Source of the DNA: Phycicoccus sp. HDW14
GTDB taxonomy: Bacteria > Actinomycetota > Actinomycetes > Actinomycetales > Dermatophilaceae
Length of the DNA: 64,000 nucleotides
Direction: 5' to 3'
Assembly: GCF_011383005.1 (NCBI RefSeq)
Contig: NZ_CP049935.1
Span: 2,294,001-2,358,000 of the forward strand
The translations under genes were made by a program, and so were the position numbers. Positions 1 to 64,000 of this stretch are shown here, piece after piece; the stretch's first letter is position 1, and the number at the start of each line of letters is the position of its first letter. The notes below the pieces were generated by a model, which saw only the letters and a list, made by a program, of their open reading frames with translations, was not told the DNA's origin and did not search any database.

Positions 1-909
1 CCGGCCCTGAGCCCCACCGACGTCCACGTCCTCGAGCGGGCCGCCACGGTGGCCGCGCTGGCCATCACCAAGGAGCAGGCCGTCGCCGCGGTCGAGGGCC
101 GCTACCGCGCCGAGTTCCTCCGTGACCTGCTCGCCGGGCGCGGGGGCGAGCCCGCCGACGCCGCGTCGCACGCCGCGTCGCTCGGGTGGGACGTCGCCCG
201 GCCGCTCGTCGTCGTCGTCGCCGAAACGGACGAGAACGACGCCGAGACCACCCGGTCGGCCGAGGAGGTGCGGGTCCTCCAGGACAGATTCGCCCGCGCG
301 TGGGCCCAGGCCGTCCGAGCCCGCGACACCTCCATCGCGGTCGCCGGCTTCAGCCAGGAGGTCGTCGTCCTCCAGCCCGTCGAGGAGGACGCGGACGCCG
401 AGGCCGTGCTGCGCCGGGTCGGCGAGCTCGTGCGGGTCGTGCGCGGCGACGGGGGCGGTGGTCGGCGGACGTTCACGGTCGGGGTGTCGCGCACCGTGTC
501 GTCGGTCGCCGACCTGCGCCGGGCGTACGAGGAGGCCGAGACCGCCGTGCAGGTCGGCCGGCAGGTGGAGGGCGGCTCGGGCGTCGCGCACTTCGACCAG
601 CTGGGCATCTACCGGTTGCTCGCCCTCGTCCCCGACTCGGCCGACCTGCGGCGCTTCGTCACCGAGAGCCTCGGCGAGCTGGCCACCGACGCCTCCCCCG
701 AGAACGCCGACCTGCGGCACACGCTCTCGGTGCTCATCGACACCAACCTCAACGTCGCCGAGACCGCCCGGCGGCTGTTCTTCCACTACAACACGCTGCG
801 CTACCGGATCGCCAAGCTCGAGCGGATGCTCGGCCCGTTCACCACCGACCCGCAGCTGCGGCTCACCCTCGCCCTGGCCTTGCGGGTGCACCGGATGAAG
901 GGCCTCTGA
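1..909 (+). CDS. PucR-family transcriptional regulator, 3' part (5' end outside window)
   Basis: The reading frame is open from base 1, so only the last 302 codons are present. The C-terminus (FFHYNTLRYRIAKLE, about residues 260-275) is the PucR-type helix-turn-helix, and the middle resembles the GGDEF-like/CdaR sensor region that precedes it. PucR-type proteins often control purine or other nitrogen-source catabolism; the permease and molybdenum hydroxylase genes 2-8 kb downstream make that a reasonable role here, but its targets are inferred. An in-frame ATG at 49 is internal and is not taken as the start, because residues before it are also family-like. Confidence 0.85.
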   Translation, partial: PALSPTDVHVLERAATVAALAITKEQAVAAVEGRYRAEFLRDLLAGRGGEPADAASHAASLGWDVARPLVVVVAETDENDAETTRSAEEVRVLQDRFARAWAQAVRARDTSIAVAGFSQEVVVLQPVEEDADAEAVLRRVGELVRVVRGDGGGGRRTFTVGVSRTVSSVADLRRAYEEAETAVQVGRQVEGGSGVAHFDQLGIYRLLALVPDSADLRRFVTESLGELATDASPENADLRHTLSVLIDTNLNVAETARRLFFHYNTLRYRIAKLERMLGPFTTDPQLRLTLALALRVHRMKGL

Positions 910-924
910 CCGCCCGTCCACCTC

Positions 925-997
925 GGCTCGCGAGCCCGACCGGTGGTCGCGAGCCGCGCCGACCCGGCTCCGCAACGACCCGCACGGCTCGCGAGCC
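925..997. repeat. Two copies of a 12-bp palindrome (GGCTCGCGAGCC) plus a half copy
   Basis: In the gap after the PucR gene, GGCTCGCGAGCC occurs at 925-936 and 986-997. The core TCGCGAGCC appears a third time at 947-955. The two full palindromes have centres 61 bp apart. They could be operators for the following methyltransferase or simply a transcription-end structure; the sequence does not decide this. Confidence 0.5.
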
Positions 998-1063
998 GGC
1001 CGTGGTGGAGCCCGCGCTGGAGCCCGCACGCGCCACCGGGCACGGGGGTGGGACGATCGCGCC

Positions 1064-1885
1064 ATGACCGCACCCGACGACGTCTACACGCACGGGCACG
1101 AGGAAGCGGTCCTGCGCTCCCACCGGTGGCGGACGGTCGAGAACTCGGCCGCGTACCTGCTGCCACACATCACCGAGACCTCGCGCATCCTCGACGTCGG
1201 CTGCGGACCGGGCACCATCACCCTCGACCTCGCACGACGGGCCGGCGCGGGCCGCGTCGTCGGCACCGACCGGTCGGAGGCCGTCGTCGAGGAGGCTCGC
1301 GCTGCGGCCGCGCGGACCGGCCTGACGAACGTCGAGCTCACCGTGGGCGACGTGTACGCGCTCGACCACGCGGCCGGCTCGTTCGACGTCGTGCACGCCC
1401 ACCAGGTGCTCCAACACCTCACCGACCCCGTCGCCGCGCTCCGCGAGATGGGCCGGGTCTGCCGCCCCGGCGGCCTCGTCGCGGTCCGCGACGCCGACTA
1501 CTCGGCCTTCACCTGGTCCCCGGCCGTGCCCGAGCTCGACGACTGGCTCGACCTGTACCGGGAGGTGGCCCGCGGGAACGCCGCGGAGCCGGACGCCGGC
1601 CGCCACCTCAAGGGCTGGGCCCTGGCGGCCGGGCTCGAGGTGGTCTCGTCGACCGCCGGGGCCTGGTGCTTCTCCACCGCGGACGACGTCGCGTGGTGGG
1701 GCAGCACGTGGGCCGAGCGGGTGCTCACGTCCGGCCTGGCCGAGCAGGCGCTCGAGCGGGGGCTCGCGTGCGCCGCCGACCTCGACCGCCTCGCGGCGGG
1801 CTGGCGGCGCTGGGCCGCCGCACCCGACGCATGGTTCGCCGTGCTCCACGGTGAGCTGCTGTGCACCCCGAAGGCCGTGGGCTGA
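1064..1885 (+). CDS. Class I SAM-dependent methyltransferase
   Basis: The 273-aa protein has the Rossmann-type methyltransferase core. Motif I is ILDVGCGPGTITLDLA (about residues 44-59), the acidic ribose-binding position lies in VVGTDRS, a GDVYAL segment follows, and the motif IV/post-IV region is FDVVHAHQVLQHLTDP and LREMGRVCRPGGLVAV. It resembles the UbiE/Methyltransf_11 group, which methylates small molecules; the substrate cannot be read from sequence. The C-terminal third (from about residue 150) is a family-specific cap. The start ATG lies in GCGCCATGACC with no strong Shine-Dalgarno sequence. It converges on the next gene with a 27-bp gap. Confidence 0.85.
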   Translation: MTAPDDVYTHGHEEAVLRSHRWRTVENSAAYLLPHITETSRILDVGCGPGTITLDLARRAGAGRVVGTDRSEAVVEEARAAAARTGLTNVELTVGDVYALDHAAGSFDVVHAHQVLQHLTDPVAALREMGRVCRPGGLVAVRDADYSAFTWSPAVPELDDWLDLYREVARGNAAEPDAGRHLKGWALAAGLEVVSSTAGAWCFSTADDVAWWGSTWAERVLTSGLAEQALERGLACAADLDRLAAGWRRWAAAPDAWFAVLHGELLCTPKAVG

Positions 1886-1912
1886 CGGCGAGGCCGCCTC
1901 GCCGGTCGACCC

Positions 1913-2302
1913 TCAGGGGACCTGCAGGGCCACGACGAACGCCTCGGGGTCGGCCACGGTGAAGGTGGCGCCCGGGTGGCGGATCCGACCCGTCGGGTCG
2001 ATGGCCGGCACGGGGTCGTGGAACGCGACGCAGACGCCCCGCTCGCCGTTGGTCGCGAACGTGACGCCCCGGTCCGAGAAGGAGAGGTGCGGCGGGCCGG
2101 CGGTCTTGACGAACGAGTAACCGCCGGAGGTCTCGACGTGCGCGACGTTGTCGAGCGACGTCTCGAGCCGCCACCAGCCGAACCGCGACCGCAGCCGGCC
2201 GTCGCCCACCTCGACCCACGTCGTGGCCGGCAGCACCCCGAAGGGCAGGCCGGCGATGCGGTAGCGGCGGTCGAACGCGAACTCGAAGCGCTGGGTCGTC
2301 AT
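1913..2302 (-). CDS. Conserved hypothetical protein, 129 aa
   Basis: Function not recognised. The protein is soluble, beta-rich in appearance, with repeated aromatic/beta patterns (FAFDRRYRIAGLPFG; RLRSRFGWWRLETSLDNV), and has no signal peptide or membrane segment. Its ATG overlaps the stop codon of the upstream 2'-5' RNA ligase-like gene (ATGA at 2302-2299), so the two are translationally coupled. The coupling and codon use match neighbouring genes, so I regard it as a real gene. Confidence 0.7.
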   Translation of the reverse strand: MTTQRFEFAFDRRYRIAGLPFGVLPATTWVEVGDGRLRSRFGWWRLETSLDNVAHVETSGGYSFVKTAGPPHLSFSDRGVTFATNGERGVCVAFHDPVPAIDPTGRIRHPGATFTVADPEAFVVALQVP

Positions 2303-2844
2303 CCGTCGACGCTACGGGCGTCCGACGTGGCACGGGGCGGGGTGAGCAGCTCGTCGAGGCGCGCCACCGAGTCCCAGTGCCGGGCGCCGTCGAGCAGGAC
2401 CTCCAGCGGTTCGCCGCCGAGCAGCGCGAGCGCCTCCGGGACCGCGTCCGCCGCCAGGCGCCGGGCCAGGGTCACGTGCGGCAGCCAGCGGCCCGGGGCG
2501 ACGAGCTCGGAGGAGAGCGGCGCCAGCGCGGCCGCCACCCCGGCGTGCAGGTCGAGCAGCGCCTCGGACGCCACGACGACCCGCGCGAGCACGTGGGGCC
2601 CACGTCCGAACAGCACGGGCGGTCCGAGCCACGCCGGCAGGGGCAGGACCCCGAGCGGGGCGAGGACGGCGGCGAGGCCGTCCGGCCCCGGCCATCCCTC
2701 CGACGTCGTCACCGTCACGTGCGGACGGTTCGAGGGGCTGGGGTGCAACGCCTGGCTCGGCAGCCCGGCCTCGGCCAGCCGCGCCCACTCGGCCCGCACC
2801 CCCTGGTCGGCGGCCGGGTCGAGGACGAGCTCGACGCTGTGCAC
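2299..2844 (-). CDS. 2'-5' RNA ligase / cyclic phosphodiesterase family (2H) protein
   Basis: Predicted 181 aa. Two HxT motifs of the 2H phosphoesterase superfamily are visible: RPHVTV near residue 40 and LPHVTL near residue 115. The spacing fits the LigT/YjcA-type fold, which acts on RNA 2',3'-cyclic phosphate ends or related cyclic phosphodiesters; the physiological substrate is unknown. I chose the GTG at 2844 (VHSVELVLDP) because the family starts just before its first beta strand; the open frame extends to 2964, but that extension crosses a long palindrome and is low-complexity. First gene of a two-gene operon with the 129-aa protein. Confidence 0.75.
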   Translation of the reverse strand: MHSVELVLDPAADQGVRAEWARLAEAGLPSQALHPSPSNRPHVTVTTSEGWPGPDGLAAVLAPLGVLPLPAWLGPPVLFGRGPHVLARVVVASEALLDLHAGVAAALAPLSSELVAPGRWLPHVTLARRLAADAVPEALALLGGEPLEVLLDGARHWDSVARLDELLTPPRATSDARSVDG

Positions 2845-2906
2845 TCCCCCATCCTCGCCGACCCGCCGTCCGAGCCGCCTCCCCGACCCCGAGCCGGTCC
2901 TGCGTC

Positions 2907-2932
2907 GCCGAGCCTGCTGCAGCAGGCTCGGC
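2907..2932. promoter_or_regulatory. Perfect 26-bp palindrome between divergent genes
   Basis: Bases 2907-2932 read the same on both strands, with the central core CCTGCTGCAGCAGG and no loop. It lies 63 bp upstream of the 2'-5' RNA ligase-like gene (leftward) and about 210 bp upstream of the permease gene (rightward). An uninterrupted dyad in a divergent promoter region is what a dimeric regulator operator would look like. Which regulator, if any, is unknown. Confidence 0.45.
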
Positions 2933-3141
2933 CGCAGCGAACCGTCTCGCACGTGGCCGAGCACCCTGAGGCCACGTCCACCCGGCCACGGCCATCGCTC
3001 CGGGCCGACGTTGCCAACGGCGGAGGGGTTCGGCTGTCAACCATTGCCGGGGGTGTCGCCGGACACGGTCACTAGGTTCCCGGTATCACGGTCCCTGTGA
3101 GCCGCGTCACCGCCGCGGCACCGGCAGAGAGGTCCCTCCCC

Positions 3142-4640
3142 ATGTCGCTCGGTCTCGGTTGGAAGGTCAAGGGCGACGGGAAGTCGCTCGCCCCCGGGGA
3201 GGTCGTCGCCCCCGACGAGCGCCTCTCGTGGGGACGCACGGTGGGCCTCGGCGCCCAGCACGTCGTCGCGATGTTCGGCGCCACCTTCGTCTTCCCCCTG
3301 CTCATGGGCCTCAACGCGCAGCTGGCGATCATGATGAGCGGCATCGCGACCATCGCCTTCCTGCTCATCGTGCAGGGAAAGGTCCCGAGCTACCTCGGCA
3401 CCTCGGCGTCCTTCCTCGGTGGTGTCATCGCGATCCGCGCCCAGGGCGGGGACTCCGCCGACGTCACCGGGGCGATCCTCGTCGCCGGCGTCGTGCTCGT
3501 CGCGGTCGGCGTCGTCATCCACTTCCTGGGCTCGGGAGTGCTGCACAAGGTGCTCCCGCCGGTCGTCACCGGCGCGGTCGTCATGCTCATCGGCTTCAAC
3601 CTCGCCCCCGTCGTGGCCAAGACCTACTGGCCGCAGGACCAGTGGGTGGCCATCCTCACGATGGTCTTCACGATCGTCGTCGCCGTGGCGTTCCGGGGCT
3701 TCATCGGACGCATCGCCGTCTTCCTCGCCCTGATCTTCGGCACGCTGCTGTCCTGGGTCCTCGACCACACGGTCGGGCAGATCACCTCCGTCCTCGGCGG
3801 CGCCACCGAGGCCACCACCCACCTCCGGTGGAACACCGCCGGGGTCGGCGACGCCGCGTGGTTCGGCCTGCCCCCCAGCACGACCGTCGGCGCCGACGGC
3901 AAGGAGGTCGTCGGCATCCACGCGCCGTCGTTCACCGCCGCCGCGATCCTCCTCGTCCTCCCCGCGGTCATCGCCCTCATCGCCGAGAACGCCGGCCACG
4001 TCAAGGCGGTGGCCGAGATGACCGGCCACGACCTCGACCCCGTGATGGGCCGGGCGATCGCCGCGGACGGCATCGGGACGGTCATCGCCAGCTCGGTCGG
4101 CGGCTCGCCCACCACCACGTACGCCGAGAACATCGGCGTCATGGCCGCCACCCGCGTGTACTCCACGGCCGCCTACTACGTGGCGGCCGCCGTCGCCATC
4201 CTCTTCGGGCTCTCGCCGAAGTTCGGCGCCCTGGTCTTCTCGGTCCCCGGTGGGGTCCTCGGCGGCATCACCGTCGTCCTCTACGGGATGATCGGCCTGC
4301 TCGGCGCGAAGATCTGGAAGGAGAACGGGGTCGACTTCGGCAACCCGCTCAACCTCGTCCCGGTCGCCGCGGGCATCATCATCGGCATCGGTGACGTCTC
4401 CCTCAAGATCACCGACGACTTCTCCCTCAGCGGCATCGCCCTCGGCACCATCGTCACGGTGGCCGGATGGCACCTCGCGCGCTCCCTCGCCCCCGCGAGC
4501 TCCTCACCGACCGCGAGGGGACGGCGATCTCGGTCGGCGACCACGTCTACGGCGACAGCGACGGCATCGACGACCTCGCCCAGGAGGGCTACCCGGGGTC
4601 GAGGGGCGCGCGCGACCCGGAGCGCGACCGTCGCCCCTGA
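3142..4640 (+). CDS. NCS2-family uracil (uracil-xanthine) permease, apparent frameshift near its end
   Basis: A polytopic membrane protein of 499 aa after correction. The NCS2 signature region TTTYAENIGVMAATRVYS closely matches the UraA/RutG/PyrP type, favouring uracil over xanthine; a preceding IAENAGHVKAVAEMTG motif and about 12-14 hydrophobic spans fit the family. The ATG at 3142 is preceded by GAGAGG; an upstream GTG at 3097 lacks a ribosome site. The frame breaks in the C run at 4491-4494; adding one C restores the tail RELLTDREGTAISVGDH and a stop at 4638-4640. Without correction the frame reads on into the next gene. It probably imports pyrimidine substrate for the hydroxylase downstream. 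Confidence 0.88.
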
Positions 4641-4650
4641 GCCCGCACGA

Positions 4651-4688
4651 GTGCGCCCCGCCCGGCCACCTCGCCGGGTGGGGCGCAC
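4651..4688 (+). terminator. Hairpin terminator after the permease gene
   Basis: Fifteen-base arms at 4651-4665 and 4674-4688 pair with one G-T wobble-type mismatch around an 8-base loop, starting 10 bp after the permease stop. There is no long T run; several other genes in this window end in similar long GC hairpins. It suggests at least partial separation of the permease from the hydroxylase operon. Confidence 0.5.
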
Positions 4689-4752
4689 CCGTTTCCCGAC
4701 CCGCCCGCACCCACCCTTCCGCGGGCCCGTCCCGAGAGGCAGGATCGACAAG

Positions 4753-5625
4753 GTGAAGCCCGCCCCCTTCGTGCACCACGCACCGCGCTCGGTCGACGAG
4801 GCCGTCGCGACCCTCGGCGAGGTCGGCCACGACGGGAAGGTGCTCGCCGGCGGCCAGAGCCTCGTCCCCCTGCTCTCGATGCGCCTGGCCTCCCCCGGAC
4901 ACCTCGTCGACGTCAACGGCGTCCCCGGGCTCGACACGGTCGAGGTCACCGACGGATGGGTGCGCGTCGGGGCGCTCGTGCGGCACGCCGGGCTCGAGCG
5001 GCACGAGGCGGCGGTGGCCGCACTCCCCCTGCTGCGCACCGCGGTCCGCAACGTCGCCCATCCGGCCGTCCGCACGCGAGGCACGACGGTCGGCTCGATC
5101 GCCCACGCCGACCCCTCCGGCGAGATGCCCTCGGTGGCCGTCCTCACCGGCGCGGTGGCCGAGGTCGTGGGGCCCCGTGGCGCACGCGAGGTCGCCGCCG
5201 ACGGGTTCTTCACCGGCCCGCTGGAGACCACCCTCGCGCCCGACGAGCTCGTCGTCGCGGTGCGCTTCGGGCGGTTGCCGGCCGGCACGCGCACCGCCTT
5301 CCTCGAGTCCGCCCGCCGGTCCGGCGACTACGCCCTGGCCGGCGTGGCCCTGGCCCTCGGCACCGACGGCGACGTCGTCACCACCGCCCACGCCTCGTTC
5401 GTCTCCGTCACCCCCGTGCCCGACGTCCTCGACCTCGGCCCCGCGCTCGCCGGTCACCCGCTGCGCGACCTGCCGCTCGACGACGCCGCCGAGCTGGTCC
5501 GCGGCCACGTCGACCCCGAGACCGACATCCACGCGAGCGCCGACTACCGGCGGATGCTCGTCACCGAGCTGACTCGTCGCGCCCTCCTCGAGACGGCCGG
5601 CACCGCGGCCGAGGGGGCGGCATGA
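4753..5625 (+). CDS. Molybdenum hydroxylase FAD-binding (medium) subunit, CoxM/XdhB-like
   Basis: The 290-aa protein starts at GTG 4753 (VKPAPFVHHAPRSVDEA). It carries the FAD-binding PCMH pattern: LAGGQSLVPLLSMRL near residues 35-50, and RTRGTTVGSIAHADPSGEMP near residues 110-130, both flavin-contact loops in the xanthine dehydrogenase/CO dehydrogenase family. It passes electrons between the iron-sulfur subunit and the external acceptor. It is coupled by an ATGA overlap to the 2Fe-2S subunit gene. No cysteine cluster for a [4Fe-4S] site is seen. Confidence 0.88.
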   Translation: MKPAPFVHHAPRSVDEAVATLGEVGHDGKVLAGGQSLVPLLSMRLASPGHLVDVNGVPGLDTVEVTDGWVRVGALVRHAGLERHEAAVAALPLLRTAVRNVAHPAVRTRGTTVGSIAHADPSGEMPSVAVLTGAVAEVVGPRGAREVAADGFFTGPLETTLAPDELVVAVRFGRLPAGTRTAFLESARRSGDYALAGVALALGTDGDVVTTAHASFVSVTPVPDVLDLGPALAGHPLRDLPLDDAAELVRGHVDPETDIHASADYRRMLVTELTRRALLETAGTAAEGAA

Positions 5626-6128
5626 GCGAGCCCGTCACCGACCAGCAGCTCTCGATCACGGTGCGCGTCAACGGGGTCCACCGCACGGCATCGGCACCGG
5701 CCCGTCGGCTGCTCTCCGACTTCCTCCGCCACGACCTCGGCCTCACCGGCACCCACGTCGGCTGCGAGCACGGCGTGTGCGGCGCGTGCACCGTGCTCGT
5801 CGACGGCGAACCGGCCCGGGCCTGCCTGATGTTCGCCGTCACCGCGCAGGCCCACGACATCACGACGGTCGAGGGCATCGGCAACGACCCGTCCGCCCTC
5901 AGCCCGGTGCAGCAGGCCTTCGCGGAGTGCCACGCGCTCCAGTGCGGCTTCTGCACACCGGGGTTCATCACCACGATCACGGCGTACCTCGAGGAGCATC
6001 CCGACCCGACCCGCGAGGAGGCCCGCGAGGCCATCTCGGGCAACCTCTGCCGGTGCACCGGCTACCAGAACATCGTCACGGCCGTCGTGCGCGCCGCCGA
6101 GATCCGCCACGAGCGGGGGCTCGCGTGA
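5622..6128 (+). CDS. Molybdenum hydroxylase [2Fe-2S] (small) subunit, CoxS/XdhC-like
   Basis: A 168-aa protein with both iron-sulfur domains of the family. The N-terminal plant-type ferredoxin motif is GCEHGVCGACTVLVDG (about residues 46-61, plus RACLMF); the C-terminal motif contains QCGFCTPGF near residue 109 and SGNLCRCTGYQNI near residue 141. Length is typical. It connects the molybdenum centre to FAD. Its start overlaps the preceding stop (ATGA) and its stop overlaps the next start (GTGA), so the three subunits form one tightly coupled unit. Confidence 0.93.
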   Translation: MSEPVTDQQLSITVRVNGVHRTASAPARRLLSDFLRHDLGLTGTHVGCEHGVCGACTVLVDGEPARACLMFAVTAQAHDITTVEGIGNDPSALSPVQQAFAECHALQCGFCTPGFITTITAYLEEHPDPTREEAREAISGNLCRCTGYQNIVTAVVRAAEIRHERGLA

Positions 6129-8529
6129 CCACGCGCCAGGTCGGCGAGCGGGTCCAGCGCCGCGAGGACCCCCGCCTCCTCACCGGCAACGGCCGCTACG
6201 TCGACGACCTCGGGCGCGGTGCCCTGCAGGCGGCGTTCGTCCGCAGCCCCCACGCCCACGCGCGCGTCGTCGACATCGACATCGCCGACGCGTGGGAGCT
6301 CGACGGCGTCGAGGCGGTCTACACGTGGGACGACCTCGACGGCCGGGTCGCCGAGCCGCTCCCCGTCCTCATCCCCCACCCCGCGATGACCCACGCCCGC
6401 ACCGGCACCTGCCTGGCGCGCGACGAGGTCAATCACGTCGGCGAGGCCGTCGTCATGGTCGTGGCCCGCGACCGGTACGTCGCCGAGGACGCCTGCGGCC
6501 GCATCACCGTCACGTACGAGACGCTGCCCGCCGTCGTCGGCCTCGAGAACGCCCGAGCCGCAGACCGGCTCGTGCACGACGACGTCCCGGGCAACGTGTC
6601 GGCCACCCTGCGCCAGGAGGTCGGCGACGTCGACACGGCGATGGCCGCGGCCCCGAACCGGCTCACCCTCGACCTCGAGATCGAGCGCAGCGCCTGCATG
6701 CCGATGGAGGGCAAGGGCGTCTACGCCCGCTGGGACGCCGACGACGAGTCGCTGCGGCTGTACTCCTCCACCCAGACCAGCACCGGGGTGCGCGCCGCCG
6801 TCGCGGCCAAGCTCGGGATGCCGCTCGCCAAGGTCGAGGTCGTCACGCCCGACGTCGGCGGCGGCTTCGGCGTCAAGATCGTCCACCCGTGGCCCGAGGA
6901 GGTCCTCGTGCCGTGGGCCGCGCGCCGGCTCGGCCGCGACGTCAAGTGGACCGAGGACCGCCGCGAGCACTTCGTCTCCTCCGCGCACGAGCGGGGCCAG
7001 CTGCAGGAGGTCGAGGTCGGCTTCGACGACGACGGCCGGCTGCTCGCCCTCGACGTCCGCTTCTGGCACGACAACGGTGCCTACACGCCCTACGGCATCA
7101 TCGTCCCGATCATCACGGCCACCCAGCTGCTCGGGCCGTACAAGCCGGGCGCCTACCGCGTCGAGTTCTGGAGCCTCTACACGAACACCGTTCTCGTGAC
7201 GCCCTACCGGGGCGCCGGGCGACCTCAGGGCTGCTACGCGATGGAGCGCACGATGGACGCCATCGCCGCCCACCTCGGCCTCGACCGCGCCGAGGTCCGC
7301 AGCCGCAACTTCATCCAGCCCGACGAGATGCCGTACGACCACGGCCTGATGTTCCAGGACGGCCGGCCCCTCAAGTACGACTCCGGCGACTTCCCGGCCA
7401 GCCTCGCCAAGCTCAAGGCGCTCGTCGGGTGGGACGACTTCGCCGCCTACCGCGAGCAGGCCGCCGCCGAGGGACGGCGCGTCGGCCTCGGTATCGGCTG
7501 CTATGTCGAGGGCACCGGGGTCGGCCCGTACGAGGGCGGCCACGTGCAGGTCGAGACCTCCGGGCGGGTCAACGTCGCCACCGGCCTCACCACCCAGGGC
7601 CAGGGCCACCAGACCGTGCTGGCCCAGATCGTCGCCGACGAGCTCGGCGTCCGGCTCGAGGACGTCCACGTCACCACGGGCGACACCCGCCGGATGGCCT
7701 ACGCCGTCGGTACCTTCGCCTCGCGCGGCGCCGTGATGTCGGGCAACGCCGTCGCGCTGGCCGCGAAGGTCGTGCGCGAGAAGGCGTTGCGCATCGCCGC
7801 CGATGCCCTCGAGGTCTCCGCCGACGACCTCGAGATCGCGGACGGGGTCATCTCCGTCAAGGGGGCGCCCGGCACCTCCATCGGCCTGAGCACCGTCGCC
7901 GTCCTGTCCAACCCGCTGCGCTACGCCTTCGACGCCTCCGCCGCGGCCGCCACCCAGTTCGCCGGCACGTTCGACCCCGACAAGCCCCGGTCGCCGACGA
8001 CGACGAGCCGGGCCTCGAGGGCCAGGACTTCTACTCCCCCACCCAGGCCACCTTCGCCAACGGGATGCACGCCGCCGTCGTCGAGACCGACCCCGTCACC
8101 GCCGAGATCCGCATCCTGCGGTACTGCGTCGTCCACGACTGCGGCGTCATGGTCAACCCGATGATCGTCGAGGGCCAGGTGCACGGCGGCGTCGCGCAGG
8201 GCGTCGGCGGCGCCCTCTACGAGCGGATGGTCTACGACGAGGGCGGCCAGCTGCTCAACGCCTCGTTCATGGACTTCCTCGTCCCGTACGCCTCCGAGGT
8301 GCCGCACGTCGAGACCGACCACCTCGAGACGCCGTCGCCGCTCAACCCGCTGGGGCTCAAGGGCGCCGGCGAGGCGGGGACCATCCCGGTGTCGGCGGTC
8401 ATCGCCTCGGCCATCGAGGACGCCGAGGGCTTCCCCATCCGCTCGATGCCCATCAGCCCCGCCGAGCTCTGGGAGCTGCGGCGGGCCCGCGCCACCGACC
8501 CCGTTCCCGCGCAGGAAGGTCCGTCATGA
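6125..8529 (+). CDS. Molybdenum hydroxylase large (Mo-pterin) subunit, candidate uracil/thymine dehydrogenase; apparent frameshift
   Basis: The 801-aa product (after one base is restored) starts at GTG 6125. It has the aldehyde oxidase/xanthine dehydrogenase fold: early GNGRYVDD, VGGGFGVK, the active-site loop PYRGAGRPQ (as in form II CoxL-type proteins, not the AYxCSFR of true CO dehydrogenase) and a late KGAGEAG carrying the conserved glutamate. It hydroxylates a heterocycle with water as oxygen source. Uracil permease upstream and a barbiturase-like gene downstream make uracil/thymine to barbiturate plausible; xanthine is the main alternative. The frame breaks in the CCCC run at 7985-7988; the tail resumes as DDDEPGLEGQDFYSPTQATF and ends at 8529. 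Confidence 0.85.
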
Positions 8530-9185
8530 AGATCACCGGCACCTCGACCCTCGACGCCGCCCCCGACGCGGTGTGGCGGGCCATCCTCGACCCGGCGGTC
8601 CTCGCCCGCTGCATCCCCGGCTGCGAGGCGCTGACCACGGTCGGTGAGGACCGGTACGCGATGACCGTCACGGCCGGCGTCGCGGCCATCAAGGGCACGT
8701 ACACCGGCGAGGTTGCCCTCACCGACATGGAGAAGCCGTCGGCGCTGCGGCTGAAGGCCAACGGCGCCGGCGGTCCCGGCACCATCGACGCCGACGTCCG
8801 GGTGCACCTCACGCCGTCGGGTGCCGGCGGCACCGACCTCGCGTACGAGGCCGACGCGACCGTGGGCGGCACCATCGGCGGGGTCGGCCAGCGGATGCTC
8901 GCCGGCGTCACCCGCAAGATGGCCGGCCAGTTCTTCAGCGCCCTCGACGCCGACATCGCCGGCGGCGGAGCGCTCCCCGCCGCGCCCGCGAGCGCCCTGG
9001 TGGCCGGCACCGCGGGCTCGGGCTCCGCACCGGCCGCGCCCGCCGTCGGCACCACCTTCACGGGCCGGGCCGCAGGACCGGCGGCGAGCACGAGCGCCCG
9101 CGACCTCGTCGTCGCCGCGGTGGCCGGGGGGCTGCTGGCCCTCGCCGGCGTCGCGCTCGGCTGGCGGCTGGGGCGGCGGTCCTGA
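8526..9185 (+). CDS. CoxG-like SRPBCC protein with C-terminal membrane anchor
   Basis: The 219-aa product begins with the SRPBCC/CoxG fold (MKITGTSTLDAAPDAVWRAI, then DPAVLARCIPGCEAL), followed by an Ala/Pro/Ser-rich linker (about residues 145-190) and one hydrophobic helix near the end (VVAAVAGGLLALAGVALGW) followed by Arg residues, which would anchor it to the membrane facing the cytoplasm. CoxG of aerobic CO dehydrogenase recruits the enzyme to the membrane and has been reported to handle menaquinone. An analogous role for the hydroxylase encoded just upstream is inferred from the overlap of start and stop (8526/8529). Confidence 0.85.
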   Translation: MKITGTSTLDAAPDAVWRAILDPAVLARCIPGCEALTTVGEDRYAMTVTAGVAAIKGTYTGEVALTDMEKPSALRLKANGAGGPGTIDADVRVHLTPSGAGGTDLAYEADATVGGTIGGVGQRMLAGVTRKMAGQFFSALDADIAGGGALPAAPASALVAGTAGSGSAPAAPAVGTTFTGRAAGPAASTSARDLVVAAVAGGLLALAGVALGWRLGRRS

Positions 9186-10084
9186 TGCGCGCCTTCACCG
9201 CCGCCGCCGTCCAGGTCGCCCCGCACCCCGGCCCGCTGACGGCCGAGTCGGTGACCCGCAACATCGACCGCTGCATCGACTACACGCGCCGCTGCGTCGA
9301 GGCCACCGGCGCCGAGCTCGTCGTCCTCCCCGAGTCGTGCACCACCGGCTTCACCCCGGGCATCCCCACCGAGGAGCTCTGGGAGCTGGTCTCCGAGGTC
9401 CCCGGGCCGGTCACCCAGCGGCTCTGCGACGCCGCCGCCGAGCTGGGTGTCCACCTCGTCGCCGGCACCTACGAGCGAGGCCCGACGCCCGACGTGGTCT
9501 TCAACTCCTCCGTCCTCGTCGACCCCCAGGGCGTGATCCGCGGGGTGTACCGCAAGACGCACCCGTTCTGCTCCGAGGCCGTCGCGGGCGGCGGGTGGGT
9601 GACCCCCGGCGACTCCGTCACGGTCGTCGACACCGCGCTCGGCCGGATCGGGATGATCATCTGCTTCGACGGCGACTACCCCGAGCTGGCCCGCATCCAG
9701 GCGGTGCGGGGCGCCGAGGTCATCGTCCGGCCGTCGGCGCTGCTGCGCTCGGCCGACGTCTGGGAGCTGACCTCCCGGGCCCGCGCGTACGACAACCACG
9801 TCTACGTGGTCGGCGCCAACGCCACCGGAACCGACGCCGCGGGCGTGCACTACTTCGGGAACAGCCACGTCGTGACCCCGCTCGGCCACATCGTCGCCAA
9901 GGCCGCCTCGCACGAGGGCTGGGTGTCGGCGCGGCTCGACCCCGCAGAGGCGCTGGCGTCGCTGACCCCCGGCTCGAACATCGGCCAGGGCTTCGACCAC
10001 CTGCGCGACCGGAACCTCGACCTCATCCGGAGCCACCGCGACGACCTCGAGGCACCGGCCAAGACCTCCTTCCCGCACGCCTGA
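9185..10084 (+). CDS. Carbon-nitrogen hydrolase (nitrilase superfamily)
   Basis: The 299-aa protein shows the nitrilase-superfamily catalytic triad: Glu in VVLPESCTTGF (near residue 50), Lys in YRKTHPF (near 122) and Cys in GMIICFDGDYPE (near 160). The family hydrolyses nitriles, amides or N-carbamoyl compounds. Its start overlaps the CoxG stop (TGATG), so it belongs to the hydroxylase operon. In that context it might act on a carbamoyl or amide intermediate such as ureidomalonate, but the substrate is a guess. Confidence 0.85.
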   Translation: MRAFTAAAVQVAPHPGPLTAESVTRNIDRCIDYTRRCVEATGAELVVLPESCTTGFTPGIPTEELWELVSEVPGPVTQRLCDAAAELGVHLVAGTYERGPTPDVVFNSSVLVDPQGVIRGVYRKTHPFCSEAVAGGGWVTPGDSVTVVDTALGRIGMIICFDGDYPELARIQAVRGAEVIVRPSALLRSADVWELTSRARAYDNHVYVVGANATGTDAAGVHYFGNSHVVTPLGHIVAKAASHEGWVSARLDPAEALASLTPGSNIGQGFDHLRDRNLDLIRSHRDDLEAPAKTSFPHA

Positions 10085-10139
10085 GGAACCCGTCGACCCC
10101 CACCGGCGTGTCGCCGACGGCTTCGGGGGACAATGCGGT

Positions 10140-10364
10140 GTGACGTCACGACGCCCCCCGGGTCCGCCCAGCTACTCCGCCCGCAGCCCGTTCAAGCAGG
10201 CGGTGGCTCCTCCCGTGGAGATCTACGCCGTCGGCGACCGGGTCACGCACGACCGGTTCGGCCTCGGCCGCGTCATCGGCATCGAGCCCGCAGCGGTCCT
10301 CGTCGACTTCGGTCACGAGCGTGCGCGGGTCACCAGCCCGTTCACCCGGCTCAGCAAGCTCTAG
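10140..10364 (+). CDS. Small protein resembling the PcrA C-terminal (Tudor-like) module, 74 aa
   Basis: Starts at GTG 10140. Residues 26-74 (VGDRVTHDRFGLGRVIG...VLVDFG...RLSKL) align with the last 50 residues of the PcrA helicase encoded at 39980-42424 in this same window ([15 protein letters not shown]...EVDFG...PLEKL). In PcrA/UvrD that C-terminal region is a Tudor-like domain reported to bind RNA polymerase. The first 25 residues are Arg/Pro-rich. Function is not known; a stand-alone RNA-polymerase- or nucleic-acid-binding role is inference. It is separated from the N-catabolism genes and is probably an independent gene. Confidence 0.7.
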   Translation: MTSRRPPGPPSYSARSPFKQAVAPPVEIYAVGDRVTHDRFGLGRVIGIEPAAVLVDFGHERARVTSPFTRLSKL

Positions 10365-10494
10365 GCCGGTCCCGGGCCCCCGACCGGCCCGAGTTCCCCC
10401 GGACCCCTGCCCCCCGAGCACGCCACCCGGTAGCCTCGCCGCGACGGCGTGCCACGGGTGCATCGCCGCGCCGAGGTCCGGGGAGGGACGCACG

Positions 10495-10992
10495 ATGCAG
10501 GTCACGATGCTCGTCATCGGAGGCGTCGGCATCCTCCTGCTGCTCGTCTCGCTCGTGGTCGGCGACGTCGTCGACGGCTTCCTCGACGGCATCGGCCCCG
10601 ACCTGCTCTCCGGGCTCGCGGTCTCCGGGTTCCTCGCCGCCTTCGGCTTCGTCGGCGCGCTCGTGCTCTCCGGGGGCGCCTCCGCCACCGTCGCGATCAT
10701 CGCCGGCCTCGTCGCGGGCGTCGCCGTGGCGCTGGCCGCCGGGTACGCCAGCCGGCGCCTGATGCGCGGGGGCGACGAGTCCACGGTGCGCTCGGCGGGC
10801 CTCGTCGGGCTGTCCGGCACGGTCGTCGAGCCGGTGCCCGAGGACGGCTACGGGATGGTCAGCGTCGTCGCCGCCGGCCACATCACCCGCCTCAACGCCC
10901 GCGCCGACGAACCGCTCGGCAGCGGGACGGCGGTCGTCGTCACGGCCGTGCTCAGCCCGACCTCGGTCCGGGTGTCGCGCCGCGAGGCCTGA
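10495..10992 (+). CDS. NfeD-like membrane protein
   Basis: A 165-aa protein with three predicted hydrophobic spans in its first 90 residues (MLVIGGVGILLLLVSLVVG; the segment around LAVSGFLAAFGFVGALVL; ATVAIIAGLVAGVAVALAAG) and a C-terminal soluble domain (GLVGLSGTVVEPV...GHITRLNARADEPLGSGTAVVV) that looks like the OB-fold of NfeD proteins. The ATG at 10495 follows GGGGAGGG. It lies 111 bp before a flotillin gene; NfeD and flotillin/stomatin genes are paired in many bacteria and act together in membrane organisation. Confidence 0.75.
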   Translation: MQVTMLVIGGVGILLLLVSLVVGDVVDGFLDGIGPDLLSGLAVSGFLAAFGFVGALVLSGGASATVAIIAGLVAGVAVALAAGYASRRLMRGGDESTVRSAGLVGLSGTVVEPVPEDGYGMVSVVAAGHITRLNARADEPLGSGTAVVVTAVLSPTSVRVSRREA

Positions 10993-11103
10993 GCCGACTC
11001 CCTTCACGCACACCGGCGCGCGGAACCGGGGGACCTCGCGCCGCGTCCACCAGTCACCACCCACACCCGGGGTGCCTCCGGCGCCCCTGAAAGGTCAGGA
11101 ACC

Positions 11104-12642
11104 ATGTTCGGGTTCGACGTCTCGGTCGGCCTCGTCGCCGTCCTCGGGCTCGTCCTCCTCGTCGTCCTCTCCGGGCTGATCATCGCCTCGCGCTACCGCG
11201 TGGCGGGCCCCAACGAGGCGTTCATCGTCACCGGGCGCAAGGGCAAGGAGGTGAAGAACCCCGAGACCGGGGAGATGTCCACCGACCTGTCCGGCCAGAA
11301 GGTCGTCATGGGCGGCGGCATCTTCGTCGTCCCGTTCGTCCAGCGGCTGCACATCCTCGACCTGTCGAGCCGCCGCATCATGGTCCAGATCCGCGGGGCG
11401 GTCTCCGGGCAGGGCGTCAAGCTCAACCTCGACGGCGTGGCCATCGTCAAGGTCGGCGGCAACGAGGACTCCATCCGGGCCGCGGCCCAGCGCTTCCTCA
11501 CCCAGCAGGGCGAGATCGAGACCTTCACCCAGGAGACGCTCGCCGGCTCGCTGCGCTCGATCGTCGGCTCGCTGACCGTCGAGCAGATCATCCGTGACCG
11601 GGCCGCGTTCGCCCAGCGCGTCGCCGACGAGGCCGAGTCCTCGCTCACCGGCCAGGGCCTGGTGCTCGACACCTTCCAGATCCAGGACATCACCGACGAC
11701 GGCACCTACCTCTCCGACCTCGGGCGCCCCGAGTCGGCCAAGGTCGGCCAGCTCGCCGCCATCGCCGAGGCCAACGCCCGGCAGGCCGCCGAGCAGGCGC
11801 GCATCGTCGCCGAGCAGGAGATCGCCGTCAGCCAGCGCCAGCTCGCGCTGAAGACCGCCGAGATCAAGGCCGAGACCGACGCCGCCCAGGCCCAGGCCGC
11901 CGCGGCCGGACCGCTCGCCCAGGCCGACCGCGACCAGGCGATCCTCACCGAGCAGGAGAAGGTCGCCGTCCGGCAGGCCGCGCTCAAGGAGCGCCAGCTC
12001 GACACCGAGGTCCGCAAGCCCGCGGACGCCGAGCGCTACCGCGTCGAGCAGGAGGCCGAGGCCTCCCGCAACGCCGCGATCGCCGAGGCCGAGGCCCGCA
12101 AGGCCGCGAGCATCGCCGCCGCCCAGGCCGACGCCGAGAAGGCGCGGCTCACCGGTGAGGCCGAGAAGGCCCGACGCACGGCCCTGGCCGACGCCGAGGC
12201 CATCGAGGGCACCCGGCGCGGTGAGGCCGACAAGGCACTGCGTGTCGCGCAGTCCGAGGCCACCCGCGCCGAGGGTGACGCGCAGGCGTCGGCCATCCTC
12301 GCCACCGGTCAGGCCGAGGCCGAGGCGATGAACAAGCGCGCCGACGCCTTCGCCCGGTACAACGAGGCCGCCGTGCTCCAGATGCTCGTCGAGGTGCTGC
12401 CGCAGGTGGCCCGCGAGCTGGCGGCGCCGATGGCCTCGATCGACCAGCTGACGGTGCTCTCCACCGACGGTGCCGCGGCCCTGCCGAAGCAGGTGACCGA
12501 CAACCTCACCCAGACGATGGCGATGGTCAAGAGCACGACGGGCATCGACATCCAGACGCTGCTCCAGAAGTACACGGGCGGGCCGGCCGGCACGTCGGTG
12601 TCGGCGGAGGTCGTCCCGGCGGTCGACGGCCCGACGGCCTGA
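11104..12642 (+). CDS. Flotillin-family membrane scaffold protein
   Basis: 512 aa. One N-terminal membrane helix (VGLVAVLGLVLLVVLSGLII, residues 8-27) is followed by an SPFH/Band 7 domain (about residues 30-200, including VVPFVQRLHILDLSSRRI and a long LTVEQIIRDR helix). A long Ala/Glu-rich heptad region (about 210-420) is the flotillin coiled coil, and the C-terminus contains the hydrophobic oligomerisation part (VLQMLVEVLPQVARELAAPM). Flotillins organise membrane microdomains together with NfeD proteins. The ribosome site AAAGGTCAGGAACC precedes the ATG. Confidence 0.9.
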   Translation: MFGFDVSVGLVAVLGLVLLVVLSGLIIASRYRVAGPNEAFIVTGRKGKEVKNPETGEMSTDLSGQKVVMGGGIFVVPFVQRLHILDLSSRRIMVQIRGAVSGQGVKLNLDGVAIVKVGGNEDSIRAAAQRFLTQQGEIETFTQETLAGSLRSIVGSLTVEQIIRDRAAFAQRVADEAESSLTGQGLVLDTFQIQDITDDGTYLSDLGRPESAKVGQLAAIAEANARQAAEQARIVAEQEIAVSQRQLALKTAEIKAETDAAQAQAAAAGPLAQADRDQAILTEQEKVAVRQAALKERQLDTEVRKPADAERYRVEQEAEASRNAAIAEAEARKAASIAAAQADAEKARLTGEAEKARRTALADAEAIEGTRRGEADKALRVAQSEATRAEGDAQASAILATGQAEAEAMNKRADAFARYNEAAVLQMLVEVLPQVARELAAPMASIDQLTVLSTDGAAALPKQVTDNLTQTMAMVKSTTGIDIQTLLQKYTGGPAGTSVSAEVVPAVDGPTA

Positions 12643-12655
12643 CGAGGCATCCCGC

Positions 12656-12701
12656 GTCGAGTGCGGATGTGGTCGCCCCGGCGACCACATCCGCACTCGA
12701 C
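12656..12701 (+). terminator. Very strong inverted repeat after the flotillin gene
   Basis: Two perfectly complementary 21-base arms (12656-12676 and 12681-12701) flank the 4-base loop CCCG, 13 bp after the flotillin stop. This is the longest perfect hairpin noticed in the window and probably ends the nfeD-flotillin transcript. There is no T tract after it. Confidence 0.6.
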
Positions 12702-12725
12702 TGCCCGCCCCACTAGCCTGCTGCG

Positions 12726-13427
12726 ATGGTCCGGGGCGTGGTGCGGTGGGGGGCGGCGGTGCTCGGCGTCGTCGTCCTGCTCGGCGTCGCCGGGTGGGCC
12801 GGCTACACCTACGCCCTCCCCCACCACCGACCCGCACTCGCGGCGGGCGAGCGGCTCGGGGTCGACGTCTCCGCGCACCAGGGCGACATCGACTGGGCGG
12901 CCGTGGCCGGTGACGGCATCGACGCCGCCTACGTCAAGGCCTCGGAGGGCGCCACCTTCGCCGACGACCGGTTCGCCGCGAACTGGGCGGGCGCGCGGGC
13001 AGCCGGCCTGGAGGTCGGCGCCTACCACTTCTTCACCCTCTGCAAGGACGGCGACGAGCAGGCGGCCAACCTCCTCGCCCGGCTGCGCGAGGTCGGCGCC
13101 GACGCCTCGACCCTCCCCCCGGTCGTCGACCTCGAGCTGAGCGGCAACTGCGCCGCCCGTCCGTCCCGAGCCGTCGTGCAGGAGCGGCTGACCACCTTCG
13201 TCAGCACCGTCGAGCAGGCCACCGGTCAGCAGGTGCGCCTCTACCTCCTCGGGTCGTTCGAGGAGCGGTACCCGCTGCCGGACGCGCTGGCCGACCGGGA
13301 CCGCTGGGTGCGCCGGCTCCTACTGCGCCCGGGTGACGACGGCTGGGCGTGGTGGCAGGTCAGCAGCCGGGCCGCGGTGGAGGGCATCGAGGGGCCGGTC
13401 GACCTCGACGTCGTCGCCGCGGGCTGA
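12726..13427 (+). CDS. GH25-family muramidase (lysozyme) with N-terminal membrane anchor
   Basis: 233 aa. An N-terminal hydrophobic helix (residues 8-30, VVRWGAAVLGVVVLLGVAGWAGY) acts as signal or anchor. The GH25 fold follows: GVDVSAHQGDIDW near residue 43 gives the first Asp, VEVGAYHFF-type strand, then PPVVDLEL near residue 135 with the catalytic Asp-x-Glu. The end (WWQVSS...VDLDVV) matches the family's final strands. It would cleave MurNAc-GlcNAc bonds of peptidoglycan outside the membrane. The long hairpin upstream separates it from flotillin. Confidence 0.85.
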   Translation: MVRGVVRWGAAVLGVVVLLGVAGWAGYTYALPHHRPALAAGERLGVDVSAHQGDIDWAAVAGDGIDAAYVKASEGATFADDRFAANWAGARAAGLEVGAYHFFTLCKDGDEQAANLLARLREVGADASTLPPVVDLELSGNCAARPSRAVVQERLTTFVSTVEQATGQQVRLYLLGSFEERYPLPDALADRDRWVRRLLLRPGDDGWAWWQVSSRAAVEGIEGPVDLDVVAAG

Positions 13428-13544
13428 CGCGCGTCCGGTCACCCCGGTCGCGCGCGCCGTTCGGCGAGGATGGCCGTCGGGTGGGCGGTCCGTCGGCAGC
13501 ATCTGCCAGCGCGGGGGCCGCGCCCGACCGGTTGGATCGAGCGC

Positions 13545-15651
13545 ATGACCGAGCGGCAGCGGCGGATCCGGGTGGGCATCGACACCGGGGGACCTTCACC
13601 GACGTCGTGGCCGTCGACGAGGACTCGGGCGAGGTCGTCACGACGAAGACGCCGAGCACACCGGCCAACCCCGCGGACGGGTTCATCGCGGGCATCGAGA
13701 AGATCCTCGCCACCCTGGGCGCCACCGGGCACGACCTCACGGCCGTCTCGCACGGCACGACGGTCGCGACGAACAAGCTCCTCGAGGGCAAGGTCGAGCG
13801 GCTGGGGTTCGTGACGACCGAGGGCTACGAGTTCATGCTCGAGATCGCCCGCCAGGCGGTCCCCGACGGCTACGGCAACTCCTACTTCTGGGTCAAGCCA
13901 CCCCGCATCGTCCCCGCCGACGCGGTGCGCACCGTGCGCGGCCGCCTCGACGTCACCGGCGCCGAGGTGCGTCCGTTCTCCGAGGACGACGCCGTCGCCG
14001 CCGCCCACTTCTTCCGGGACCGGGGCATCACGACGATCGGCGTCTGCTTCCTGCACTCCTACGCGAACGACGAGCACGAGCTGGCCATGCGCGAGGTGCT
14101 GCGACGCGAGCACCCGGAGGCCGTCGTCTCGATCAGCAGCGAGGTGCTGCGCGAGTACCGCGAGTACGAGCGGGCGATGACCACGCTCGTCGACGCCGCC
14201 GTCAAGCCGAACGTCAGCCGCTACGTCCGCAACATCCACGAGCGCCTCGACGGCTTCACGGGCGGGCGGCCCGTGCCGTTCTACGTCATGAAGTCCAACG
14301 GCGGTGTGCTGTCGGCCGACGAGGTCGTGCACCAACCGATCACCACCGTGCTGTCCGGGCCGGCCGCCGGGGCCCTCGGCGCTGCGCTCATCGCCGAGCG
14401 CGCCGGCTTCCCCAAGGTGCTGACCTGTGACGGCGGCGGCACCTCGACCGACGTCTCCGTCGTCCTCGACGGCGAGCCGACGCTGACCACCGAGGGGTCG
14501 GTCGGGGCCTACCCCAGCAAGATCCCGATGATCGACGTCGTCACCGTCGGTGCCGGTGGCGGGTCGGTCGCGTGGGTGTCCCCCGAGGGCACGCTCAAGG
14601 TCGGGCCGCAGTCGGCGGGCGCCGACCCGGGGCCGCTCTGCTACGGCCGCGGGGGCACCGAACCGACGATCACCGACGCGCACGTCGTGCTCGGCCGCAT
14701 CCCTCCGCACCTGCTGGGCGGGGAGATCCCGCTCGACGTCGAGGCGGCCCGGGTCGGCCTCCAGGCGCTGGCCGACCGACTCGGCCTCGACCTGGAGCGT
14801 TGCGCCACAGGCGTCCTCGAGATCTCTGCGTGGAACCAGGCGAACGCACTGCGCCAGGTCTCGGTCAAGCGCGGGCTCGACGTCCGCGACTTCATGCTGA
14901 CGACCTTCGGCGGCTCCGGGTCGCTGCTGGCCTGCCGGCTCGTCGACGTCCTCGACCTCGCCGGCGTCGTCGTGCCGCAGAACCCGGGCAACCTCAGCGC
15001 CTTCGGGCTGCTCACCGTCGACGTCCGCAACGACTACGTCCAGACCCACGTCGCGCGCCACGACGCCCTCGACCTCGCCGAGGTCTCCGTCATCCTCGAG
15101 GCCCTGACCGCCAAGGGTGCCGCGGCCCTGACGGCGGAGGGCTTCACGCCCGAGCAGCACGAGTTCGTCCGCACCGTCGACCTGCGCTACTTCGGCCAGG
15201 CCTACGAGGTGCGCGTCCCGGCCGGGTCGGGCACGGTCGACGACGCCTGGGCCCAGGAGGTGGCGGCGCGCTTCCACGACGAGCACCGGCAGCTCTACGG
15301 CTACGACTTCCGCGACGACCCCACCCAGCGCGTCGAGTGGGTCAACCTGCGGGTCACCGGGGTCGGCCCGATCACCCGCCCCGAGCTCCAGCCCCTCCCC
15401 ACCCGTGACGGGGGTGGTCCGACACGGAGAGCCTGCCGGGGCAGCGCTCGACCCGGCCGGTGTGCTTCGACCCCGGGGCCGGCTCCGTCGACACCCCGGT
15501 GCTCTGGCGCCCCGACCTGCGCGCCGGTGACACCTTCGCCGGCCCCGCCATCGTCGAGGAGTTCGGTTCGACCGTCCCGGTGCACCCCGGCTTCGCGGTG
15601 CGCGTCGACGGTTGGGGCAACCTCGTCGTCACGAAGGAGGAGTCCCGATGA
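13545..15651 (+). CDS. Hydantoinase/oxoprolinase subunit A (HyuA-like), two apparent frameshifts
   Basis: About 702 aa once two bases are restored, a normal HyuA length. It has the ASKHA-type ATPase fold: RIRVGIDTGGTFTDVVAVDE at the N-terminus, SHGTTVATNKLLEGK, GPAAGALGAALIAE, CDGGGTSTDVSVV, and GGSGSLLACRLVDVLD. Breaks occur in the G run 13587-13591 (inside DTGGTFTD) and at the G run 15410-15414, after which the frame resumes as DTESLPGQRSTRPVCFD. HyuA/HyuB enzymes use ATP to open hydantoin, oxoproline or lactam rings; acetone carboxylase is related. Substrate unknown. ATG 13545; the stop overlaps the hyuB start (ATGA). Confidence 0.85.
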
Positions 15652-17637
15652 CCGCCGAGCCGCGCACGCCGCGCACCCCCGAGGAGACCGCGGCCTACCT
15701 CGCGAGCCCGCCGGTCAACCCGGCCGGCCTCCCCACCGCGTACGAGCACGGCGGCCGCCTCACCGCCGAGGGCACCGCCGTCGACCCGATCCTCGTCGAG
15801 ATCGTCCAGGGCACCCTCGCGAGCGTCGAGATGGAGGTCGAGACGGCCATCGCCCGCACGTCCCGCAGCCCGATGATCCGCGACGCCCACGACTTCCGCG
15901 CCGGAATCCACGACCGGCAGCTGCGCAAGCTCACCGGCCGCTCGTACTCGGCGCTCGTGCACCCCGTCGTCCGCGACTTCCCGGTCGAGCAGATGCGCGA
16001 GGGCGACGTCTACTTCCACAACGACGTCTACGAGTCCGAGGGCGGCATCGGCCACCTGCCCGACCTCTGCGTCACCGTCCCGGTCTTCCACGACGGCGAG
16101 GTCGTCGCGTTCGTCCAGGCCTTCGGTCACCACGACGACATCGGCGGCGCGGTGCCCGGCTCGATGCCCAGCAATGCCCGGACCGTGTTCGAGGAGGGAC
16201 TCTCCGTCCCGCCGATCAAGCTGTGGGACAACGGAGTCCCCAACCGCGCCGCGCTGCGCATCATGACCCGCAACAGCCGGATGCCCGACAGCCTGGCCGC
16301 CGACCTCGACGCCGAGTGCTCGGCCTGCCTCATGGGCGCCCGGCGCCTCGGCGAGCTGTTCGCCCGCTACGGCCGCGACACCGTCGAGGCGGCGTTCGAC
16401 GCCATCCTCGACGCGACGACCGAGACCTACCGGCGCGAGGTGCTCGACCGCATCCCCGACGGCACGTACGTCTGGGAGGACTACGCCGAGCACGACGGGG
16501 TCGACGAGCCCATGCTCCACACCCAGCGGATCACCCTCACCAAGACGAGCACCGGCGGCCCCGGGCCCGGTGACGGCGGCCCACGCCTCGTCATCGACTT
16601 CACCGGCACCGGCCCGCAGGCCAAGGGCCCGATCAACCACTGCGGCGACTACGTGGGCGGCAACTTCCTCGTCAAGTGGCTGGCCCCGTGCTGCGCAACC
16701 TCGCCGACTCCCCCGAGCGGATGGCCGAGCTCGACGTCAACGAGGGCGTCGTGCCGCTCATCGAGATGCGCTTCCCCGAGAAGGGGACCCTGCTCACGCC
16801 GATCTACCCCGCGCCGACCAACGCCCGCACCTTCGTCATCCTCCGGCTGCTCGGGGTGCTCGCGGGAGTGGTGGCCAAGGCCGTCGACGGCCGGATGCCC
16901 GCCGACCAGGAGACCATCCGCTACACCGGGGTCTACGGCCAGGACGCCGACGGCGAGGACTACCTCATGCGCGAGGTGCTCGGTGGCGGCTCGGGCGGGC
17001 GCTACTACGCCGACGGCGAGGACACCATCCACGTCGTGCCCGACAGCCGGAACCTGCCGACCGAGTTCACCGAGAGCCGTTTTCCCTTCCGCGTCGAGCG
17101 GCTCGGGCTCGCCGTCGACTCCGGAGGTGCTGGGCGCCACCGCGGCGGGCTCGGCTACGAGAAGCACGTGCGGATGCTCCGGGACGCGCACTTCATGTCC
17201 ATCGCCGACCGCTCGATCCTCGCCTGCTGGGGCGTCAAGGGCGGCAGGGCCGGCCGGCCGTTCGAGGTGACCGTCGACCTCGGCGGCCCCGACGAGCGCG
17301 TCGTCGACGCCCTCGCCGACGCCGAGCCGGTGCGCGCCGGGCAGGTCATCCGGATCCGCACGACCGGCGGTGGTGGGTGGGGTGACCCGCTCGAGCGTCC
17401 CTACGACGAGGTCGAGCGCGACCTGCGCTGGGGCAAGGTGTCGTTCGAGGGCGCCCGGCGCGACTACGGGGTCGTCGCGACCGGCACGAAGGACGAGCCC
17501 GTGGTCGACGTCGTCGCCTCGGACGCCCTGCGCGCCGGGCGCCGCGCGGCCCGTGGCGCCGAGCCGTTCTTCGACCGGGGCCCGGCTACGCCCGCCTCTC
17601 CGGCGGCGCGACCTCGGCCGACGTCGACTGGGTCTGA
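15648..17637 (+). CDS. Hydantoinase/oxoprolinase subunit B (HyuB-like), two apparent frameshifts
   Basis: About 663 aa after two corrections. Family features include DPILVEIVQGTLASVEMEVE near the start, SPMIRDAHDFRAGI, YFHNDVYESEGGIGHLPD (metal-binding Asp/His) and HHDDIGGAVPGSMP. Near the C-terminus TTGGGGWGDPLERP is the typical HyuB ending motif. Breaks: the C run at 16684-16687 (restores KWLAPVLRNLADSPERM) and the GGGGCCC at 17577-17583 (restores DRGPGYARLSGGATSADVDW and the stop at 17635). It forms the catalytic pair with HyuA. Uncorrected, its frame runs into the NmrA-type gene, which is not a real fusion. Confidence 0.85.
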
Positions 17638-17638
17638 C

Positions 17639-18493
17639 GTGGCCGAGGCGGCCGACGACCGCCCGGTGCTCGTCGTCGGGGTGGCCGGGAAGACCGGCCG
17701 GGCCGTGGCGGCCGCCCTCCGGCGACGCCGCGTGCCGGTGCGCGGGACGGTCCGCCCCGACCGCGCGGACGACACCCCGCACGGCGTCGAGCCCGCCGAG
17801 GTCGACCTCGACACCGGGGACGGCCTCGAGGCCGCACTGGCCGGGTGCCGCGCCGCCTACCACCTGGCCCCGAACGTGCACCCCGACGAGGTGGGGATGG
17901 CCCGCCGCTTCGCCGCCGCGGCCACCGCGACCGGGCTCCCCCACGCCGTCCTCCACTCGGTGCTGCACCCCGAGGACCGGCGCATGCCCCACCACCTCCG
18001 CAAGGCCGCGGCCGAGCAGGTGCTGCGCGAGCGGCTGCCGGCCTCGCTCGTCGTCCTCCGCCCGTGCGCGTACCAGGAGAACCTCCTGCCGCAGGTGCTC
18101 GCCGGCGAGGTGGTCCTCCCCTACTCACCGGACGCGCCGTTCACCGCGGTCGCGCTCGACGACGTCGCGGAGGCCGCGGCAAAGGTGCTGCTCGACCCGG
18201 CGAGCCGCCGCGCGACCTACGACCTCGCCGGCCCGCAGGCCCTGTCCACGCGCGAGATGGTCGAGCAGGCCGCCGAGGTGCTCGGCCGTCCGGTCGCGGT
18301 CCGGGTCGTCACGCCCTCCGCGTGGGCCACCGGACCCGGGGCCGGCCTGCCGCCGCGGGCGCGCGACGACCTCGTGCAGATGTTCGCCGCGTACGACGAG
18401 GACGGCCTCGTCGGCGACCCCGCCGACCTCGCGACCCTGCTCGGACGCCGCCCGACCCGGTGGTCCGAGACCGTCGCGGCGTCCGGCCGCTGA
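17639..18493 (+). CDS. NmrA/SDR-type NAD(P)-binding protein
   Basis: A 284-aa protein with an N-terminal Rossmann motif VLVVGVAGKTGRAVAAALRRR (GxxGxxG type) and the atypical-SDR layout: YHLAPNVHPDE, HAVLHSVLHP, LRPCAYQENLLPQVL and FTAVALDDVAEAAAKVLLDP. No classical YxxxK catalytic pair is evident, so it is likely an NmrA/HSCARG-like sensor or atypical reductase. GTG 17639 is one base after the HyuB stop, so it is co-transcribed with hyuAB. Its role with them is unknown. Confidence 0.75.
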   Translation: MAEAADDRPVLVVGVAGKTGRAVAAALRRRRVPVRGTVRPDRADDTPHGVEPAEVDLDTGDGLEAALAGCRAAYHLAPNVHPDEVGMARRFAAAATATGLPHAVLHSVLHPEDRRMPHHLRKAAAEQVLRERLPASLVVLRPCAYQENLLPQVLAGEVVLPYSPDAPFTAVALDDVAEAAAKVLLDPASRRATYDLAGPQALSTREMVEQAAEVLGRPVAVRVVTPSAWATGPGAGLPPRARDDLVQMFAAYDEDGLVGDPADLATLLGRRPTRWSETVAASGR

Positions 18494-18500
18494 CGGCGCG

Positions 18501-18538
18501 AGGGCGGGTGCGGCCGCCGCAGCGACCCCACCCGCCCT
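18501..18538. terminator. Bidirectional hairpin between convergent genes
   Basis: AGGGCGGGTG at 18501-18510 pairs with CACCCGCCCT at 18529-18538. It sits between the NmrA-type gene (ending 18493) and the oppositely oriented M36 protease gene (ending 18558), so it can stop both transcripts. Confidence 0.5.
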
Positions 18539-18557
18539 GGCGTGGGCCCTCGGCCGC

Positions 18558-21465
18558 TCAGCGGCGGAAGACCTGCACCTCCGTGATGCCGACCTTCTGC
18601 GCGCCGGAGTAGCCGGTGACGCAGTCGGTGACGTTCGCCGGGTCGGCGTCCTGCTCAGCGGCGTACAGCGGACCGCCCTGGCACTGGTTGGCCACGACCT
18701 CGAGGCGCAGGTGCGTCGCCGCGGTCTGGGGGATGTCGAACGAGCGCATCTTCAGTGCCGGTGCCGTCGGCCGCGGGACCCCGGCGGGGAACGCGTCGGC
18801 CGGGGAGGTGTACACCGCGCGGAAGTCGGCGTCGCGCGAGCAGTCCACCCGGCCCCTGGCGTCGCACGCCCAGACCCGGAACTGGCGCAGGGCCTGGAAG
18901 CGGGCGACCGAGCCGGGCTCGGGCAGGGCGCTCACCTGGACCCGTCGGACGACCTGGCGGCCTCCGGCGAGGTCGACGGTGAACACCTTCTGCGCCGCGC
19001 TCGGCTGGTCGACCGTCGTACCGGTCGTGCCCTCGTTGTCGTCGACGAGCTTGGCCAGCCCGACGCCCTCACCGCTGATCGTCGCGCCCCGTGTGCTGCT
19101 GGCGAGGTTGTCCCGCAGCCTGACCGGGAGGTCGCGCGTCTGGCGCGGCCTGGCCGTCAGGGTGACGCGGACCTGGCCGTGACCCGGTGCCGCGGCCGTG
19201 TAGGTGCGCTCGCCCGGCACGACGGCGAAGGTGTCCGGCAGGTCGGTCGCCGGGTCGGTGTCGGCCACGGGGCGCGAGCGCGCCGTGTACTCACCGACGT
19301 ACAGCTTCGCCCCCACGACGGGACGGCCCTCCTCGTCGGTCGGCGAGAAGCGCAGCGTGGCGTCACCCGCGTAGGCCGAGGAGAAGCTCGGCACCGGGGT
19401 GGAGTCCGACGAGCTGGTCGAGGCCGCACCCTGGCCGAGGCCACGGGCGGCGAAGGCGTTCCAGAGCAGGTCCTGGTTGCGACCGCCGAAGCGGAGCAGG
19501 TCGGCGGCGAGCATCCGGTCGCGGGCGTCGACCATCGAGACCGACCCGCTCGGCATGAGCAGCCAGGCGTCGAAGACCAGCTGGATCCAGCGCCGGTTGC
19601 CCGGGCACTGGGCGACCGGGGTGGTCCCGTTCGCGCAGGCCTTCTGCGTGGCGGCGTCCCGAGGCCGTAGCGTCCGATGAACGCGGCGCGGATGTCGTTG
19701 TTCGTCGCCGACCAGATCTCGCCGTCCGCGTGGACCTGCGGGCCGGTGAGGTCGTACCCGACGTTGGAGTAGTTCAGCGGGCTCTGGCCCATGTTGTAGT
19801 TCCGGATGCCCTGCTGCGGGTTCCCGGTGACGTAGGCGCCCATCGGGGTCGCCTCGCCGCCGAGCGGCGCGTAGCCGTTCTCCTGCAGGTACTCCATCGC
19901 CATGAGGTCCGACCAGCTCTCGCCCATCGCCCCGGCCTGGAGCCCGGACAGGCCCATCGCCGGGCCGCCGGCCATCCGGTTGCTGATGGCGTGGCCGTAC
20001 TCGTGGCCGATGACCGACATGTCGAACGAGCCGTCGACGCACGGGGCGTAGAACGAGCCGGCGACCGGCTGCCACATGTACATGTTGCTCGAGACGGTGC
20101 CGCCGTCACCGAGGGTCAGCTGGTTCGCGTTGTTGCGCAGACCGACCTGGGCGCCGGACTGGGCACGACCCTGCTCGGGGTCACCGCCGAGCCCGCCCTT
20201 GCCGTAGTTGTCACGCTGCAGGTTCCACGCGGTCTCGGTGAACCCGAGCCGGTAGGACCAGTCGTGCATCCGGTTGTGCATCCCGAAGAGGTTGGCCGTC
20301 GCTGCGTCGATGTCGTTGCGGGTCTCGCTCGTGTACGCGTCCGGGCTGCACTTGCTCGTCTGCCAGACGTTGGTCCACGGGTAGACGTAGTTCCGGTCGC
20401 TGCGCGGTGACGCCGTGGGGCCGGGCGTCGTGCGCCACTGCTCGTAGGTCAGCGCGTTGTTGCCGTTCGTCGTGAAGGTGAGGTTCGTGGCCGGGTCGAC
20501 GTCCCACGCCTTCGGGGACGCCGGGCTGCCGACGACCTCGTCACAGCCCTCGGCCGCGACCCAGCAGAACGTCGCTCGGGTGTCGGTCGAGGACCGGTCG
20601 GTGTTCGGCGTGCCGGTGAAGACCTTCCAGCGCGGGTTGTCGCTGTCGGCGTCGACGAGGTTCTCGCGGGCGATGACCTGACCCGAGCGGGCGTCGACGT
20701 GCACCGTGTACGCCGTCTCCTCGTCGACCACCATCTCGACCCGCCAGGCGGCCCGGGGGCCTGGCCCGGGGAGGGCACGGCGACCTCGTCGGTACGGGTG
20801 CTGAGGAGCTTCGCGGCGTCGGCCTCGACGCTGCGGGCCGCCGCGGCGACCGCGGCGTCCTTGCCCACGGTGGCCGCGGCCGGGGCCTGGGCGTCGGGGG
20901 TCAGGGTGGAGCTGACGTACCGCACGGCGCCGTCCTGGACGGCGACCGCCGCGGTGCCGTCGAGCCCGGCGGGGAGCCCGCCGAAGGTCTGGCGCAGCAG
21001 GACGACCGTCGCGTCCCCGATGCGGTTGGTCCCGATGACCTCCACGGCATCGGCCTGGCCGGCACTGAGCCCGAAGGTCGCCCGCTCGCCGGCGACGAAG
21101 TCGAGCGCCGCCTGCTCGGGGTCCTTCGCCAGGCCGCGGGCCACGGGCGAGGTGCCGTCGAGGACGTAGGTGGCGGGTGCGCCGAAACGGTTCCACGTCA
21201 CCGTCTTCGCGCCCGAGGCCCGGCCGGTGGTCGTCGACCGCTGCGCGGCGCGGCGCTGTTCCGCCGAGGGGGCGGCCGTGCCCTTGCGGGTGTCGAGGTC
21301 GGGCAGGCCGTGCTCGTGGTCCCCGGGCGCCTGCGACTCGTGGCCGCCGGCGGCGGGTGGGGGTGCGGCGACCGCCGACTGCTGCACGGCGACGGCCATG
21401 CTCAGGGCGACGGCGGCCGTCGCGCCGAGGGCGGTGGCCCTCCTCGCGCGGGTGGTGGGTCTCAT
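18558..21465 (-). CDS. Secreted M36 (fungalysin-type) metalloprotease, two apparent frameshifts
   Basis: About 969 aa after correction. The ATG at 21465, preceded by GGAGGA, gives a signal peptide (MRPTTRARRATALGATAAVA... to VAAPPP). A propeptide with FTP/PepSY features follows, then the catalytic domain: HEYGHAISNRMAGG (HEYGH codons at 19991-20005) and the third zinc ligand in GAMGESWSDLMAMEYL. The C-terminal ~250 residues hold a carboxypeptidase-regulatory-like segment and a discoidin-like region. Breaks lie at the G run 20755-20759 and the C run 19658-19660. Its start faces the CoA transferase gene across 286 bp. Confidence 0.87.
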
Positions 21466-21622
21466 CCCGGTGCTCCTCCGTGTGGGTGGCACGACGGGAG
21501 GCACCGAGGTCGCCGCGGACCGGATCCCGACCGCGACCGTGTGGTTGGGCCCCCGGCCCCGTCGCATCCGACCACCCAACCCGACCGTCCACCTGAGAAG
21601 AACCTGAGGAAGTCATGGAGTT

Positions 21623-21635
21623 GGTCAATTCTTCG
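21623..21635 (-). promoter_or_regulatory. 13-bp AT-rich motif CGAAGAATTGACC upstream of the M36 protease
   Basis: On the minus strand this reads CGAAGAATTGACC in the direction of the protease gene, ending 157 bp before its start. The identical 13-mer lies at 37857-37869 in the direction of the lipase gene. It contains TTGACC, which resembles a -35 element. Nearby on the plus strand at 21592-21609 is a direct repeat of CCTGAG. Function unproven. Confidence 0.4.
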
Positions 21636-21751
21636 TCAGGTCGCGCCGCGGCCGGCGGGTCGGGCTGCGGCGCGCCGGACCCCGACCGCACGCCGGACGG
21701 CGCCGGGGCGGGACTAGGTTGGCCGGACACCGAGCCAGGAGGAAGCCGACC

Positions 21752-22941
21752 ATGTCCGGACCGCTCGACGGCATCACCGTCGTGGACCTCTCCCGGGCCC
21801 TCGCCGGCCCGCACGCCGCGATGCTGCTCGGCGACATGGGCGCGCGCGTCGTCAAGGTCGAGTCGGCCGGTGGTGACGACACCCGCGGCTGGGGTCCGCC
21901 GTTCGTCGGCCCCGAGGACGACCCGGTGTCCACGTACTTCCTGTCGTGCAACCGGAACAAGGAGTCGATCGTCCTCGACCTGAAGTCCGACGACGGCCGC
22001 GACGTGCTGACCCGGCTGGCGCGCCGGGCCGACGTCCTCGTCGAGAACTTCCGGCCCGGGGTGATGGACCGCCTCGGGTTCGGGGTCGAGCACCTGCACG
22101 CGCTCAACCCCGGGCTCGTCATCCTGTCGATCAGCGGCTTCGGCCACGACGGGCCCGAGGGTGGCCGCCCGGCTACGACCAGATCGCCCAGGGCGAGGCC
22201 GGGCTGATGTCGGTCACCGGCACCGGGCCCGACGAGCCGCAGCGCGTCGGCGTGCCGATCGCCGACCTGCTCGCGGGCCTCCACGGTGCGTACGGGGTCG
22301 CGGCGGCCCTGCGCGAGCGAGAGCTGACCGGGCTCGGCCGGGTCGTGCGCACCTCGCTGCTCGCGGCGGTCGTCGGGGTCCACGCCTTCCAGGGCACGGC
22401 GTACACGGTCGCCGGCCAGGTCGGTCGGGCGCAGGGCAACCACCACCCCGCGCTCGCGCCCTACGGGCTGTTCCACGCGAGCGACGGCCCGGTGCAGGTC
22501 GCGGTCGGCTCGCAGGGGCTGTGGGTGCGCTTCGCCGAGGCCTTCGGCATCGACCCCGCCGACCCCCTGCTGGCCACCAACGCCTCCCGCGTCGCGCACC
22601 GCGAGCACCTCGTCGAGGTCATCGACACCTCGTTCGGCACCTGGCGCGCCGAGGACCTCCTGGCCCGGCTCGCCGAGCTCGGCATCCCCGCCGGCAAGGT
22701 CCGCACCGTCGACGAGGTCTACGACTGGGACCAGACCCGCTCGCAGGGGCTGGTCGTCTCGGTCGACCACCCGGTGCTCGGCCCGGTCGAGCTGCCCGGG
22801 CCGCCGATCCGGTTCGACGACAACGCCTTCGGTGGTGGACGCGAGACCCATCTGCCGCCACCGGCCCTCGACGAGCACGGGGCGGCCATCCGGGCCTGGC
22901 TCGACGGGGCCGACGCCGCGGACGGCCCCGCCCACACCTGA
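21752..22941 (+). CDS. CaiB/BaiF (family III) CoA transferase, apparent frameshift
   Basis: A 396-aa enzyme after correction. ATG 21752 follows AGGAGG. The N-terminus is typical ([20 protein letters not shown], then [11 protein letters not shown] with the CoA-binding region); the catalytic Asp is expected in [33 protein letters not shown] and ILSISGFG also fit. The frame breaks at 22168-22172; restoring one G gives [17 protein letters not shown]. The family moves CoA between carboxylic acids. In this locus malonate from ureidomalonate cleavage is a candidate acceptor, but oxalate, formate or carnitine-type substrates cannot be excluded. Confidence 0.85.
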
Positions 22942-22972
22942 CGGCGTGCCCCGTCCTGCCAACGGCACGCCG
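22942..22972 (+). terminator. Hairpin after the CoA transferase gene
   Basis: CGGCGTGCC (22942-22950) and GGCACGCCG (22964-22972) form a 9-bp stem directly after the stop. This suggests that carbamate kinase starts a separate transcript, or that read-through is partial. Confidence 0.45.
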
Positions 22973-23065
22973 CCTCTTGGGCAGAACCTGACAACGCGGA
23001 CCCCGCGGCGCGCTCCCTAGGGTCGAGTCCCGGGCACCCGCCCGGCGACGGCGGAGCGAGGTGAC

Positions 23066-24001
23066 ATGCGGGTCCTGCTGGCCCTCGGCGGCAACGCGAT
23101 GACCGGTCCCGACGGCAGCGCCACCCCCGGCGCGCAGATCGCCGCCGTCACCGGGGCGATGCAGGCCGCCGCCCGCCTCGTCGCGGCCGGCCACGAGCTG
23201 GTCGTCACCCACGGCAACGGCCCGCAGGTCGGCAACCTCCTCGTGAAGAACGAGCTGGCCGCGCACGTCGTCCCGCCGGTCCCCCTCGACTGGTGCGGTG
23301 CCCAGACGCAGGGGACGCTCGGCTTCACCATCCTCGACGCGCTCGACGGCGCGTTGGCCGCCGCCGATGCGCACCGGCCGGTGGCCGCGCTCGTCACGCG
23401 CACCCTCGTCGACCGCGACGACCCCGGCTTCACCCACCCGAGCAAGCCCGTGGGCCGGTACCTGCCCGAGGACCAGGCGCGGCGGATGGTCGAGCACGGC
23501 CAGGTCTGGGAGGACCGCGGCGAGAAGGGCTGGCGCCGGGTCGTGGCCAGCCCCGAGCCGCTCGAGGTGCTCGACGTGCCGGCCGCCCGGACGCTGCTCG
23601 ACGCCGGGTACGTCGTCGTCGTGGCCGGCGGCGGGGGCATCCCGGTCGTCCGCGACACCGACGGGGTGCTGCGCGGCGTCGAGGCGGTCATCGACAAGGA
23701 CCTCACGGCGGCGCTGCTCGCCCGGGCCCTGCACGCCGACGTCCTCGTCATCGCCACCGACGTCGACCACGCGGCGGTCGGCTTCGGCACCGACGCCCAG
23801 CGCGACCTCGGCCGGGTCACGCTCTCCGAGCTGCACGACCTCGCCGACGCCGGCGAGTTCGCCTCCGGCTCGATGGGCCCGAAGGTCGAGGCCGTCTCCC
23901 GCTTCGTCGCCGCCGGAGGTCCGCGCGGCGTCATCACGTCACTCACCCACATCACCGACGCCGTCGACGGGGGCTTCGGCACCGTCGTCGAACCCGACTG
24001 A
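23066..24001 (+). CDS. arcC: Carbamate kinase
   Basis: 311 aa, the usual length. The amino-acid-kinase fold carries ArcC signatures: LLALGGNAM at the N-terminus, VVTHGNGPQVGNLL near residue 48, DRDDPGFTHPSKPVG, GGGGIPVV near 193, VIDKDLTAALLA near 212, and a closing GSMGPKVEAVSRFV. It interconverts carbamoyl phosphate plus ADP with carbamate plus ATP. No arcA/arcB genes are adjacent; it sits 12 bp before the barbiturase-like gene, so it probably captures carbamoyl groups or carbamate released during ureide breakdown. The symbol is by family; no arginine deiminase link is implied. Confidence 0.9.
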   Translation: MRVLLALGGNAMTGPDGSATPGAQIAAVTGAMQAAARLVAAGHELVVTHGNGPQVGNLLVKNELAAHVVPPVPLDWCGAQTQGTLGFTILDALDGALAAADAHRPVAALVTRTLVDRDDPGFTHPSKPVGRYLPEDQARRMVEHGQVWEDRGEKGWRRVVASPEPLEVLDVPAARTLLDAGYVVVVAGGGGIPVVRDTDGVLRGVEAVIDKDLTAALLARALHADVLVIATDVDHAAVGFGTDAQRDLGRVTLSELHDLADAGEFASGSMGPKVEAVSRFVAAGGPRGVITSLTHITDAVDGGFGTVVEPD

Positions 24002-24013
24002 GAGGAAACCGCC

Positions 24014-25140
24014 GTGCCCGACGCCATCGAGGTCCGCAAGGTCCCGCTGCACTCCGTCTCCGACGCCTCAGAGCTCGGCGCCCTCATCGACGCCGGTGTG
24101 CTGGAGGCCGACCGGGTCATCGCCGTCATCGGCAAGACCGAGGGCAACGGCGGGGTCAACGACTACACGCGCATCATCGCCGACCGCGCCTTCCGCGAGC
24201 TGCTCGTCAGCAAGGGGGCCGACCCCGAGCGGGTCAAGGACGTGCCCATCGTCTGGTCGGGCGGCACCGACGGCGTCATCAGCCCGCACGCGACGATCTT
24301 CGCGACCGTGCCCGCCGAGAAGGCCGAGCAGACCGACGAGCCGCGCCTCACGGTCGGCTTCGCGATGAGCGAGCAGCTGCTGCCCGAGGACATCGGACGC
24401 ACGGCGATGGTCACGAAGGTGGCCGAGGCCGTGAAGGTCGCGATGGAGCGGGCGGGCATCACCGACCCGGCCGACGTGCACTACGTGCAGACCAAGACGC
24501 CGCTGCTGACCATCGACACGATCCGTGACGCCAAGAAGCGCGGCCACGACGTCTTCACCGAGGACACGCTGACCTCGATGGACGTCTCCAACGGCGGCAC
24601 CGCCCTCGGCATCGCCGTCGCGCTCGGCGAGATCGAGATGCCGAGCGACGAGGACGTGCTGCGGGACCGGTCGCTGTACTCGTCCGTGGCGTCGTGCTCC
24701 TCGGGCGTCGAGCTCGACCGCGCCCAGGTCGTCGTCGTCGGCAACGCGCGCGGGGTCGGTGGGCGCTACCGCATCGGGCACTCGGTGATGACCGACGCGC
24801 TCGACCAGGACGGGCTCTGGGCGGCCATCCGCGACGCGGGGCTCGAGCTGCCCGAGCGGCCGCACCACAGCGACCTCGACGGCCGGCTGGTCAACCTCTT
24901 CCTCAAGTGCGAGGCGAGCCAGGACGGGCGGGTCCGGGGCGGCGGAACGCGATGCTCGACGACTCCGACGTGCACTGGCACCGGCAGATCAAGGCGGCGG
25001 TCGGCGGCGTGACTGCGGCGGTCACCGGCGACCCGGCGGTGTTCGTGTCGGTGTCGGCGGCCCACCAGGGTCCCGACGGCGGCGGCCCGGTCGCGGCGAT
25101 CGTCGACCTCGGGGACGACCCCACCGGCTACCGCCCCTGA
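24014..25140 (+). CDS. Ring-opening amidohydrolase of the barbiturase / cyanuric acid amidohydrolase family, apparent frameshift
   Basis: A 375-aa protein after one base is restored. The family's three-repeat motifs are clear: [14 protein letters not shown] (near residue 41), [16 protein letters not shown] (near 77), VQTKTPLLT (near 157), a serine-rich [17 protein letters not shown] (near 222) and the C-terminal [13 protein letters not shown]. The frame breaks in G/C-rich 24937-24945; the corrected reading is [16 protein letters not shown]. The N-terminus ([20 protein letters not shown]) and neighbours (carbamate kinase, uracil permease, molybdenum hydroxylase) favour barbiturase, which opens barbiturate to ureidomalonate. 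Cyanuric acid amidohydrolase is the main alternative. Confidence 0.82.
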
Positions 25141-25218
25141 CCCCGGTCCCGGTAACGGCGGGTCCCTGACCTGCGCCGATGTCGCATGCCCGGAGGTACC
25201 CGTGGGTAGGAGAGCGGC

Positions 25219-25979
25219 GTGCCACCGACCCACGACACCCAGAACCCGCCCACCGGGCCGCTCGAGCAGCTGCTCTCGGCCCGCCGCGAGGAGCACCTCG
25301 AGACCTCCCCCGCCGCCTCCATCACCGCCGCGGTGGCCGAGATGGTCGCCCATCCCGAGTACCCCTGCCTCGGGGCCCGCTCGGTCTTCCGCCGCGACGC
25401 CGTGACCTCCGTGGTGCTCGACGACCTCACCGACACCTCGCCCGGCGGCTCGCTCGACGCCCTCGGCGAGCACCTGCGCGCGTTCGCCGCCTCGGCCGAC
25501 CCCACCGGCGACCTCGTCTCGTTCGTCGCCTGCTTCCGCGGCCCCGCACCGGCCGGCGAGCGCGCCTACGAGAAGCGGCTCTGGGCGGCCCTGCGCCACC
25601 TCCACGCCCACGACGAGTCGCCGTGGCCGGGTGCCGTCGCCGACGACCCGGTCGACCCGCACTTCGCGTTCAGCGTCGGGGGACGCCGTTCTTCGTCGTC
25701 GGCCTGCACCCGGACGCCTCCCGCATCGCCCGGCGCGCGCCGGTCCCGACGCTCGTCTTCAACCTCCACGAGCAGTTCGAGCGGCTGCGCTCCGACGGCC
25801 GGTTCGAGCGGATGCGCGACACCATCCGCCGCCGCGACACCGATCTGCAGGGCAGCCTGAACCCCATGGTCGCCGACCACGGCGAGGCCTCTGAGGCCCT
25901 CCAGTACTCCGGGCGCGAGGTCGCGCCCGGCTGGGTCCCGCCCTTCCGCCCCCGCCCCCTCGACGAGGAGCCCGCATGA
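25219..25979 (+). CDS. YqcI/YcgG (GntA-like) family protein, apparent frameshift
   Basis: 253 aa after correction. Family features: HPEYPCLGARSVFRRD (near residue 45), FFVVGLHPDASRIARR, LVFNLHEQFERLR, and the C-terminal DLQGSLNPMVADHGE and SGREVAPGWVPPF. The frame breaks in the G run 25678-25682. Characterised relatives include GntA, a heme-dependent N-hydroxylase of guanitoxin biosynthesis, so an N-oxygenase role is possible, but substrate and cofactor are not visible here. The stop overlaps the DUF1989 start (ATGA), so the two are co-translated. Confidence 0.78.
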
Positions 25980-26647
25980 ACCCCGCCCGCACCCGGTACC
26001 CGCGCAGCGGCGACGCCCCGCCCTACGGCGGCGGACCCGACGGGCCGGCAGACGGCTGGCAGCGCATCGCGCCCCAGACCGGTCTGGCGGTCGAGCTGGC
26101 GCCCGGCGACCGGCTCACCCTCCTCGACCCCTGCGGTGAGCAGGTCAGCGACCTCTACCTCGTGAGCGCCGACGACGTCGCCGAGCAGTTCTCCTCCGGC
26201 CGCACGACCGACTTCGGCAACAGCGTCTACGTCTCGACCGGCTCGCTCCTGTGGAGCAACCGCAGCACCCGGCTCGCCGAGGTCGTCGACGACACCGTCG
26301 GCGTCCACGACCTGACGCTCACGCCGTGCAGCCAGGCGACCTTCGACGTCCTCTACCCCGACCTCGGCGGCGCACCACACCCCAGCTGCTTCGCCAACCT
26401 CGTCGGCGCGCTCGGGCCGTACGGCGTCGACCCGGACCGGATCGGTGTGACGCTCAACGTCTTCATGGACGTGTGGACCGACGAGCGCGGCGAGCTGCAC
26501 ATCGACCCGCCGCCGACCCGGCCCGGCGACCGGTTCACGATCGAGGCCCGGGTGCCGCTCGTCGCGGGCATCACGGCCTGCTCGGCCGAGAAGTCCAACA
26601 ACGGCACCTGCACGCCGATCGACGTCCGGGTCGAGCGGGCCGGCTGA
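25976..26647 (+). CDS. DUF1989 / urea carboxylase-associated family protein
   Basis: 223 aa. It matches the family through LLDPCGEQVSDLYLV (near residue 50), the cysteine-containing LTPCSQATFDVLYPD, HPSCFANLVGAL (near 140), LNVFMDV and the terminal ACSAEKSNNGTCTPIDV. These Cys/His/Glu positions look like a metal or cofactor site in an aminomethyltransferase-like fold. Members are commonly found near urea or guanidine carboxylase genes, but none is in this window. It is translationally coupled to the YcgG-like gene, linking it to processing of a nitrogen-rich small molecule. Its biochemical activity is not established. Confidence 0.8.
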   Translation: MNPARTRYPRSGDAPPYGGGPDGPADGWQRIAPQTGLAVELAPGDRLTLLDPCGEQVSDLYLVSADDVAEQFSSGRTTDFGNSVYVSTGSLLWSNRSTRLAEVVDDTVGVHDLTLTPCSQATFDVLYPDLGGAPHPSCFANLVGALGPYGVDPDRIGVTLNVFMDVWTDERGELHIDPPPTRPGDRFTIEARVPLVAGITACSAEKSNNGTCTPIDVRVERAG

Positions 26648-26702
26648 CGGGCCCGCGGCCGCACCCCTCGGCGGTGGCGCTCCGGCGCGCTACATTCCGC
26701 TC

Positions 26703-27488
26703 GTGCACATCGACGAGGAGCAGCCGGAGGCGGAGATCGACGAGGCCTTCGACCGGCTGCTCGAGGAGGGCCGGGACCGGCTCGAACGACCGCTGTGGAC
26801 CCTCGTCCCGACCGGGCTGCTCGGCGGCATCGACGTCGGGGTCGGCATCCTGGCCTACCTCGTCGTCAAGCACGAGACGGACAGCCAGCTGCTCGCCGCC
26901 CTCGCGTTCTCCGTCGGGTTCGTCGCCCTCCTGCTGGCTCAGAGCGAGCTGTTCACCGAGAACTTCCTCGTGCCGGTGACGACGGCCGTCGCGGAGAAGG
27001 GCAACTGGGGACGGTTGCTGCGGCTCTGGGCGGTCACGCTCGTGACGAACATCGCCGGGGGCGCGCTCGTCATCTGGGTCATCCTCGTGGCCCGTCCGGA
27101 CCTCGCGGAGGTCACCCGGGAGACCGGCGAGCACTACGCCGAGCTCGGCGTGAACCTCCGCAGCCTCATGCTCGCCGTGCTCGGCGGGCTGGTCATCACG
27201 CTCATGACGCGGATGCAGAACAGCACCGACAGCGTGGGGGTGAAGATCGTCCCGGCCGTCCTCCTGAGCGCCGTGCTCGTCGGCGCCGAGCTGTTCCACG
27301 CGGTGCTCGACCAGATCCTCATCATCGGCGCGATCATCGCCGGGTCCGACATCACCCTCGGCCAGCTCGTGACCGCGCTCGTGTGGGCGAGCTTCGGCAA
27401 CATCGTCGGCGGCGTGGGGTTCGTGACCTTCCTGCGGCTCGTGCGCTCCGCCCCCAAGGTCGAGCGCGAGCGGTCGGCGACGACCTGA
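26703..27488 (+). CDS. Formate/nitrite transporter (FNT) family channel
   Basis: 261 aa with a charged N-terminal extension of about 40 residues (EEQPEAEIDEAFDRLLEEG) and six predicted membrane helices; the FNT half-helix regions are around LLAQSELFTENFLVP and TALVWASFGNIVGG. It resembles the YfdC-like branch more than classical FocA. FNT channels move small anions such as formate, nitrite or hydrosulfide. GTG 26703 is 55 bp after the DUF1989 gene, so it may be the end of the same transcript and could export or import a product anion; this is inference. Confidence 0.78.
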   Translation: MHIDEEQPEAEIDEAFDRLLEEGRDRLERPLWTLVPTGLLGGIDVGVGILAYLVVKHETDSQLLAALAFSVGFVALLLAQSELFTENFLVPVTTAVAEKGNWGRLLRLWAVTLVTNIAGGALVIWVILVARPDLAEVTRETGEHYAELGVNLRSLMLAVLGGLVITLMTRMQNSTDSVGVKIVPAVLLSAVLVGAELFHAVLDQILIIGAIIAGSDITLGQLVTALVWASFGNIVGGVGFVTFLRLVRSAPKVERERSATT

Positions 27489-27509
27489 CCCGCGCCCGCC
27501 CCCGGTGCG

Positions 27510-29134
27510 TCAGTGGGCGAAGTGGCGCGTCCCGGTGAAGTAGAGCGTGACGCCGGCGGCCTGCGCGGCCTCGACGACCTCGGCGTCGCGCATCGACCCA
27601 CCCGGGGCCACGACCGCACTCACCCCGGCGTCGAGCAGCACCTGGAGGCCGTCGGCGAACGGGAAGAACGCGTCGGACGCCGCCACCGAGCCGCGCGCCC
27701 GCTCCTCCCCGCCCGGGTCACCGCGAGGTGGCAGGAGTCGACCCGGTTGACCTGGCCCATCCCGATGCCGACCGACGCGCCGTCCCGGGCGAGCAGGATC
27801 GCGTTGGACTTCACGGCCCGCACCGCCCGCCACGCGAACTGCAGGTCGGCGAGCGTCGCGTCGTCGGCCACGTCGCCGGCCACGAGGCGCCAGTGCGCCG
27901 CGTCGTCACCGCCGGTCACGGCGCCGTCGTCGTCGCGGACCACGGCGTCGACCGTGTCGCGGACCTGCACGAGCAGGCCGCCGGACACCGGGCGCACCTC
28001 GGCGCCCCCGCGCACCGGCGCGGGGCACTCGAGCAGCCGGATGTTCTTCTTCGCCGTGAGCACCTCGAGCGCCTCGGGCTCGAACCCGGGTGCCACGACG
28101 ACCTCGGTGAAGATGTCCGCGACCGTGCGGGCCATCTCCGCGGTGACCGGGCGGTTCGTCGCGATGATGCCGCCGAAGGCCGAGACCGGGTCGCACGCGT
28201 GGGCCTTGCGGTGGGCGTCGGCGACGTCGGTGCCCACCGCAAGGCCGCACGGGTTGGCGTGCTTGATGACGGCCACGGTCGGCTGGTCGCCCTGGTCGTA
28301 CGCGGCCCGCACGGCGGCATCGGCGTCGAGGTAGTTGTTGTACGACATCTCCTTGCCGTGCAGCTGCGTCGCCTGGGCGAGCGCCGGGACAGGCTGGAAA
28401 CCGTTGGTGTAGAGGGCGGCCCGCTGGTGCGGGTTCTCGCCGTAGCGCAGCGTGGCCGACTTCGTCCAGGTGGCGCCCATCCACGCGGGGAACCCGCTGC
28501 CGTCGCTCGTGTCGACGTAGGCGTTGCCCATCCACGACGCCACGTGCACGTCGTAGGTCGCCGTGTGGACGAAGGCCTCGGCCGCCAGGCGCTTGCGCTG
28601 CGCGAGGGTGAAGCCGCCGCCGCGCACGGCGTCGAGGACGGTGCCGTAGGTCGAGGGGTCGGTGACGACGGCGACGCTCGGGTGGTTCTTCGCGGCGGCG
28701 CGCACCATCGAGGGGCCGCCGATGTCGATCTGCTCGACGCACTCGTCGGGGGTGGCGCCGGACGCGACGGTCGCCGCGAACGGGTAGAGGTTGACGACGA
28801 CGAGCTCGAAGGCCTCGACCCCGAGGTCCTCGAGCTGCGCGACGTGGTCGGGCTTGCGGGTGTCGGCGAGGATGCCGGCGTGCACCCGCGGGTGCAGGGT
28901 CTTGACCCGGCCCTCGAGGCACTCGGGGAAGCCCGTCAGGTCCTCGACCCTGGTCACCGGCAGGCCGAGCGACTCGATGAGCGCCGCGCTGCCGCCGGTC
29001 GACACGAGCGCCACGCCGGCGTCGTGCAGCCCGCGGACGAGGTCCTCCAGACCGGTCTTGTCGTAGACGGAGACGAGCGCGCGCCGCACGGGGCGCACGT
29101 CCTGCGTCGGTCCGGGGGTGGAGACGGCGGCCAT
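27510..29134 (-). CDS. purH: Bifunctional AICAR transformylase / IMP cyclohydrolase, apparent frameshift
   Basis: 541 aa after correction. Residues 15-150 are the MGS-like IMP cyclohydrolase domain ([32 protein letters not shown]), the rest the AICAR transformylase domain ([44 protein letters not shown]). It catalyses the last two steps of IMP synthesis. The frame breaks in the C run 27707-27710; one added base gives [20 protein letters not shown] and the normal end FTGTRHFAH. Because purH is normally essential for purine autotrophy and single copy, this break argues for sequence error. ATG 29134 follows GAGGAG. Confidence 0.92.
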
Positions 29135-29283
29135 GGGGGCTCCTCGGGGTCGGTCGGTGCCACGGGGCACCCAGGCGGGCGATGCCCCGACTGCTCAACT
29201 CCCCGGTGGTGACCCACCCGCGCCAGTCGTCTGCGACGAGGGTACCGAGGCCCTCGGCGCCGGGCCAATCACACCCCGAGACG

Positions 29284-29709
29284 TCAGCCGGCGTAGGGCG
29301 ACGGGGGCAGCGGGTCGGGCCAGGAGGCGCCGAGCACCCGGTCGACGTCGAGGACGACGACCACGCGCTCGGGGTTCGGCCGGGGCTGCCGGTAGCGCGC
29401 GGCGTACCGGTCCTCGGCGTCGCGCACCGACGCGGCGTCCTCGAGCACCCGGGTCGTGCCCTCGAGGCTCAGCCAGCGCCGCCGGTCGACCTGGGCCAGC
29501 GAGGCCCGACGCCCGGCCCTGGCCTGCAGCACCTTGGCGCTCCCCCGGCTCGCGATGACCCGGGCCACGAGGGCGTCCTCGTCCCAGGTGAACCCGACGG
29601 GCACGACGTGGGGGCTGCCGTCGCGGCGCAGCGTCGTGAAGGTCGCGAGGTGCCGCTCGCGCATGAACTCGACGGCCGCGGCGGGCAGCTCGGCGGGGGT
29701 CAGCGCCAC
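29284..29709 (-). CDS. PPOX-class (pyridoxamine 5'-phosphate oxidase-like) F420-type protein
   Basis: 141 aa. A split-barrel flavin/F420-binding fold is suggested by FMRERHLATFTTLRRDGSPH (near residue 15), VVPVGFTWDEDALVAR, SAKVLQARAGRRASLAQVD, WLSLEGTTRVLED and AEDRYAARYRQPRPNPERVV. This matches the actinobacterial TIGR03618-like PPOX group that often uses F420. GTG 29709 overlaps the last ten bases of purN, so it is translated from the purN operon; a direct purine role is not implied. Confidence 0.8.
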   Translation of the reverse strand: MALTPAELPAAAVEFMRERHLATFTTLRRDGSPHVVPVGFTWDEDALVARVIASRGSAKVLQARAGRRASLAQVDRRRWLSLEGTTRVLEDAASVRDAEDRYAARYRQPRPNPERVVVVLDVDRVLGASWPDPLPPSPYAG

Positions 29710-30290
29710 GACCGGTCCCCGGCGAGCAGGGCCAGCACCTCGACGAGCATCTCCCGCTCCTGCACCTTGATCCGTTCGTGGAGGGACCCGACGTCGTCGC
29801 CGACCTCGACCCGCACCGCCCGCTGCTCGATGATCGGGCCGGTGTCGACGCCGGCGTCGACCCAGTGGCACGTGCAGCCGGTGACGCGCACCCCGTGGGC
29901 CAGGGCGTCCCGCACGCCGTGCGCCCCCGGGAAGCTCGGGAGCAGGGCCGGGTGGGTGTTGACGACGCGGACGGCGTCGAGCACGGCCGGCCCGAGGACC
30001 TTCATGAAGCCCGCCGACACGACGAGGTCGGGTGCGTGGCCCGCCAGCACACCGGCCAGCGCGGCATCCCACTCGGGTCGCGTCCCGAACGCCGACACCG
30101 GGCAGACGAAGGTCGGGATGCCCCGCGCCTGCGCCCGCGCGACCCCGCCGGTGCCCTCCCGGTCGGCGCCGACGACGACGACCTCGAACGGCGGGTCGAC
30201 CGCGTCGCTGTCGACCGCGTCGAGCAGGGCCTGGAGGTTGGTGCCGGACCCCGACACGAGCACGGCCAGGCGCAGCGGCCCCCCGCTCAC
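29700..30290 (-). CDS. purN: Phosphoribosylglycinamide formyltransferase
   Basis: 196 aa. Family motifs: LVSGSGTNLQALLDAV at the N-terminus (phosphate-binding), a formyl-folate binding loop around GFMKVLGPAVLD, the catalytic Asn-His in VVNTHPALLPSFPGAHG and Asp in HWVDAGVDTGPII. It formylates GAR with 10-formyl-THF in purine synthesis. GTG 30290 overlaps the PerM stop (GTGA). The order perM-purN-(PPOX)-purH matches the conserved actinobacterial arrangement, with the PPOX gene inserted. Confidence 0.93.
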   Translation of the reverse strand: MSGGPLRLAVLVSGSGTNLQALLDAVDSDAVDPPFEVVVVGADREGTGGVARAQARGIPTFVCPVSAFGTRPEWDAALAGVLAGHAPDLVVSAGFMKVLGPAVLDAVRVVNTHPALLPSFPGAHGVRDALAHGVRVTGCTCHWVDAGVDTGPIIEQRAVRVEVGDDVGSLHERIKVQEREMLVEVLALLAGDRSWR

Positions 30291-31531
30291 CGCCGCAGCC
30301 GCCACGCGTCGCGGACGACGTAGCCGACCGCCCCGACGAGCAGCTCGGCGAACAGCACGAGGGTCACCTGCGTGGCCGGTGCCCCGATGCTCGAGAGCCG
30401 GAACTGGCCGAGCGAGCCGCCGCCGACGAGGTCGAGCAGGCCGATGGCGAGGGCGGTGGTGGCGCAGGCCGAGACGGCCACGGCGAGCTTGGTGCGCAGC
30501 CGCGAGAGCCGGGCCACGGTGGCGACGGCGCGCCGTCCGACCCAGGCCCCGACCCCGACGAGCAGGAGGACGCAGACGACGCCGACGACACCGGGGAAGC
30601 GCCCCGGCTGCGGCAGCGAGGCGAGCACGGGGACCATCGGGAGCAGGCCGCTCTCGGCGCCGTCCCAGGAGATGCCCGCGCCGTCGACGACGGTGAACCC
30701 CGGCCCGGCGAGGAACGAGACGACCCACGTCGCGAGGTTCGGCAGGCCGGCCACCTGCGCGCCGAGCAGCACGGCGGCGCCGGCGCCGGCCGGGGCGAGC
30801 TCGGCCTGCACGGCGGCCACCTGCGGCCACGAGACGACGACGGCGACGACCACGACGAGGACGCCGAGCCCCACGAGGAGTGCGGCCCCGGCCAGCCCCG
30901 GGCCCACCGCGCGGGCCACGACGTCGGGCAGCACCGGCACGACGCGAGGGCCGAGCACGTCGGGGTCGTCCCGGCCGACGGCCCGCAGCGCGATGCCGAG
31001 GCCGAGCAGCGGGACGAGGACCAGCGGGAGGAGCAGGCTCGGCGTCTCGGGCGGCAGCGGCCCGCGGGCGGCGAGCACCCAGGCGACGACCCCGACGAGG
31101 AGGTACCCGGCCCACCACGCCCCGACCGCGGCGGCGAGCGGGCGCGGCAGCAGCCCCGCCCACGACCCGCCCTCGGTGCTGACCCGCACCATCGCCTCGC
31201 GTGACCCGTACCGGGCGAGCGCGACGAGGAGGGCGACGCCGAGCAGCGGGACGAGGGAGACGGTGGCCGACCCGGCGGCGAGGTGCCCCCCGCCGGCCAG
31301 GAGCCAGAGCGAGGCACCGACGGCCACGGCGTCACCGCCGGGCGCGCTCGAGCGCGGGTCGGCGCTCCACGCGAGCAGCACGGGGACGAGGACGACGAGC
31401 ACCGACACCAGGCCGGTCGCGAGCCCGATGAGCGCCGACCGGCGCCACCCCGGACCCCACGTCGAGCCGCCCTCGCCATCGGGGTCCGCGGACCCGGGCA
31501 GGGCGGAGCGCAGGCGGTCGGTGACGGTCAT
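30287..31531 (-). CDS. DUF6350 membrane protein, PerM-type
   Basis: 414 aa with about nine to ten hydrophobic spans and a soluble, Asp/Gly-rich N-terminus (about 28 residues). In mycobacteria the gene between sucCD and purN is perM, needed for cell division under stress; position and topology here match, so PerM-like function is inferred from synteny. No catalytic motif is visible. It overlaps purN by four bases and lies 66 bp after sucD on the same strand. Confidence 0.75.
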   Translation of the reverse strand: MTVTDRLRSALPGSADPDGEGGSTWGPGWRRSALIGLATGLVSVLVVLVPVLLAWSADPRSSAPGGDAVAVGASLWLLAGGGHLAAGSATVSLVPLLGVALLVALARYGSREAMVRVSTEGGSWAGLLPRPLAAAVGAWWAGYLLVGVVAWVLAARGPLPPETPSLLLPLVLVPLLGLGIALRAVGRDDPDVLGPRVVPVLPDVVARAVGPGLAGAALLVGLGVLVVVVAVVVSWPQVAAVQAELAPAGAGAAVLLGAQVAGLPNLATWVVSFLAGPGFTVVDGAGISWDGAESGLLPMVPVLASLPQPGRFPGVVGVVCVLLLVGVGAWVGRRAVATVARLSRLRTKLAVAVSACATTALAIGLLDLVGGGSLGQFRLSSIGAPATQVTLVLFAELLVGAVGYVVRDAWRLRR

Positions 31532-31597
31532 CGGGACCAGTGTGCGACAGCGCGTCCGCCCCTCGCCGGAGCCGCGCCGGTGGGAGGGGGTGCGGGC

Positions 31598-32491
31598 TCA
31601 GCCGGCGAGGCCCTGCATGATCTCGCGCATGAGGTCGGCCGTCTCGGACGGGGTCTTCCCGACCTTGACCCCGGCGGCCTCGAGGGCCTCCTTCTTGGCC
31701 TGGGCGGTACCCGACGAACCGGAGACGATGGCGCCGGCGTGACCCATCGTCTTGCCCTCGGGGGCGGTGAAGCCGGCGACGTAGCCGACGACCGGCTTCG
31801 TCACGTGGTCCTTGATGTAGGCGGCGGCCCGCTCCTCGGCGTCGCCGCCGATCTCGCCGATCATGACGATGGCGTCGGTGTCGGGGTCGTTCTCGAAGGC
31901 CTCGAGGCAGTCGATGTGCGTGGTCCCGATGATCGGGTCGCCACCGATGCCGACGCCGGTGGAGAACCCGAAGTCCCGCAGCTCGTACATCATCTGGTAG
32001 GTCAGCGTGCCCGACTTCGAGACCAGGCCGATGCGGCCCGACCCGGAGATGTCGGCGGGGATGATGCCCGCGTTCGAGGCGCCGGGGCTGATCAGTCCGG
32101 GGCAGTTCGGGCCGATGATGCGCGTGCCGCCCTTGGCCTGCGCGTAGTTGAAGAACTCGGCGGTGTCCTTGACGGCGACGCCCTCGGTGATGACGACGGC
32201 CAGCGGGATGCCCGCGTCGATCGCCTCGACGGCAGCAGCCTTGGTGAACGCGGCCGGCACGAAGATCACCGACACGTCCGCGCCGGTGGCCTCGATCGCC
32301 TCGGCCACGGTGCCGAAGACGGGGACGGTGGTGTCGCCCTCGAACTCGACCTCGGTGCCGGCCTTGCGGGGGTTGACGCCCCCGACGATGGCGGTGCCGG
32401 AGCGCAGCATCCGCTGCGTGTGCTTCATGCCCTCGGAGCCGGTCATGCCCTGGACGATGACCTTGGAGTCCGCGGTGAGGAAGATGGCCAT
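31598..32491 (-). CDS. sucD: Succinyl-CoA synthetase alpha subunit
   Basis: 297 aa. CoA-binding Rossmann region at the N-terminus ([19 protein letters not shown]), the [11 protein letters not shown] loop near residue 122, and the phospho-histidine loop [18 protein letters not shown] near residue 250. It forms the TCA-cycle enzyme that couples succinyl-CoA and succinate to ATP/GTP. It follows sucC by 33 bp on the same strand; ATG 32491 is preceded by AGAAGAGAG. Confidence 0.97.
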
Positions 32492-32524
32492 GGGTGTCTG
32501 TTCTCTCTTCTCGCTCGCTCGGGG

Positions 32525-33703
32525 TCAGTTCTGGGAGGCCAGCTCGGCGGCCTTGCGCGCCGCGCCGTCCATCGTGGGCTCGATGATGACCCGGGGGTGG
32601 TCGCGCTCCTGGAGGATGCGCCGCCCCTCCTCGACGTTGTTGCCGTCGAGGCGCACGACGAGCGGGCGGTCCTCCTCGTCGCCGAGCGAGTCGAGGGCGC
32701 CGACGATGCCGTTGGCCACCGCGTCGCACGCCGTGATGCCGCCGAAGACGTTGACGAACACCGCCTTGACCTGCGGGTCGGACAGGATGATGTGCAGCCC
32801 GTTGGCCATCACCTCGGCCGAGGCTCCGCCGCCGATGTCGAGGAAGTTGGCCGGCTTCTGGCCGCCGAACTCCTCGCCGGCGTACGCCACGACGTCGAGC
32901 GTGCTCATGACCAGGCCGGCGCCGTTGCCGATGATGCCGACCGAGCCGTCGAGCTTGACGTAGTTGAGGTCCTTCTCGCGGGCCGCGATCTCGAGCGGGT
33001 CGGTCTCGCTGTTGTCCTCGAGGGCCGCGTGCTCGGGCTGGCGGAAGAAGGCGTTCTCGTCGAGCGAGACCTTGCCGTCGAGGGCGACGATGTCGCCGGC
33101 CGCCGTCTTCACGAGCGGGTTGACCTCGACGAGCGTCGCGTCCTCCTCGCGGTAGACCGTCCACAGCGTCTGGAGGACCGGCTCGATCTTCGCGGCCGTC
33201 TCGGCGTCGAAGCCCGCGGCCTCGACGATCTCGCGGGCCTTGGCCGCGTCGATGCCGGTGTTGGGGTCGACGGCGATGCGGGCCAGGGCCTCGGGGCGCT
33301 CGACGGCGAGCTGCTCGATGTCCATCCCGCCCTCCTTGCTGCACATCGCGAGGTAGGTGCGGTTGGCACGGTCGAGGAGGATCGAGAAGTAGTACTCCTC
33401 GTCGATCTGGGCGCCCTGGGCGACCATCACCTCGTGGACCGTGTGGCCCTTGATGTCCATCCCGAGGATGGCGCGCGCGTGCTCCTCGGCCTCGTCGGCG
33501 GTCTTGGCGACCTTGACGCCGCCGGCCTTGCCGCGACCCCCGGCCTTGACCTGGGCCTTGACGACGGTGACCCCGCCGCTGGCGACGCCGATCCGTTCGG
33601 CGGCCGCCCGGGCCTCCTCCGGCGTCGAGGCGACTGCCCCGGCGAGCACGGGGACACCGTGCTTCTCGAACACGTCACGGGCCTGGTACTCGAAGAGGTC
33701 CAC
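32525..33703 (-). CDS. sucC: Succinyl-CoA synthetase beta subunit
   Basis: 392 aa, starting at GTG 33703 ([20 protein letters not shown]), the standard SucC N-terminus; the longer open frame upstream is not family-like. The ATP-grasp domain is seen in [18 protein letters not shown] (near residue 45) and VEVNPLV (near 205); the C-terminal CoA-ligase-like part has FLDIGGGA and [11 protein letters not shown]. It begins the leftward block sucC-sucD-perM-purN-PPOX-purH. In the 195-bp upstream gap a possible -10 TACGCT lies at 33747-33752 on the minus strand, with a weak -35. Confidence 0.97.
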
Positions 33704-33842
33704 GAGGCGATCCGTCCTCACTGTCGGCGAAAGGTGGTCCGCGGGCAGCGTATCGGCGCCTGCTCGCCCTGCCGAACCCGAGGCGCTCGATGGGGGTATC
33801 TCACGCCCGAGCGGTCGGGTGGGTCGACGACCGGACCCCGGA

Positions 33843-33889
33843 CGCACCACGGGCGGTGCAGCGCCTCGCGCCGCACCGCCCGTGGTGCG
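33843..33889 (-). terminator. 17-bp hairpin terminator of the first M4 protease gene
   Basis: Perfect 17-base arms (33843-33859, 33873-33889) around a 13-base loop begin 10 bp after the protease stop on the minus strand. No T run follows. It insulates sucC from the protease gene upstream. Confidence 0.6.
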
Positions 33890-33898
33890 ACCGTGCCG

Positions 33899-35523
33899 TC
33901 AGTTGGCGCAGGTCTGCGTCCCCGCCGGCGCCTTGATGGCCTTGAACGCCTTCTCGATGCCGATGCACGTGGAGCTGTTCCTGCCGTACAGCTCCTTCGC
34001 CGACGCGATGGCCCCGTTGCGGGCGGCCGCGTAGCCGCTCGAGGAGGTCAGCTTCGTCGTCAGCGTGCGGTACCAGACCTTCTCGACCGCGACGCGGCCG
34101 ACGCCGGAGAACGACGACCCGTCGCAGGTCGGGCTGTTGTACGAGACCCCGTTGACCGTGCGCGCACCGCTGCCCTCGGAGGCCAGGAAGTACCAGTGGT
34201 TGAGCGGCCCGGAGGAGTAGTGCACGTCGAGCCGGCCGACCGTGCGGCTCCAGCAGTCGGCGCTCTTGCCGTCCTTGCTCGGCTTGTCCATGTAGCGCAG
34301 CGGCGTGCCGTTGCCGTTGATGTCGATCTTCTCGCCGATGAGGTAGTCGCCCGGGTCGGACGGGTTGCTGGAGAAGAACTCCACGGCCGTGCCGAAGATG
34401 TCCGAGGTCGCCTCGTTGAGCCCGCCGGACTCGCCGCGGTAGCTCAGCCCGGCCGTGTTCTCGGTGACGCCGTGGCTCATCTCGTGGCCGGCGACGTCGA
34501 TCGAGGTGAGCGGCTTGAGGTTGTTGCGGCCGTCGCCGTAGGTCATCTGGGTGCCGTCCCAGAAGGCGTTGGAGTAGCCGTTGGCGTAGTGGACCCGGCT
34601 GCGGGCGCCGACCCCGGTGCCCCAGATGCCGGCCCGGTTCTGCACGCTCTGGTAGTACGCGAAGGTCTGCTGCGCACCCCACTGCGCGTCGGCGGCCGCG
34701 GTGTCGGACGCCGTGGGCGAGCCGGTGCCCCAGACGTCGTCGACGTCGGTGTACTCGCTGCCGTTGCCCGACGTCCCGTTGAAGAGGTTGGTCGTGTAGT
34801 TGCCCACCGAGTCGCGCAGGCGGAAGCCGGAGCCGCCGGTGACGGTGTTGAGCGTCACCGTCCCGGAGTACTGGGTGTTGCCGGTGCCCTCGTGGATCCC
34901 CTCGAGGCTGTCGAGCACGGCACCCGTGCGGGCGTCGACGTAGGTGCGCAGGCGGCTGGGCGTGCCGCTCGCGCGGACCCCCTCGGTGCTGACCTCCCAG
35001 GCCAGCCGGGACGCCGACCCGGACGCGTGGACGACGAGCTCGGTCGTCGAGGAGGTCGGGCGGTAGCCGGCGGACCGGCGGGCGACGACCTGCGCGGCGG
35101 CCTTGGACACGACCGGGCGGTGGGAGGCGACGGCCAGCGGACGCGTCGTCGCGAGGTACTTCTGGCGCACCGAGCCGTCGACGCCCTTGGTGACGACGAG
35201 GTCGCCGCCGACGACCCGCAGGCCGCCGGTCGTGCGGTCGTAGCGGACGTGGCGGGTGCCGTCGGGGTCGACGATGACGCCCCGCACGGTCAGGCCCTCG
35301 TCCGACGGCAGGCGCAGGGCGCGGGCGGTCGGGGTGGTGAGGCGCTGCTCGGCGCTGCGTGCGACGGCGACGCGGGCAGCGCCGGCGCGGGCGGCCGCGG
35401 TGACCCGCGCCACCGCCGCACCGTCGGGGTCGGGGACGGGCCGGCCGTGGCGGGCGCCGCGGCGACCACCCCGGCGACCAGGGAGGCGGCCAGCGCGGAA
35501 CCGGCCAGGAGACGACGGGGCAT
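33899..35523 (-). CDS. Secreted M4 (thermolysin-type) neutral metalloprotease, apparent frameshift
   Basis: 541 aa after correction. ATG 35523, preceded by GAGGAG, encodes a signal peptide (MPRRLLAGSALAASLVAGVV, cleavage near APATAG). An FTP/PepSY-type propeptide extends to about residue 215, then the catalytic domain: HEMSH at codons 34472-34486, third ligand in GGLNEATSDIFG, and the active-site histidine region DVHYSSGPLNHWYFL. Breaks at 35426-35429, just after the signal peptide, where one C on the coding strand is missing. Enzyme hydrolyses extracellular proteins. It is a paralogue of the next gene. Confidence 0.88.
34269..34359 (-). repeat. 91-bp segment nearly identical to 36568-36658
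   Basis: Inside the first M4 protease gene, these 91 bases differ from 36568-36658 in the second M4 gene at one position by direct comparison, although the two proteins differ much more elsewhere. It encodes the DKPSKDG to DYLIGEK part of the catalytic domain. Recent gene conversion or duplication is the likely cause. Confidence 0.7.
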
Positions 35524-35655
35524 GACGGTGCTCCTCGAGTGTCGGGTGGGTCGCGATCATAGGACGGCGACGGCGCCCGAGCAGGCGGAACGCGCAGGAC
35601 CGGGGCCGTCCGGACCGGGGCCGCGACGGGCCGGGGCCGCGACGGGCCAGCACGG

Positions 35656-35691
35656 CGACGGGCCGGCGCGCGGTGGCGCGCCGGCCCGTCG
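35656..35691 (-). terminator. 16-bp hairpin terminator of the second M4 protease gene
   Basis: Perfect 16-base arms at 35656-35671 and 35676-35691 with loop GGTG, 29 bp after the stop of the protease gene read on the minus strand. The surrounding 35600-35660 is low-complexity, with GACGGGCC occurring several times. Confidence 0.6.
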
Positions 35692-35720
35692 TGGAGCGGT
35701 GGTGCGGGAGGTGCGGGTGG

Positions 35721-37766
35721 TCAGCTCACGGCGAGCGACGTGTCGTCGACGACGAACGACGTCTGCAGCGAGGAGTCCTCGGTCTCGGTGAACTTCACGG
35801 TGACCGACTGGCCCTTGTAGGCCAGCAGGTTGAACGACTTCTGCACGTACGACGAGTTCGCGTTGGCGTTGGAGTACGTCGCCAGCGTCGTCGTCGTCCC
35901 GTTGACGACCACCTGCGGCTTCATCGTGTCGTACGCCGTCGAGCCCGACTCCGAGGTGTCGATGCGCACCCAGAAGGAGAGGGTCGCGCTCGTGGCGGTC
36001 GACGGGATGGTCACCGTCTGCTGCTGGGTCTCGGTGCCCGCGGAGCCGTTGCCCCCGAGCCAGAGCTTCCAGCTGCCGGTGCGCGCCGGGCGCCCCGTGT
36101 TGTTGGTGACCGGGCCGGCGGTACCGGTCCAGACCGTGGCGCCGGACTCGAAGCCCGCGTTCTGGAGGATGTTGCCGCCGGTGGGCGGGGGCGTCGTGCC
36201 ACCGCCGCAGCTCTGGCTGCCGGCCGGGACCGCGATGGCCGAGAAGGCGCTCTCGACGGCGGTGCAGACGGCCGCGTTCGACGGGAAGAGCTCCTTGGCC
36301 GACGCGATCGCCCCCTCACGGGCTGCGGCGTAGTTGCTCGTCGAGGTGAGCTTCGTCGACAGCGTCCGGTACCAGACCTTCTCGATGTTCGTGCGGCCCG
36401 CGCCGGTGACGGTGGAGCCGTTGCACGTCGGGCTGTTGTACGAGACGCCGTTGACGGTCCGGGCGCCGCTGCCCTCGGAGGCCAGGAAGAACCAGTGGTT
36501 CAGCGGGCCCGAGGAGTAGTGCGGGTCGAGGTTCTTGGTCCCGGTCGTCCAGCAGTCCTGGCTCGCCCCGTCCTTGCTCGGCTTGTCCATGTAGCGCAGC
36601 GGGGTGCCGTTGCCGTTGATGTCGATCTTCTCGCCGATGAGGTAGTCGCCCGGGTCGGCCGAGCTGTTGGCGTAGAACTCGACGGCGGTGCCGAAGATGT
36701 CCGAGGTCGCCTCGTTGAGGCCGCCCGCGTCGCCGGTGTAGGCGAGGCCGGCCGTGTTCTCGGTGACGCCGTGGCTCATCTCGTGGGCCGCGACGTCGAT
36801 CGAGGTCAGCGGGTGGGTGTTGCCGATGCCGTCGCCGTAGGTCATCTGGGTGCCGTCCCAGAAGGCGTTGACGTAGGCGTTGCCGTAGTGGACGCGGCTG
36901 CGGGCGCCGGTGCCGTTGTTCCAGATGCCGGCCCGCCCGAGCTGGGTGTTGTAGTAGGCGTAGGTCTTCTCGGCGCCGTACTGCGCGTCGACCCCGGCGG
37001 TCTGGCGGCTGGACGCCGCCCCGGTGCCCCACACGTTGTCGGCGTCGGTGAAGAGGGTGCCGGCCGCCGTCGAGCTCGTCGAACCGTTGAGGTCGGTCGT
37101 GTAGTTGCCGATGGTGTCCTTGAGCTGCCAGGTGCTGCCGCTCTGGGTGCTGTTGAGCGTGACCGTGCCGGAGTACATCGAGTTGCCGGTCCCGTTGACG
37201 ATCTCGTCCCAGCTGGAGATGACCGCGCCCGAGTCGGCGTCGACGACGGTGTGCAGTCGGCTCGGGGTCTGGTCGGCCTTGACCCCGGTCGTCACGACGT
37301 CGTAGGCCAGGCGCGGGGTCCCCGAGCCGGCCCAGACGACGAGCTCGCCCTGGCTCTTCTCCTTCGTGGCCTTCGAGCGCTCCGCGCCCGTGGCGACGGC
37401 GGCGGACCGGGCGACCTTGGCGGTCCTCGTCCGGGCGCCGACGTCCTTGCGGCCCGCGTTGAAGCGCACCGACTCGAGCTTCCCGGCCTTGCTCTTCTCG
37501 ACGACGAGGTCGCCGCCGAGGACGCGCAGGCCGTTCCACGTGCGGTCGTAGCGGACGTGCTGGGTGCCGTCCCGGTCGGTGAGCACCGAGCGGGGGACGA
37601 GCTTCTCGTCGGAGGCGAGACCGAGGGCCGCGTGGTCGGGGCCCGGGGAGGAGGCGGAGGGAAGTGCCGCGGCAGGGGTGGCGCCGACGGCCGTCGCGGC
37701 GGGGACGCTGACGACGATGGTCGCGAGCGCCGCGCCGATGGCGAGGCCTGGGGTGAGTCGTCTCAC
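35721..37766 (-). CDS. Secreted M4 neutral metalloprotease with C-terminal beta-sandwich domain
   Basis: 681 aa, intact. Signal peptide MRRLTPGLAIGAALATIVVS, propeptide to about residue 215, then the M4 catalytic domain with HEMSH (codons 36771-36785), GGLNEATSDIFG and DPHYSSGPLNHWFFL. After a GGGTTPPPTGG linker (near residue 527), about 150 residues form a Ser/Thr-rich domain (NILQNAGFESGATVW...) likely to be a jelly-roll binding module; the neighbouring paralogue lacks it. Extracellular protein degradation. Its start is divergent from the lipase gene across 198 bp. Confidence 0.92.
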   Translation of the reverse strand: MRRLTPGLAIGAALATIVVSVPAATAVGATPAAALPSASSPGPDHAALGLASDEKLVPRSVLTDRDGTQHVRYDRTWNGLRVLGGDLVVEKSKAGKLESVRFNAGRKDVGARTRTAKVARSAAVATGAERSKATKEKSQGELVVWAGSGTPRLAYDVVTTGVKADQTPSRLHTVVDADSGAVISSWDEIVNGTGNSMYSGTVTLNSTQSGSTWQLKDTIGNYTTDLNGSTSSTAAGTLFTDADNVWGTGAASSRQTAGVDAQYGAEKTYAYYNTQLGRAGIWNNGTGARSRVHYGNAYVNAFWDGTQMTYGDGIGNTHPLTSIDVAAHEMSHGVTENTAGLAYTGDAGGLNEATSDIFGTAVEFYANSSADPGDYLIGEKIDINGNGTPLRYMDKPSKDGASQDCWTTGTKNLDPHYSSGPLNHWFFLASEGSGARTVNGVSYNSPTCNGSTVTGAGRTNIEKVWYRTLSTKLTSTSNYAAAREGAIASAKELFPSNAAVCTAVESAFSAIAVPAGSQSCGGGTTPPPTGGNILQNAGFESGATVWTGTAGPVTNNTGRPARTGSWKLWLGGNGSAGTETQQQTVTIPSTATSATLSFWVRIDTSESGSTAYDTMKPQVVVNGTTTTLATYSNANANSSYVQKSFNLLAYKGQSVTVKFTETEDSSLQTSFVVDDTSLAVS

Positions 37767-37856
37767 GGTCGCTGTTCTCCTTCAGGGTGGTCACGCCCGG
37801 ATCCGGGCACGAGGGGAAACCTCGCCCTCCCCCCGACCCCGGGACAAGACTTCTTG

Positions 37857-37869
37857 CGAAGAATTGACC
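37857..37869 (+). promoter_or_regulatory. 13-bp motif CGAAGAATTGACC upstream of the lipase; overlaps a TTCTT-GCG-AAGAA palindrome
   Basis: CGAAGAATTGACC is identical to the element upstream of the M36 protease (21623-21635, minus strand) and here points toward the lipase, ending 95 bp before its start. It contains TTGACC, followed 17 bp later by TACCGC, a weak -10. The dyad TTCTTGCGAAGAA (37851-37863) overlaps it and also faces the divergent M4 protease gene. AT-rich for this genome. Confidence 0.4.
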
Positions 37870-37964
37870 CGGCGGACGGAACTCTTTACCGCGGCGCGAC
37901 GTGACCTTGACCATCGGACCGGACCTTCCGGGAGGCGACGTCGCGCGGCTACGGTGAGCCCGCC

Positions 37965-38896
37965 ATGACCACTGCACCGCAGCAGCCGCCGCACGGGTTC
38001 CGGCCCGGGACGGGCGTCCTCCCGCGGCCGGTGTCGGCGCTGCCCGCCCTCGCCGCGCGGGTGGTCCGGGGGGTCGCCGACCCCGCGGTGCTCGCGGGTG
38101 CCGCGGTCGAGGCCGTCTGGCTCGGGGCGCACGTGGCGACGTGGCCGCTGGGGCTGGTGCACGGGGGCGGGGCGCCGGCGAGCCCGCCTACCGGCTCGAG
38201 CACCTGCCGCCCGTGCAGCGGGGGATGCTCGTCTCCGACGTCGAGGCCGCGGGCACGCCGATCCTCCTGGTGCACGGCATCGTCAGCAACCGCTCGATCT
38301 TCACCGTCCTGCGCCGGGGCCTGACCCGTCGCGGCTTCTCCAACGTCTTCGCGATGAACTACTCCACGGTGGCCACCGACGTGCGGACCGCCGCCCTGCG
38401 CCTCGCCGAGGAGGTCGAGGCGGTGTGCGAGCAGACGGGGTTCGAGCGCATCCACGTCATCGGCCACAGCCTCGGTGGGCTCATCGCGCGCTACTACGTC
38501 ACCCGCCTCGGCGGCGACTCCCGGGTGCACACCCTCGTCACCCTCGGCACGCCGCACGAGGGGACCTGGGCGGCGTACGCCGTCCCCACCCGGCTGATGC
38601 GCCAGATGCGGCCCGGCAGCGGGCTGATGCGCGAGCTGGCCCGGCCGGTGCGCGGCTGCCGCACCCGGTTCCTCGCGTACTGGTCCGACAGCGACCTCGC
38701 CGTCGTGCCGCAGCGCTCGGCGTCGCTGCGCCACCCCGACCTCTCGGCCCGCACGGTCCGCCTCCACGGCGCCGGCCACCTCACCCTGCCGATGCTCGGC
38801 GAGGTGGTCCACGGCATCACCGCGGCCCTCACCCAGCTCGACACCGACGGCAGCACGGTGCGCCGCGGGGTGACACCGTTGTCGCGTCGGGAGTGA
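37965..38896 (+). CDS. Alpha/beta hydrolase, lipase-type, apparent frameshift
   Basis: 310 aa after correction. The start ATG 37965 gives an N-terminal region with a moderately hydrophobic segment (LAARVVRGVADPAVLAGAAV). The hydrolase core has the oxyanion strand PILLVHGIVSNRSIF, nucleophile elbow HVIGHSLGGLIARYY (Ser), YWSDSDLAVVPQRSA (acid) and a final GAGHLTLP (His). It resembles triacylglycerol lipase/esterase (LipA type). The frame breaks in the G run 38163-38167; restoring one G gives GAGEPAYRLEHLPPVQRG. It would hydrolyse ester lipids; secretion is uncertain because a clear cleavage site is not seen. Confidence 0.83.
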
Positions 38897-39043
38897 CCGA
38901 CGGCCCCCGGATATCCACACCGTGGAATCTTCCTGAGAGAAACTTCAGGTGACGCAGGCCACGTCCGATCGCGTTTGCGCAGGTCAGGCCGGGGGTAAAC
39001 GCCACAGCCGCCCCGACACGACGAACTTCCCTGTGGACGGAGT

Positions 39044-39071
39044 TTGTGTCACGGAATGGTCACGGTACGGT
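39044..39071 (+). promoter_or_regulatory. Candidate promoter of the M23 peptidase gene with a GTCACGG direct repeat
   Basis: TTGTGT (39044-39049) and TACGGT (39066-39071) are spaced 16 bp, a possible -35/-10 pair. Within the spacer GTCACGG occurs twice (39048-39054 and 39059-39065), 11 bp apart, followed by GTGTGAC. Direct repeats one helical turn apart resemble response-regulator sites such as MtrA, which controls wall hydrolases in actinobacteria; that regulator is a guess. Confidence 0.4.
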
Positions 39072-39121
39072 GTGACGGCCCCGCCAGGTCCCCTGCCACC
39101 CATCCCGAGGTCAAGCCCGTC

Positions 39122-39897
39122 GTGAGTTCCCGGAAGTACACCGGGCGCCACTACGCCGGACGCCACGCCGTCCAGCAGCGTAGGCGTCTCCCCCGAGCCC
39201 TGAGCTCCGGCTTCGTCCTCCCGACGGCCGCTGCGGGCATGCTCGTGGTGACGGCCACCGGGGCCACGGTCGCGGAGTCGGCCCCCAGAGCTTCGACCTC
39301 ACCGGGTCCCAGACGGCGATGGCGCGCACGCAGGAGGCCGCGGCCGACCAGGCCGCCACCGAGATCGCCGAGCGTCGCCAGGCCGCCTCCATCCAGACCG
39401 CCGCCCTCCAGGGCCGGGTCGAGGCCCAGGACCGCGCGGCCCGGGCCGCCAAGCGCAAGGCCGTCGCCGACGCCAAGGCCAAGGCCGAGGCCGCCAAGCG
39501 GGCCAAGAAGTGGGTCCGGCCGATCCACATCTGGAACATCTCCTCGGGGTTCGGCTGGCGCTGGGGCAAGACGCACGACGGCATCGACCTCGCCGCCCCC
39601 ACCGGCACCCCGCTCTACGCGATGTCCAAGGGCACGGTCATCAAGGCCGGCTGGGAGGACTCCTTCGGCAACAAGGTGGCCATCCAGTACTGGGACGGCA
39701 GCGTCATCTGGTACGGCCACATGAGCCGCATCGACATCCAGACCGGCGACTCGGTCATGCCGGGCGACCAGGTCGGCCTCGTCGGCAACACGGGGCACTC
39801 GTTCGGGTCGCACCTGCACTTCGAGGTGCAGAAGGAAGTCGCCCACGACACCCCGCTCGACCCCGTGCCCTGGCTGAAGAACCACGGCCTCTGGTGA
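39122..39897 (+). CDS. M23-family (LytM-type) peptidoglycan metallopeptidase, apparent frameshift
   Basis: 258 aa after correction, starting at GTG 39122. The N-terminus has Arg/His-rich residues then a hydrophobic helix (GFVLPTAAAGMLVVTATGATV), an export signal. An Ala/Lys/Glu-rich coiled coil (about residues 65-130) precedes the M23 domain: SSGFGWRWGKTHDGIDLAAP (zinc His and Asp), and GHSFGSHLHFEVQ (HxH ligand). It likely cleaves peptidoglycan cross-bridges outside the cell. The break is in the C run 39282-39286, correcting to QSFDLTGSQ. It converges on pcrA. Confidence 0.85.
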
Positions 39898-39938
39898 AGC
39901 CGGCGCCCCGGCGCCACCCGCACGACCCTCCACGACCC

Positions 39939-39961
39939 GACCCCGGCCCTTCGCCGGGGTC
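39939..39961. terminator. Bidirectional terminator between the M23 peptidase and pcrA
   Basis: GACCCCGGC (39939-39947) pairs with GCCGGGGTC (39953-39961) around CCTTC, followed by TTCGTG. It lies between convergent genes ending at 39897 and 39980. Confidence 0.6.
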
Positions 39962-39979
39962 TTCGTGCGTCCGGACCGC

Positions 39980-42424
39980 CTAGAGCTTCTCGAGGGGCGC
40001 GAAGCGCAGGACGAACCGCTTGACCCCGAGCTCGCCGCCGAAGTCGACCTCGGCCTGGGTCTTGTCGCCCTCCCCCATCGTGCGCACGACGGAGCCGAGG
40101 CCGTAGGTGTCGTGGGTGACGCGGTCGCCGGGCGAGAGGTGGATGATCGGGCGGTTGCCGGGTGACCGCACGCCGGGTCGGGCCGCGAGCGTGGCGACGG
40201 CCGGGCGCTGGTCGCGCCGGCCGACGGCGGCGGCACCGGACAGCTCGCGCTCCCACTCGACGAGGTCGGCCGGGATCTCGTCGAGGAAGCGCGACGGCGG
40301 GTTGTACTGCGGTGCACCCCAGGCCGATCGGACGGCCGCGCGCGAGATGTGCAGGCGCTCGCGGGCGCGCGTGATGCCGACGTAGGCCAGCCGCCGCTCC
40401 TCCTCGAGCTCCTTGGCGTCGCCGAGGCTGCGCAGGTGCGGGAAGGTGCCGTCCTCCATGCCGGTGAGGAAGACGACGGGGAACTCCAGCCCCTTGGCCG
40501 TGTGCAGCGTCATGAGGGTGACGACACCGGCCTGCTCGGCCTCCTCGGTGTCGGGGATCTCGTCGGCGTCGGCGACGAGCGAGACCTGCTCGAGGAAGTC
40601 CTCGAGGGCGATGACCTCGCCGGTCTCGCGCCGGGCGTCGTCGAACTCGCGGGCCACGGCGACGAGCTCGGCGAGGTTCTCGACGCGGGTCTCGTCCTGG
40701 GGGTCGCGGCTGTCGCGCAGCTCGGCGAGGTAGCCGCTGCGGTCGAGGATCGCCTCGAGCAGGTCGGAGACGCCGGCCTCCTCGTCGTCCCGCACCTTCC
40801 CGAGGTTCTCGAGGATGGCGGTGAACCCGGCGATGGCGGCGACCGAGCGGGTGGCGATGCCCGGGGCGTCCTCGGCGCGGCCCAGTGCGGCGACGAACGG
40901 GATGCGCTCGCGGTCGGCGAGCGCGACGACGCAGGCCTCGGCACGGTCGCCGATGCCCCGCTTGGGGACGTTGAGGATGCGCCGGAGGTTGACGGTGTCG
41001 GTGGGGTTGGAGAGCACCCGCAGGTAGGCCAGGGCGTCCTTGACCTCGCGGCGCTCGTAGAACCGGGTGCCGCCGACCACCTTGTAGGGCAACCCGACCC
41101 GCACGAACACCTCCTCCAGGGCCCGGCTCTGGGCGTTGGTGCGGTAGAACACCGCGACGTCGCCGGGGCGCACCCCGTGGTCGTCGCCGAGCCGGTCGAT
41201 GGAGCGCGCGACGAACGACGCCTCGTCGTGCTCGTTGTCGGCGACGTAGCCGATGATCCGCGAGCCGTCGCCGGAGTCGGTCCAGAGGTTCTTGGGGCGC
41301 CGGCCCTCGTTGCGGGCGATGACCGCGTTGGCCGCCCGCAGGATGGTCTGGGTCGAGCGGTAGTTCTGCTCGAGGAGGATGGTGCGCGCCTGCGGGTAGT
41401 CCTCCTCGAACTCCTCGATGTTGCGGATCGTCGCGCCCCGGAAGGCGTAGATCGACTGGTCGGCGTCACCGACGACGACGAGCTCGCTCGGCTCGACCCC
41501 GTGCTCGGTCCGCGTGTCGTCGGACCCCACGAGCTCCTTGACCAGCTGGTACTGGGCGTGGTTGGTGTCCTGGTACTCGTCGACCATCACGTGCCGGAAG
41601 CGGCGGCGGTAGTGCTCGGCGACGTCGGGGAAGGCCTGGAACATGTGGACCGTCGTCATGATGAGGTCGTCGAAGTCCATGGCGTTGGCCTGCCGCAGCC
41701 GGCGCTGGTACTCGGTGTAGGCCTCGCTGAGCACCTGCTCCTGGTGCGTGCCCTCCTCGCTGATGCGGCGGGCGAAGGTCTCCTCGTCGACGAGCTCGTT
41801 CTTGAGGTTGGAGACCTGGTGGCCGAAGGCGCGGGGGTTGTAGCGCTTGGGGTCGAGGTCCATGTCGCGCAGGACCATCGCCATGAGCCGCTGGCTGTCG
41901 GCGGCGTCGTAGATGGAGAACTGCGAGCGCAGCCCCACCTTGTCGGCCTCGCGGCGCAGGATGCGCACGCAGGCGCTGTGGAAGGTCATCACCCACATCG
42001 CCTTGGCGCGCGGGCCCACGAGCTCGGTGACCCGCTCGCGCATCTCGGCGGCGGCCTTGTTGGTGAAGGTGATGGCCAGGACCTGCCCGGGCTGGACCCC
42101 GCGGTCGGCGAGCAGGTGGGCGATGCGGACGGTGAGCACCCGCGTCTTGCCCGACCCGGCGCCGGCGACGATGAGCAGCGGCGGGCCCTCGTGGAGCACG
42201 GCCTCGCGCTGCTGGGGGTTGAGCCCCTCGAGGAGGGCCGCGGCGTCGAGCGCCGGGCGGGCACCGGGGCCGCCCTCGGGTCCGCGCCCCTCGGCGGCCG
42301 CCTCCGCCCACGTCGGCACGCCCGCCGCGTTGACGAGCGCGGCCTGGGCGCTCGTGTGGGTGGCGGGGTCGACGTGGGGCGGCCGGCCGGTACCGAAGTC
42401 GAGGCCGTCGAAGAGGGTGCTCAT
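39980..42424 (-). CDS. pcrA: ATP-dependent DNA helicase PcrA/UvrD
   Basis: 814 aa of superfamily 1A helicase. ATG 42424 ([11 protein letters not shown]). After a 60-residue non-conserved N-terminus come Q-motif LNPQQREAV, Walker [10 protein letters not shown] (near residues 86-94), DEYQD box ([11 protein letters not shown]), [15 protein letters not shown], and the 2B/motif VI region [19 protein letters not shown] and [14 protein letters not shown]. The C-terminal ~50 residues ([15 protein letters not shown]) are the Tudor-like tail reported to bind RNA polymerase. Unwinds DNA in repair and replication restart. The longer open frame upstream of 42424 is intergenic. Confidence 0.96.
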
Positions 42425-42470
42425 CTCGGGGTCCACCCTACGTGCCGGCGCCGACGCCACCCCACGGCCG

Positions 42471-42536
42471 TGAGTGGCCCTCCGGGGGTCGGCGACCGGT
42501 GCAGGGGGTGGGCGCCGACCCCATCGGAGGGCCTCA
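42471..42536. repeat. Imperfect 20-24-bp inverted repeat between pcrA and the next gene
   Basis: Arms 42471-42494 and 42513-42536 are complementary with short bulges (the inner 19-21 bases GGCCCTCCG...GGGGTCGGCG pair apart from two extra bases on the right arm). The 300-bp region 42425-42724 is divergent and otherwise shows only a CCAAGGCCTTGG palindrome at 42578-42589. It is 47 bp upstream of pcrA and 189 bp upstream of the small membrane gene; operator or RNA hairpin is possible. Confidence 0.5.
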
Positions 42537-42724
42537 GCCGAGAATAGGACCGACGCGGCCCACGTGTCTAGGGTTTGTCCAAGGCCTTGGCGGGCGCGGT
42601 GCGGGGAGCGCTCCCCGGCCCGATCCGGCCCGGCGGGCGCGACCCCGGTGCTAGCGTCGCGCCCGGCCCGCGCACCAGCGGGCCCGGCCCGCCGACGCGC
42701 GGGCCCCGTCGCGAGGGGAACCAC

Positions 42725-43032
42725 ATGCTCATCTGGGGGTGGGGACGCAAGTCCCGCAGCCGGCAGGTCAACGCCGCGGAGGCGCTGCTCGTCAGCTTCC
42801 GCTACTTCAGCCTCTTCTTCGTGTTCACCGTGACCTGGGGGCGAAGTACGCGCTGGCCCGGGTCCAGGAGGACGGCGCGGTGGCCTACCGCGACCTCACG
42901 CCGGAGCAGGCCCTGGCCGCCGGCGGTGGCGAGCTGCCGGCCCCGACCGCCTGGCAGCGCTTCAGCCTGCTCGGGCTGCTCGTCGCGGTGGTCCTGGTCG
43001 TCGGCATCTCGGCGGCGCTCTCCACCTCCTGA
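42725..43032 (+). CDS. Small membrane protein, unknown function, apparent frameshift
   Basis: 102 aa after correction. ATG 42725 ([20 protein letters not shown]) follows GAGGGG. Two hydrophobic segments are visible: [19 protein letters not shown] (about residues 27-45) and [20 protein letters not shown] (about residues 80-99), separated by an acidic loop ([19 protein letters not shown]). The frame breaks in the G run 42837-42841. No family recognised. The hydrophobic ends fitting together across the break support one gene. Confidence 0.55.
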
Positions 43033-43070
43033 GTCGCCCGGGCGTCGGCGGGGAGCCCTACGGTGGGTCC

Positions 43071-44059
43071 ATGGCCTCGCGCAAGGGTGAGTTCGGGGAG
43101 CCGGTCGTCCTCGACGTCGGCGGCTTCGACGTGCGCGTCTCCAGCCCCGAGCGCGTCTACTTCCCGCCCGCGGCGAGACCAAGCTCGACCTCGTGCAGTA
43201 CTACCTGTCGGTCGGCGACGGGATCGTCAACGCCCTGCGCGAGCGACCGTGCATGCTGCACCGCTTCCCCGACGGCGTCGCCGGGAACAAGGTGCACCAG
43301 AAGCGACTTCCGCGCGGGGCACCGCCGTGGGTCGAGACCGTCCGGCTGCACTTCCCGCGGTACGGCCTGCACGCCGACGAGCTGTGCGTCACCAGGCTGG
43401 CCGACGTCGCGTGGGCCTGCCAGATGAGCACCGTCGAGTTCCACCCGTGGAACAGTCGGCGCGCCGACACCGAGAAGCCCGACGAGTGGCGCATCGACCT
43501 CGACCCCATGCCGGACGCGCCGTTCTCACGGGTCCGGAAGGCCGCCCACGCCGCCCACGAGGTCCTCGACGAGCTGGGGGCCGTCGGCTGGCCCAAGACG
43601 AGCGGCGGCCACGGGCTGCACGTCTACGTCCGGATCGCGCCCGACCACGGCTTCGGCGACGTCCGGCGCGCGGCCCTGGCCTTCGCCCGCGAGGTCGAGC
43701 GCCGCCTTCCCGACGACGTGACGACCACGTGGTGGCGCAAGGACCGCGACCCCGCCGCCGTGTTCGTCGACTACAACCAGAACGCCCGCGACCACACCAT
43801 CGCGGCGGCGTACTCGGTGCGCGGCAACGACATCGGCACGGTGTCGGCACCCATCACCTGGGACGAGGTCGACGACGCCGAGCCCGACGACTTCACCATC
43901 GCGACGATGCCCGAGCGCTACGCCCGCCTTGGCGACCTACACGCCGGCATCGACGACGCCGTCTTCGACATCAGCCCCCTGCTCGAGTGGGCCGCGCGCG
44001 ACGAGGCCGAGGGCGCGGAGTCCCCGCCGGAGCCCGAGGACGACACCGGGAAGCCCTGA
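43071..44059 (+). CDS. LigD-type polymerase/primase (PrimPol) domain protein, apparent frameshift
   Basis: 329 aa after correction. Motifs of the LigD polymerase domain: SSPERVYFPPAGETKLDLVQ, catalytic Asp pair in RIDLDPMPDAPFSRVR, TSGGHGLHVYVRI, and VFVDYNQNARDHTIAAAYSV. In actinobacteria this domain fills gaps and ends during non-homologous end joining; here it is stand-alone, with no ligase or nuclease domain and no Ku gene in the window. The break is in the GG at 43172-43173. Its stop overlaps the next start (TGATG). Confidence 0.88.
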
Positions 44060-44499
44060 TGGACCTCGTCGTCCCGGCCGGACCCGGTGTGCCGCAGGGC
44101 CTCACCGTTCCCGCCTCCGACCTCGTCGAGCGTTTCTCGCGCTCCTCCGGCCCCGGCGGGCAGGGCGTCAACACGGCCGACAGCCGGGTGGAGCTCGAGC
44201 TCGACGTCGCCGTCCTCCCGCTCACCGCGGCCCAGCGCCGGCGGCTCGAGGCGGCCCTCGCGACGCGCCTCGTCGACGGACGCCTCGTGGTGGCCGCCTC
44301 GGAGCACCGACAGCAGCGGCGCAACCGGGTCGCGGCGCGCGAGCGGCTGGCCGCCCTCCTGCGCGAGGCGCTGGCCCCGCCGCCGCCTGCCCGGCGGGCG
44401 ACGCGACCGACCCGGGGGTCAGTCGAGCGGCGGCTCGACGCCAAGCGCCGTCGCGCCGACACCAAGGCGGCCCGCGGACGGCCGGGCCCGGAGGCCTGA
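44059..44499 (+). CDS. arfB: Alternative ribosome-rescue factor / peptidyl-tRNA hydrolase (ArfB type)
   Basis: 146 aa. The release-factor domain bears the GGQ motif in RSSGPGGQGVNTADSRVEL (near residues 28-46), followed by a C-terminal basic tail (KRRRADTKAARGRPG) that in ArfB/YaeJ enters the empty mRNA channel. It releases stalled peptides when ribosomes lack a stop codon. Shorter than release factors 1/2, lacking their codon-recognition domain. It is coupled to the LigD-type gene upstream by a one-base-shared stop/start. Confidence 0.9.
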   Translation: MDLVVPAGPGVPQGLTVPASDLVERFSRSSGPGGQGVNTADSRVELELDVAVLPLTAAQRRRLEAALATRLVDGRLVVAASEHRQQRRNRVAARERLAALLREALAPPPPARRATRPTRGSVERRLDAKRRRADTKAARGRPGPEA

Positions 44500-44519
44500 G
44501 GACCGACGCCGACGAGCCC

Positions 44520-45455
44520 TCAGGCGAGCGCGTCGACGAGCCGGACGACCTCGGCGGCGCAGCCCCACGAGAGGGTGACCCCGGCGCCGCCGTGCCCGAC
44601 GTTGGTCACGACCGGACGCCCGTGCCGCTCGTGCACCCGCAGGTCGACGGCGGCGGCCACCGGGCGTAGGCCGACGCGCGAGCCGAGGACCTCGGCTTCG
44701 CGCAGGGCCGGCACCGCCGCCCGGCAGCGCTCGACGATGGCGGCGTGGACGGCGGGGTCGGGCTCGTCCGAGGCGTCCGGCACGTCGGTGCCCCCGCAGA
44801 CGACCCAGCCGGGGTGCGGCAGCACGTAGGTCATCCCCCCGGCGAAGTCGTCGTCGACCAGCCAGCGGTCGATCCCGGGGTTGGCGAGCAGGGCGACCTG
44901 ACCGCGGGAGGGCGTGACGTCGACGCCGGGCAGCAGCTCGGCGGCGCGCAGGCCCGCACAGAGCACGACGACGTCGTCCTCGAGCTCGTCGAGGTCGTCG
45001 ACCCGGCCGGTCTCCAGCTCGACACCGGCTGCGACGCACCGCTTCTCGAGCCAGTCGAGGTGCACGGGCATCGCGACGAGGGGCAGGCGTGCGACGACCC
45101 CCGACGTCGCGCCGTCGGGGAGCTCGTCGGCGGTCGCCTCGCGCCAGGTGCGCACGCCCTCGGTCCACCAGCGGTCGGGGCCGTGGCGCTCGACGAGCAG
45201 GCCCTCGCGCAGGGCGACCCCGGCGGTGGGGTCCGCGACGAGGCCGGTGAAGCGCTCGAGGGCGACGAGGCCCCAGGCGACCACCCGGTCGCGCGGCTCG
45301 ACGTGGTACGGGAACCAGAGGCCCCCGGCGACGGCCGACACCGTGCCGGCGGCCGGCACGTCGCGCACGCAGTGGACGTCGTGACCGGCCTCCGCGAGGC
45401 CCAGCGCCGACGTCAGGCCGACCACCCCGCCACCGACCACCGTCACGCGCGCCAC
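44520..45455 (-). CDS. D-amino acid oxidase-type FAD-dependent oxidoreductase
   Basis: 311 aa starting at GTG 45455 (VARVTVVGGGVVGLTSALGL), the FAD-binding GxGxxG motif. Other signatures: AGGLWFPYHVEP, VVLCAGLRAAELL, SRGQVALL, YVLPHPGWVVCGGT and the C-terminal VVTNVGHGGAGVTLSWGCA of the DAO/DASOX family. It oxidises D-amino acids (or D-aspartate-like substrates) to imino acids with release of H2O2. Divergent from the uracil-DNA glycosylase gene across 67 bp. Confidence 0.85.
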   Translation of the reverse strand: MARVTVVGGGVVGLTSALGLAEAGHDVHCVRDVPAAGTVSAVAGGLWFPYHVEPRDRVVAWGLVALERFTGLVADPTAGVALREGLLVERHGPDRWWTEGVRTWREATADELPDGATSGVVARLPLVAMPVHLDWLEKRCVAAGVELETGRVDDLDELEDDVVVLCAGLRAAELLPGVDVTPSRGQVALLANPGIDRWLVDDDFAGGMTYVLPHPGWVVCGGTDVPDASDEPDPAVHAAIVERCRAAVPALREAEVLGSRVGLRPVAAAVDLRVHERHGRPVVTNVGHGGAGVTLSWGCAAEVVRLVDALA

Positions 45456-45522
45456 GGCACCATCGTCGCGACCCCGGCGTCGCACCGGCCCGCGCCACGC
45501 CGGACGCCGTAGGGTCGGCTCC

Positions 45523-46356
45523 ATGGAGCGCCGCGACCCGCACCCGGTCACCGGCGAGCTCCTCCCCTCCCCCGCACCGCCCGGGGCCGGCTGGCCAGGC
45601 GACCCCGCCACCGCCGAGACCCCGGTGGCCACGACCCCGGCCCGGGTCCGCCGGCTCGCGGCCGGCTCGTCCGACGTCGCCGAGCTCCAGGCCCGGATCT
45701 CGGTGTGCCGGGCCTGTCCCCGTCTCGTCCGCTGGCGCGAGGACGTCGCCCGCACCGGACGCCGCGCCTCCTTCGCGGACCAGCCCTACTGGGGTCGCCC
45801 CGGGCCCTCGTTCGGCGACCCGGACGCGGAGGCCCTGCTCGTCGGCCTGGCCCCGGCGGCCAACGGCACCAACCGCACCGGCCGGATGTTCACCGGCGAC
45901 TCCTCGGGCGACTTCCTCTGGGCCGCCCTGCACCGCACCGGGTTCGCGGCGCAACCGACCTCCGTGGCCGCCGGGGACGGCCAGGCGCTCACCGGCCTGC
46001 GCATCGTCGCCGCGGTGCGGTGCGCGCCCCCGGCCAACAAGCCGACGCCGGACGAGCGGGCCACCTGCTCGGCCTGGCTCGAGCGCGACCTCGAGCTGGC
46101 CGAGCCCCGGCTGCGGGCCGTCCTCTGCCTCGGCTCCATCGGCTGGGACGCCGCGCTGGCGGCCACCCGGGCCCTCGGGTGGGACGTCCCCCGCCCGAAG
46201 CCGAGGTTCGCCCACGCGGCCGAGGTGGCCCTGACGACGCCGAGCGGGCGCTCGGTCCGGCTCGTCGGCAGCTACCACGTGAGCCCGCACAACACCTTCA
46301 CCGGACGGCTGACCCCGGCCATGCTCGACGAGGTGCTGCTCGGCCTGCGCGCGTAA
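45523..46356 (+). CDS. Type 5 (UdgB-like) uracil-DNA glycosylase
   Basis: 277 aa. The iron-sulfur-type UDG features are present: cysteines in RISVCRACPRLVRWRED and AVRCAPPANKPTPDERATC, the GLAPAANGTNRTGRMFTGDS active-site loop, and SYHVSPHNTFTGRLTP near the end (family His-Pro motif). UdgB removes uracil, hypoxanthine and related lesions from DNA. It is close to the LigD-like and PcrA genes, but no operon is evident. Confidence is high for family, moderate for type. Confidence 0.86.
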   Translation: MERRDPHPVTGELLPSPAPPGAGWPGDPATAETPVATTPARVRRLAAGSSDVAELQARISVCRACPRLVRWREDVARTGRRASFADQPYWGRPGPSFGDPDAEALLVGLAPAANGTNRTGRMFTGDSSGDFLWAALHRTGFAAQPTSVAAGDGQALTGLRIVAAVRCAPPANKPTPDERATCSAWLERDLELAEPRLRAVLCLGSIGWDAALAATRALGWDVPRPKPRFAHAAEVALTTPSGRSVRLVGSYHVSPHNTFTGRLTPAMLDEVLLGLRA

Positions 46357-46396
46357 CCCGTTGGCCCGCAGCCGTCCGGGTGGCTACCGTCGGCGG

Positions 46397-46972
46397 ATGA
46401 TCGTCCTCGCCACGCCCGACGCCCGGATGCAGCGGTCCTACCTCGCCGCCCACGACGAGTTCGTCGCGATCGGCGAGGGCCACCGCGACGGTGACGGCGT
46501 GTGGGTCGAGGAGCCCGACGACGGCGGCTTCGCGGGCGTCGCGTTCACGCGCGAGGAGCTCGAGACCGCCGACGGCTTCGAGCGCTTCGCCGCCCGCCGG
46601 CGCGACCAGGCCCGCGAGGACGCCCCCCGCATCACCGGTCACGTGCCGTGCACGTTCTTCTGGGTCGTCGACGACGCGGACCCCGACACCTATCTGGGGT
46701 CACTGTCGATCCGGCACCGGCTGACGCCCTTCCTCCTCGAGGTGGGCGGCCACATCGGCTACTCGGTGCGCCCGTCGGCGAGGCGCCGTGGGGTCGCGAC
46801 GGAGGCGCTCCGGCTGGCGCTGCCCGAGGCCGGGGCGCTCGGCATCGACCCCGTGCTCGTCACCTGTGACACCGACAACGAGGGCTCGGCGCGGGTCATC
46901 GAGGGCAACGGCGGTGTCCTCGAGGACGTCCGGCAGGGCAAGCGGCGCTACTGGGTGCCCGCCGGCGCCTGA
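46397..46972 (+). CDS. GNAT-family N-acetyltransferase
   Basis: 191 aa. The acetyl-CoA-binding motif is HIGYSVRPSARRRGVATEAL (near residues 118-137), preceded by CTFFWVVDDADPDTYLGSLS, the usual central beta strands. The acetylated substrate is unknown; the layout resembles RimJ/RimL-like acetyltransferases. ATG 46397 was preferred over an upstream in-frame ATG at 46361 because the GNAT fold starts here. A short 40-bp gap separates it from the glycosylase. Confidence 0.8.
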   Translation: MIVLATPDARMQRSYLAAHDEFVAIGEGHRDGDGVWVEEPDDGGFAGVAFTREELETADGFERFAARRRDQAREDAPRITGHVPCTFFWVVDDADPDTYLGSLSIRHRLTPFLLEVGGHIGYSVRPSARRRGVATEALRLALPEAGALGIDPVLVTCDTDNEGSARVIEGNGGVLEDVRQGKRRYWVPAGA

Positions 46973-46992
46973 GCGCGTCCTAGGGTGGCCGG

Positions 46993-47976
46993 ATGAGCGA
47001 CCTGCACGGACCAGCCCTCGTCGTCACCGCCTCCGGTGGCCCGGACGTCCTCGCGGTCGAGGACCGCCCGGCCGGTGACCCCGGACCCGGCGAGCTGCTC
47101 GTCGAGGTCGCCGCGGCGGGCGTCAACTTCATCGACGTCTACCAGCGCGAGGGCGTCTACCCGACTCCGACGCCCTACGTCCCCGGCAACGAGGGCGCCG
47201 GCACGGTGCTCGCGGTGGGCCCGCAGGTCGACGGCTTCGCCGTGGGCGACCGGGTCGCCTGGCCGCAGGCGCTGGGCAGTGCAGCGGCGTACTCGGTGCA
47301 GCCGGCGGCCTCCGCGGTCCGCGTCCCCGACGGGGTCGACCTCGACGTCGCCGCGGCCGTGATGCTCCAGGGCCTCACGGCGCACTACCTCGTGACGAGC
47401 ACCTTCCCGGTCGGCGAGGGCACCGTCGCGCTGGTGCACGCGGCGGCCGGCGGCGTGGGGCAGCTGCTCGTGCAGATGTGCCGGGCGCGCGGCGGGATCG
47501 TCGTCGCGACCGCCGGTGGCCCCGAGAAGTGCGCCACCGCGACCCGCCTGGGTGCCGACCACGTCATCGACTACCGCGCCGTCGACGACCCGGCCGCCGC
47601 CGTGCGCGAGGCCGCGGGCCGCGGGGTCGACGTCGCCTACGACGGGGTCGGCAAGGACACCTTCGACGCCTCGCTCGCCAGCCTGCGTCCGCGCGGGACG
47701 CTCGCGCTCTTCGGTGCCGCGAGCGGCCAGGTGCCGCCGCTGGAGCTCCAGCGGCTCAACGCGGGCGGCTCGCTCTTCCTCACCCGCCCGAGCCTGGGCC
47801 ACCACCTGGCGACCCGCGAGGAGCTGGAGTGGCGGGCCCGGGAGGTCTTCGCCGCCATCGCCGACGGGTCGCTCGAGGTGGGCATCGGGGGCCGCTACGC
47901 CCTCACGGACGCGGCGCAGGCCTACCGCGACCTCGAGGGCCGCCGCACCCAGGGCAAGCTCCTGCTCATCCCCTGA
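46993..47976 (+). CDS. Quinone oxidoreductase (zeta-crystallin-type MDR)
   Basis: 327 aa. N-terminal GroES-like domain (LLVEVAAAGVNFIDVYQREG, VPGNEGAGTVLAVG) and NADPH-binding Rossmann domain with ALVHAAAGGVGQLLVQM (near residue 146). No catalytic or structural zinc cysteines are present, as expected for QOR. It reduces quinones or enones with NADPH. It converges on the small membrane protein gene with a 23-bp gap. Confidence 0.9.
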   Translation: MSDLHGPALVVTASGGPDVLAVEDRPAGDPGPGELLVEVAAAGVNFIDVYQREGVYPTPTPYVPGNEGAGTVLAVGPQVDGFAVGDRVAWPQALGSAAAYSVQPAASAVRVPDGVDLDVAAAVMLQGLTAHYLVTSTFPVGEGTVALVHAAAGGVGQLLVQMCRARGGIVVATAGGPEKCATATRLGADHVIDYRAVDDPAAAVREAAGRGVDVAYDGVGKDTFDASLASLRPRGTLALFGAASGQVPPLELQRLNAGGSLFLTRPSLGHHLATREELEWRAREVFAAIADGSLEVGIGGRYALTDAAQAYRDLEGRRTQGKLLLIP

Positions 47977-47999
47977 CCCCGACAGCCCGTCACGGGGCC

Positions 48000-48356
48000 T
48001 CAGCTGGCGGTGGTCCAGAGGACGGCGACGAGCACGTTGAGCAGGGCGAGCACCCCGGCGGCGGTGACGAGCTGCGGGCGCGAGCCCTTCCCCTTGCGCT
48101 CGGCGGCGCCGGCGATCTCGGCGCACGCGACGACCGCGATGGCGACGACCAGCTTGACGGCGATCTTCGTGTTGTTCACCTCTTCGTCGTTGGCCTGCAC
48201 GAGCCCGACGAGGAGGAGCCCGGTGACCAGCTGCGCCCGCGCACCCCACAGGAGGTACGGCGTGACGACGCCGCGCGAGAGGAAGAGCGCGCTGCCGATG
48301 ATCGCGGCCATGCCGAGCAGGTGGAGGACGATGAACACGTTCACCAGGAGTTCCAT
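48000..48356 (-). CDS. Conserved four-helix membrane protein, 118 aa
   Basis: Four hydrophobic helices are visible (ELLVNVFIVLHLLGMAAIIG; LLWGARAQLVTGLLLVGL; KLVVAIAVVACAEIAGA; VTAAGVLALLNVLVAVLW). No catalytic motif. Function unknown; similar small membrane proteins are common in actinobacteria. ATG 48356. It lies 24 bp downstream of the response regulator's stop, on the same strand. Confidence 0.72.
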   Translation of the reverse strand: MELLVNVFIVLHLLGMAAIIGSALFLSRGVVTPYLLWGARAQLVTGLLLVGLVQANDEEVNNTKIAVKLVVAIAVVACAEIAGAAERKGKGSRPQLVTAAGVLALLNVLVAVLWTTAS

Positions 48357-48380
48357 GGCGACAGCGTAGGGCCCTCCCGC

Positions 48381-49094
48381 TCAGACCAGCCGGCGCCCCA
48401 TCGCCCACGCCGTGAGCTCGTGGCGCGAGGAGAGCTGGAGCTTGCGCAGCACCGACGACACGTGCGTCTCGACCGTCTTCACCGAGATGAACAGCTCCTT
48501 GGCCACCTCCTTGTACTGGTAGCCGCGCGCGATGAGGCGCATCACCTCGCGCTCGCGCGCCGAGAGCCGGTCGAGCTCCTCGTCGACCTCGGCGATCTCG
48601 CCGGCCGCGGCCCCGAAGGCGTCGAGCACGAAGCCGGCCAGCCGGGGCGAGAACACCGCGTCGCCGTCGGAGACCCGTCGGATGGCGGTGACCAGGTCGC
48701 GCGCGTTGATCGTCTTCGTCACGTACCCGCGCGCGCCGGCCCGGATGACGGCGATGACGTCCTCGGCGGCGTCCGAGACCGAGAGCGCGAGGAAGCGCAC
48801 CGGAGTGCCGGTGGCCGTCTCGACCCCGACGCAGCCGCGGATGACGTCGCCGCCGCCGTTGCCGGAGCCGCCCGGAAGGTGCACGTCGAGGAGCACGACG
48901 TCGGGGGTCTCCTTGCGGATGACGGCGATGGCGCTGTCGACGTCGGGGGCCTCACCGACGAACTCGCACACCGCTCCCCCGCCGGCCATCGCCTCGGTGA
49001 GCTCGGCGCGCACCCCCGTGCGGAACATCCGGTGGTCGTCGACGAGGACGACCCGGATGGGGGCCGGGGTGGCCGGGGTGCTCTGGCTGGTCAT
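48381..49094 (-). CDS. LuxR/NarL-family response regulator
   Basis: 237 aa. Receiver domain: VVLVDDHRMFRTGVR with acidic pair, phospho-acceptor Asp in VVLLDVHLPGGSGNG, conserved Ser/Lys region in LALSVSD and GYVTKTI. The C-terminal LuxR helix-turn-helix is RLSAREREVMRLIARGYQYK and KTVETHVSSVLRKL. The receiver has an insertion of about 15 residues (GGGAVCEF...), unusual. Coupled to the sensor kinase by ATGA (49094/49091). Confidence 0.9.
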   Translation of the reverse strand: MTSQSTPATPAPIRVVLVDDHRMFRTGVRAELTEAMAGGGAVCEFVGEAPDVDSAIAVIRKETPDVVLLDVHLPGGSGNGGGDVIRGCVGVETATGTPVRFLALSVSDAAEDVIAVIRAGARGYVTKTINARDLVTAIRRVSDGDAVFSPRLAGFVLDAFGAAAGEIAEVDEELDRLSAREREVMRLIARGYQYKEVAKELFISVKTVETHVSSVLRKLQLSSRHELTAWAMGRRLV

Positions 49095-50349
49095 GACTCT
49101 TCTCCTTCGATGGGCGGGAGGCGCAGCTCGACCTCGGTGCCGTCCTCACGCTGCCGGATGCGGGCCGAGCCTCCGTGGCGCTGCATCCGGCCGAGGACGG
49201 ACTGGCGCACACCGAGGCGGTCCTCGGGCACGGTGTCGATGTCGAAGCCCGCGCCGCGGTCGCGGACGAACGCCTCGACGCCACCGGGGCCGATCTCGAC
49301 GTAGGCGGTGACGGGCGGGCTGCCGTGGCGGACGGCGTTGAGCAGCGCCTCGCGCATGGCCCGGGAGAGGGCGGCGCCGTGCTGCTCGAAGGGCCGGTCG
49401 CCGGTCACGACGAGGTCGACGGGGACGCCGTGCAGGTCCTCGACCTCGTGGGCGACCTCGGTGACGGCCGCCGCGAGCGAGGACTGCGAGCCCTGCGGCC
49501 CGTCGTAGAGCCAGGTGCGCAGCTCGCGCTCCTGGGCCCGGGCCAGGCGGGTGACGGCGGCGGGGTCGGCGGACTGGCGCTGGATGAGGGCGAGGGTCTG
49601 GAGCACCGAGTCGTGCAGGTGCGCGGCGATGTCGGCGCGCTCGGTGGCCCGCGCGGCGGCGACCTGCTCGCGCCGCAGGTCGCCCCAGAGCCGGACGGCC
49701 CACGGAGCGGCGAGGATCAGCGCCCCGGCCAGTACCGCGAAGGCCGCCAGCACGGCGTCCCAGAGGACGCTCACCGAGCTGCCGCGGGTGACGAGCACGA
49801 GGATGCCGACGATCGCCAGGACGGTGCCGAGGGCCACGCGCACCCAGCCCATGCCGTCGCGGCCGCCGGTGAGCCAGCGGGAACGCTGCGTCTGGTCGAG
49901 GTTGGACCACGCGACGACCGCACCGACCGCGATGACGAACACCGGGATGAGCACCGACCCGCGCGCCGAGACGCCGACGCCGGGGACGAGCAGCGCGATG
50001 CCCGCGATGACGAGGACGGCACCCGCGGCCAGCAGGACGCTCCAGCGCCGCCGCTCCGACCACGTCGTGGCCGTCAGCGGACCCGAGCCGTCGACCTGGC
50101 CCTCGGGCGTCATCGCCCAGAGGAACAGGTAGGCGGCCACGCCCGCGCCGCCCGAGAGCGCGAGAACGACGAAGGCCACGCGCACGAGCCGGCGGGAGAC
50201 GCCGAGGTGGCGGGCGACGGCGTCGCAGACCCCCGGGGTCCAGCCCCCGAGCGGTCGCGGATGAGGCCCGGACGCGCGGGAACCGGCTCCGGCGCGGGGC
50301 CGGAGTCGGTGCGCACGCGGGTCGCCGCGGGCTCGTAGGGGGTGGGCAC
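49091..50349 (-). CDS. PspC-domain sensor histidine kinase, apparent frameshift
   Basis: 419 aa after correction. N-terminal PspC domain (GGWTPGVCDAVARHLGVSRR and the helix VRVAFVVLALSGGAGVAAYL), further membrane helices (about 100-200), then a NarL-type kinase core: HisKA_3 with the phosphorylated His in DIAAHLHDSVLQTLALIQ and ATPase domain REALLNAVRHGSPP...FVRDRGAGFDID. The break is in the C run 50244-50248, just before PspC. GTG 50349 follows AGGATGGA at good spacing. It faces a PspC-domain protein across 116 bp; senses envelope stress by inference. Confidence 0.85.
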
Positions 50350-50465
50350 GACTCCATCCTGACGCACGGACGGGCCGATGCGGCCCCCTCCCGGGGTCCG
50401 GTCAGGGGGTGCTCAGGGTCGACCCTCATGGCGGCCGTGGGCCGCCCGGCGGGAGAGTGAGTGCC

Positions 50466-51860
50466 ATGACGGACACCTCCACCTCCCAGACCCCGCCCTC
50501 CGGCGGGTCCACCGTCCTCGACGACGGCCTCGAACGCCTCCGCCGCGTCGGCATCCGCCGCGACACCGACCGCCGCTGGTTCGGCGGCGTGTGCGCCGGG
50601 ATCGCGGCCCGCTTCGACGTCGACCCGCTCCTCATCCGCGCCGCGGCCATCGCGCTGACCATCGCCGGCGGCATCGGGCTGCCGCTCTACCTCGTGCTCT
50701 GGCTGTTGCTGCCCGACCGCGGCGGCGAGATCCTCGGCGAGCGCGCGCTGCGCCACGGTGACGCCTGGGCCATCGTCCTCGCGGTGCTCGCCGGCGTCGT
50801 CGTCCTCGGCGCCCTCGTGTCCATCGGCTCGGGAGGCGACGCCTGGGGCGGCTCGTTCTGGCTGCTCATCCCGGTCGGACTCGTCGTCTGGGTGCTCGCC
50901 ACCCGCAGCCGCTCCCCGCGCCCCACGCCGTGGGCCGCCCAGACCGCCTACCCACCGCCCCCACCCCCCGGAGGTACCCCGATGTCGGCTCCGTCGACCC
51001 CCTACGCCGCGTCCGCCGGCCCCGCGCCCACCGCCCCGCCCGCCGGCTACCGCCACCCGCCGACCCCGTACGGCCAGCCCACCGCACCGTACGGGTCCGT
51101 ACCCCCGCAGGGTCAGTACGGCCAGCCCGGCCCCTACGGCGGCACCCCCACACCGCCCGTCCCGCCGCGGCCGATCGCCCCGCAGCCCCCGCCCGTCCCG
51201 CCGGCTCCGCGCCGGCGTCGCCCCAGCGGCTTCGTCGGACTGGTCACCCTCGGGCTGGTCATCGCCCTCGTCGGGCTCGGTGTGGCCGTCGCCGACCCCC
51301 TGGGCTTCTCCGGTGAGCCGGTCGTGCTCGGCCTGGCCCTGGCCCTCGCCGGCGCCTCGGCCGTCGTCCTCGGGCTCGGCGCCACCGGGCGGGCCTCCGG
51401 GTTCAGCGGCTTCCTCGTCATCGTCCTCGGGCTGACCACGGTCTTCGCCACGCTGGTCTCGCACATCCCCACGACCAACGGCATGGGTGACCGCGTCTGG
51501 ACGCCCACCACCACCAGCCTGCCGGCGACCTACCACCTCGGGGTCGGGGACGCCCAGCTCGACCTGGCCGGGCTGGCGACGCTCGAGGCAGGCGCCACGC
51601 CGGCGACCATCGACGTCAGCCTCGGCGCCGGCGAGCTGCGGGTCGTCGTGCCCGAGGGCCTCGACGTCCGCGTCGAGAACCAGGTCGGCGTCGGCGACGT
51701 CTCCCACGAGGTGCGCACCGCCACCGGTGGCACGACGACGGTCGACGACCGCTCCGGCACCGACTACACCCAGGACGTCACCATCGGCGACGGCACCCCC
51801 GTGCTCGTCGTCTCGGCCGAGATCGGCATCGGCGACGTCGTCATCATCGAGGAGAGCTGA
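50466..51860 (+). CDS. PspC-domain membrane protein with LiaF-like C-terminus
   Basis: 464 aa. N-terminal PspC domain (RRWFGGVCAGIAARFDVDPLLIRAA followed by a helix), a second helix pair, a long Pro/Gly/Tyr-rich cytoplasmic linker (about residues 165-255), two more hydrophobic spans, then a C-terminal region with LGAGELRVVVPEGLDVRV and VGVGDVSHEV, as in LiaF-type 'cell wall-active antibiotic response' domains. Divergent to the PspC kinase, it probably belongs to the same envelope-stress circuit. Confidence 0.85.
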   Translation: MTDTSTSQTPPSGGSTVLDDGLERLRRVGIRRDTDRRWFGGVCAGIAARFDVDPLLIRAAAIALTIAGGIGLPLYLVLWLLLPDRGGEILGERALRHGDAWAIVLAVLAGVVVLGALVSIGSGGDAWGGSFWLLIPVGLVVWVLATRSRSPRPTPWAAQTAYPPPPPPGGTPMSAPSTPYAASAGPAPTAPPAGYRHPPTPYGQPTAPYGSVPPQGQYGQPGPYGGTPTPPVPPRPIAPQPPPVPPAPRRRRPSGFVGLVTLGLVIALVGLGVAVADPLGFSGEPVVLGLALALAGASAVVLGLGATGRASGFSGFLVIVLGLTTVFATLVSHIPTTNGMGDRVWTPTTTSLPATYHLGVGDAQLDLAGLATLEAGATPATIDVSLGAGELRVVVPEGLDVRVENQVGVGDVSHEVRTATGGTTTVDDRSGTDYTQDVTIGDGTPVLVVSAEIGIGDVVIIEES

Positions 51861-51862
51861 GC

Positions 51863-52237
51863 ATGACCACCGACGACAGCACCCGCCCCCTGAGCGCCGA
51901 CCTCGGCCTCGAGGACCGCGACGAGGACACCGCCCCCGACGCGACGGACACCACCGCCACGACGACGGCCGTCCCGACCGCCACCACTCCGGCGGCGCCG
52001 ACCGCCACGACCGCCCCCGCGGCGCCCACCGGCCCCCGGTACCGGTCGGGTCCGGCACCCTTCGCCCTGCTGCTCGGCATCCTCGGGCTGCTGACCGCCG
52101 GCGCGGTGCTCGTCACCGAGCTGACCGACGTCTCGGTCCCGTGGAGCGACCTCGGGCCGTGGACCATCGTCGGCGGCGGCGCGCTCGTGCTGCTCGTCGG
52201 CCTCGTCGGCCTGCGCAGCAGCCGCAGCCAGGACTGA
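51863..52237 (+). CDS. Small membrane protein with Thr/Ala/Pro-rich N-terminus, 124 aa
   Basis: A disordered N-terminus (about residues 1-62, Asp/Thr/Ala/Pro-rich) is followed by two predicted helices (PFALLLGILGLLTAGAVLVT and TIVGGGALVLLVGLVGL). No recognised domain. ATG 51863 is two bases after the PspC gene's stop, so it is a co-transcribed partner of the PspC/LiaF-like protein. Confidence 0.72.
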   Translation: MTTDDSTRPLSADLGLEDRDEDTAPDATDTTATTTAVPTATTPAAPTATTAPAAPTGPRYRSGPAPFALLLGILGLLTAGAVLVTELTDVSVPWSDLGPWTIVGGGALVLLVGLVGLRSSRSQD

Positions 52238-52255
52238 CGCCGGGCGCCCCCCGCG

Positions 52256-52940
52256 TCAGGACTGCGGCCAGGTCCCCGGCACCGGCACACCCGCGACGCG
52301 CAGCGCCGCCGGGATGCTCGCCACGACGGGCACCCGGTCGAGGTCCTCGAGGGGGACCCACCGCGCGTCGGACGTCGACCCGCCCACGTCATGGACGACG
52401 GGGCGGGTCGGCTGCGCGCAGCGGGCCGTGTGCACGAGCCGGACGGCGTGGTAGTCCTCGGGTCCGCGCTCGGACCGGCCGACCCAGTGCTGGGTCATGA
52501 CGTCGACGAACTCGACGTCGTCGACGTGCTGGCCGGTCTCCTCGAGCACCTCGCGGACCACCGCCCCGGCGGCCGTCTCGCCCGGCTCCAGGCCGCCCCC
52601 GGCAGGTTCCAGCGGCCCGCCGCCCCGGTGCGGGGGCGAGCTGGGTCAGCAGCAGCCGCTCGTCGGCCACGACGACGGCGTAGGCCGCGACGCGCTGGTG
52701 GGGCCGGACGCCGGCCGCCTCCTCGGTGTCGAGCCCCGGTCCGTGCGGGCCGGGGCGCCCGCGCAGCGGCGTGACGGCCACGACCTCGAAGCGCAGCACG
52801 AGCCGGCCGAGCACCCCCTCCACCCCGGTGCTGCGCCCGCTCCATCCGCGCACGGAGAGCCCGACCACCGGGTCCTCGCCGTGCTCCAGCGGGAACTCGA
52901 CGACGGTGGCGCCGGCCCGCTCACCCCGGACGACGATCAC
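52256..52940 (-). CDS. NUDIX hydrolase, two apparent frameshifts
   Basis: 228 aa after two corrections. The Nudix box is GLEPGETAAGAVVREVLEET, preceded by RTGAAGRWNLPGG. The upstream part (residues 1-90) carries a beta-strand-rich segment (GATVVEFPLEHGEDPVVGLS) not usual for simple Nudix. Breaks lie in G run 52632-52636 and C run 52596-52600, only 36 bp apart. The family hydrolyses nucleoside diphosphate derivatives; substrate unknown. GTG 52940 overlaps the glycosyltransferase stop (GTGA). Confidence 0.8.
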
Positions 52941-54067
52941 CCCGGCGCCCCCGCCCGGCGGTACTCGGCGACGGTGGCCGCGATGGTGCTCGCCCAGTCC
53001 TGGCGCGGCGGGTCCGCGCGCAGGTGGGTCCGCATCCGCTCGCGCAGCCCGGGGTCGGCGGCCAGCCGGGCGAGGGCCTGCGCGACGCCGGCGTCGGAGT
53101 CGGCGAGCAGGCCGTCGAGCCCGTCGGTGACGACGTCGTCCACCCCGGTGCCGCGCGGTGCGACGACCGGCAGCCCCGCGGCCCGGGCCTCGAGCGCGGC
53201 GATGCCGAAGGCCTCGAGCCGAGCGGTCGAGGCGTAGAGGTCGCCGGAGTGGTGCATCCGGCGCAGGCCCTCGCGGTCGAGCCGGCCGGGCAGCGACACC
53301 CAGTCCATCCCCCGGGCTCGCAGGTAGCCCTCCATGGCCCGGCGCTGCGGACCCTCCCCGGCGAGGGTCGCCCGCAGCGGCACGGAGGGGTCGAGGAGGC
53401 GGCGCGCCTCGTGGAGGGCACCGAGCAGCGCGAGCGGCCGCTTGCGGTTGACGAGCCGCAGGGCCGAGACGACGTGGACCCCGTCGGCCGGGTCGCGCGG
53501 CGGGGCGTCGGCGTCCGGCGCCCACCACCGGGCGTCGATGCCGTTGTTGAGGACGGCCACCTCGACGTCGCCGGCCGCCGCCCGCACGCGGCCGGCCGCC
53601 ATCGTCGACACCGCGCTGAGCGCCACGCCGCGACGCGCCCAGCGGCCGAGGTGTCCCGCGACCCGGAACAGGGGCGCCGAGCGGTCGATGACGCAGTGGA
53701 ACGTGGCGGCCACGGGGAGGCCGGCGGACAGGGACGTCCGGACGAGGTCGGTGGCGAACGGGCTGACCACTCCGAGGTGCGCGTGGGCCACGTCGAAGGC
53801 CCCGGCGTCGAGCCGGCGTCGCACCTCGCGGGGCGCGAAGGGGTTGACGGGCACCCCGTTCGGCAGCGGGATGGCCATCCGGTGCACGACGACGCCGTCC
53901 TCCTCGACGGTCCGCGCGCCGTGCCGTTCGCCGTGCGGTCCGGTGGTCGCCGTGAACACCTCGACCTCGTGCCCGTCACCCGCGAGCCGGTGGGCGAGGT
54001 CGTGCACCTGCCGCTCGATCCCGCCGAGCCGGGGCGGGTAGCAGTCCGACAGGAGGGCGACCTTCAC
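52937..54067 (-). CDS. GT4-family glycosyltransferase
   Basis: 376 aa, starting at GTG 54067 (VKVALLSDCYPPRLGGIERQ), the typical GT-B N-terminus with a Gly-rich loop; an upstream ATG at 54085 is less like the family. The GT4 donor-binding motif occurs in EAFGIAALEARAAGLPVVAP (near residue 300), and sugar-nucleotide recognition in LAGEGPQRRAMEG. It transfers a sugar from an activated donor to an unknown lipid or glycan. Followed by Nudix, and facing the PIG-L gene across 36 bp; this cluster may build a glycoconjugate. Confidence 0.85.
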   Translation of the reverse strand: MKVALLSDCYPPRLGGIERQVHDLAHRLAGDGHEVEVFTATTGPHGERHGARTVEEDGVVVHRMAIPLPNGVPVNPFAPREVRRRLDAGAFDVAHAHLGVVSPFATDLVRTSLSAGLPVAATFHCVIDRSAPLFRVAGHLGRWARRGVALSAVSTMAAGRVRAAAGDVEVAVLNNGIDARWWAPDADAPPRDPADGVHVVSALRLVNRKRPLALLGALHEARRLLDPSVPLRATLAGEGPQRRAMEGYLRARGMDWVSLPGRLDREGLRRMHHSGDLYASTARLEAFGIAALEARAAGLPVVAPRGTGVDDVVTDGLDGLLADSDAGVAQALARLAADPGLRERMRTHLRADPPRQDWASTIAATVAEYRRAGAPG

Positions 54068-54103
54068 GAGGGTCCACCCTGCCATGCGAGAGGATGGCCG
54101 ACG

Positions 54104-54952
54104 ATGTCCCGCACGCTCGTGGCGTTCCACGCCCACCCCGACGACGAGGCCCTGCTCACCGCGGGCACGATGGCCCGTGCCGCCGCCGAGGGGCACCGCG
54201 TCGTCCTCGTGCTCGCGACCGACGGCGGGGCCGGCCTGGCGGCCGAGGACCTGCGCCGCGACGGGGCCCTGGGCACCCGCCGCCTCGCCGAGGCCGAGCG
54301 CTCGGCCGCGGCCCTCGGGGTGGCCCGCGTCGAGTGGCTCGGGTACGCCGACAGCGGCTCCGGACCCGAGCCCGAGCCGGACGCCCCGGGCGTCGTGCGC
54401 TTCTGCCGGGCCCCGCTCGAGGAGGCCGCCGAGCGGCTGGCCGCGGTGCTGCGCACCGAGCGGGCCGACGTCCTGCTGTCCTACGACGCCAACGGCGGGT
54501 ACGGCCACCGCGACCACCGGCGTGTGCACGAGGTGGCCGCACGGGCCGCCGAGATCGCCGGCACCCCCCGCGTCCTCGAGGCCACCGTCCCCCGCGACAC
54601 GATCGTGCGGGCCATCCGGCTCGCCGCGCGGGTCTACCGGTTCCCGGCCGAGTTCGACCCCACGAGCTTCGAGCGGGCCTTCACCGCGCGGGCCGACATC
54701 ACCCACCGGGTCGACGTGCGCCAGCACGTGCGGGCCAAGCGCGCCTCGATGCGGGCGCACGCCTCGCAGGCCACCGGGGGCGGGGCCGCCGAGGTCGGCG
54801 CGGGCGGCCAGACCGGCGACCGGACCCTGGGGGTGTTCCTCCGCATCCCCCGACCCCTCTACGATCTGGTGTTCGGTCGCGAGTGGTTCCGCGACCCCAC
54901 GAGAGCACCAGGGGGATCCGTGAGCACCGACGTCTTCGAGGGCCTGCCGTGA
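54104..54952 (+). CDS. PIG-L/LmbE-family deacetylase
   Basis: 282 aa. Zinc-binding motif AHPDDEALLTAG near residue 10 and the second His in GHRDHRRVHEVA near residue 146 identify PIG-L/LmbE N-acetylglucosaminyl-lipid/thiol deacetylases. Candidate activities include MshB-like (mycothiol) or Mca-like, but the sequence does not separate these. It shares GTGA with the following membrane protein and sits opposite a glycosyltransferase, consistent with glycolipid synthesis. Confidence 0.85.
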   Translation: MSRTLVAFHAHPDDEALLTAGTMARAAAEGHRVVLVLATDGGAGLAAEDLRRDGALGTRRLAEAERSAAALGVARVEWLGYADSGSGPEPEPDAPGVVRFCRAPLEEAAERLAAVLRTERADVLLSYDANGGYGHRDHRRVHEVAARAAEIAGTPRVLEATVPRDTIVRAIRLAARVYRFPAEFDPTSFERAFTARADITHRVDVRQHVRAKRASMRAHASQATGGGAAEVGAGGQTGDRTLGVFLRIPRPLYDLVFGREWFRDPTRAPGGSVSTDVFEGLP

Positions 54953-56022
54953 GGGCGGCCGGCGTGCAGGTGCCGACGCACACCCGCCAGCTGGTGCAGT
55001 TCGGGCTCGGCCTGGCCCTGGCCGTCGTGCTGCTCGTGTGGGGCCTCCCGCACTTCGCGAAGACCTCGTGGGGCGACATCTGGGACGTCATCCGCAGCGT
55101 GCCGCCCCTGCACGTCGTCGGCTTCCAGGTCCTCATGCTCGTCGGGCTGTACTGCTACACGTTCACCTTCACCGGGTCGCTGCGCGGGCTGACCCACGGC
55201 AAGGCCCTGATCATCAACCTCTGCGGGTCCTCGGTGTCCAACCTGCTGCCCGGTGGCGGCGCGGTCGGGCTCGCGGCGACCTACGCGATGTGCCGCTCGT
55301 GGGGCTTCTCGCGCCGGGCCACCTCGACGTCGGCCATCGTCACCGGCGTCTGGAACGTCCTGGCCCGCATCGCCCTGCCGGTCGTGGCCATCCTCGTGCT
55401 CATGGTCGGCGGGGTCACGCTGCCCAAGGCCCTCACCGACCTGGCGATCGCGGGGTCGCTCACCGGGCTCGGGGTCATCGGCGTCATCACCGGGATGCTG
55501 GCCAGCGAGCGGGTCGCCCAGCGGCTCGGGGGTGTCCTCGACCGGCTCATCGGGCCGATGGTGCGCCGTCGGCGCCCGGAGACGACGATGAGCGTCGAGG
55601 ACCTCGTGCGCGACCTGCGCAGCCGGATCATCGACGTCGTCCGCTGGCGCTGGTGGTCGATGACGCTCGGCATGGTCGGGTTCTTCGGCGCCTACTACGT
55701 CCTCTTCGTCCTCGTGATGCGCGAGACCGGCGTCATGCTGCCGCTCAACCTGCTCTTCGCGGCCTACGCCATCGGCAGGCTCCTCACCGCGGTCGGCATC
55801 ACGCCGGGCGGGGTCGGGGTCACCGAGGTCGCGACGACGACCGTCCTCGTCGGCTGGGGTGCCGGCAGCGCCGAGGCCACCGCCGGCGTCGTCCTCTTCT
55901 CGCTCATCACCCACCTCATGGAGGTGCCGCTCGGCGGGCTCGGGTGGCTCCTGTGGTCGGTCAGCGCCAAGAGCGAGCCGCCGCGCGAGGGCGAGGAGCC
56001 GGTCTTCGCCGGTCGGGCCTGA
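54949..56022 (+). CDS. Lysylphosphatidylglycerol synthase TM / flippase-like (UPF0104) membrane protein
   Basis: 357 aa, starting at GTG 54949 in the stop overlap. About eight hydrophobic spans with the family's conserved region GSSVSNLLPGGGAVGLAATY (near residue 85) and GITPGGVGVTEVATTTVL (near 280). The UPF0104/AglD-type domain is found in the membrane part of MprF and in glycolipid flippases. Its association with a PIG-L enzyme and glycosyltransferase suggests a role in lipid or polyprenyl transport. Confidence 0.82.
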   Translation: MRAAGVQVPTHTRQLVQFGLGLALAVVLLVWGLPHFAKTSWGDIWDVIRSVPPLHVVGFQVLMLVGLYCYTFTFTGSLRGLTHGKALIINLCGSSVSNLLPGGGAVGLAATYAMCRSWGFSRRATSTSAIVTGVWNVLARIALPVVAILVLMVGGVTLPKALTDLAIAGSLTGLGVIGVITGMLASERVAQRLGGVLDRLIGPMVRRRRPETTMSVEDLVRDLRSRIIDVVRWRWWSMTLGMVGFFGAYYVLFVLVMRETGVMLPLNLLFAAYAIGRLLTAVGITPGGVGVTEVATTTVLVGWGAGSAEATAGVVLFSLITHLMEVPLGGLGWLLWSVSAKSEPPREGEEPVFAGRA

Positions 56023-56058
56023 CGGCTCGCCCCGATCTCCGACCGGGCCCGCTCGGGA

Positions 56059-57327
56059 TCAGCCGGCGAGGAAGGCCGCGACCGCTCCGTGCAGCGCGGC
56101 GAGGTCGTCGAGGTGCACGAGCTCGCGGGTCGAGTGCATCGAGAGCAGCCCGACGCCGATGTCGACGGTGGGGATGCCGAGCCGGGTCGCCGCGATCGGG
56201 CCGATCGTCGAGCCGCCCGCGATGGTGTTCGGGTTGACGTAGTGCTGGAACGGCACACCGGCGCGCTCGCAGGCCGCGGCCCACAGCGCCTCGCCCCGGG
56301 CCTCGGTCGTGTAGCGCTGGCGGGCGTTGACCTTGAGCAGCGGGCCGCCACCGGGGCGGGGGCGGTTCGTCGGGTCGTGCTTCTCGGGGTGCCCGGGGTG
56401 CACGAGGTGGCCGGCGTCGCTGGAGAGCAGCCACGACGCACGGAAGGCCCGGGCCGCCTCCGAGCGGGAGGCGCCGAGCCCCTCCTGCACGCGGCGGAGC
56501 ACGTCCTCGAGGAAGGGCCCGCCCGCGCCGGTCACCGACGCCGAGCCCACCTCCTCGTGGTCGAACGCGGCGAGGACCGGGATGTGGGTGGCGTCGGCCG
56601 GGGTGTCGAGCAGGCCGAGCAGCCCCGCGTGGACGCTCGTGAGGTTGTCCATCCGCCACGAGGCGAGCAGGTCCTCGCGGGCCCCGATGCGCGCCGGCGC
56701 CTGGGTGTCGGCGAGGTACAGGTCCCACGCGACGGCGTCGCCGACGAGCTCGCGCAGCCAGTGCGAGGGGTCCGCGGCGTCGGGGCCGTCGGCGGCCCCG
56801 ACGACCGGCGAGAGGTGGCGCTGGACGTCCGGGGCGAAGCCGTCGTTGACCGCGCGGTCGAGGTGGATGGCCACGTGCGGGATGCGCGCCACCGGACCCG
56901 AGCGCACCAGCCGGACGCCGCCGTCGGCGTCGACGACGCGCCCGGCGACGGCGAGGTCGCGGTCGAACCAGGACGGGAACGTCGGGCCGCCGTACACCTC
57001 GACGTTGAGGCGCTCCCAGCCGTGCTCGCGCACCACCGGGTTCGGCTTGAGCCGGAAGGTCGGGCTGTCGGTGTGCGCCCCGAGGATGCGGAAGGGGGTC
57101 GTGGGACCGGCTCCGGTCGGCACCCGCCAGGCGATGACGGCGCCGTCGCGCACGACGACGTAGGCGCCCGGGTCGGCCGGCCACGCGACGGCCTCGTCGA
57201 GCTCGGTGAACCCCTCGGCGACGAGGCGGTCGCGGGCCACGGCGGCGGCGTGGAAGGCCGTCGGGGACGCGGTGACGTACTCGGCGAACGCGGTGGCCAG
57301 GGTGTCGCGGGCGGCGGCGGTGCTCAT
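56059..57327 (-). CDS. M18-family aspartyl aminopeptidase
   Basis: 422 aa, intact. Zinc ligands appear in GAHTDSPTFRLKP (near residue 83), RLDNLTS-like SWRMDNLTSVHAG, AAFDHEEVGSASVTGAGG (near 240) and HYVNPNTIAGGSTIGP (near 360), with the terminal GLLSMHSTRELVHLDD. M18 enzymes remove N-terminal acidic residues. Close to the usual length. No close operon partner; the upstream gene is convergent. Confidence 0.9.
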   Translation of the reverse strand: MSTAAARDTLATAFAEYVTASPTAFHAAAVARDRLVAEGFTELDEAVAWPADPGAYVVVRDGAVIAWRVPTGAGPTTPFRILGAHTDSPTFRLKPNPVVREHGWERLNVEVYGGPTFPSWFDRDLAVAGRVVDADGGVRLVRSGPVARIPHVAIHLDRAVNDGFAPDVQRHLSPVVGAADGPDAADPSHWLRELVGDAVAWDLYLADTQAPARIGAREDLLASWRMDNLTSVHAGLLGLLDTPADATHIPVLAAFDHEEVGSASVTGAGGPFLEDVLRRVQEGLGASRSEAARAFRASWLLSSDAGHLVHPGHPEKHDPTNRPRPGGGPLLKVNARQRYTTEARGEALWAAACERAGVPFQHYVNPNTIAGGSTIGPIAATRLGIPTVDIGVGLLSMHSTRELVHLDDLAALHGAVAAFLAG

Positions 57328-57370
57328 CCGGCCATCCTGTCAGCCGGCTGCCCGTGCCGGGCGCTCGGGC

Positions 57371-58132
57371 TCAGCGGGTGCCGACGAGCCGGCGCACCTG
57401 GCGGCTGCGGGCCTCGTCGGCGAGCGGGTCGCTCATCGGCTCGGGCTCGAACGGCCGGCCGGTCGCGCGCTCGGCGGCGACGGCGATGAGGGCGTCCGAG
57501 ACCATCGGGTTGGCCGGCAGCAGCGGCCCGTGGAGGTAGGTGCCGATGACGTTGAGCGTGCGTGCGCCCTCGGTGCCGTCCTCGCCGTTGTTGCCGTAGC
57601 CCGCCCGGACGGTGCCGAAGGGTCGCTGGCCGGCGCCGAGGACGGTCGAGCCGGAGTGGTTCTCGTAGCCGACGACGCTGCCGAACTCGGTGTCGACGCA
57701 GACCGGCCCGACCATCCGCTTGTCGTTGCCGCGCGTCGTGACGTCGAGGATGCCGAGGCCCGGCAGCACCTGGCCGGTGACGGTGTGGAAGGAGTTGCCG
57801 AACAGCTGGTACATGCCGCAGATGACGAGCATCGGGACGCCGTCGGCGGCCATCGAGGCCAGGGTCGGGCCGATGGCCTCGAGGTCGGCCTCGACCCGGG
57901 CCTGCCCGGAGTCCTGGCCGCCGCCGCCCATGAAGAGGTGGGCGTCGTCGCGGAACGGGGTGCCGGGGTCGTGGAGCACGACCTCGGCCGTGTACCCGTG
58001 CCGGCGGATGCGGCTGGCGAGCGCGTGGGTGTTGCCGCGGTCGCCGTAGATGCTCATCTCGCGCGGGTAGAGGTGGACGAGGGTGATGGTGCCCTTGCTC
58101 GGGCCGTCGGGCGCCAGCAGCTCGGTGCTCAT
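57371..58132 (-). CDS. gatD: Lipid II isoglutaminyl synthase glutaminase subunit
   Basis: 253 aa. Class I glutamine amidotransferase-like (CobB/CobQ) fold: HLYPREMSIYGDRGNTHAL near the start, Cys nucleophile in MLVICGMYQLFGNSFH (near residue 105) and the His in GTYLHGPLLPANP (near residue 202). It supplies ammonia to MurT for amidation of the D-Glu residue of lipid II. Its start overlaps the MurT stop (ATGA), the conserved murT-gatD order. Confidence 0.92.
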   Translation of the reverse strand: MSTELLAPDGPSKGTITLVHLYPREMSIYGDRGNTHALASRIRRHGYTAEVVLHDPGTPFRDDAHLFMGGGGQDSGQARVEADLEAIGPTLASMAADGVPMLVICGMYQLFGNSFHTVTGQVLPGLGILDVTTRGNDKRMVGPVCVDTEFGSVVGYENHSGSTVLGAGQRPFGTVRAGYGNNGEDGTEGARTLNVIGTYLHGPLLPANPMVSDALIAVAAERATGRPFEPEPMSDPLADEARSRQVRRLVGTR

Positions 58133-59427
58133 GCCGGGCCGTCCTCTCCGAAGTGCGCCAGCCCGTGCCGGGCGGCCAGGGTGCGGCGCAGGGCCATCAT
58201 CGCGGTGTACGTGCAGAAGATGCGCTTGGGCTCGTCGTGGTGGGTGGCGACGAACGTATCGAGCGCCTCGTCGAGGTCGGGGACCACCCGGTCGGTGTGG
58301 ACGTCGTCGTAGTGCAGGCGCAGCGCCATGTCGTAGGCGCGCACGCCGCTGGTCAGGGCGACACCGCGCTCGCGCAGGGAGGCGAAGCTGACGTCGTAGA
58401 GCCAGGAGACGTCGCGGCCGTCGGCGTCGTTGTCGTTGATCGCGACCATCGTCGCGACGGGGGTGCTGCCGTACGTCGAGAGCGCGACGCCGAAGCCGGC
58501 GGGGTTCTTGACGAGGACGAGCTCGAGCGGCTGGCCGTCGACCATGACCACCTCGCCGCGGCCGAACGGGGGGCGGACGGCGGCGAGGGCCTCGACGCAG
58601 GTGCCGGCGTCGAAGGCCTCACCGAGCAGCAGCCGGGCGGTCGTGACGGCGGCGGTGGCGTTGATCATCGCCGCGAGGCCGCGCTGCTGCAGGGTGACCG
58701 GACCGACGACGACGTCGTCGAAGACCACGTCGAAGGTGCGCTCGTCGCGCGGACGGAGGCGGGCGTCGCCGGGGCCGGGGTCGCGGGGGGCCGGGCCGTC
58801 GTCGAAGCGGGCGTCGTGCTCGGTGAGCTCGGGGAGCCGGTCGGCGATCGAGGCGTCGAGACCGAACCAGCGCACCGGCACGTCGACGGCGTCGGCGGCG
58901 CGGGCGATGAACGGGTCGTCGCAGTTGGCGACGACGCCCTCGGTGCTCGCGGCGCCGAGCCGGGCGAGCAGGTCGGCGGTGTGGTCGATCTCGGCGAACC
59001 GGTCGAGCTGGTCGCGGGCCACGTTGAGCAGCAGCGAGTGGGTGGGCGGCACCTCGGCGATGAAGCGCATCGCGTGGGCCTCGTCGAGCTCGACGACGGC
59101 CATGTCGCTGCGCAGCCGGCCGCCCAGGGGCAGCTGCGGCAGCATCTCGGAGAGGACGCCGCGGGTGAAGTTCGAGCCGGTGGGGTTGGTGAAGACGCTG
59201 CGCCCGTGGGCCCGCAGCAGGGCGACGAGCATCTTCGTCGTCGTCGTCTTGCCGTTGGTGCCGCTGACGACGACGATGCCGCCGCGCACGTCGGACAGGG
59301 CGTGCCGGAGGATGCGCGGGTCGATCCGCTCGGCGACGAGGCCGGGAAAGGCCGAGCCACCGCCCCGACGGCGGGCGAGGACCCGGGCGGTCTTGCCCGC
59401 GACGACGGCGGCGGCCGTTCTCAGCAT
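58129..59427 (-). CDS. murT: Lipid II isoglutaminyl synthase MurT (Mur-ligase-like subunit)
   Basis: 432 aa. ATP-binding loop VVSGTNGKTTTTKMLVALL (near residue 52), Mur-ligase domains, and the MurT-specific C-terminal domain. The zinc-ribbon (paired CxxC) that many MurT proteins carry in the middle domain is not seen: the region DARFDDGPAPRDPGPGDARL has no cysteines. Otherwise family-typical (LELVLVKNPAGFGVAL, INDNDADGRDVSWLYDV). With GatD it converts the lipid II D-glutamate to D-isoglutamine. Confidence 0.93.
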   Translation of the reverse strand: MLRTAAAVVAGKTARVLARRRGGGSAFPGLVAERIDPRILRHALSDVRGGIVVVSGTNGKTTTTKMLVALLRAHGRSVFTNPTGSNFTRGVLSEMLPQLPLGGRLRSDMAVVELDEAHAMRFIAEVPPTHSLLLNVARDQLDRFAEIDHTADLLARLGAASTEGVVANCDDPFIARAADAVDVPVRWFGLDASIADRLPELTEHDARFDDGPAPRDPGPGDARLRPRDERTFDVVFDDVVVGPVTLQQRGLAAMINATAAVTTARLLLGEAFDAGTCVEALAAVRPPFGRGEVVMVDGQPLELVLVKNPAGFGVALSTYGSTPVATMVAINDNDADGRDVSWLYDVSFASLRERGVALTSGVRAYDMALRLHYDDVHTDRVVPDLDEALDTFVATHHDEPKRIFCTYTAMMALRRTLAARHGLAHFGEDGPA

Positions 59428-59485
59428 CCGCCAACCCTAGCCAGCCGGGGCGCGGTCCCCGAATCCGTGGCCGCCGCGGCCCGGC

Positions 59486-60412
59486 TCAGGACGGAAGGTG
59501 GGCGTCGAGCCAGCGCACGACGTCGGCGGTGACCTCGTCGCGGTTGGTCTCGTTGAAGAGCTCGTGCCGGGCGTCGGGGTACAGGGTGATGGTGACGTCG
59601 GCGACCCCGGCGTCGCGGTACTGCTGCGCGACCGCGCGCGGGCCCTTGCCGCCGTCGCCCACCGGGTCCTTGTCGCCCGAGACGAGGAGCACGGGGAGGT
59701 CGCGGCGCACGCCGGCCACCCGCTTGGCGTCGTTGATGACGGCCAGCCCGCCGAGCAGGTCCTTGAAGAACCCGGACGTGAAGGTGTTGCCGCACAACGG
59801 GTCCGCGACGTAGGCGTCGACCTCGGCGTCGTCGCGCGAGAGCCAGTCGAAGTCGGTGCGGTTGGGCTTGAAGGCCGCGTTGTACTGGCCGAACGTCAGC
59901 TTGTCGAGGAGCGTGCTGGTGTGCCGGCGGCCGCGCAGCCGGGCCTCGGCGGCGGCGATGCCGGCGCCGACCTTGCCGAGGGGGCCGGGGTCGCCGGCGG
60001 TGCCCGACAGGACGAGGCCGGCGAGGTCGCGGGAGTCCTCGATGACGTAGGCGCGGGAGAGGAAGGACCCCATGCTGTGGCCGAGGAGGAACACGGGCAG
60101 GCCGGGGTGCTCGGACCGGGCGTGCGTGGTGACGGCGCGCAGGTCGGCGACGACGGTGTCCCATCCGCCGGAGTCGGCGAAGTAGCCGTGGTCGGCGGCC
60201 GAGGCGGTGCGGCCGTGGCCCCGGTGGTCGGGCGCGTACACGGCGTAGCCGGCGGTCGTGAGGGCCTCGGCGAGGCGGGCGTAGCGGGCGGAGTGCTCGG
60301 CCATCCCGTGGGCGATGACGACCACCGCCTTCGGGGCGCCCTCCGGCAGCCAGCGGTGGGTGAAGACGGCGGTGCCGTCGGTGGCGGTGACGCTCGTCGT
60401 CGAGCTGTCCAT
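59486..60412 (-). CDS. Monoacylglycerol lipase-like alpha/beta hydrolase
   Basis: 308 aa. Family motifs: VIAHGMAEHSARYARLAEAL, YAPDHRGHGRT, nucleophile elbow FLLGHSMGSFLSRAYV (Ser near residue 115), acid in LLVSGDKDPVG, His in YPDARHELFNETNRDEV. Matches the Hydrolase_4/YtpA-type group acting on monoacylglycerols or lysophospholipids. No signal peptide, so cytoplasmic or membrane-associated. ATG 60412. Separate from guaA by 371 bp containing a tandem repeat. Confidence 0.88.
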   Translation of the reverse strand: MDSSTTSVTATDGTAVFTHRWLPEGAPKAVVVIAHGMAEHSARYARLAEALTTAGYAVYAPDHRGHGRTASAADHGYFADSGGWDTVVADLRAVTTHARSEHPGLPVFLLGHSMGSFLSRAYVIEDSRDLAGLVLSGTAGDPGPLGKVGAGIAAAEARLRGRRHTSTLLDKLTFGQYNAAFKPNRTDFDWLSRDDAEVDAYVADPLCGNTFTSGFFKDLLGGLAVINDAKRVAGVRRDLPVLLVSGDKDPVGDGGKGPRAVAQQYRDAGVADVTITLYPDARHELFNETNRDEVTADVVRWLDAHLPS

Positions 60413-60611
60413 GGGTCCGTCCTCGGAGGTGGGTTACCGGCGGGTACCGGCCCAGCCTGCCAGACCGGGACGCGTCCGGTGGCCGGGACCGGACCCCGTC
60501 TCGGGAGGCGGGGCGGCTCGGTGGGTGGGCTGCGGTGGCGAGCCGGGTCGAGCCGGTCGGTCACGCGGCCGGCCAGGAGGAGATGGTGTGGTCCAGAAGT
60601 CCAGTCGCCGC

Positions 60612-60706
60612 GACTGGTATCCCTCCTCCAAAGACCGGTATCCCTCCCCGAGCGACCGGGATCCCTCCCTCGCGACCGGGATCCCTCCCGAGCGACTGGA
60701 TCTCGC
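60612..60706. repeat. Tandem array of a 20-21-bp unit (about 4.6 copies)
   Basis: In the 371-bp gap 60413-60783 between guaA and the lipase-like gene, units of 21, 21, 20 and 20 bp (60612-60632, 60633-60653, 60654-60673, 60674-60693) and a partial fifth share the core GACCGG(T/G)ATCCCTCC. The array starts at a CCAGTCG...CGACTGG dyad (60601-60617). Unit lengths are not multiples of three, so it is not coding repeats. The rest of the gap shows nothing recognisable. Confidence 0.75.
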
Positions 60707-60783
60707 AAGCACCCACCTACCCGTGGGGCGGTCGCCCCGGCCAACCTCCGACCCCAGGCGCACCAGGGCTCAGGCAGCGACGG

Positions 60784-62436
60784 TCATTCCCACTCGATGG
60801 TGCCCGGCGGCTTGCTCGTGACGTCGAGCACGACCCGGTTGACCTCGCGCACCTCGTTGGTGATGCGGGTCGAGATCTTCGCGAGCACGTCGTAGGGCAG
60901 GCGGGTCCAGTCGGCCGTCATCGCGTCCTCGGACGACACCGGCCGCAGCACGATGGGGTGCCCGTAGGTGCGCCCGTCGCCCTGGACCCCGACCGAGCGC
61001 ACGTCGGCGAGCAGCACGACCGGGCACTGCCAGATCTCCCGGTCCAGCCCGGCCGTCGACAGCTCCTCGCGGGCGATCAGGTCGGCGGCGCGCAGCACCT
61101 CGAGCCGCTCGTGCGTCACCTCGCCGACGATGCGGATGCCGAGGCCCGGCCCCGGGAACGGCTGGCGCCAGACGATGCCCTCGGGCACCCCGAGCTCGAG
61201 CCCGACCTGGCGCACCTCGTCCTTGAACAGCAGCCGCAGCGGCTCGACGAGCGTGAACTGCAGGTCGTCGGGCAGCCCGCCAACGTTGTGGTGCGACTTG
61301 ATGTTCGCCGTCCCGGTCCCGCCGCCGGACTCGACGACGTCCGGGTAGAGCGTGCCCTGCACGAGGAACTCGACCGGGTGGTCGTCGTCCCCGGCGTGCG
61401 ACCCGACGACGTCGCGCGCCGCCTGCTCGAAGACCCGGATGAACTCGCGCCCGATGGCCTTGCGCTTCTCCTCGGGGTCGCTGACGCCGGCCAGCGCGGC
61501 GAGGAAGCGGTCGGCGGCGTCGACGGTGACGAGGTCGACCCCGGTCGCCGCGACGAAGTCCTGCTGCACCTGCTCGGCCTCACCGGCCCGCAGCAGGCCG
61601 TGGTCGACGAAGACGCAGGTCAGCTGGTCGCCGACGGCCCGCTGGACGAGCGCCGCGGCCACCGACGAGTCGACCCCGCCGGACAGCCCGCAGATGACGC
61701 GCTTGTCGCCGATCTGCTCGCGCACGGCCCCGACGAGCTCCTCGACGACGTTCGCCGCCGTCCACTCCCCCGACAGCCCGGCGCCCTTGACGAGGAAGTT
61801 CTCGAGCACCCGCTGCCCGAAGGTCGAGTGCATCACCTCGGGGTGCCACTGCACGCCGTACAGGTGGCGCTCGTCGTCCTCGAACCCGGCGACCGGCGCC
61901 CCCGAGGTCGTCGCCGTGACGCGCATCCCGGCCGGCGCCTCGGCCACCGAGTCGCCGTGGCTCATCCACACCGACTGCTCGGCGGGTTGGCCGTTGAAGA
62001 GCGTCGACGACGTGTCGAGGACGGTGGCCGGCGTGGCCCCGAACTCCGACAGCCCGGTCTTCTCGACGACGCCGCCGAGCGCCAGGGCCATCGCCTGGAA
62101 GCCGTAGCACATGCCGAACACCGGGACGCCGGCCTGCAGCAGCGCGGGGTCGAGGCGCGGGGCGCCCTCCTCGTACACCGACGACGGGCCGCCGGACAGG
62201 ACGATGGCCGCGGGGTCCTTGGCCAGCATGTCCTCGGCGCTCATCGACGAGGGCACGACCTCGCTGAAGCAGTTGGCCTCGCGCACGCGCCGGGCGATCA
62301 GCTGGGCGTACTGCGCGCCGAAGTCGACGACCAGCACGGGGCGGTCGGCGAGGTGGATGGGGTCAGCGCCCTCGACGACGGCGTGGCTCGGGTCGACGGG
62401 CGAGGGGTCGGCGGGCAGCTCGGGGGCGTCGCTCAC
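60784..62436 (-). CDS. guaA: GMP synthase (glutamine-hydrolysing)
   Basis: 550 aa, starting at GTG 62436. Amidotransferase domain: [18 protein letters not shown] (near residue 33), Cys nucleophile in [15 protein letters not shown]-type [24 protein letters not shown] pyrophosphatase domain: [16 protein letters not shown] (near residue 245), and the terminal dimerisation part [16 protein letters not shown]. Converts XMP to GMP. It ends the leftward run SURF1-DUF3817-guaA, 10 bp after DUF3817. Confidence 0.97.
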
Positions 62437-62446
62437 GCGGCCAAGG

Positions 62447-62833
62447 CTATCGGCGCGCGGCGGCCAGTCCGTCCGCGACCTCCCGGGCCACGCGGCGCTC
62501 GACCCAGAAGGAGAGGAACGGCACGCAGCCGGCGAGCATGACGAGCACCATCCGCGGCAGCGACCAGCCGACCTTGAAGCCGAGCAGCGCGGTCGCCAGC
62601 AGGTACCCCATGTAGATGAACCCGTGCGGCTGCGGCCACCAGTGCAGCGGGTTGTCGTCGCCTTTCATCTGGAAGACGTACGACAGGACCATCTCGACGA
62701 CGAGGACGAGCAGCCCGACACCGACGACGAAGGCCATCACCTCGAAGAACCTCAGCCGGGGCCGGACGGCGTCGACGTCCTCGGGCGCGATCGTCGTGGC
62801 GGGCCGGGTGTCAGGTGTGCTCACGCGACCCAT
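62447..62833 (-). CDS. DUF3817 membrane protein
   Basis: 128 aa with three hydrophobic spans ([59 protein letters not shown]) and a conserved [15 protein letters not shown] segment. Family of unknown function, frequent beside guaA in actinobacteria. The start could be ATG 62833 (23-bp overlap with SURF1) or GTG 62824; both keep the helices. Membrane localisation expected. Confidence 0.8.
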
Positions 62834-63581
62834 TGTCGCCCGCCGCTACGAGGGCCGGCGCACCGCCCCGGTGCGCCTCCTCGCGGACCATCCGCCACCA
62901 CAGCCAGAGACCGAACGCGGCGAACACCCACCACTGCACGGCGTAGGCGGCGTTGCGCCAGCTGAGGCCGGTCGGCGCGAGCGGGGTGGGCACCTTCGTC
63001 AGCGGGGTCCCGGCGTCGGCCCCGGCCTGCGGGGTCTCGGTGCGCAGGAAGAGGAAGGCGTTGTAGAGGTCACCCGGCCAGGTGTTGGCGAGCACCGAGG
63101 TGTCGACCGACCCGATCTCCCCGGGGCCGACGGGCGAGGTCACCGGCGACTCCGGCGGCGCCAGCCCTCCCGCCAGGGCGAGCGTGCCCGTCGGCGGCGT
63201 GCCGGCCTCCCCCGGGTCGGTGACGAAGCCCCGCAGCACGGGCAGCGTGGCACCGGTGCCGTCGACGACGAACGGCGTGACCACCCACGACCCGGCGCGC
63301 CCGTCGAGCCGACGGTCGGGCACGAGGAGCTGGCCGTCGGTGTAGCGCCCGGTGACGGTGACCGGCCGCGACGACAGCTCGCCGGGGAAGGAGGTGTGCG
63401 GCGCCAGCACCGACGTCAGGGCGACCGGGGCCGCCGCGCGCGCCGCGTCGACGGCGTCCTGGTGGGCCGTCCCCTCGGCCACCCCGAGCTGCCACCGACC
63501 GAGCTGGACGAAGACGGCGCCGACGACGAGGACGAGCCCGAGCAGCCCGAGGAACCGCGGGGTGAGGGCGGTCCGGAGCAC
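62811..63581 (-). CDS. SURF1-family protein (cytochrome oxidase assembly)
   Basis: 256 aa from GTG 63581. N-terminal helix (RFLGLLGLVLVVGAVFVQLGRWQLG) and C-terminal helix (VQWWVFAAFGLWLWWRMVR) flank a periplasmic domain with FPGELSSRPVTVTGRYTDGQ, WVVTPFVVDGT and SWRNAAYAVQWW, as in SURF1. It assists heme a insertion into aa3-type cytochrome c oxidase. It precedes DUF3817 and guaA on the minus strand and overlaps DUF3817. Confidence 0.85.
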   Translation of the reverse strand: MLRTALTPRFLGLLGLVLVVGAVFVQLGRWQLGVAEGTAHQDAVDAARAAAPVALTSVLAPHTSFPGELSSRPVTVTGRYTDGQLLVPDRRLDGRAGSWVVTPFVVDGTGATLPVLRGFVTDPGEAGTPPTGTLALAGGLAPPESPVTSPVGPGEIGSVDTSVLANTWPGDLYNAFLFLRTETPQAGADAGTPLTKVPTPLAPTGLSWRNAAYAVQWWVFAAFGLWLWWRMVREEAHRGGAPALVAAGDNGSREHT

Positions 63582-63641
63582 GTCCTCGAGGGTACGGGAC
63601 CGGGCTGGGGCGCCCGCCCGTCCGTCGGGGAGGATGGCCCG

Positions 63642-64000
63642 GTGCCCCAGCCCGCCGACGACCGGTCCACCGCCGACCCGCCCGTCGTCACCGCGATCCA
63701 CGTCGCGCCCGGCCGTCGGCTGACGATGCGCGCCGTCGACTCGGTGGTGGCCGAGGCGGGCGTGGGGCTGGTCGGTGACCGCTACCACGGGACGCGTCAC
63801 CGGCACGTGACGGTGCAGTCGGCCGAGCAGCTCGCCGAGGCGGCCGAGCGACTCGGGGCCGACGTGCCGCCGGCGGGGACGCGCCGCAACCTCACCGTGT
63901 CGCACGGACGGGTGGTGTCGACGCCCGGGGCGCGGGCGCGGGTGGGCGAGGTGCTGCTCGAGGTCGTCCGGGTGGCCGCGCCGTGCCGCATCCTCGACGA
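63642..64000 (+). CDS. MOSC-domain protein, 5' part (3' end outside window)
   Basis: Open from GTG 63642 (after GGGGAGGA) to the window edge, 119 codons. Translation shows VTAIHVAPGRRLTMRAV, GDRYHGTRHRHVTVQ, GTRRNLTVSHGRVV and EVVRVAAPCRILD, matching MOSC domains, including the conserved cysteine in APCRIL. MOSC proteins bind sulfur-carrying groups or molybdenum cofactor. A missing C-terminus prevents finer assignment. Divergent from SURF1 across 60 bp. Confidence 0.75.
   Translation, partial: MPQPADDRSTADPPVVTAIHVAPGRRLTMRAVDSVVAEAGVGLVGDRYHGTRHRHVTVQSAEQLAEAAERLGADVPPAGTRRNLTVSHGRVVSTPGARARVGEVLLEVVRVAAPCRILD

Follow-up and report, generated by a model that had tools for sequence, protein, structure and literature searches.

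We confirmed the presence of a probable gene cluster for oxidative uracil breakdown in the soil-type actinobacterium Phycicoccus sp. HDW14, within a 64,000-nucleotide stretch of its genome (the window). As judged from its genes, the cluster probably breaks uracil down oxidatively via barbiturate, and, rather than releasing urea at the end, it may win back ATP from the remaining nitrogen fragment. We consider it fairly likely that the cluster serves the oxidative catabolism of uracil, and probably also of thymine, with an end formed by an AllFGH-type transcarbamylase and a carbamate kinase. The first-pass annotation of this DNA had proposed an oxidative pyrimidine locus; this interpretation was supported, but it lacked the AllFGH operon, which lies outside the window, and the frame breaks had gone unnoticed.

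Gene content and layout of the cluster

The genes named beforehand were found at the locus by Pfam matches and, for the carbamate kinase, by NCBIfam; all genes described here are on the forward strand. At the left edge, positions 1-909 encode the C-terminal 302 residues of a PucR-type regulator (Pfam GGDEF_2 and HTH_30; open reading frame within the window, 49-909), whose full gene encodes 453 amino acids, begins 453 bases beyond that edge and is divergent from allH in the genome. A UraA/RutG-type nucleobase permease (3142-4637; Pfam Xan_ur_permease; frame change near 4.5 kb) scored best with the NCBIfam model for RutG (353 bits), followed by uracil permease (242) and xanthine permease (145), all below the cut-offs. 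The predicted molybdenum hydroxylase is present with three subunits: a CoxM-type FAD subunit (4753-5625; Pfam FAD_binding_5 and CO_deh_flav_C; extent taken from the proteins of relatives), a CoxS-type [2Fe-2S] subunit in a separate reading frame (5622-6128; 90% identical to the P. sonneratiae homologue) and a CoxL-type Mo subunit with the expected loop PYRGAGR (6125-8529; frame change near 7.98 kb), the proposed large subunit of uracil/thymine dehydrogenase. A CoxG-type protein (8526-9185; Pfam COXG) overlaps its neighbours and is followed by a nitrilase-superfamily amidase (9185-10084), a proposed malonamate amidase (or ureidomalonase), in which the Glu-Lys-Cys motifs were read by eye.

The second group comprises HyuA, of the ATP-dependent hydantoinase type (13589-15651, ends approximate; frame change near 15.45 kb), HyuB (15648-17635, end approximate; frame change near 16.65 kb) and an NmrA-like protein (17663-18493), which directly follows HyuB in 16 of 80 related loci. 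The third consists of a CaiB-type CoA-transferase, proposed to activate malonate (21752-22941; frame change near 22.2 kb), the carbamate kinase (23066-24001), which immediately precedes the barbiturase in 71 of the 80 loci, and the barbiturase itself (24014-25140).

Other genes were tried as parts of the cluster and rejected, namely those after the barbiturase for a formate/nitrite-type transporter (ending at 27488; matched in 2 of 80 loci), a YqcI-like protein and a DUF1989 protein (1 of 80 each), as well as the genes for flotillin (3 of 80), GH25 and LigT (2 of 80 each), a methyltransferase (0 of 80) and an M36 peptidase. Searches of the window and of 9 kb at its left edge, with the kinase as positive control, found no candidate malonyl-CoA decarboxylase, no amidase-signature relative and no relatives of XdhC, MobA-like proteins, CoxD or CoxE; the lack of the first two counts against our main reading.

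Identity of the barbiturase

The amidohydrolase had been described as a single open frame at 24014-25140; it is present, but alignment to relatives reveals one gene in two frames, with the break near 24.94 kb. By homology it is a barbiturase, for which hydrolysis of barbiturate is predicted. Its identity is 84% to 5hwe, a barbiturase of solved structure, and 44-47% to three cyanuric acid hydrolases, with match scores of 557 bits to barbiturase against at most 257 to the latter enzymes. Phylogeny had been set beforehand as the check on this assignment, and in a tree using 15 of the 80 loci the protein grouped with barbiturase and not with the cyanuric acid hydrolases, the two forming separate clades with 100/100 support and the hydrolases having long branches. 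The barbiturase of Rhodococcus erythropolis NBRC 15567 and 5hwe have almost the same sequence. AtzD/TrzD cyanuric acid hydrolases belong to the same family (TIGR02714, PF09663) but differ at the position of their Arg188, which is Arg in all three and is replaced by Asn in 80/80 homologues as well as in 5hwe and the window; PMC4051656 gives glutamine there for the barbiturase subgroup, whereas chain 5hwe shows Asn. The NCBIfam model for cyanuric acid hydrolase (NF052395) does not separate the two activities: it calls the first barbiturase piece (382.7 bits, cut-off 360) and also the R. erythropolis barbiturase (477.5 bits).

Conserved gene order and co-occurrence

The suggestion that the separated modules belong together is backed by conserved gene order and co-occurrence, and on this comparative evidence they are one conserved system. 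In R. erythropolis, barbiturase, amidase, permease, molybdenum hydroxylase, CoxG and HyuAB stand in one array. In the order sample, a HyuA orthologue was present in 31/31 barbiturase-positive and 6/365 negative genomes, and AllG in 31/31 and 14/365, respectively. For whole-genome searches 50 of the 80 loci were chosen (metagenome-assembled or uncultured sources and the isolates L076 and L100 were left out), and the named set searched comprised 48 genomes, L071 and L095 not being included. The p-values calculated for genome comparisons ignore shared ancestry. With the window's own genome added, HyuA was found in 49/49 genomes and CoxL in 47/49, HyuAB shared a contig with CoxL in 45/49, and in 39/44 AllG lay within 6-16 kb of CoxL on one contig. 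In 49 of 55 genomes a strong AllG match was accompanied by a cluster-type carbamate kinase, and both were missing in the other six, five of them Rhodococcus.

A putative energy-conserving end

Just left of the window is, by sequence, an AllH-AllF-AllG operon whose products are relatives of the E. coli oxamic transcarbamylase. The three genes stand side by side, and AllF, AllG and AllH are 37%, 46% and 42% (the last over 106 residues) identical to their E. coli counterparts, with scores of 105 bits for AllF (Ligase_CoA), 323 for AllG (PF06545) and 82 for AllH (PF11392); the best solved match of AllF was the E. coli-type FdrA 3dmy (211 bits). The carbamate kinase matched arcC over its full length (positions 2-308 of 309), its 334 bits falling just short of the equivalog cut-off (358).

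The reactions in the organism, including the substrate of AllFGH and the role of HyuAB, we infer from these genes as follows. UraA would import uracil, and the CoxMSL hydroxylase, assisted by CoxG, would oxidize it to barbiturate, which barbiturase would hydrolyze to ureidomalonate. In Phycicoccus this compound would not be cleaved to urea; AllFGH may work here like its E. coli relative with another substrate, acting on ureidomalonate and not on oxalurate, and its phosphorolysis would yield malonamate and carbamoyl phosphate, from which carbamate kinase would form ATP, ammonia and CO2 with ADP. Malonamate would lose the second ammonia through the nitrilase-superfamily amidase, and malonate would be activated to malonyl-CoA by the CaiB-type transferase. 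HyuAB, a constant partner, would most likely open barbiturate or a methylated relative at the expense of ATP.

According to PMC11326118, AllFGH and carbamate kinase of E. coli perform such chemistry on oxalurate; enterics without urease are reported to carry the set and urease-positive Klebsiella to lack it, E. coli O157:H7 being an exception. The two systems have four components in common (AllF, AllG, AllH and carbamate kinase) as well as a ureido-acid substrate, and we count the mainly urease-negative hosts of the E. coli branch as a further likeness. In contrast, the Phycicoccus-type cluster occurs in aerobic-type actinobacteria and in a pyrimidine context, with ureidomalonate as the proposed substrate, and its amide product may have an onward route, since an amidase and a CoA-transferase are in the cluster. 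In the open-access literature we found no paper with barbiturase and carbamate kinase together and, judged by title, none on ureidomalonate enzymology among eight of the nine that contain a ureidomalonate-type term.

The urea route as an alternative

In its published description, the oxidative pathway ends in malonic acid and urea, formed via barbiturase and ureidomalonase (PMC3758960, citing Soong et al., 2001). Applied to this cluster, the nitrilase-like enzyme or another amidase would be the ureidomalonase, urea would be excreted, and AllFGH and the kinase would act elsewhere. An amidase does adjoin the barbiturase in R. erythropolis and in three further Rhodococcus loci, and urease is no rarer with barbiturase than without it: within the window's family, urease over the cut-off was found in 6/20 barbiturase-positive against 3/14 negative genomes, and within the order sample in 9/31 against 90/365. 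The idea that barbiturase-positive genomes are depleted in urease was dropped, as the controls did not differ, and the urease contrast thus rests mainly on one genus, Rhodococcus. Five Rhodococcus genomes have neither a strong AllG nor a linked kinase, and all carry urease and allophanate hydrolase, unlike the Phycicoccus cluster, with which the R. erythropolis pathway otherwise shares the same barbiturase and the neighbourhood of permease, molybdenum hydroxylase, CoxG and HyuAB. Urease or allophanate hydrolase occurred in 8/44 AllG-positive named-or-own genomes, and no urease match was found in the window's own genome.

Against urea as the end product, urease and allophanate hydrolase both stayed below the cut-off in 36/49 barbiturase-positive genomes, so that the nitrogen of urea would be lost, and strong AllG and cluster-type kinase agreed, both present or both absent, in all 55 genomes. 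Moreover, in the amidase tree (20 rows, from which two short ones were dropped and to which four were added) the barbiturase-adjacent Rhodococcus amidase (four of the five genomes) formed a clade deeply separated from most kinase-type amidases; the slot that the nitrilase-superfamily amidase occupies in the window holds an amidase-signature enzyme in relatives. Against the AllFGH reading, two cases depart from what two amidases for two routes would predict: the amidase of G219 groups with kinase-bearing kin, and that of L068, a kinase-type locus, joins the Rhodococcus clade weakly. Two genomes (G042 and G311) possess AllG, kinase, HyuAB and urease in the absence of barbiturase, which also counts against it. 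On balance we regard the urea route as unlikely in Phycicoccus and keep the AllFGH and carbamate kinase end as the preferred reading.

Frame breaks in the assembly

Several named genes had been taken for single open frames, an assumption contradicted when intact proteins from relatives were aligned to the window, a test that covers genes for which those relatives' loci supplied a homologue. Within the span this revealed breaks in at least seven genes, those for UraA, CoxL, HyuA, HyuB, CaiB and barbiturase at the sites given above and the YqcI-like gene at 25.67 kb; the M36 peptidase gene also appears split across two frames. An 842-residue open reading frame (3097-5625) resembling a permease/FAD fusion was discarded as an artefact of the break in UraA. 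So many frame changes could mean a decaying cluster and a pathway dead in this strain, which we consider very improbable. The core gene purH, beyond the span, is broken too (27.71 kb), which makes sequencing error likelier than decay, and most flanking stretches still closely match an intact relative: for CoxL, HyuA, HyuB, barbiturase and purH the identity to P. sonneratiae is 87-98% on both sides of the break, while the flanks show 82 and 94% in CaiB and 73 and 93% in the YqcI-like gene, and those of UraA 86 and 78% to another Phycicoccus. The genome is a single contig with a completeness of 92.7%, against 99-100% for other listed genomes of its family, which fits residual indel errors.

The molybdenum hydroxylase

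The UraA-type permease family also includes xanthine and urate carriers. This, together with the action of AllFGH and carbamate kinase on oxalurate in E. coli (PMC11326118), would suit a purine ureide pathway, in which the hydroxylase would oxidize xanthine or another purine and AllFGH and the kinase would use oxalurate from allantoin. We hold this to be very unlikely. The open reading frames scanned included no recognisable gene of the allantoin pathway, and barbiturase is present in 31/37 HyuA-positive genomes. In the AllG tree (27 loci, E. coli and the window's genome; the partial L120 left out), 8/9 rows from outside uracil clusters grouped with E. coli AllG, whereas uracil-cluster AllG fell outside that clade; the uracil-cluster rows formed no single supported group, a point against our main reading. 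As for the hydroxylase, a close homologue from locus L082 (74% identical to the window's CoxL) points to a large subunit of the N-heterocycle type: among solved structures quinoline 2-oxidoreductase was nearest (452 bits), and xanthine dehydrogenases reached at most 154 bits.

That CoxMSL is an aerobic carbon monoxide dehydrogenase unrelated to uracil is extremely unlikely, in spite of the score of the window's CoxL piece with NCBIfam CODH_aero_grp5 (1183 bits, cut-off 950), because CO dehydrogenase (382 bits and less) ranks behind quinoline and pseudooxynicotine hydroxylases with the L082 homologue as query, PYRGAGR occurs in 13/13 readable among 17 linked CoxL copies, and many genera show linkage of the hydroxylase with permease, HyuAB and barbiturase. 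This suggests that the name CO dehydrogenase (group 5) is wrong for at least part of its family, with consequences for surveys based on counts of coxL.

HyuAB and implications

Six genomes have permease, molybdenum hydroxylase, amidase and HyuAB but no barbiturase; in one of them, G219, AllG, kinase and urease are absent as well. We counted these genomes against our main reading, and they suggest that HyuAB may open the ring too. Combining these points, we put forward tentatively, at somewhat under an even chance, that many actinobacteria make ATP by substrate-level phosphorylation from uracil through AllFGH and carbamate kinase, independently of urease, that HyuAB is a second, ATP-dependent barbiturate opener able to replace barbiturase, and that 'CO dehydrogenase group 5' proteins are uracil dehydrogenases. 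To our knowledge, uracil dehydrogenase and ureidomalonase are activities without assigned genes; the cluster supplies candidate genes for the former and two candidate amidase types for the latter. If true, AllFGH with carbamate kinase would give the pyrimidine catabolism of soil actinobacteria a new, energy-conserving end and account for the use of both nitrogens by species without urease.

HyuAB belongs to the same family as ATP-dependent N-methylhydantoinase, caprolactamase and 5-oxoprolinase. For P. sonneratiae HyuA the nearest structure is PDB 7hk5 (475 bits), and the 496 bits with the NCBIfam model for caprolactamase alpha are far below the cut-off of 1000; the shared contig with CoxL is a further difference from these enzymes. 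HyuAB itself had been considered as the maker of carbamoyl phosphate, an idea set aside once AllFGH was found. An apparent lack of HyuAB in Rhodococcus was due to the first loci (up to 10 kb either side) ending before the gene, and longer stretches show HyuAB there.

Gene content, order and co-occurrence

The first-pass annotation had divided a candidate oxidative uracil/barbiturate pathway into three modules. Pfam and NCBIfam searches recovered the genes it named, and the identities, order and co-occurrence of these genes support the oxidative pyrimidine pathway, although conserved order and co-occurrence point to one system instead of separate modules. The window (G000:C1:2294001-2358000) belongs to a genome of 4.07 Mb in one contig. 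From 3142 to 10084, UraA, CoxM, CoxS, CoxL, CoxG and a nitrilase-like gene all run in the same direction, the last five with ends that touch or overlap; the [2Fe-2S] subunit CoxS (5622-6128) occupies a reading frame of its own, as seen by alignment to relatives.

The best 80 of at least 574 relatives from a bacterial genome scan were compared with up to 10 kb on each side of the barbiturase, and the titles of all 80 loci are actinobacterial. The gene directly upstream of barbiturase encodes carbamate kinase in 71/80 loci; HyuA and HyuB are adjacent in 38/80, and CoxG comes next after CoxL in 16/80. Matches by tblastn were obtained for the kinase in 74, CaiB in 50, HyuB in 49 and HyuA in 39 loci, many of them cut at their edges; the six loci without the kinase are five from Rhodococcus and L071, whose contig ends close to the barbiturase. 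The R. erythropolis array runs barbiturase, amidase, aminotransferase, UraA, CoxM, CoxS, CoxL, CoxG, HyuA, HyuB, NmrA. Since the CoxG-HyuA interval of the 19 loci having both genes holds either an amidase-signature enzyme (12) or a nitrilase-superfamily enzyme (5), never both (neither in 2), the nitrilase-like gene of the window looks like a substitute for the amidase.

Among 49 whole genomes (48 named genomes and the window's own), a HyuA orthologue occurs in all (identity at least 69%, paralogues at most 42%) and a CoxL orthologue in 47. In the sample of 396 genomes of the window's order, HyuA was found in 31/31 barbiturase-positive versus 6/365 barbiturase-negative genomes, and AllG in 31/31 versus 14/365; the corresponding p-values (2e-40 and 1e-35) take no account of common descent and indicate strong linkage rather than exact odds. 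HyuA is also present in 5 of the 14 AllG-carrying, barbiturase-negative genomes.

Barbiturase and molybdenum hydroxylase

Judged from its sequence, the window's amidohydrolase is a barbiturase and not a cyanuric acid hydrolase. Its closest relative among the matches listed is that of Phycicoccus sonneratiae (96%). With the first 308 residues as query, the barbiturase PDB 5hwe scored 557 bits, against at most 257 for cyanuric acid hydrolases, and the window's enzyme is 84% identical to 5hwe versus 44-47% to three cyanuric acid hydrolases. In a tree including 15 of the 80 homologues the two families separated with full support, the cyanuric acid hydrolase branches being long, and the phylogeny thus upheld the earlier family assignment. 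At the site equivalent to cyanuric acid hydrolase Arg188, the window's enzyme, 5hwe and 80/80 homologues have Asn, whereas the three cyanuric acid hydrolases have Arg; one source describes this position as altered in barbiturases and gives glutamine there (PMC4051656). One other genome with a barbiturase (G108) carries a second, more distant PF09663 copy (C1:503153-504250, 349 bits), perhaps a paralogue resembling cyanuric acid hydrolases.

Uracil oxidation requires hydroxylation beside a ring nitrogen. The PYRGAGR loop is present in the window's CoxL (6125-8529) and in all 13 readable sequences among 17 linked CoxL copies. NCBIfam names the window's CoxL aerobic CO dehydrogenase group 5, but when its homologue from relative locus L082 was used as query, the nearest structures were quinoline 2-oxidoreductase (452 bits) and 6-hydroxypseudooxynicotine dehydrogenase (448), ahead of CO dehydrogenase (382) and xanthine dehydrogenase (at most 154). 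Context and these structures make it more likely that 6125-8529 encodes a uracil hydroxylase.

An AllFGH operon beside the window

AllG and AllH came to light in the clusters of a genus without barbiturase, through Pfam matches to oxamate carbamoyltransferase subunits. The window's genome carries AllH, AllF and AllG on its minus strand at about 2289785-2293445, outside the window and directly left of PucR. Their identities to the E. coli proteins are 42% (over 106 residues), 37% and 46%, respectively; the best solved match of AllF is FdrA 3dmy (211 bits). Typically, AllG-AllF-AllH is divergent from PucR-UraA-CoxM-CoxS-CoxL-CoxG-amidase-HyuA-HyuB. Of the 44 genomes with a strong AllG among the named genomes and the window's own, 39 have it on the contig of CoxL, at a distance of 6-16 kb; in the other five, the two are on different contigs or CoxL has no match. 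Across 55 genomes, a cluster-type carbamate kinase accompanies strong AllG in 49/49. Strong AllG is missing from the other six, which are G219 and five Rhodococcus. No carbamate kinase match was obtained in G219 or in four of the Rhodococcus; the fifth has one elsewhere. A single Rhodococcus shows two AllG matches of lower strength.

In the AllG tree, a supported clade free of uracil-cluster AllG unites E. coli AllG with 8/9 AllG from other contexts; the ninth has a long branch and an uncertain position, and the uracil-cluster rows form no single supported group. AllF-AllG and carbamate kinase also occur in other contexts, lacking a HyuA orthologue or barbiturase (loci L146, L147, L148, L149, L150, L151 and L152), in some cases accompanied by an additional gene of about 550 aa; this set is possibly another ureide pathway.

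A proposed end of the pathway

Ureidomalonate is oxalurate plus one CH2, and the chemistry of E. coli AllFGH would therefore yield malonamate from it. An AllFGH-type enzyme would convert ureidomalonate and phosphate to malonamate and carbamoyl phosphate, from which carbamate kinase would form ATP, while CaiB and a carboxyltransferase-like protein would take malonate through malonyl-CoA to acetyl-CoA. The latter protein, under every NCBIfam cut-off, is found in 17/80 loci, with no relative in the window or in the 9 kb at its left edge (L131). E. coli AllFGH differs in its substrate: it converts oxalurate and phosphate to oxamate and carbamoyl phosphate, and carbamate kinase then yields ATP (PMC11326118). 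We consider an oxidative uracil pathway with a urease-independent, ATP-recovering end a reasonably probable model; this end is predicted from comparative genomics, and no description of it was found in searches of the open-access literature.

A classical ending, in which ureidomalonate is split to malonate and urea, agrees with the end products, malonic acid and urea, named for the oxidative route (PMC3758960), and seems to us unlikely. Urease exceeded the cut-off in 11/48 named genomes and allophanate hydrolase was found in 7/49 genomes, both including 5/5 Rhodococcus, and one or the other occurs in 8/44 AllG-positive genomes. The E. coli-type set is reported from urease-negative enterics and as absent from urease-positive Klebsiella, with E. 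coli O157:H7 as exception (PMC11326118). This contrast repeats here mostly as one genus, Rhodococcus, versus the rest, because urease was no rarer with barbiturase, either in the window's family (6/20 positive versus 3/14 negative) or in the order sample (9/31 versus 90/365), and because urease is present in G042 and G311, which have AllG and kinase but no barbiturase.

In Rhodococcus, the amidase next to barbiturase (4 rows) forms a deep clade (100/100), separate from a kinase-type group of 12 rows (82/99, not starred). This would fit a model in which the Rhodococcus clade is ureidomalonase and the kinase-type one malonamate amidase. Counter to this expectation, the amidase of L068, a kinase-type locus, groups weakly with the Rhodococcus side, and kinase-free G219 has an amidase of the same clade as its kinase-bearing kin.

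HyuAB in barbiturase-free genomes

HyuA is a partner in every barbiturase-positive genome examined. Among solved structures, the P. sonneratiae protein comes closest to ATP-dependent N-methylhydantoinase and 5-oxoprolinase, which act by opening cyclic amides. In one genus, six genomes (loci L116-L121, L133-L138) have UraA, CoxMSL, amidase and HyuAB with barbiturase absent; five of the six keep AllG, AllF and carbamate kinase. The simplest reading, which we offer tentatively, is that HyuAB may open barbiturate or its 5-methyl form.

Frame breaks and other genes of the window

Alignment to intact proteins of relatives revealed an internal frame change in eight genes (UraA, CoxL, HyuA, HyuB, CaiB, barbiturase, YqcI-like and purH), at 4.5, 7.98, 15.45, 16.65, 22.2, 24.94, 25.67 and 27.71 kb. 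The barbiturase gene is indeed at 24014-25140, where it had been annotated, but spreads over two frames instead of a single ORF. Likewise, an 842-aa permease/FAD ORF was rejected as a fusion protein, given the frame change within UraA. Since the core gene purH is also broken and most flanking stretches are 87-98% identical to P. sonneratiae, we take the breaks mainly as residual indel errors of assembly and regard decay of the cluster as a less likely alternative; many pseudogenes annotated in this genome may therefore be false.

The C-terminal part of HyuB and an NmrA-like protein share a single ORF at 16676-18493, a fusion or a further assembly error. Between NmrA and CaiB, on the minus strand at about 18.5-21.6 kb, an M36 fungalysin-type metallopeptidase seems split over two frames. 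The barbiturase is followed, at 25179-27488, by a YqcI/GntA-like gene, a DUF1989 (UAAP-like) gene and a formate/nitrite-type transporter, the first two of which have a match, among the 80 loci, in P. sonneratiae only. Two thermolysin-type (M4) metallopeptidases lie side by side on the minus strand at 33899-37766.
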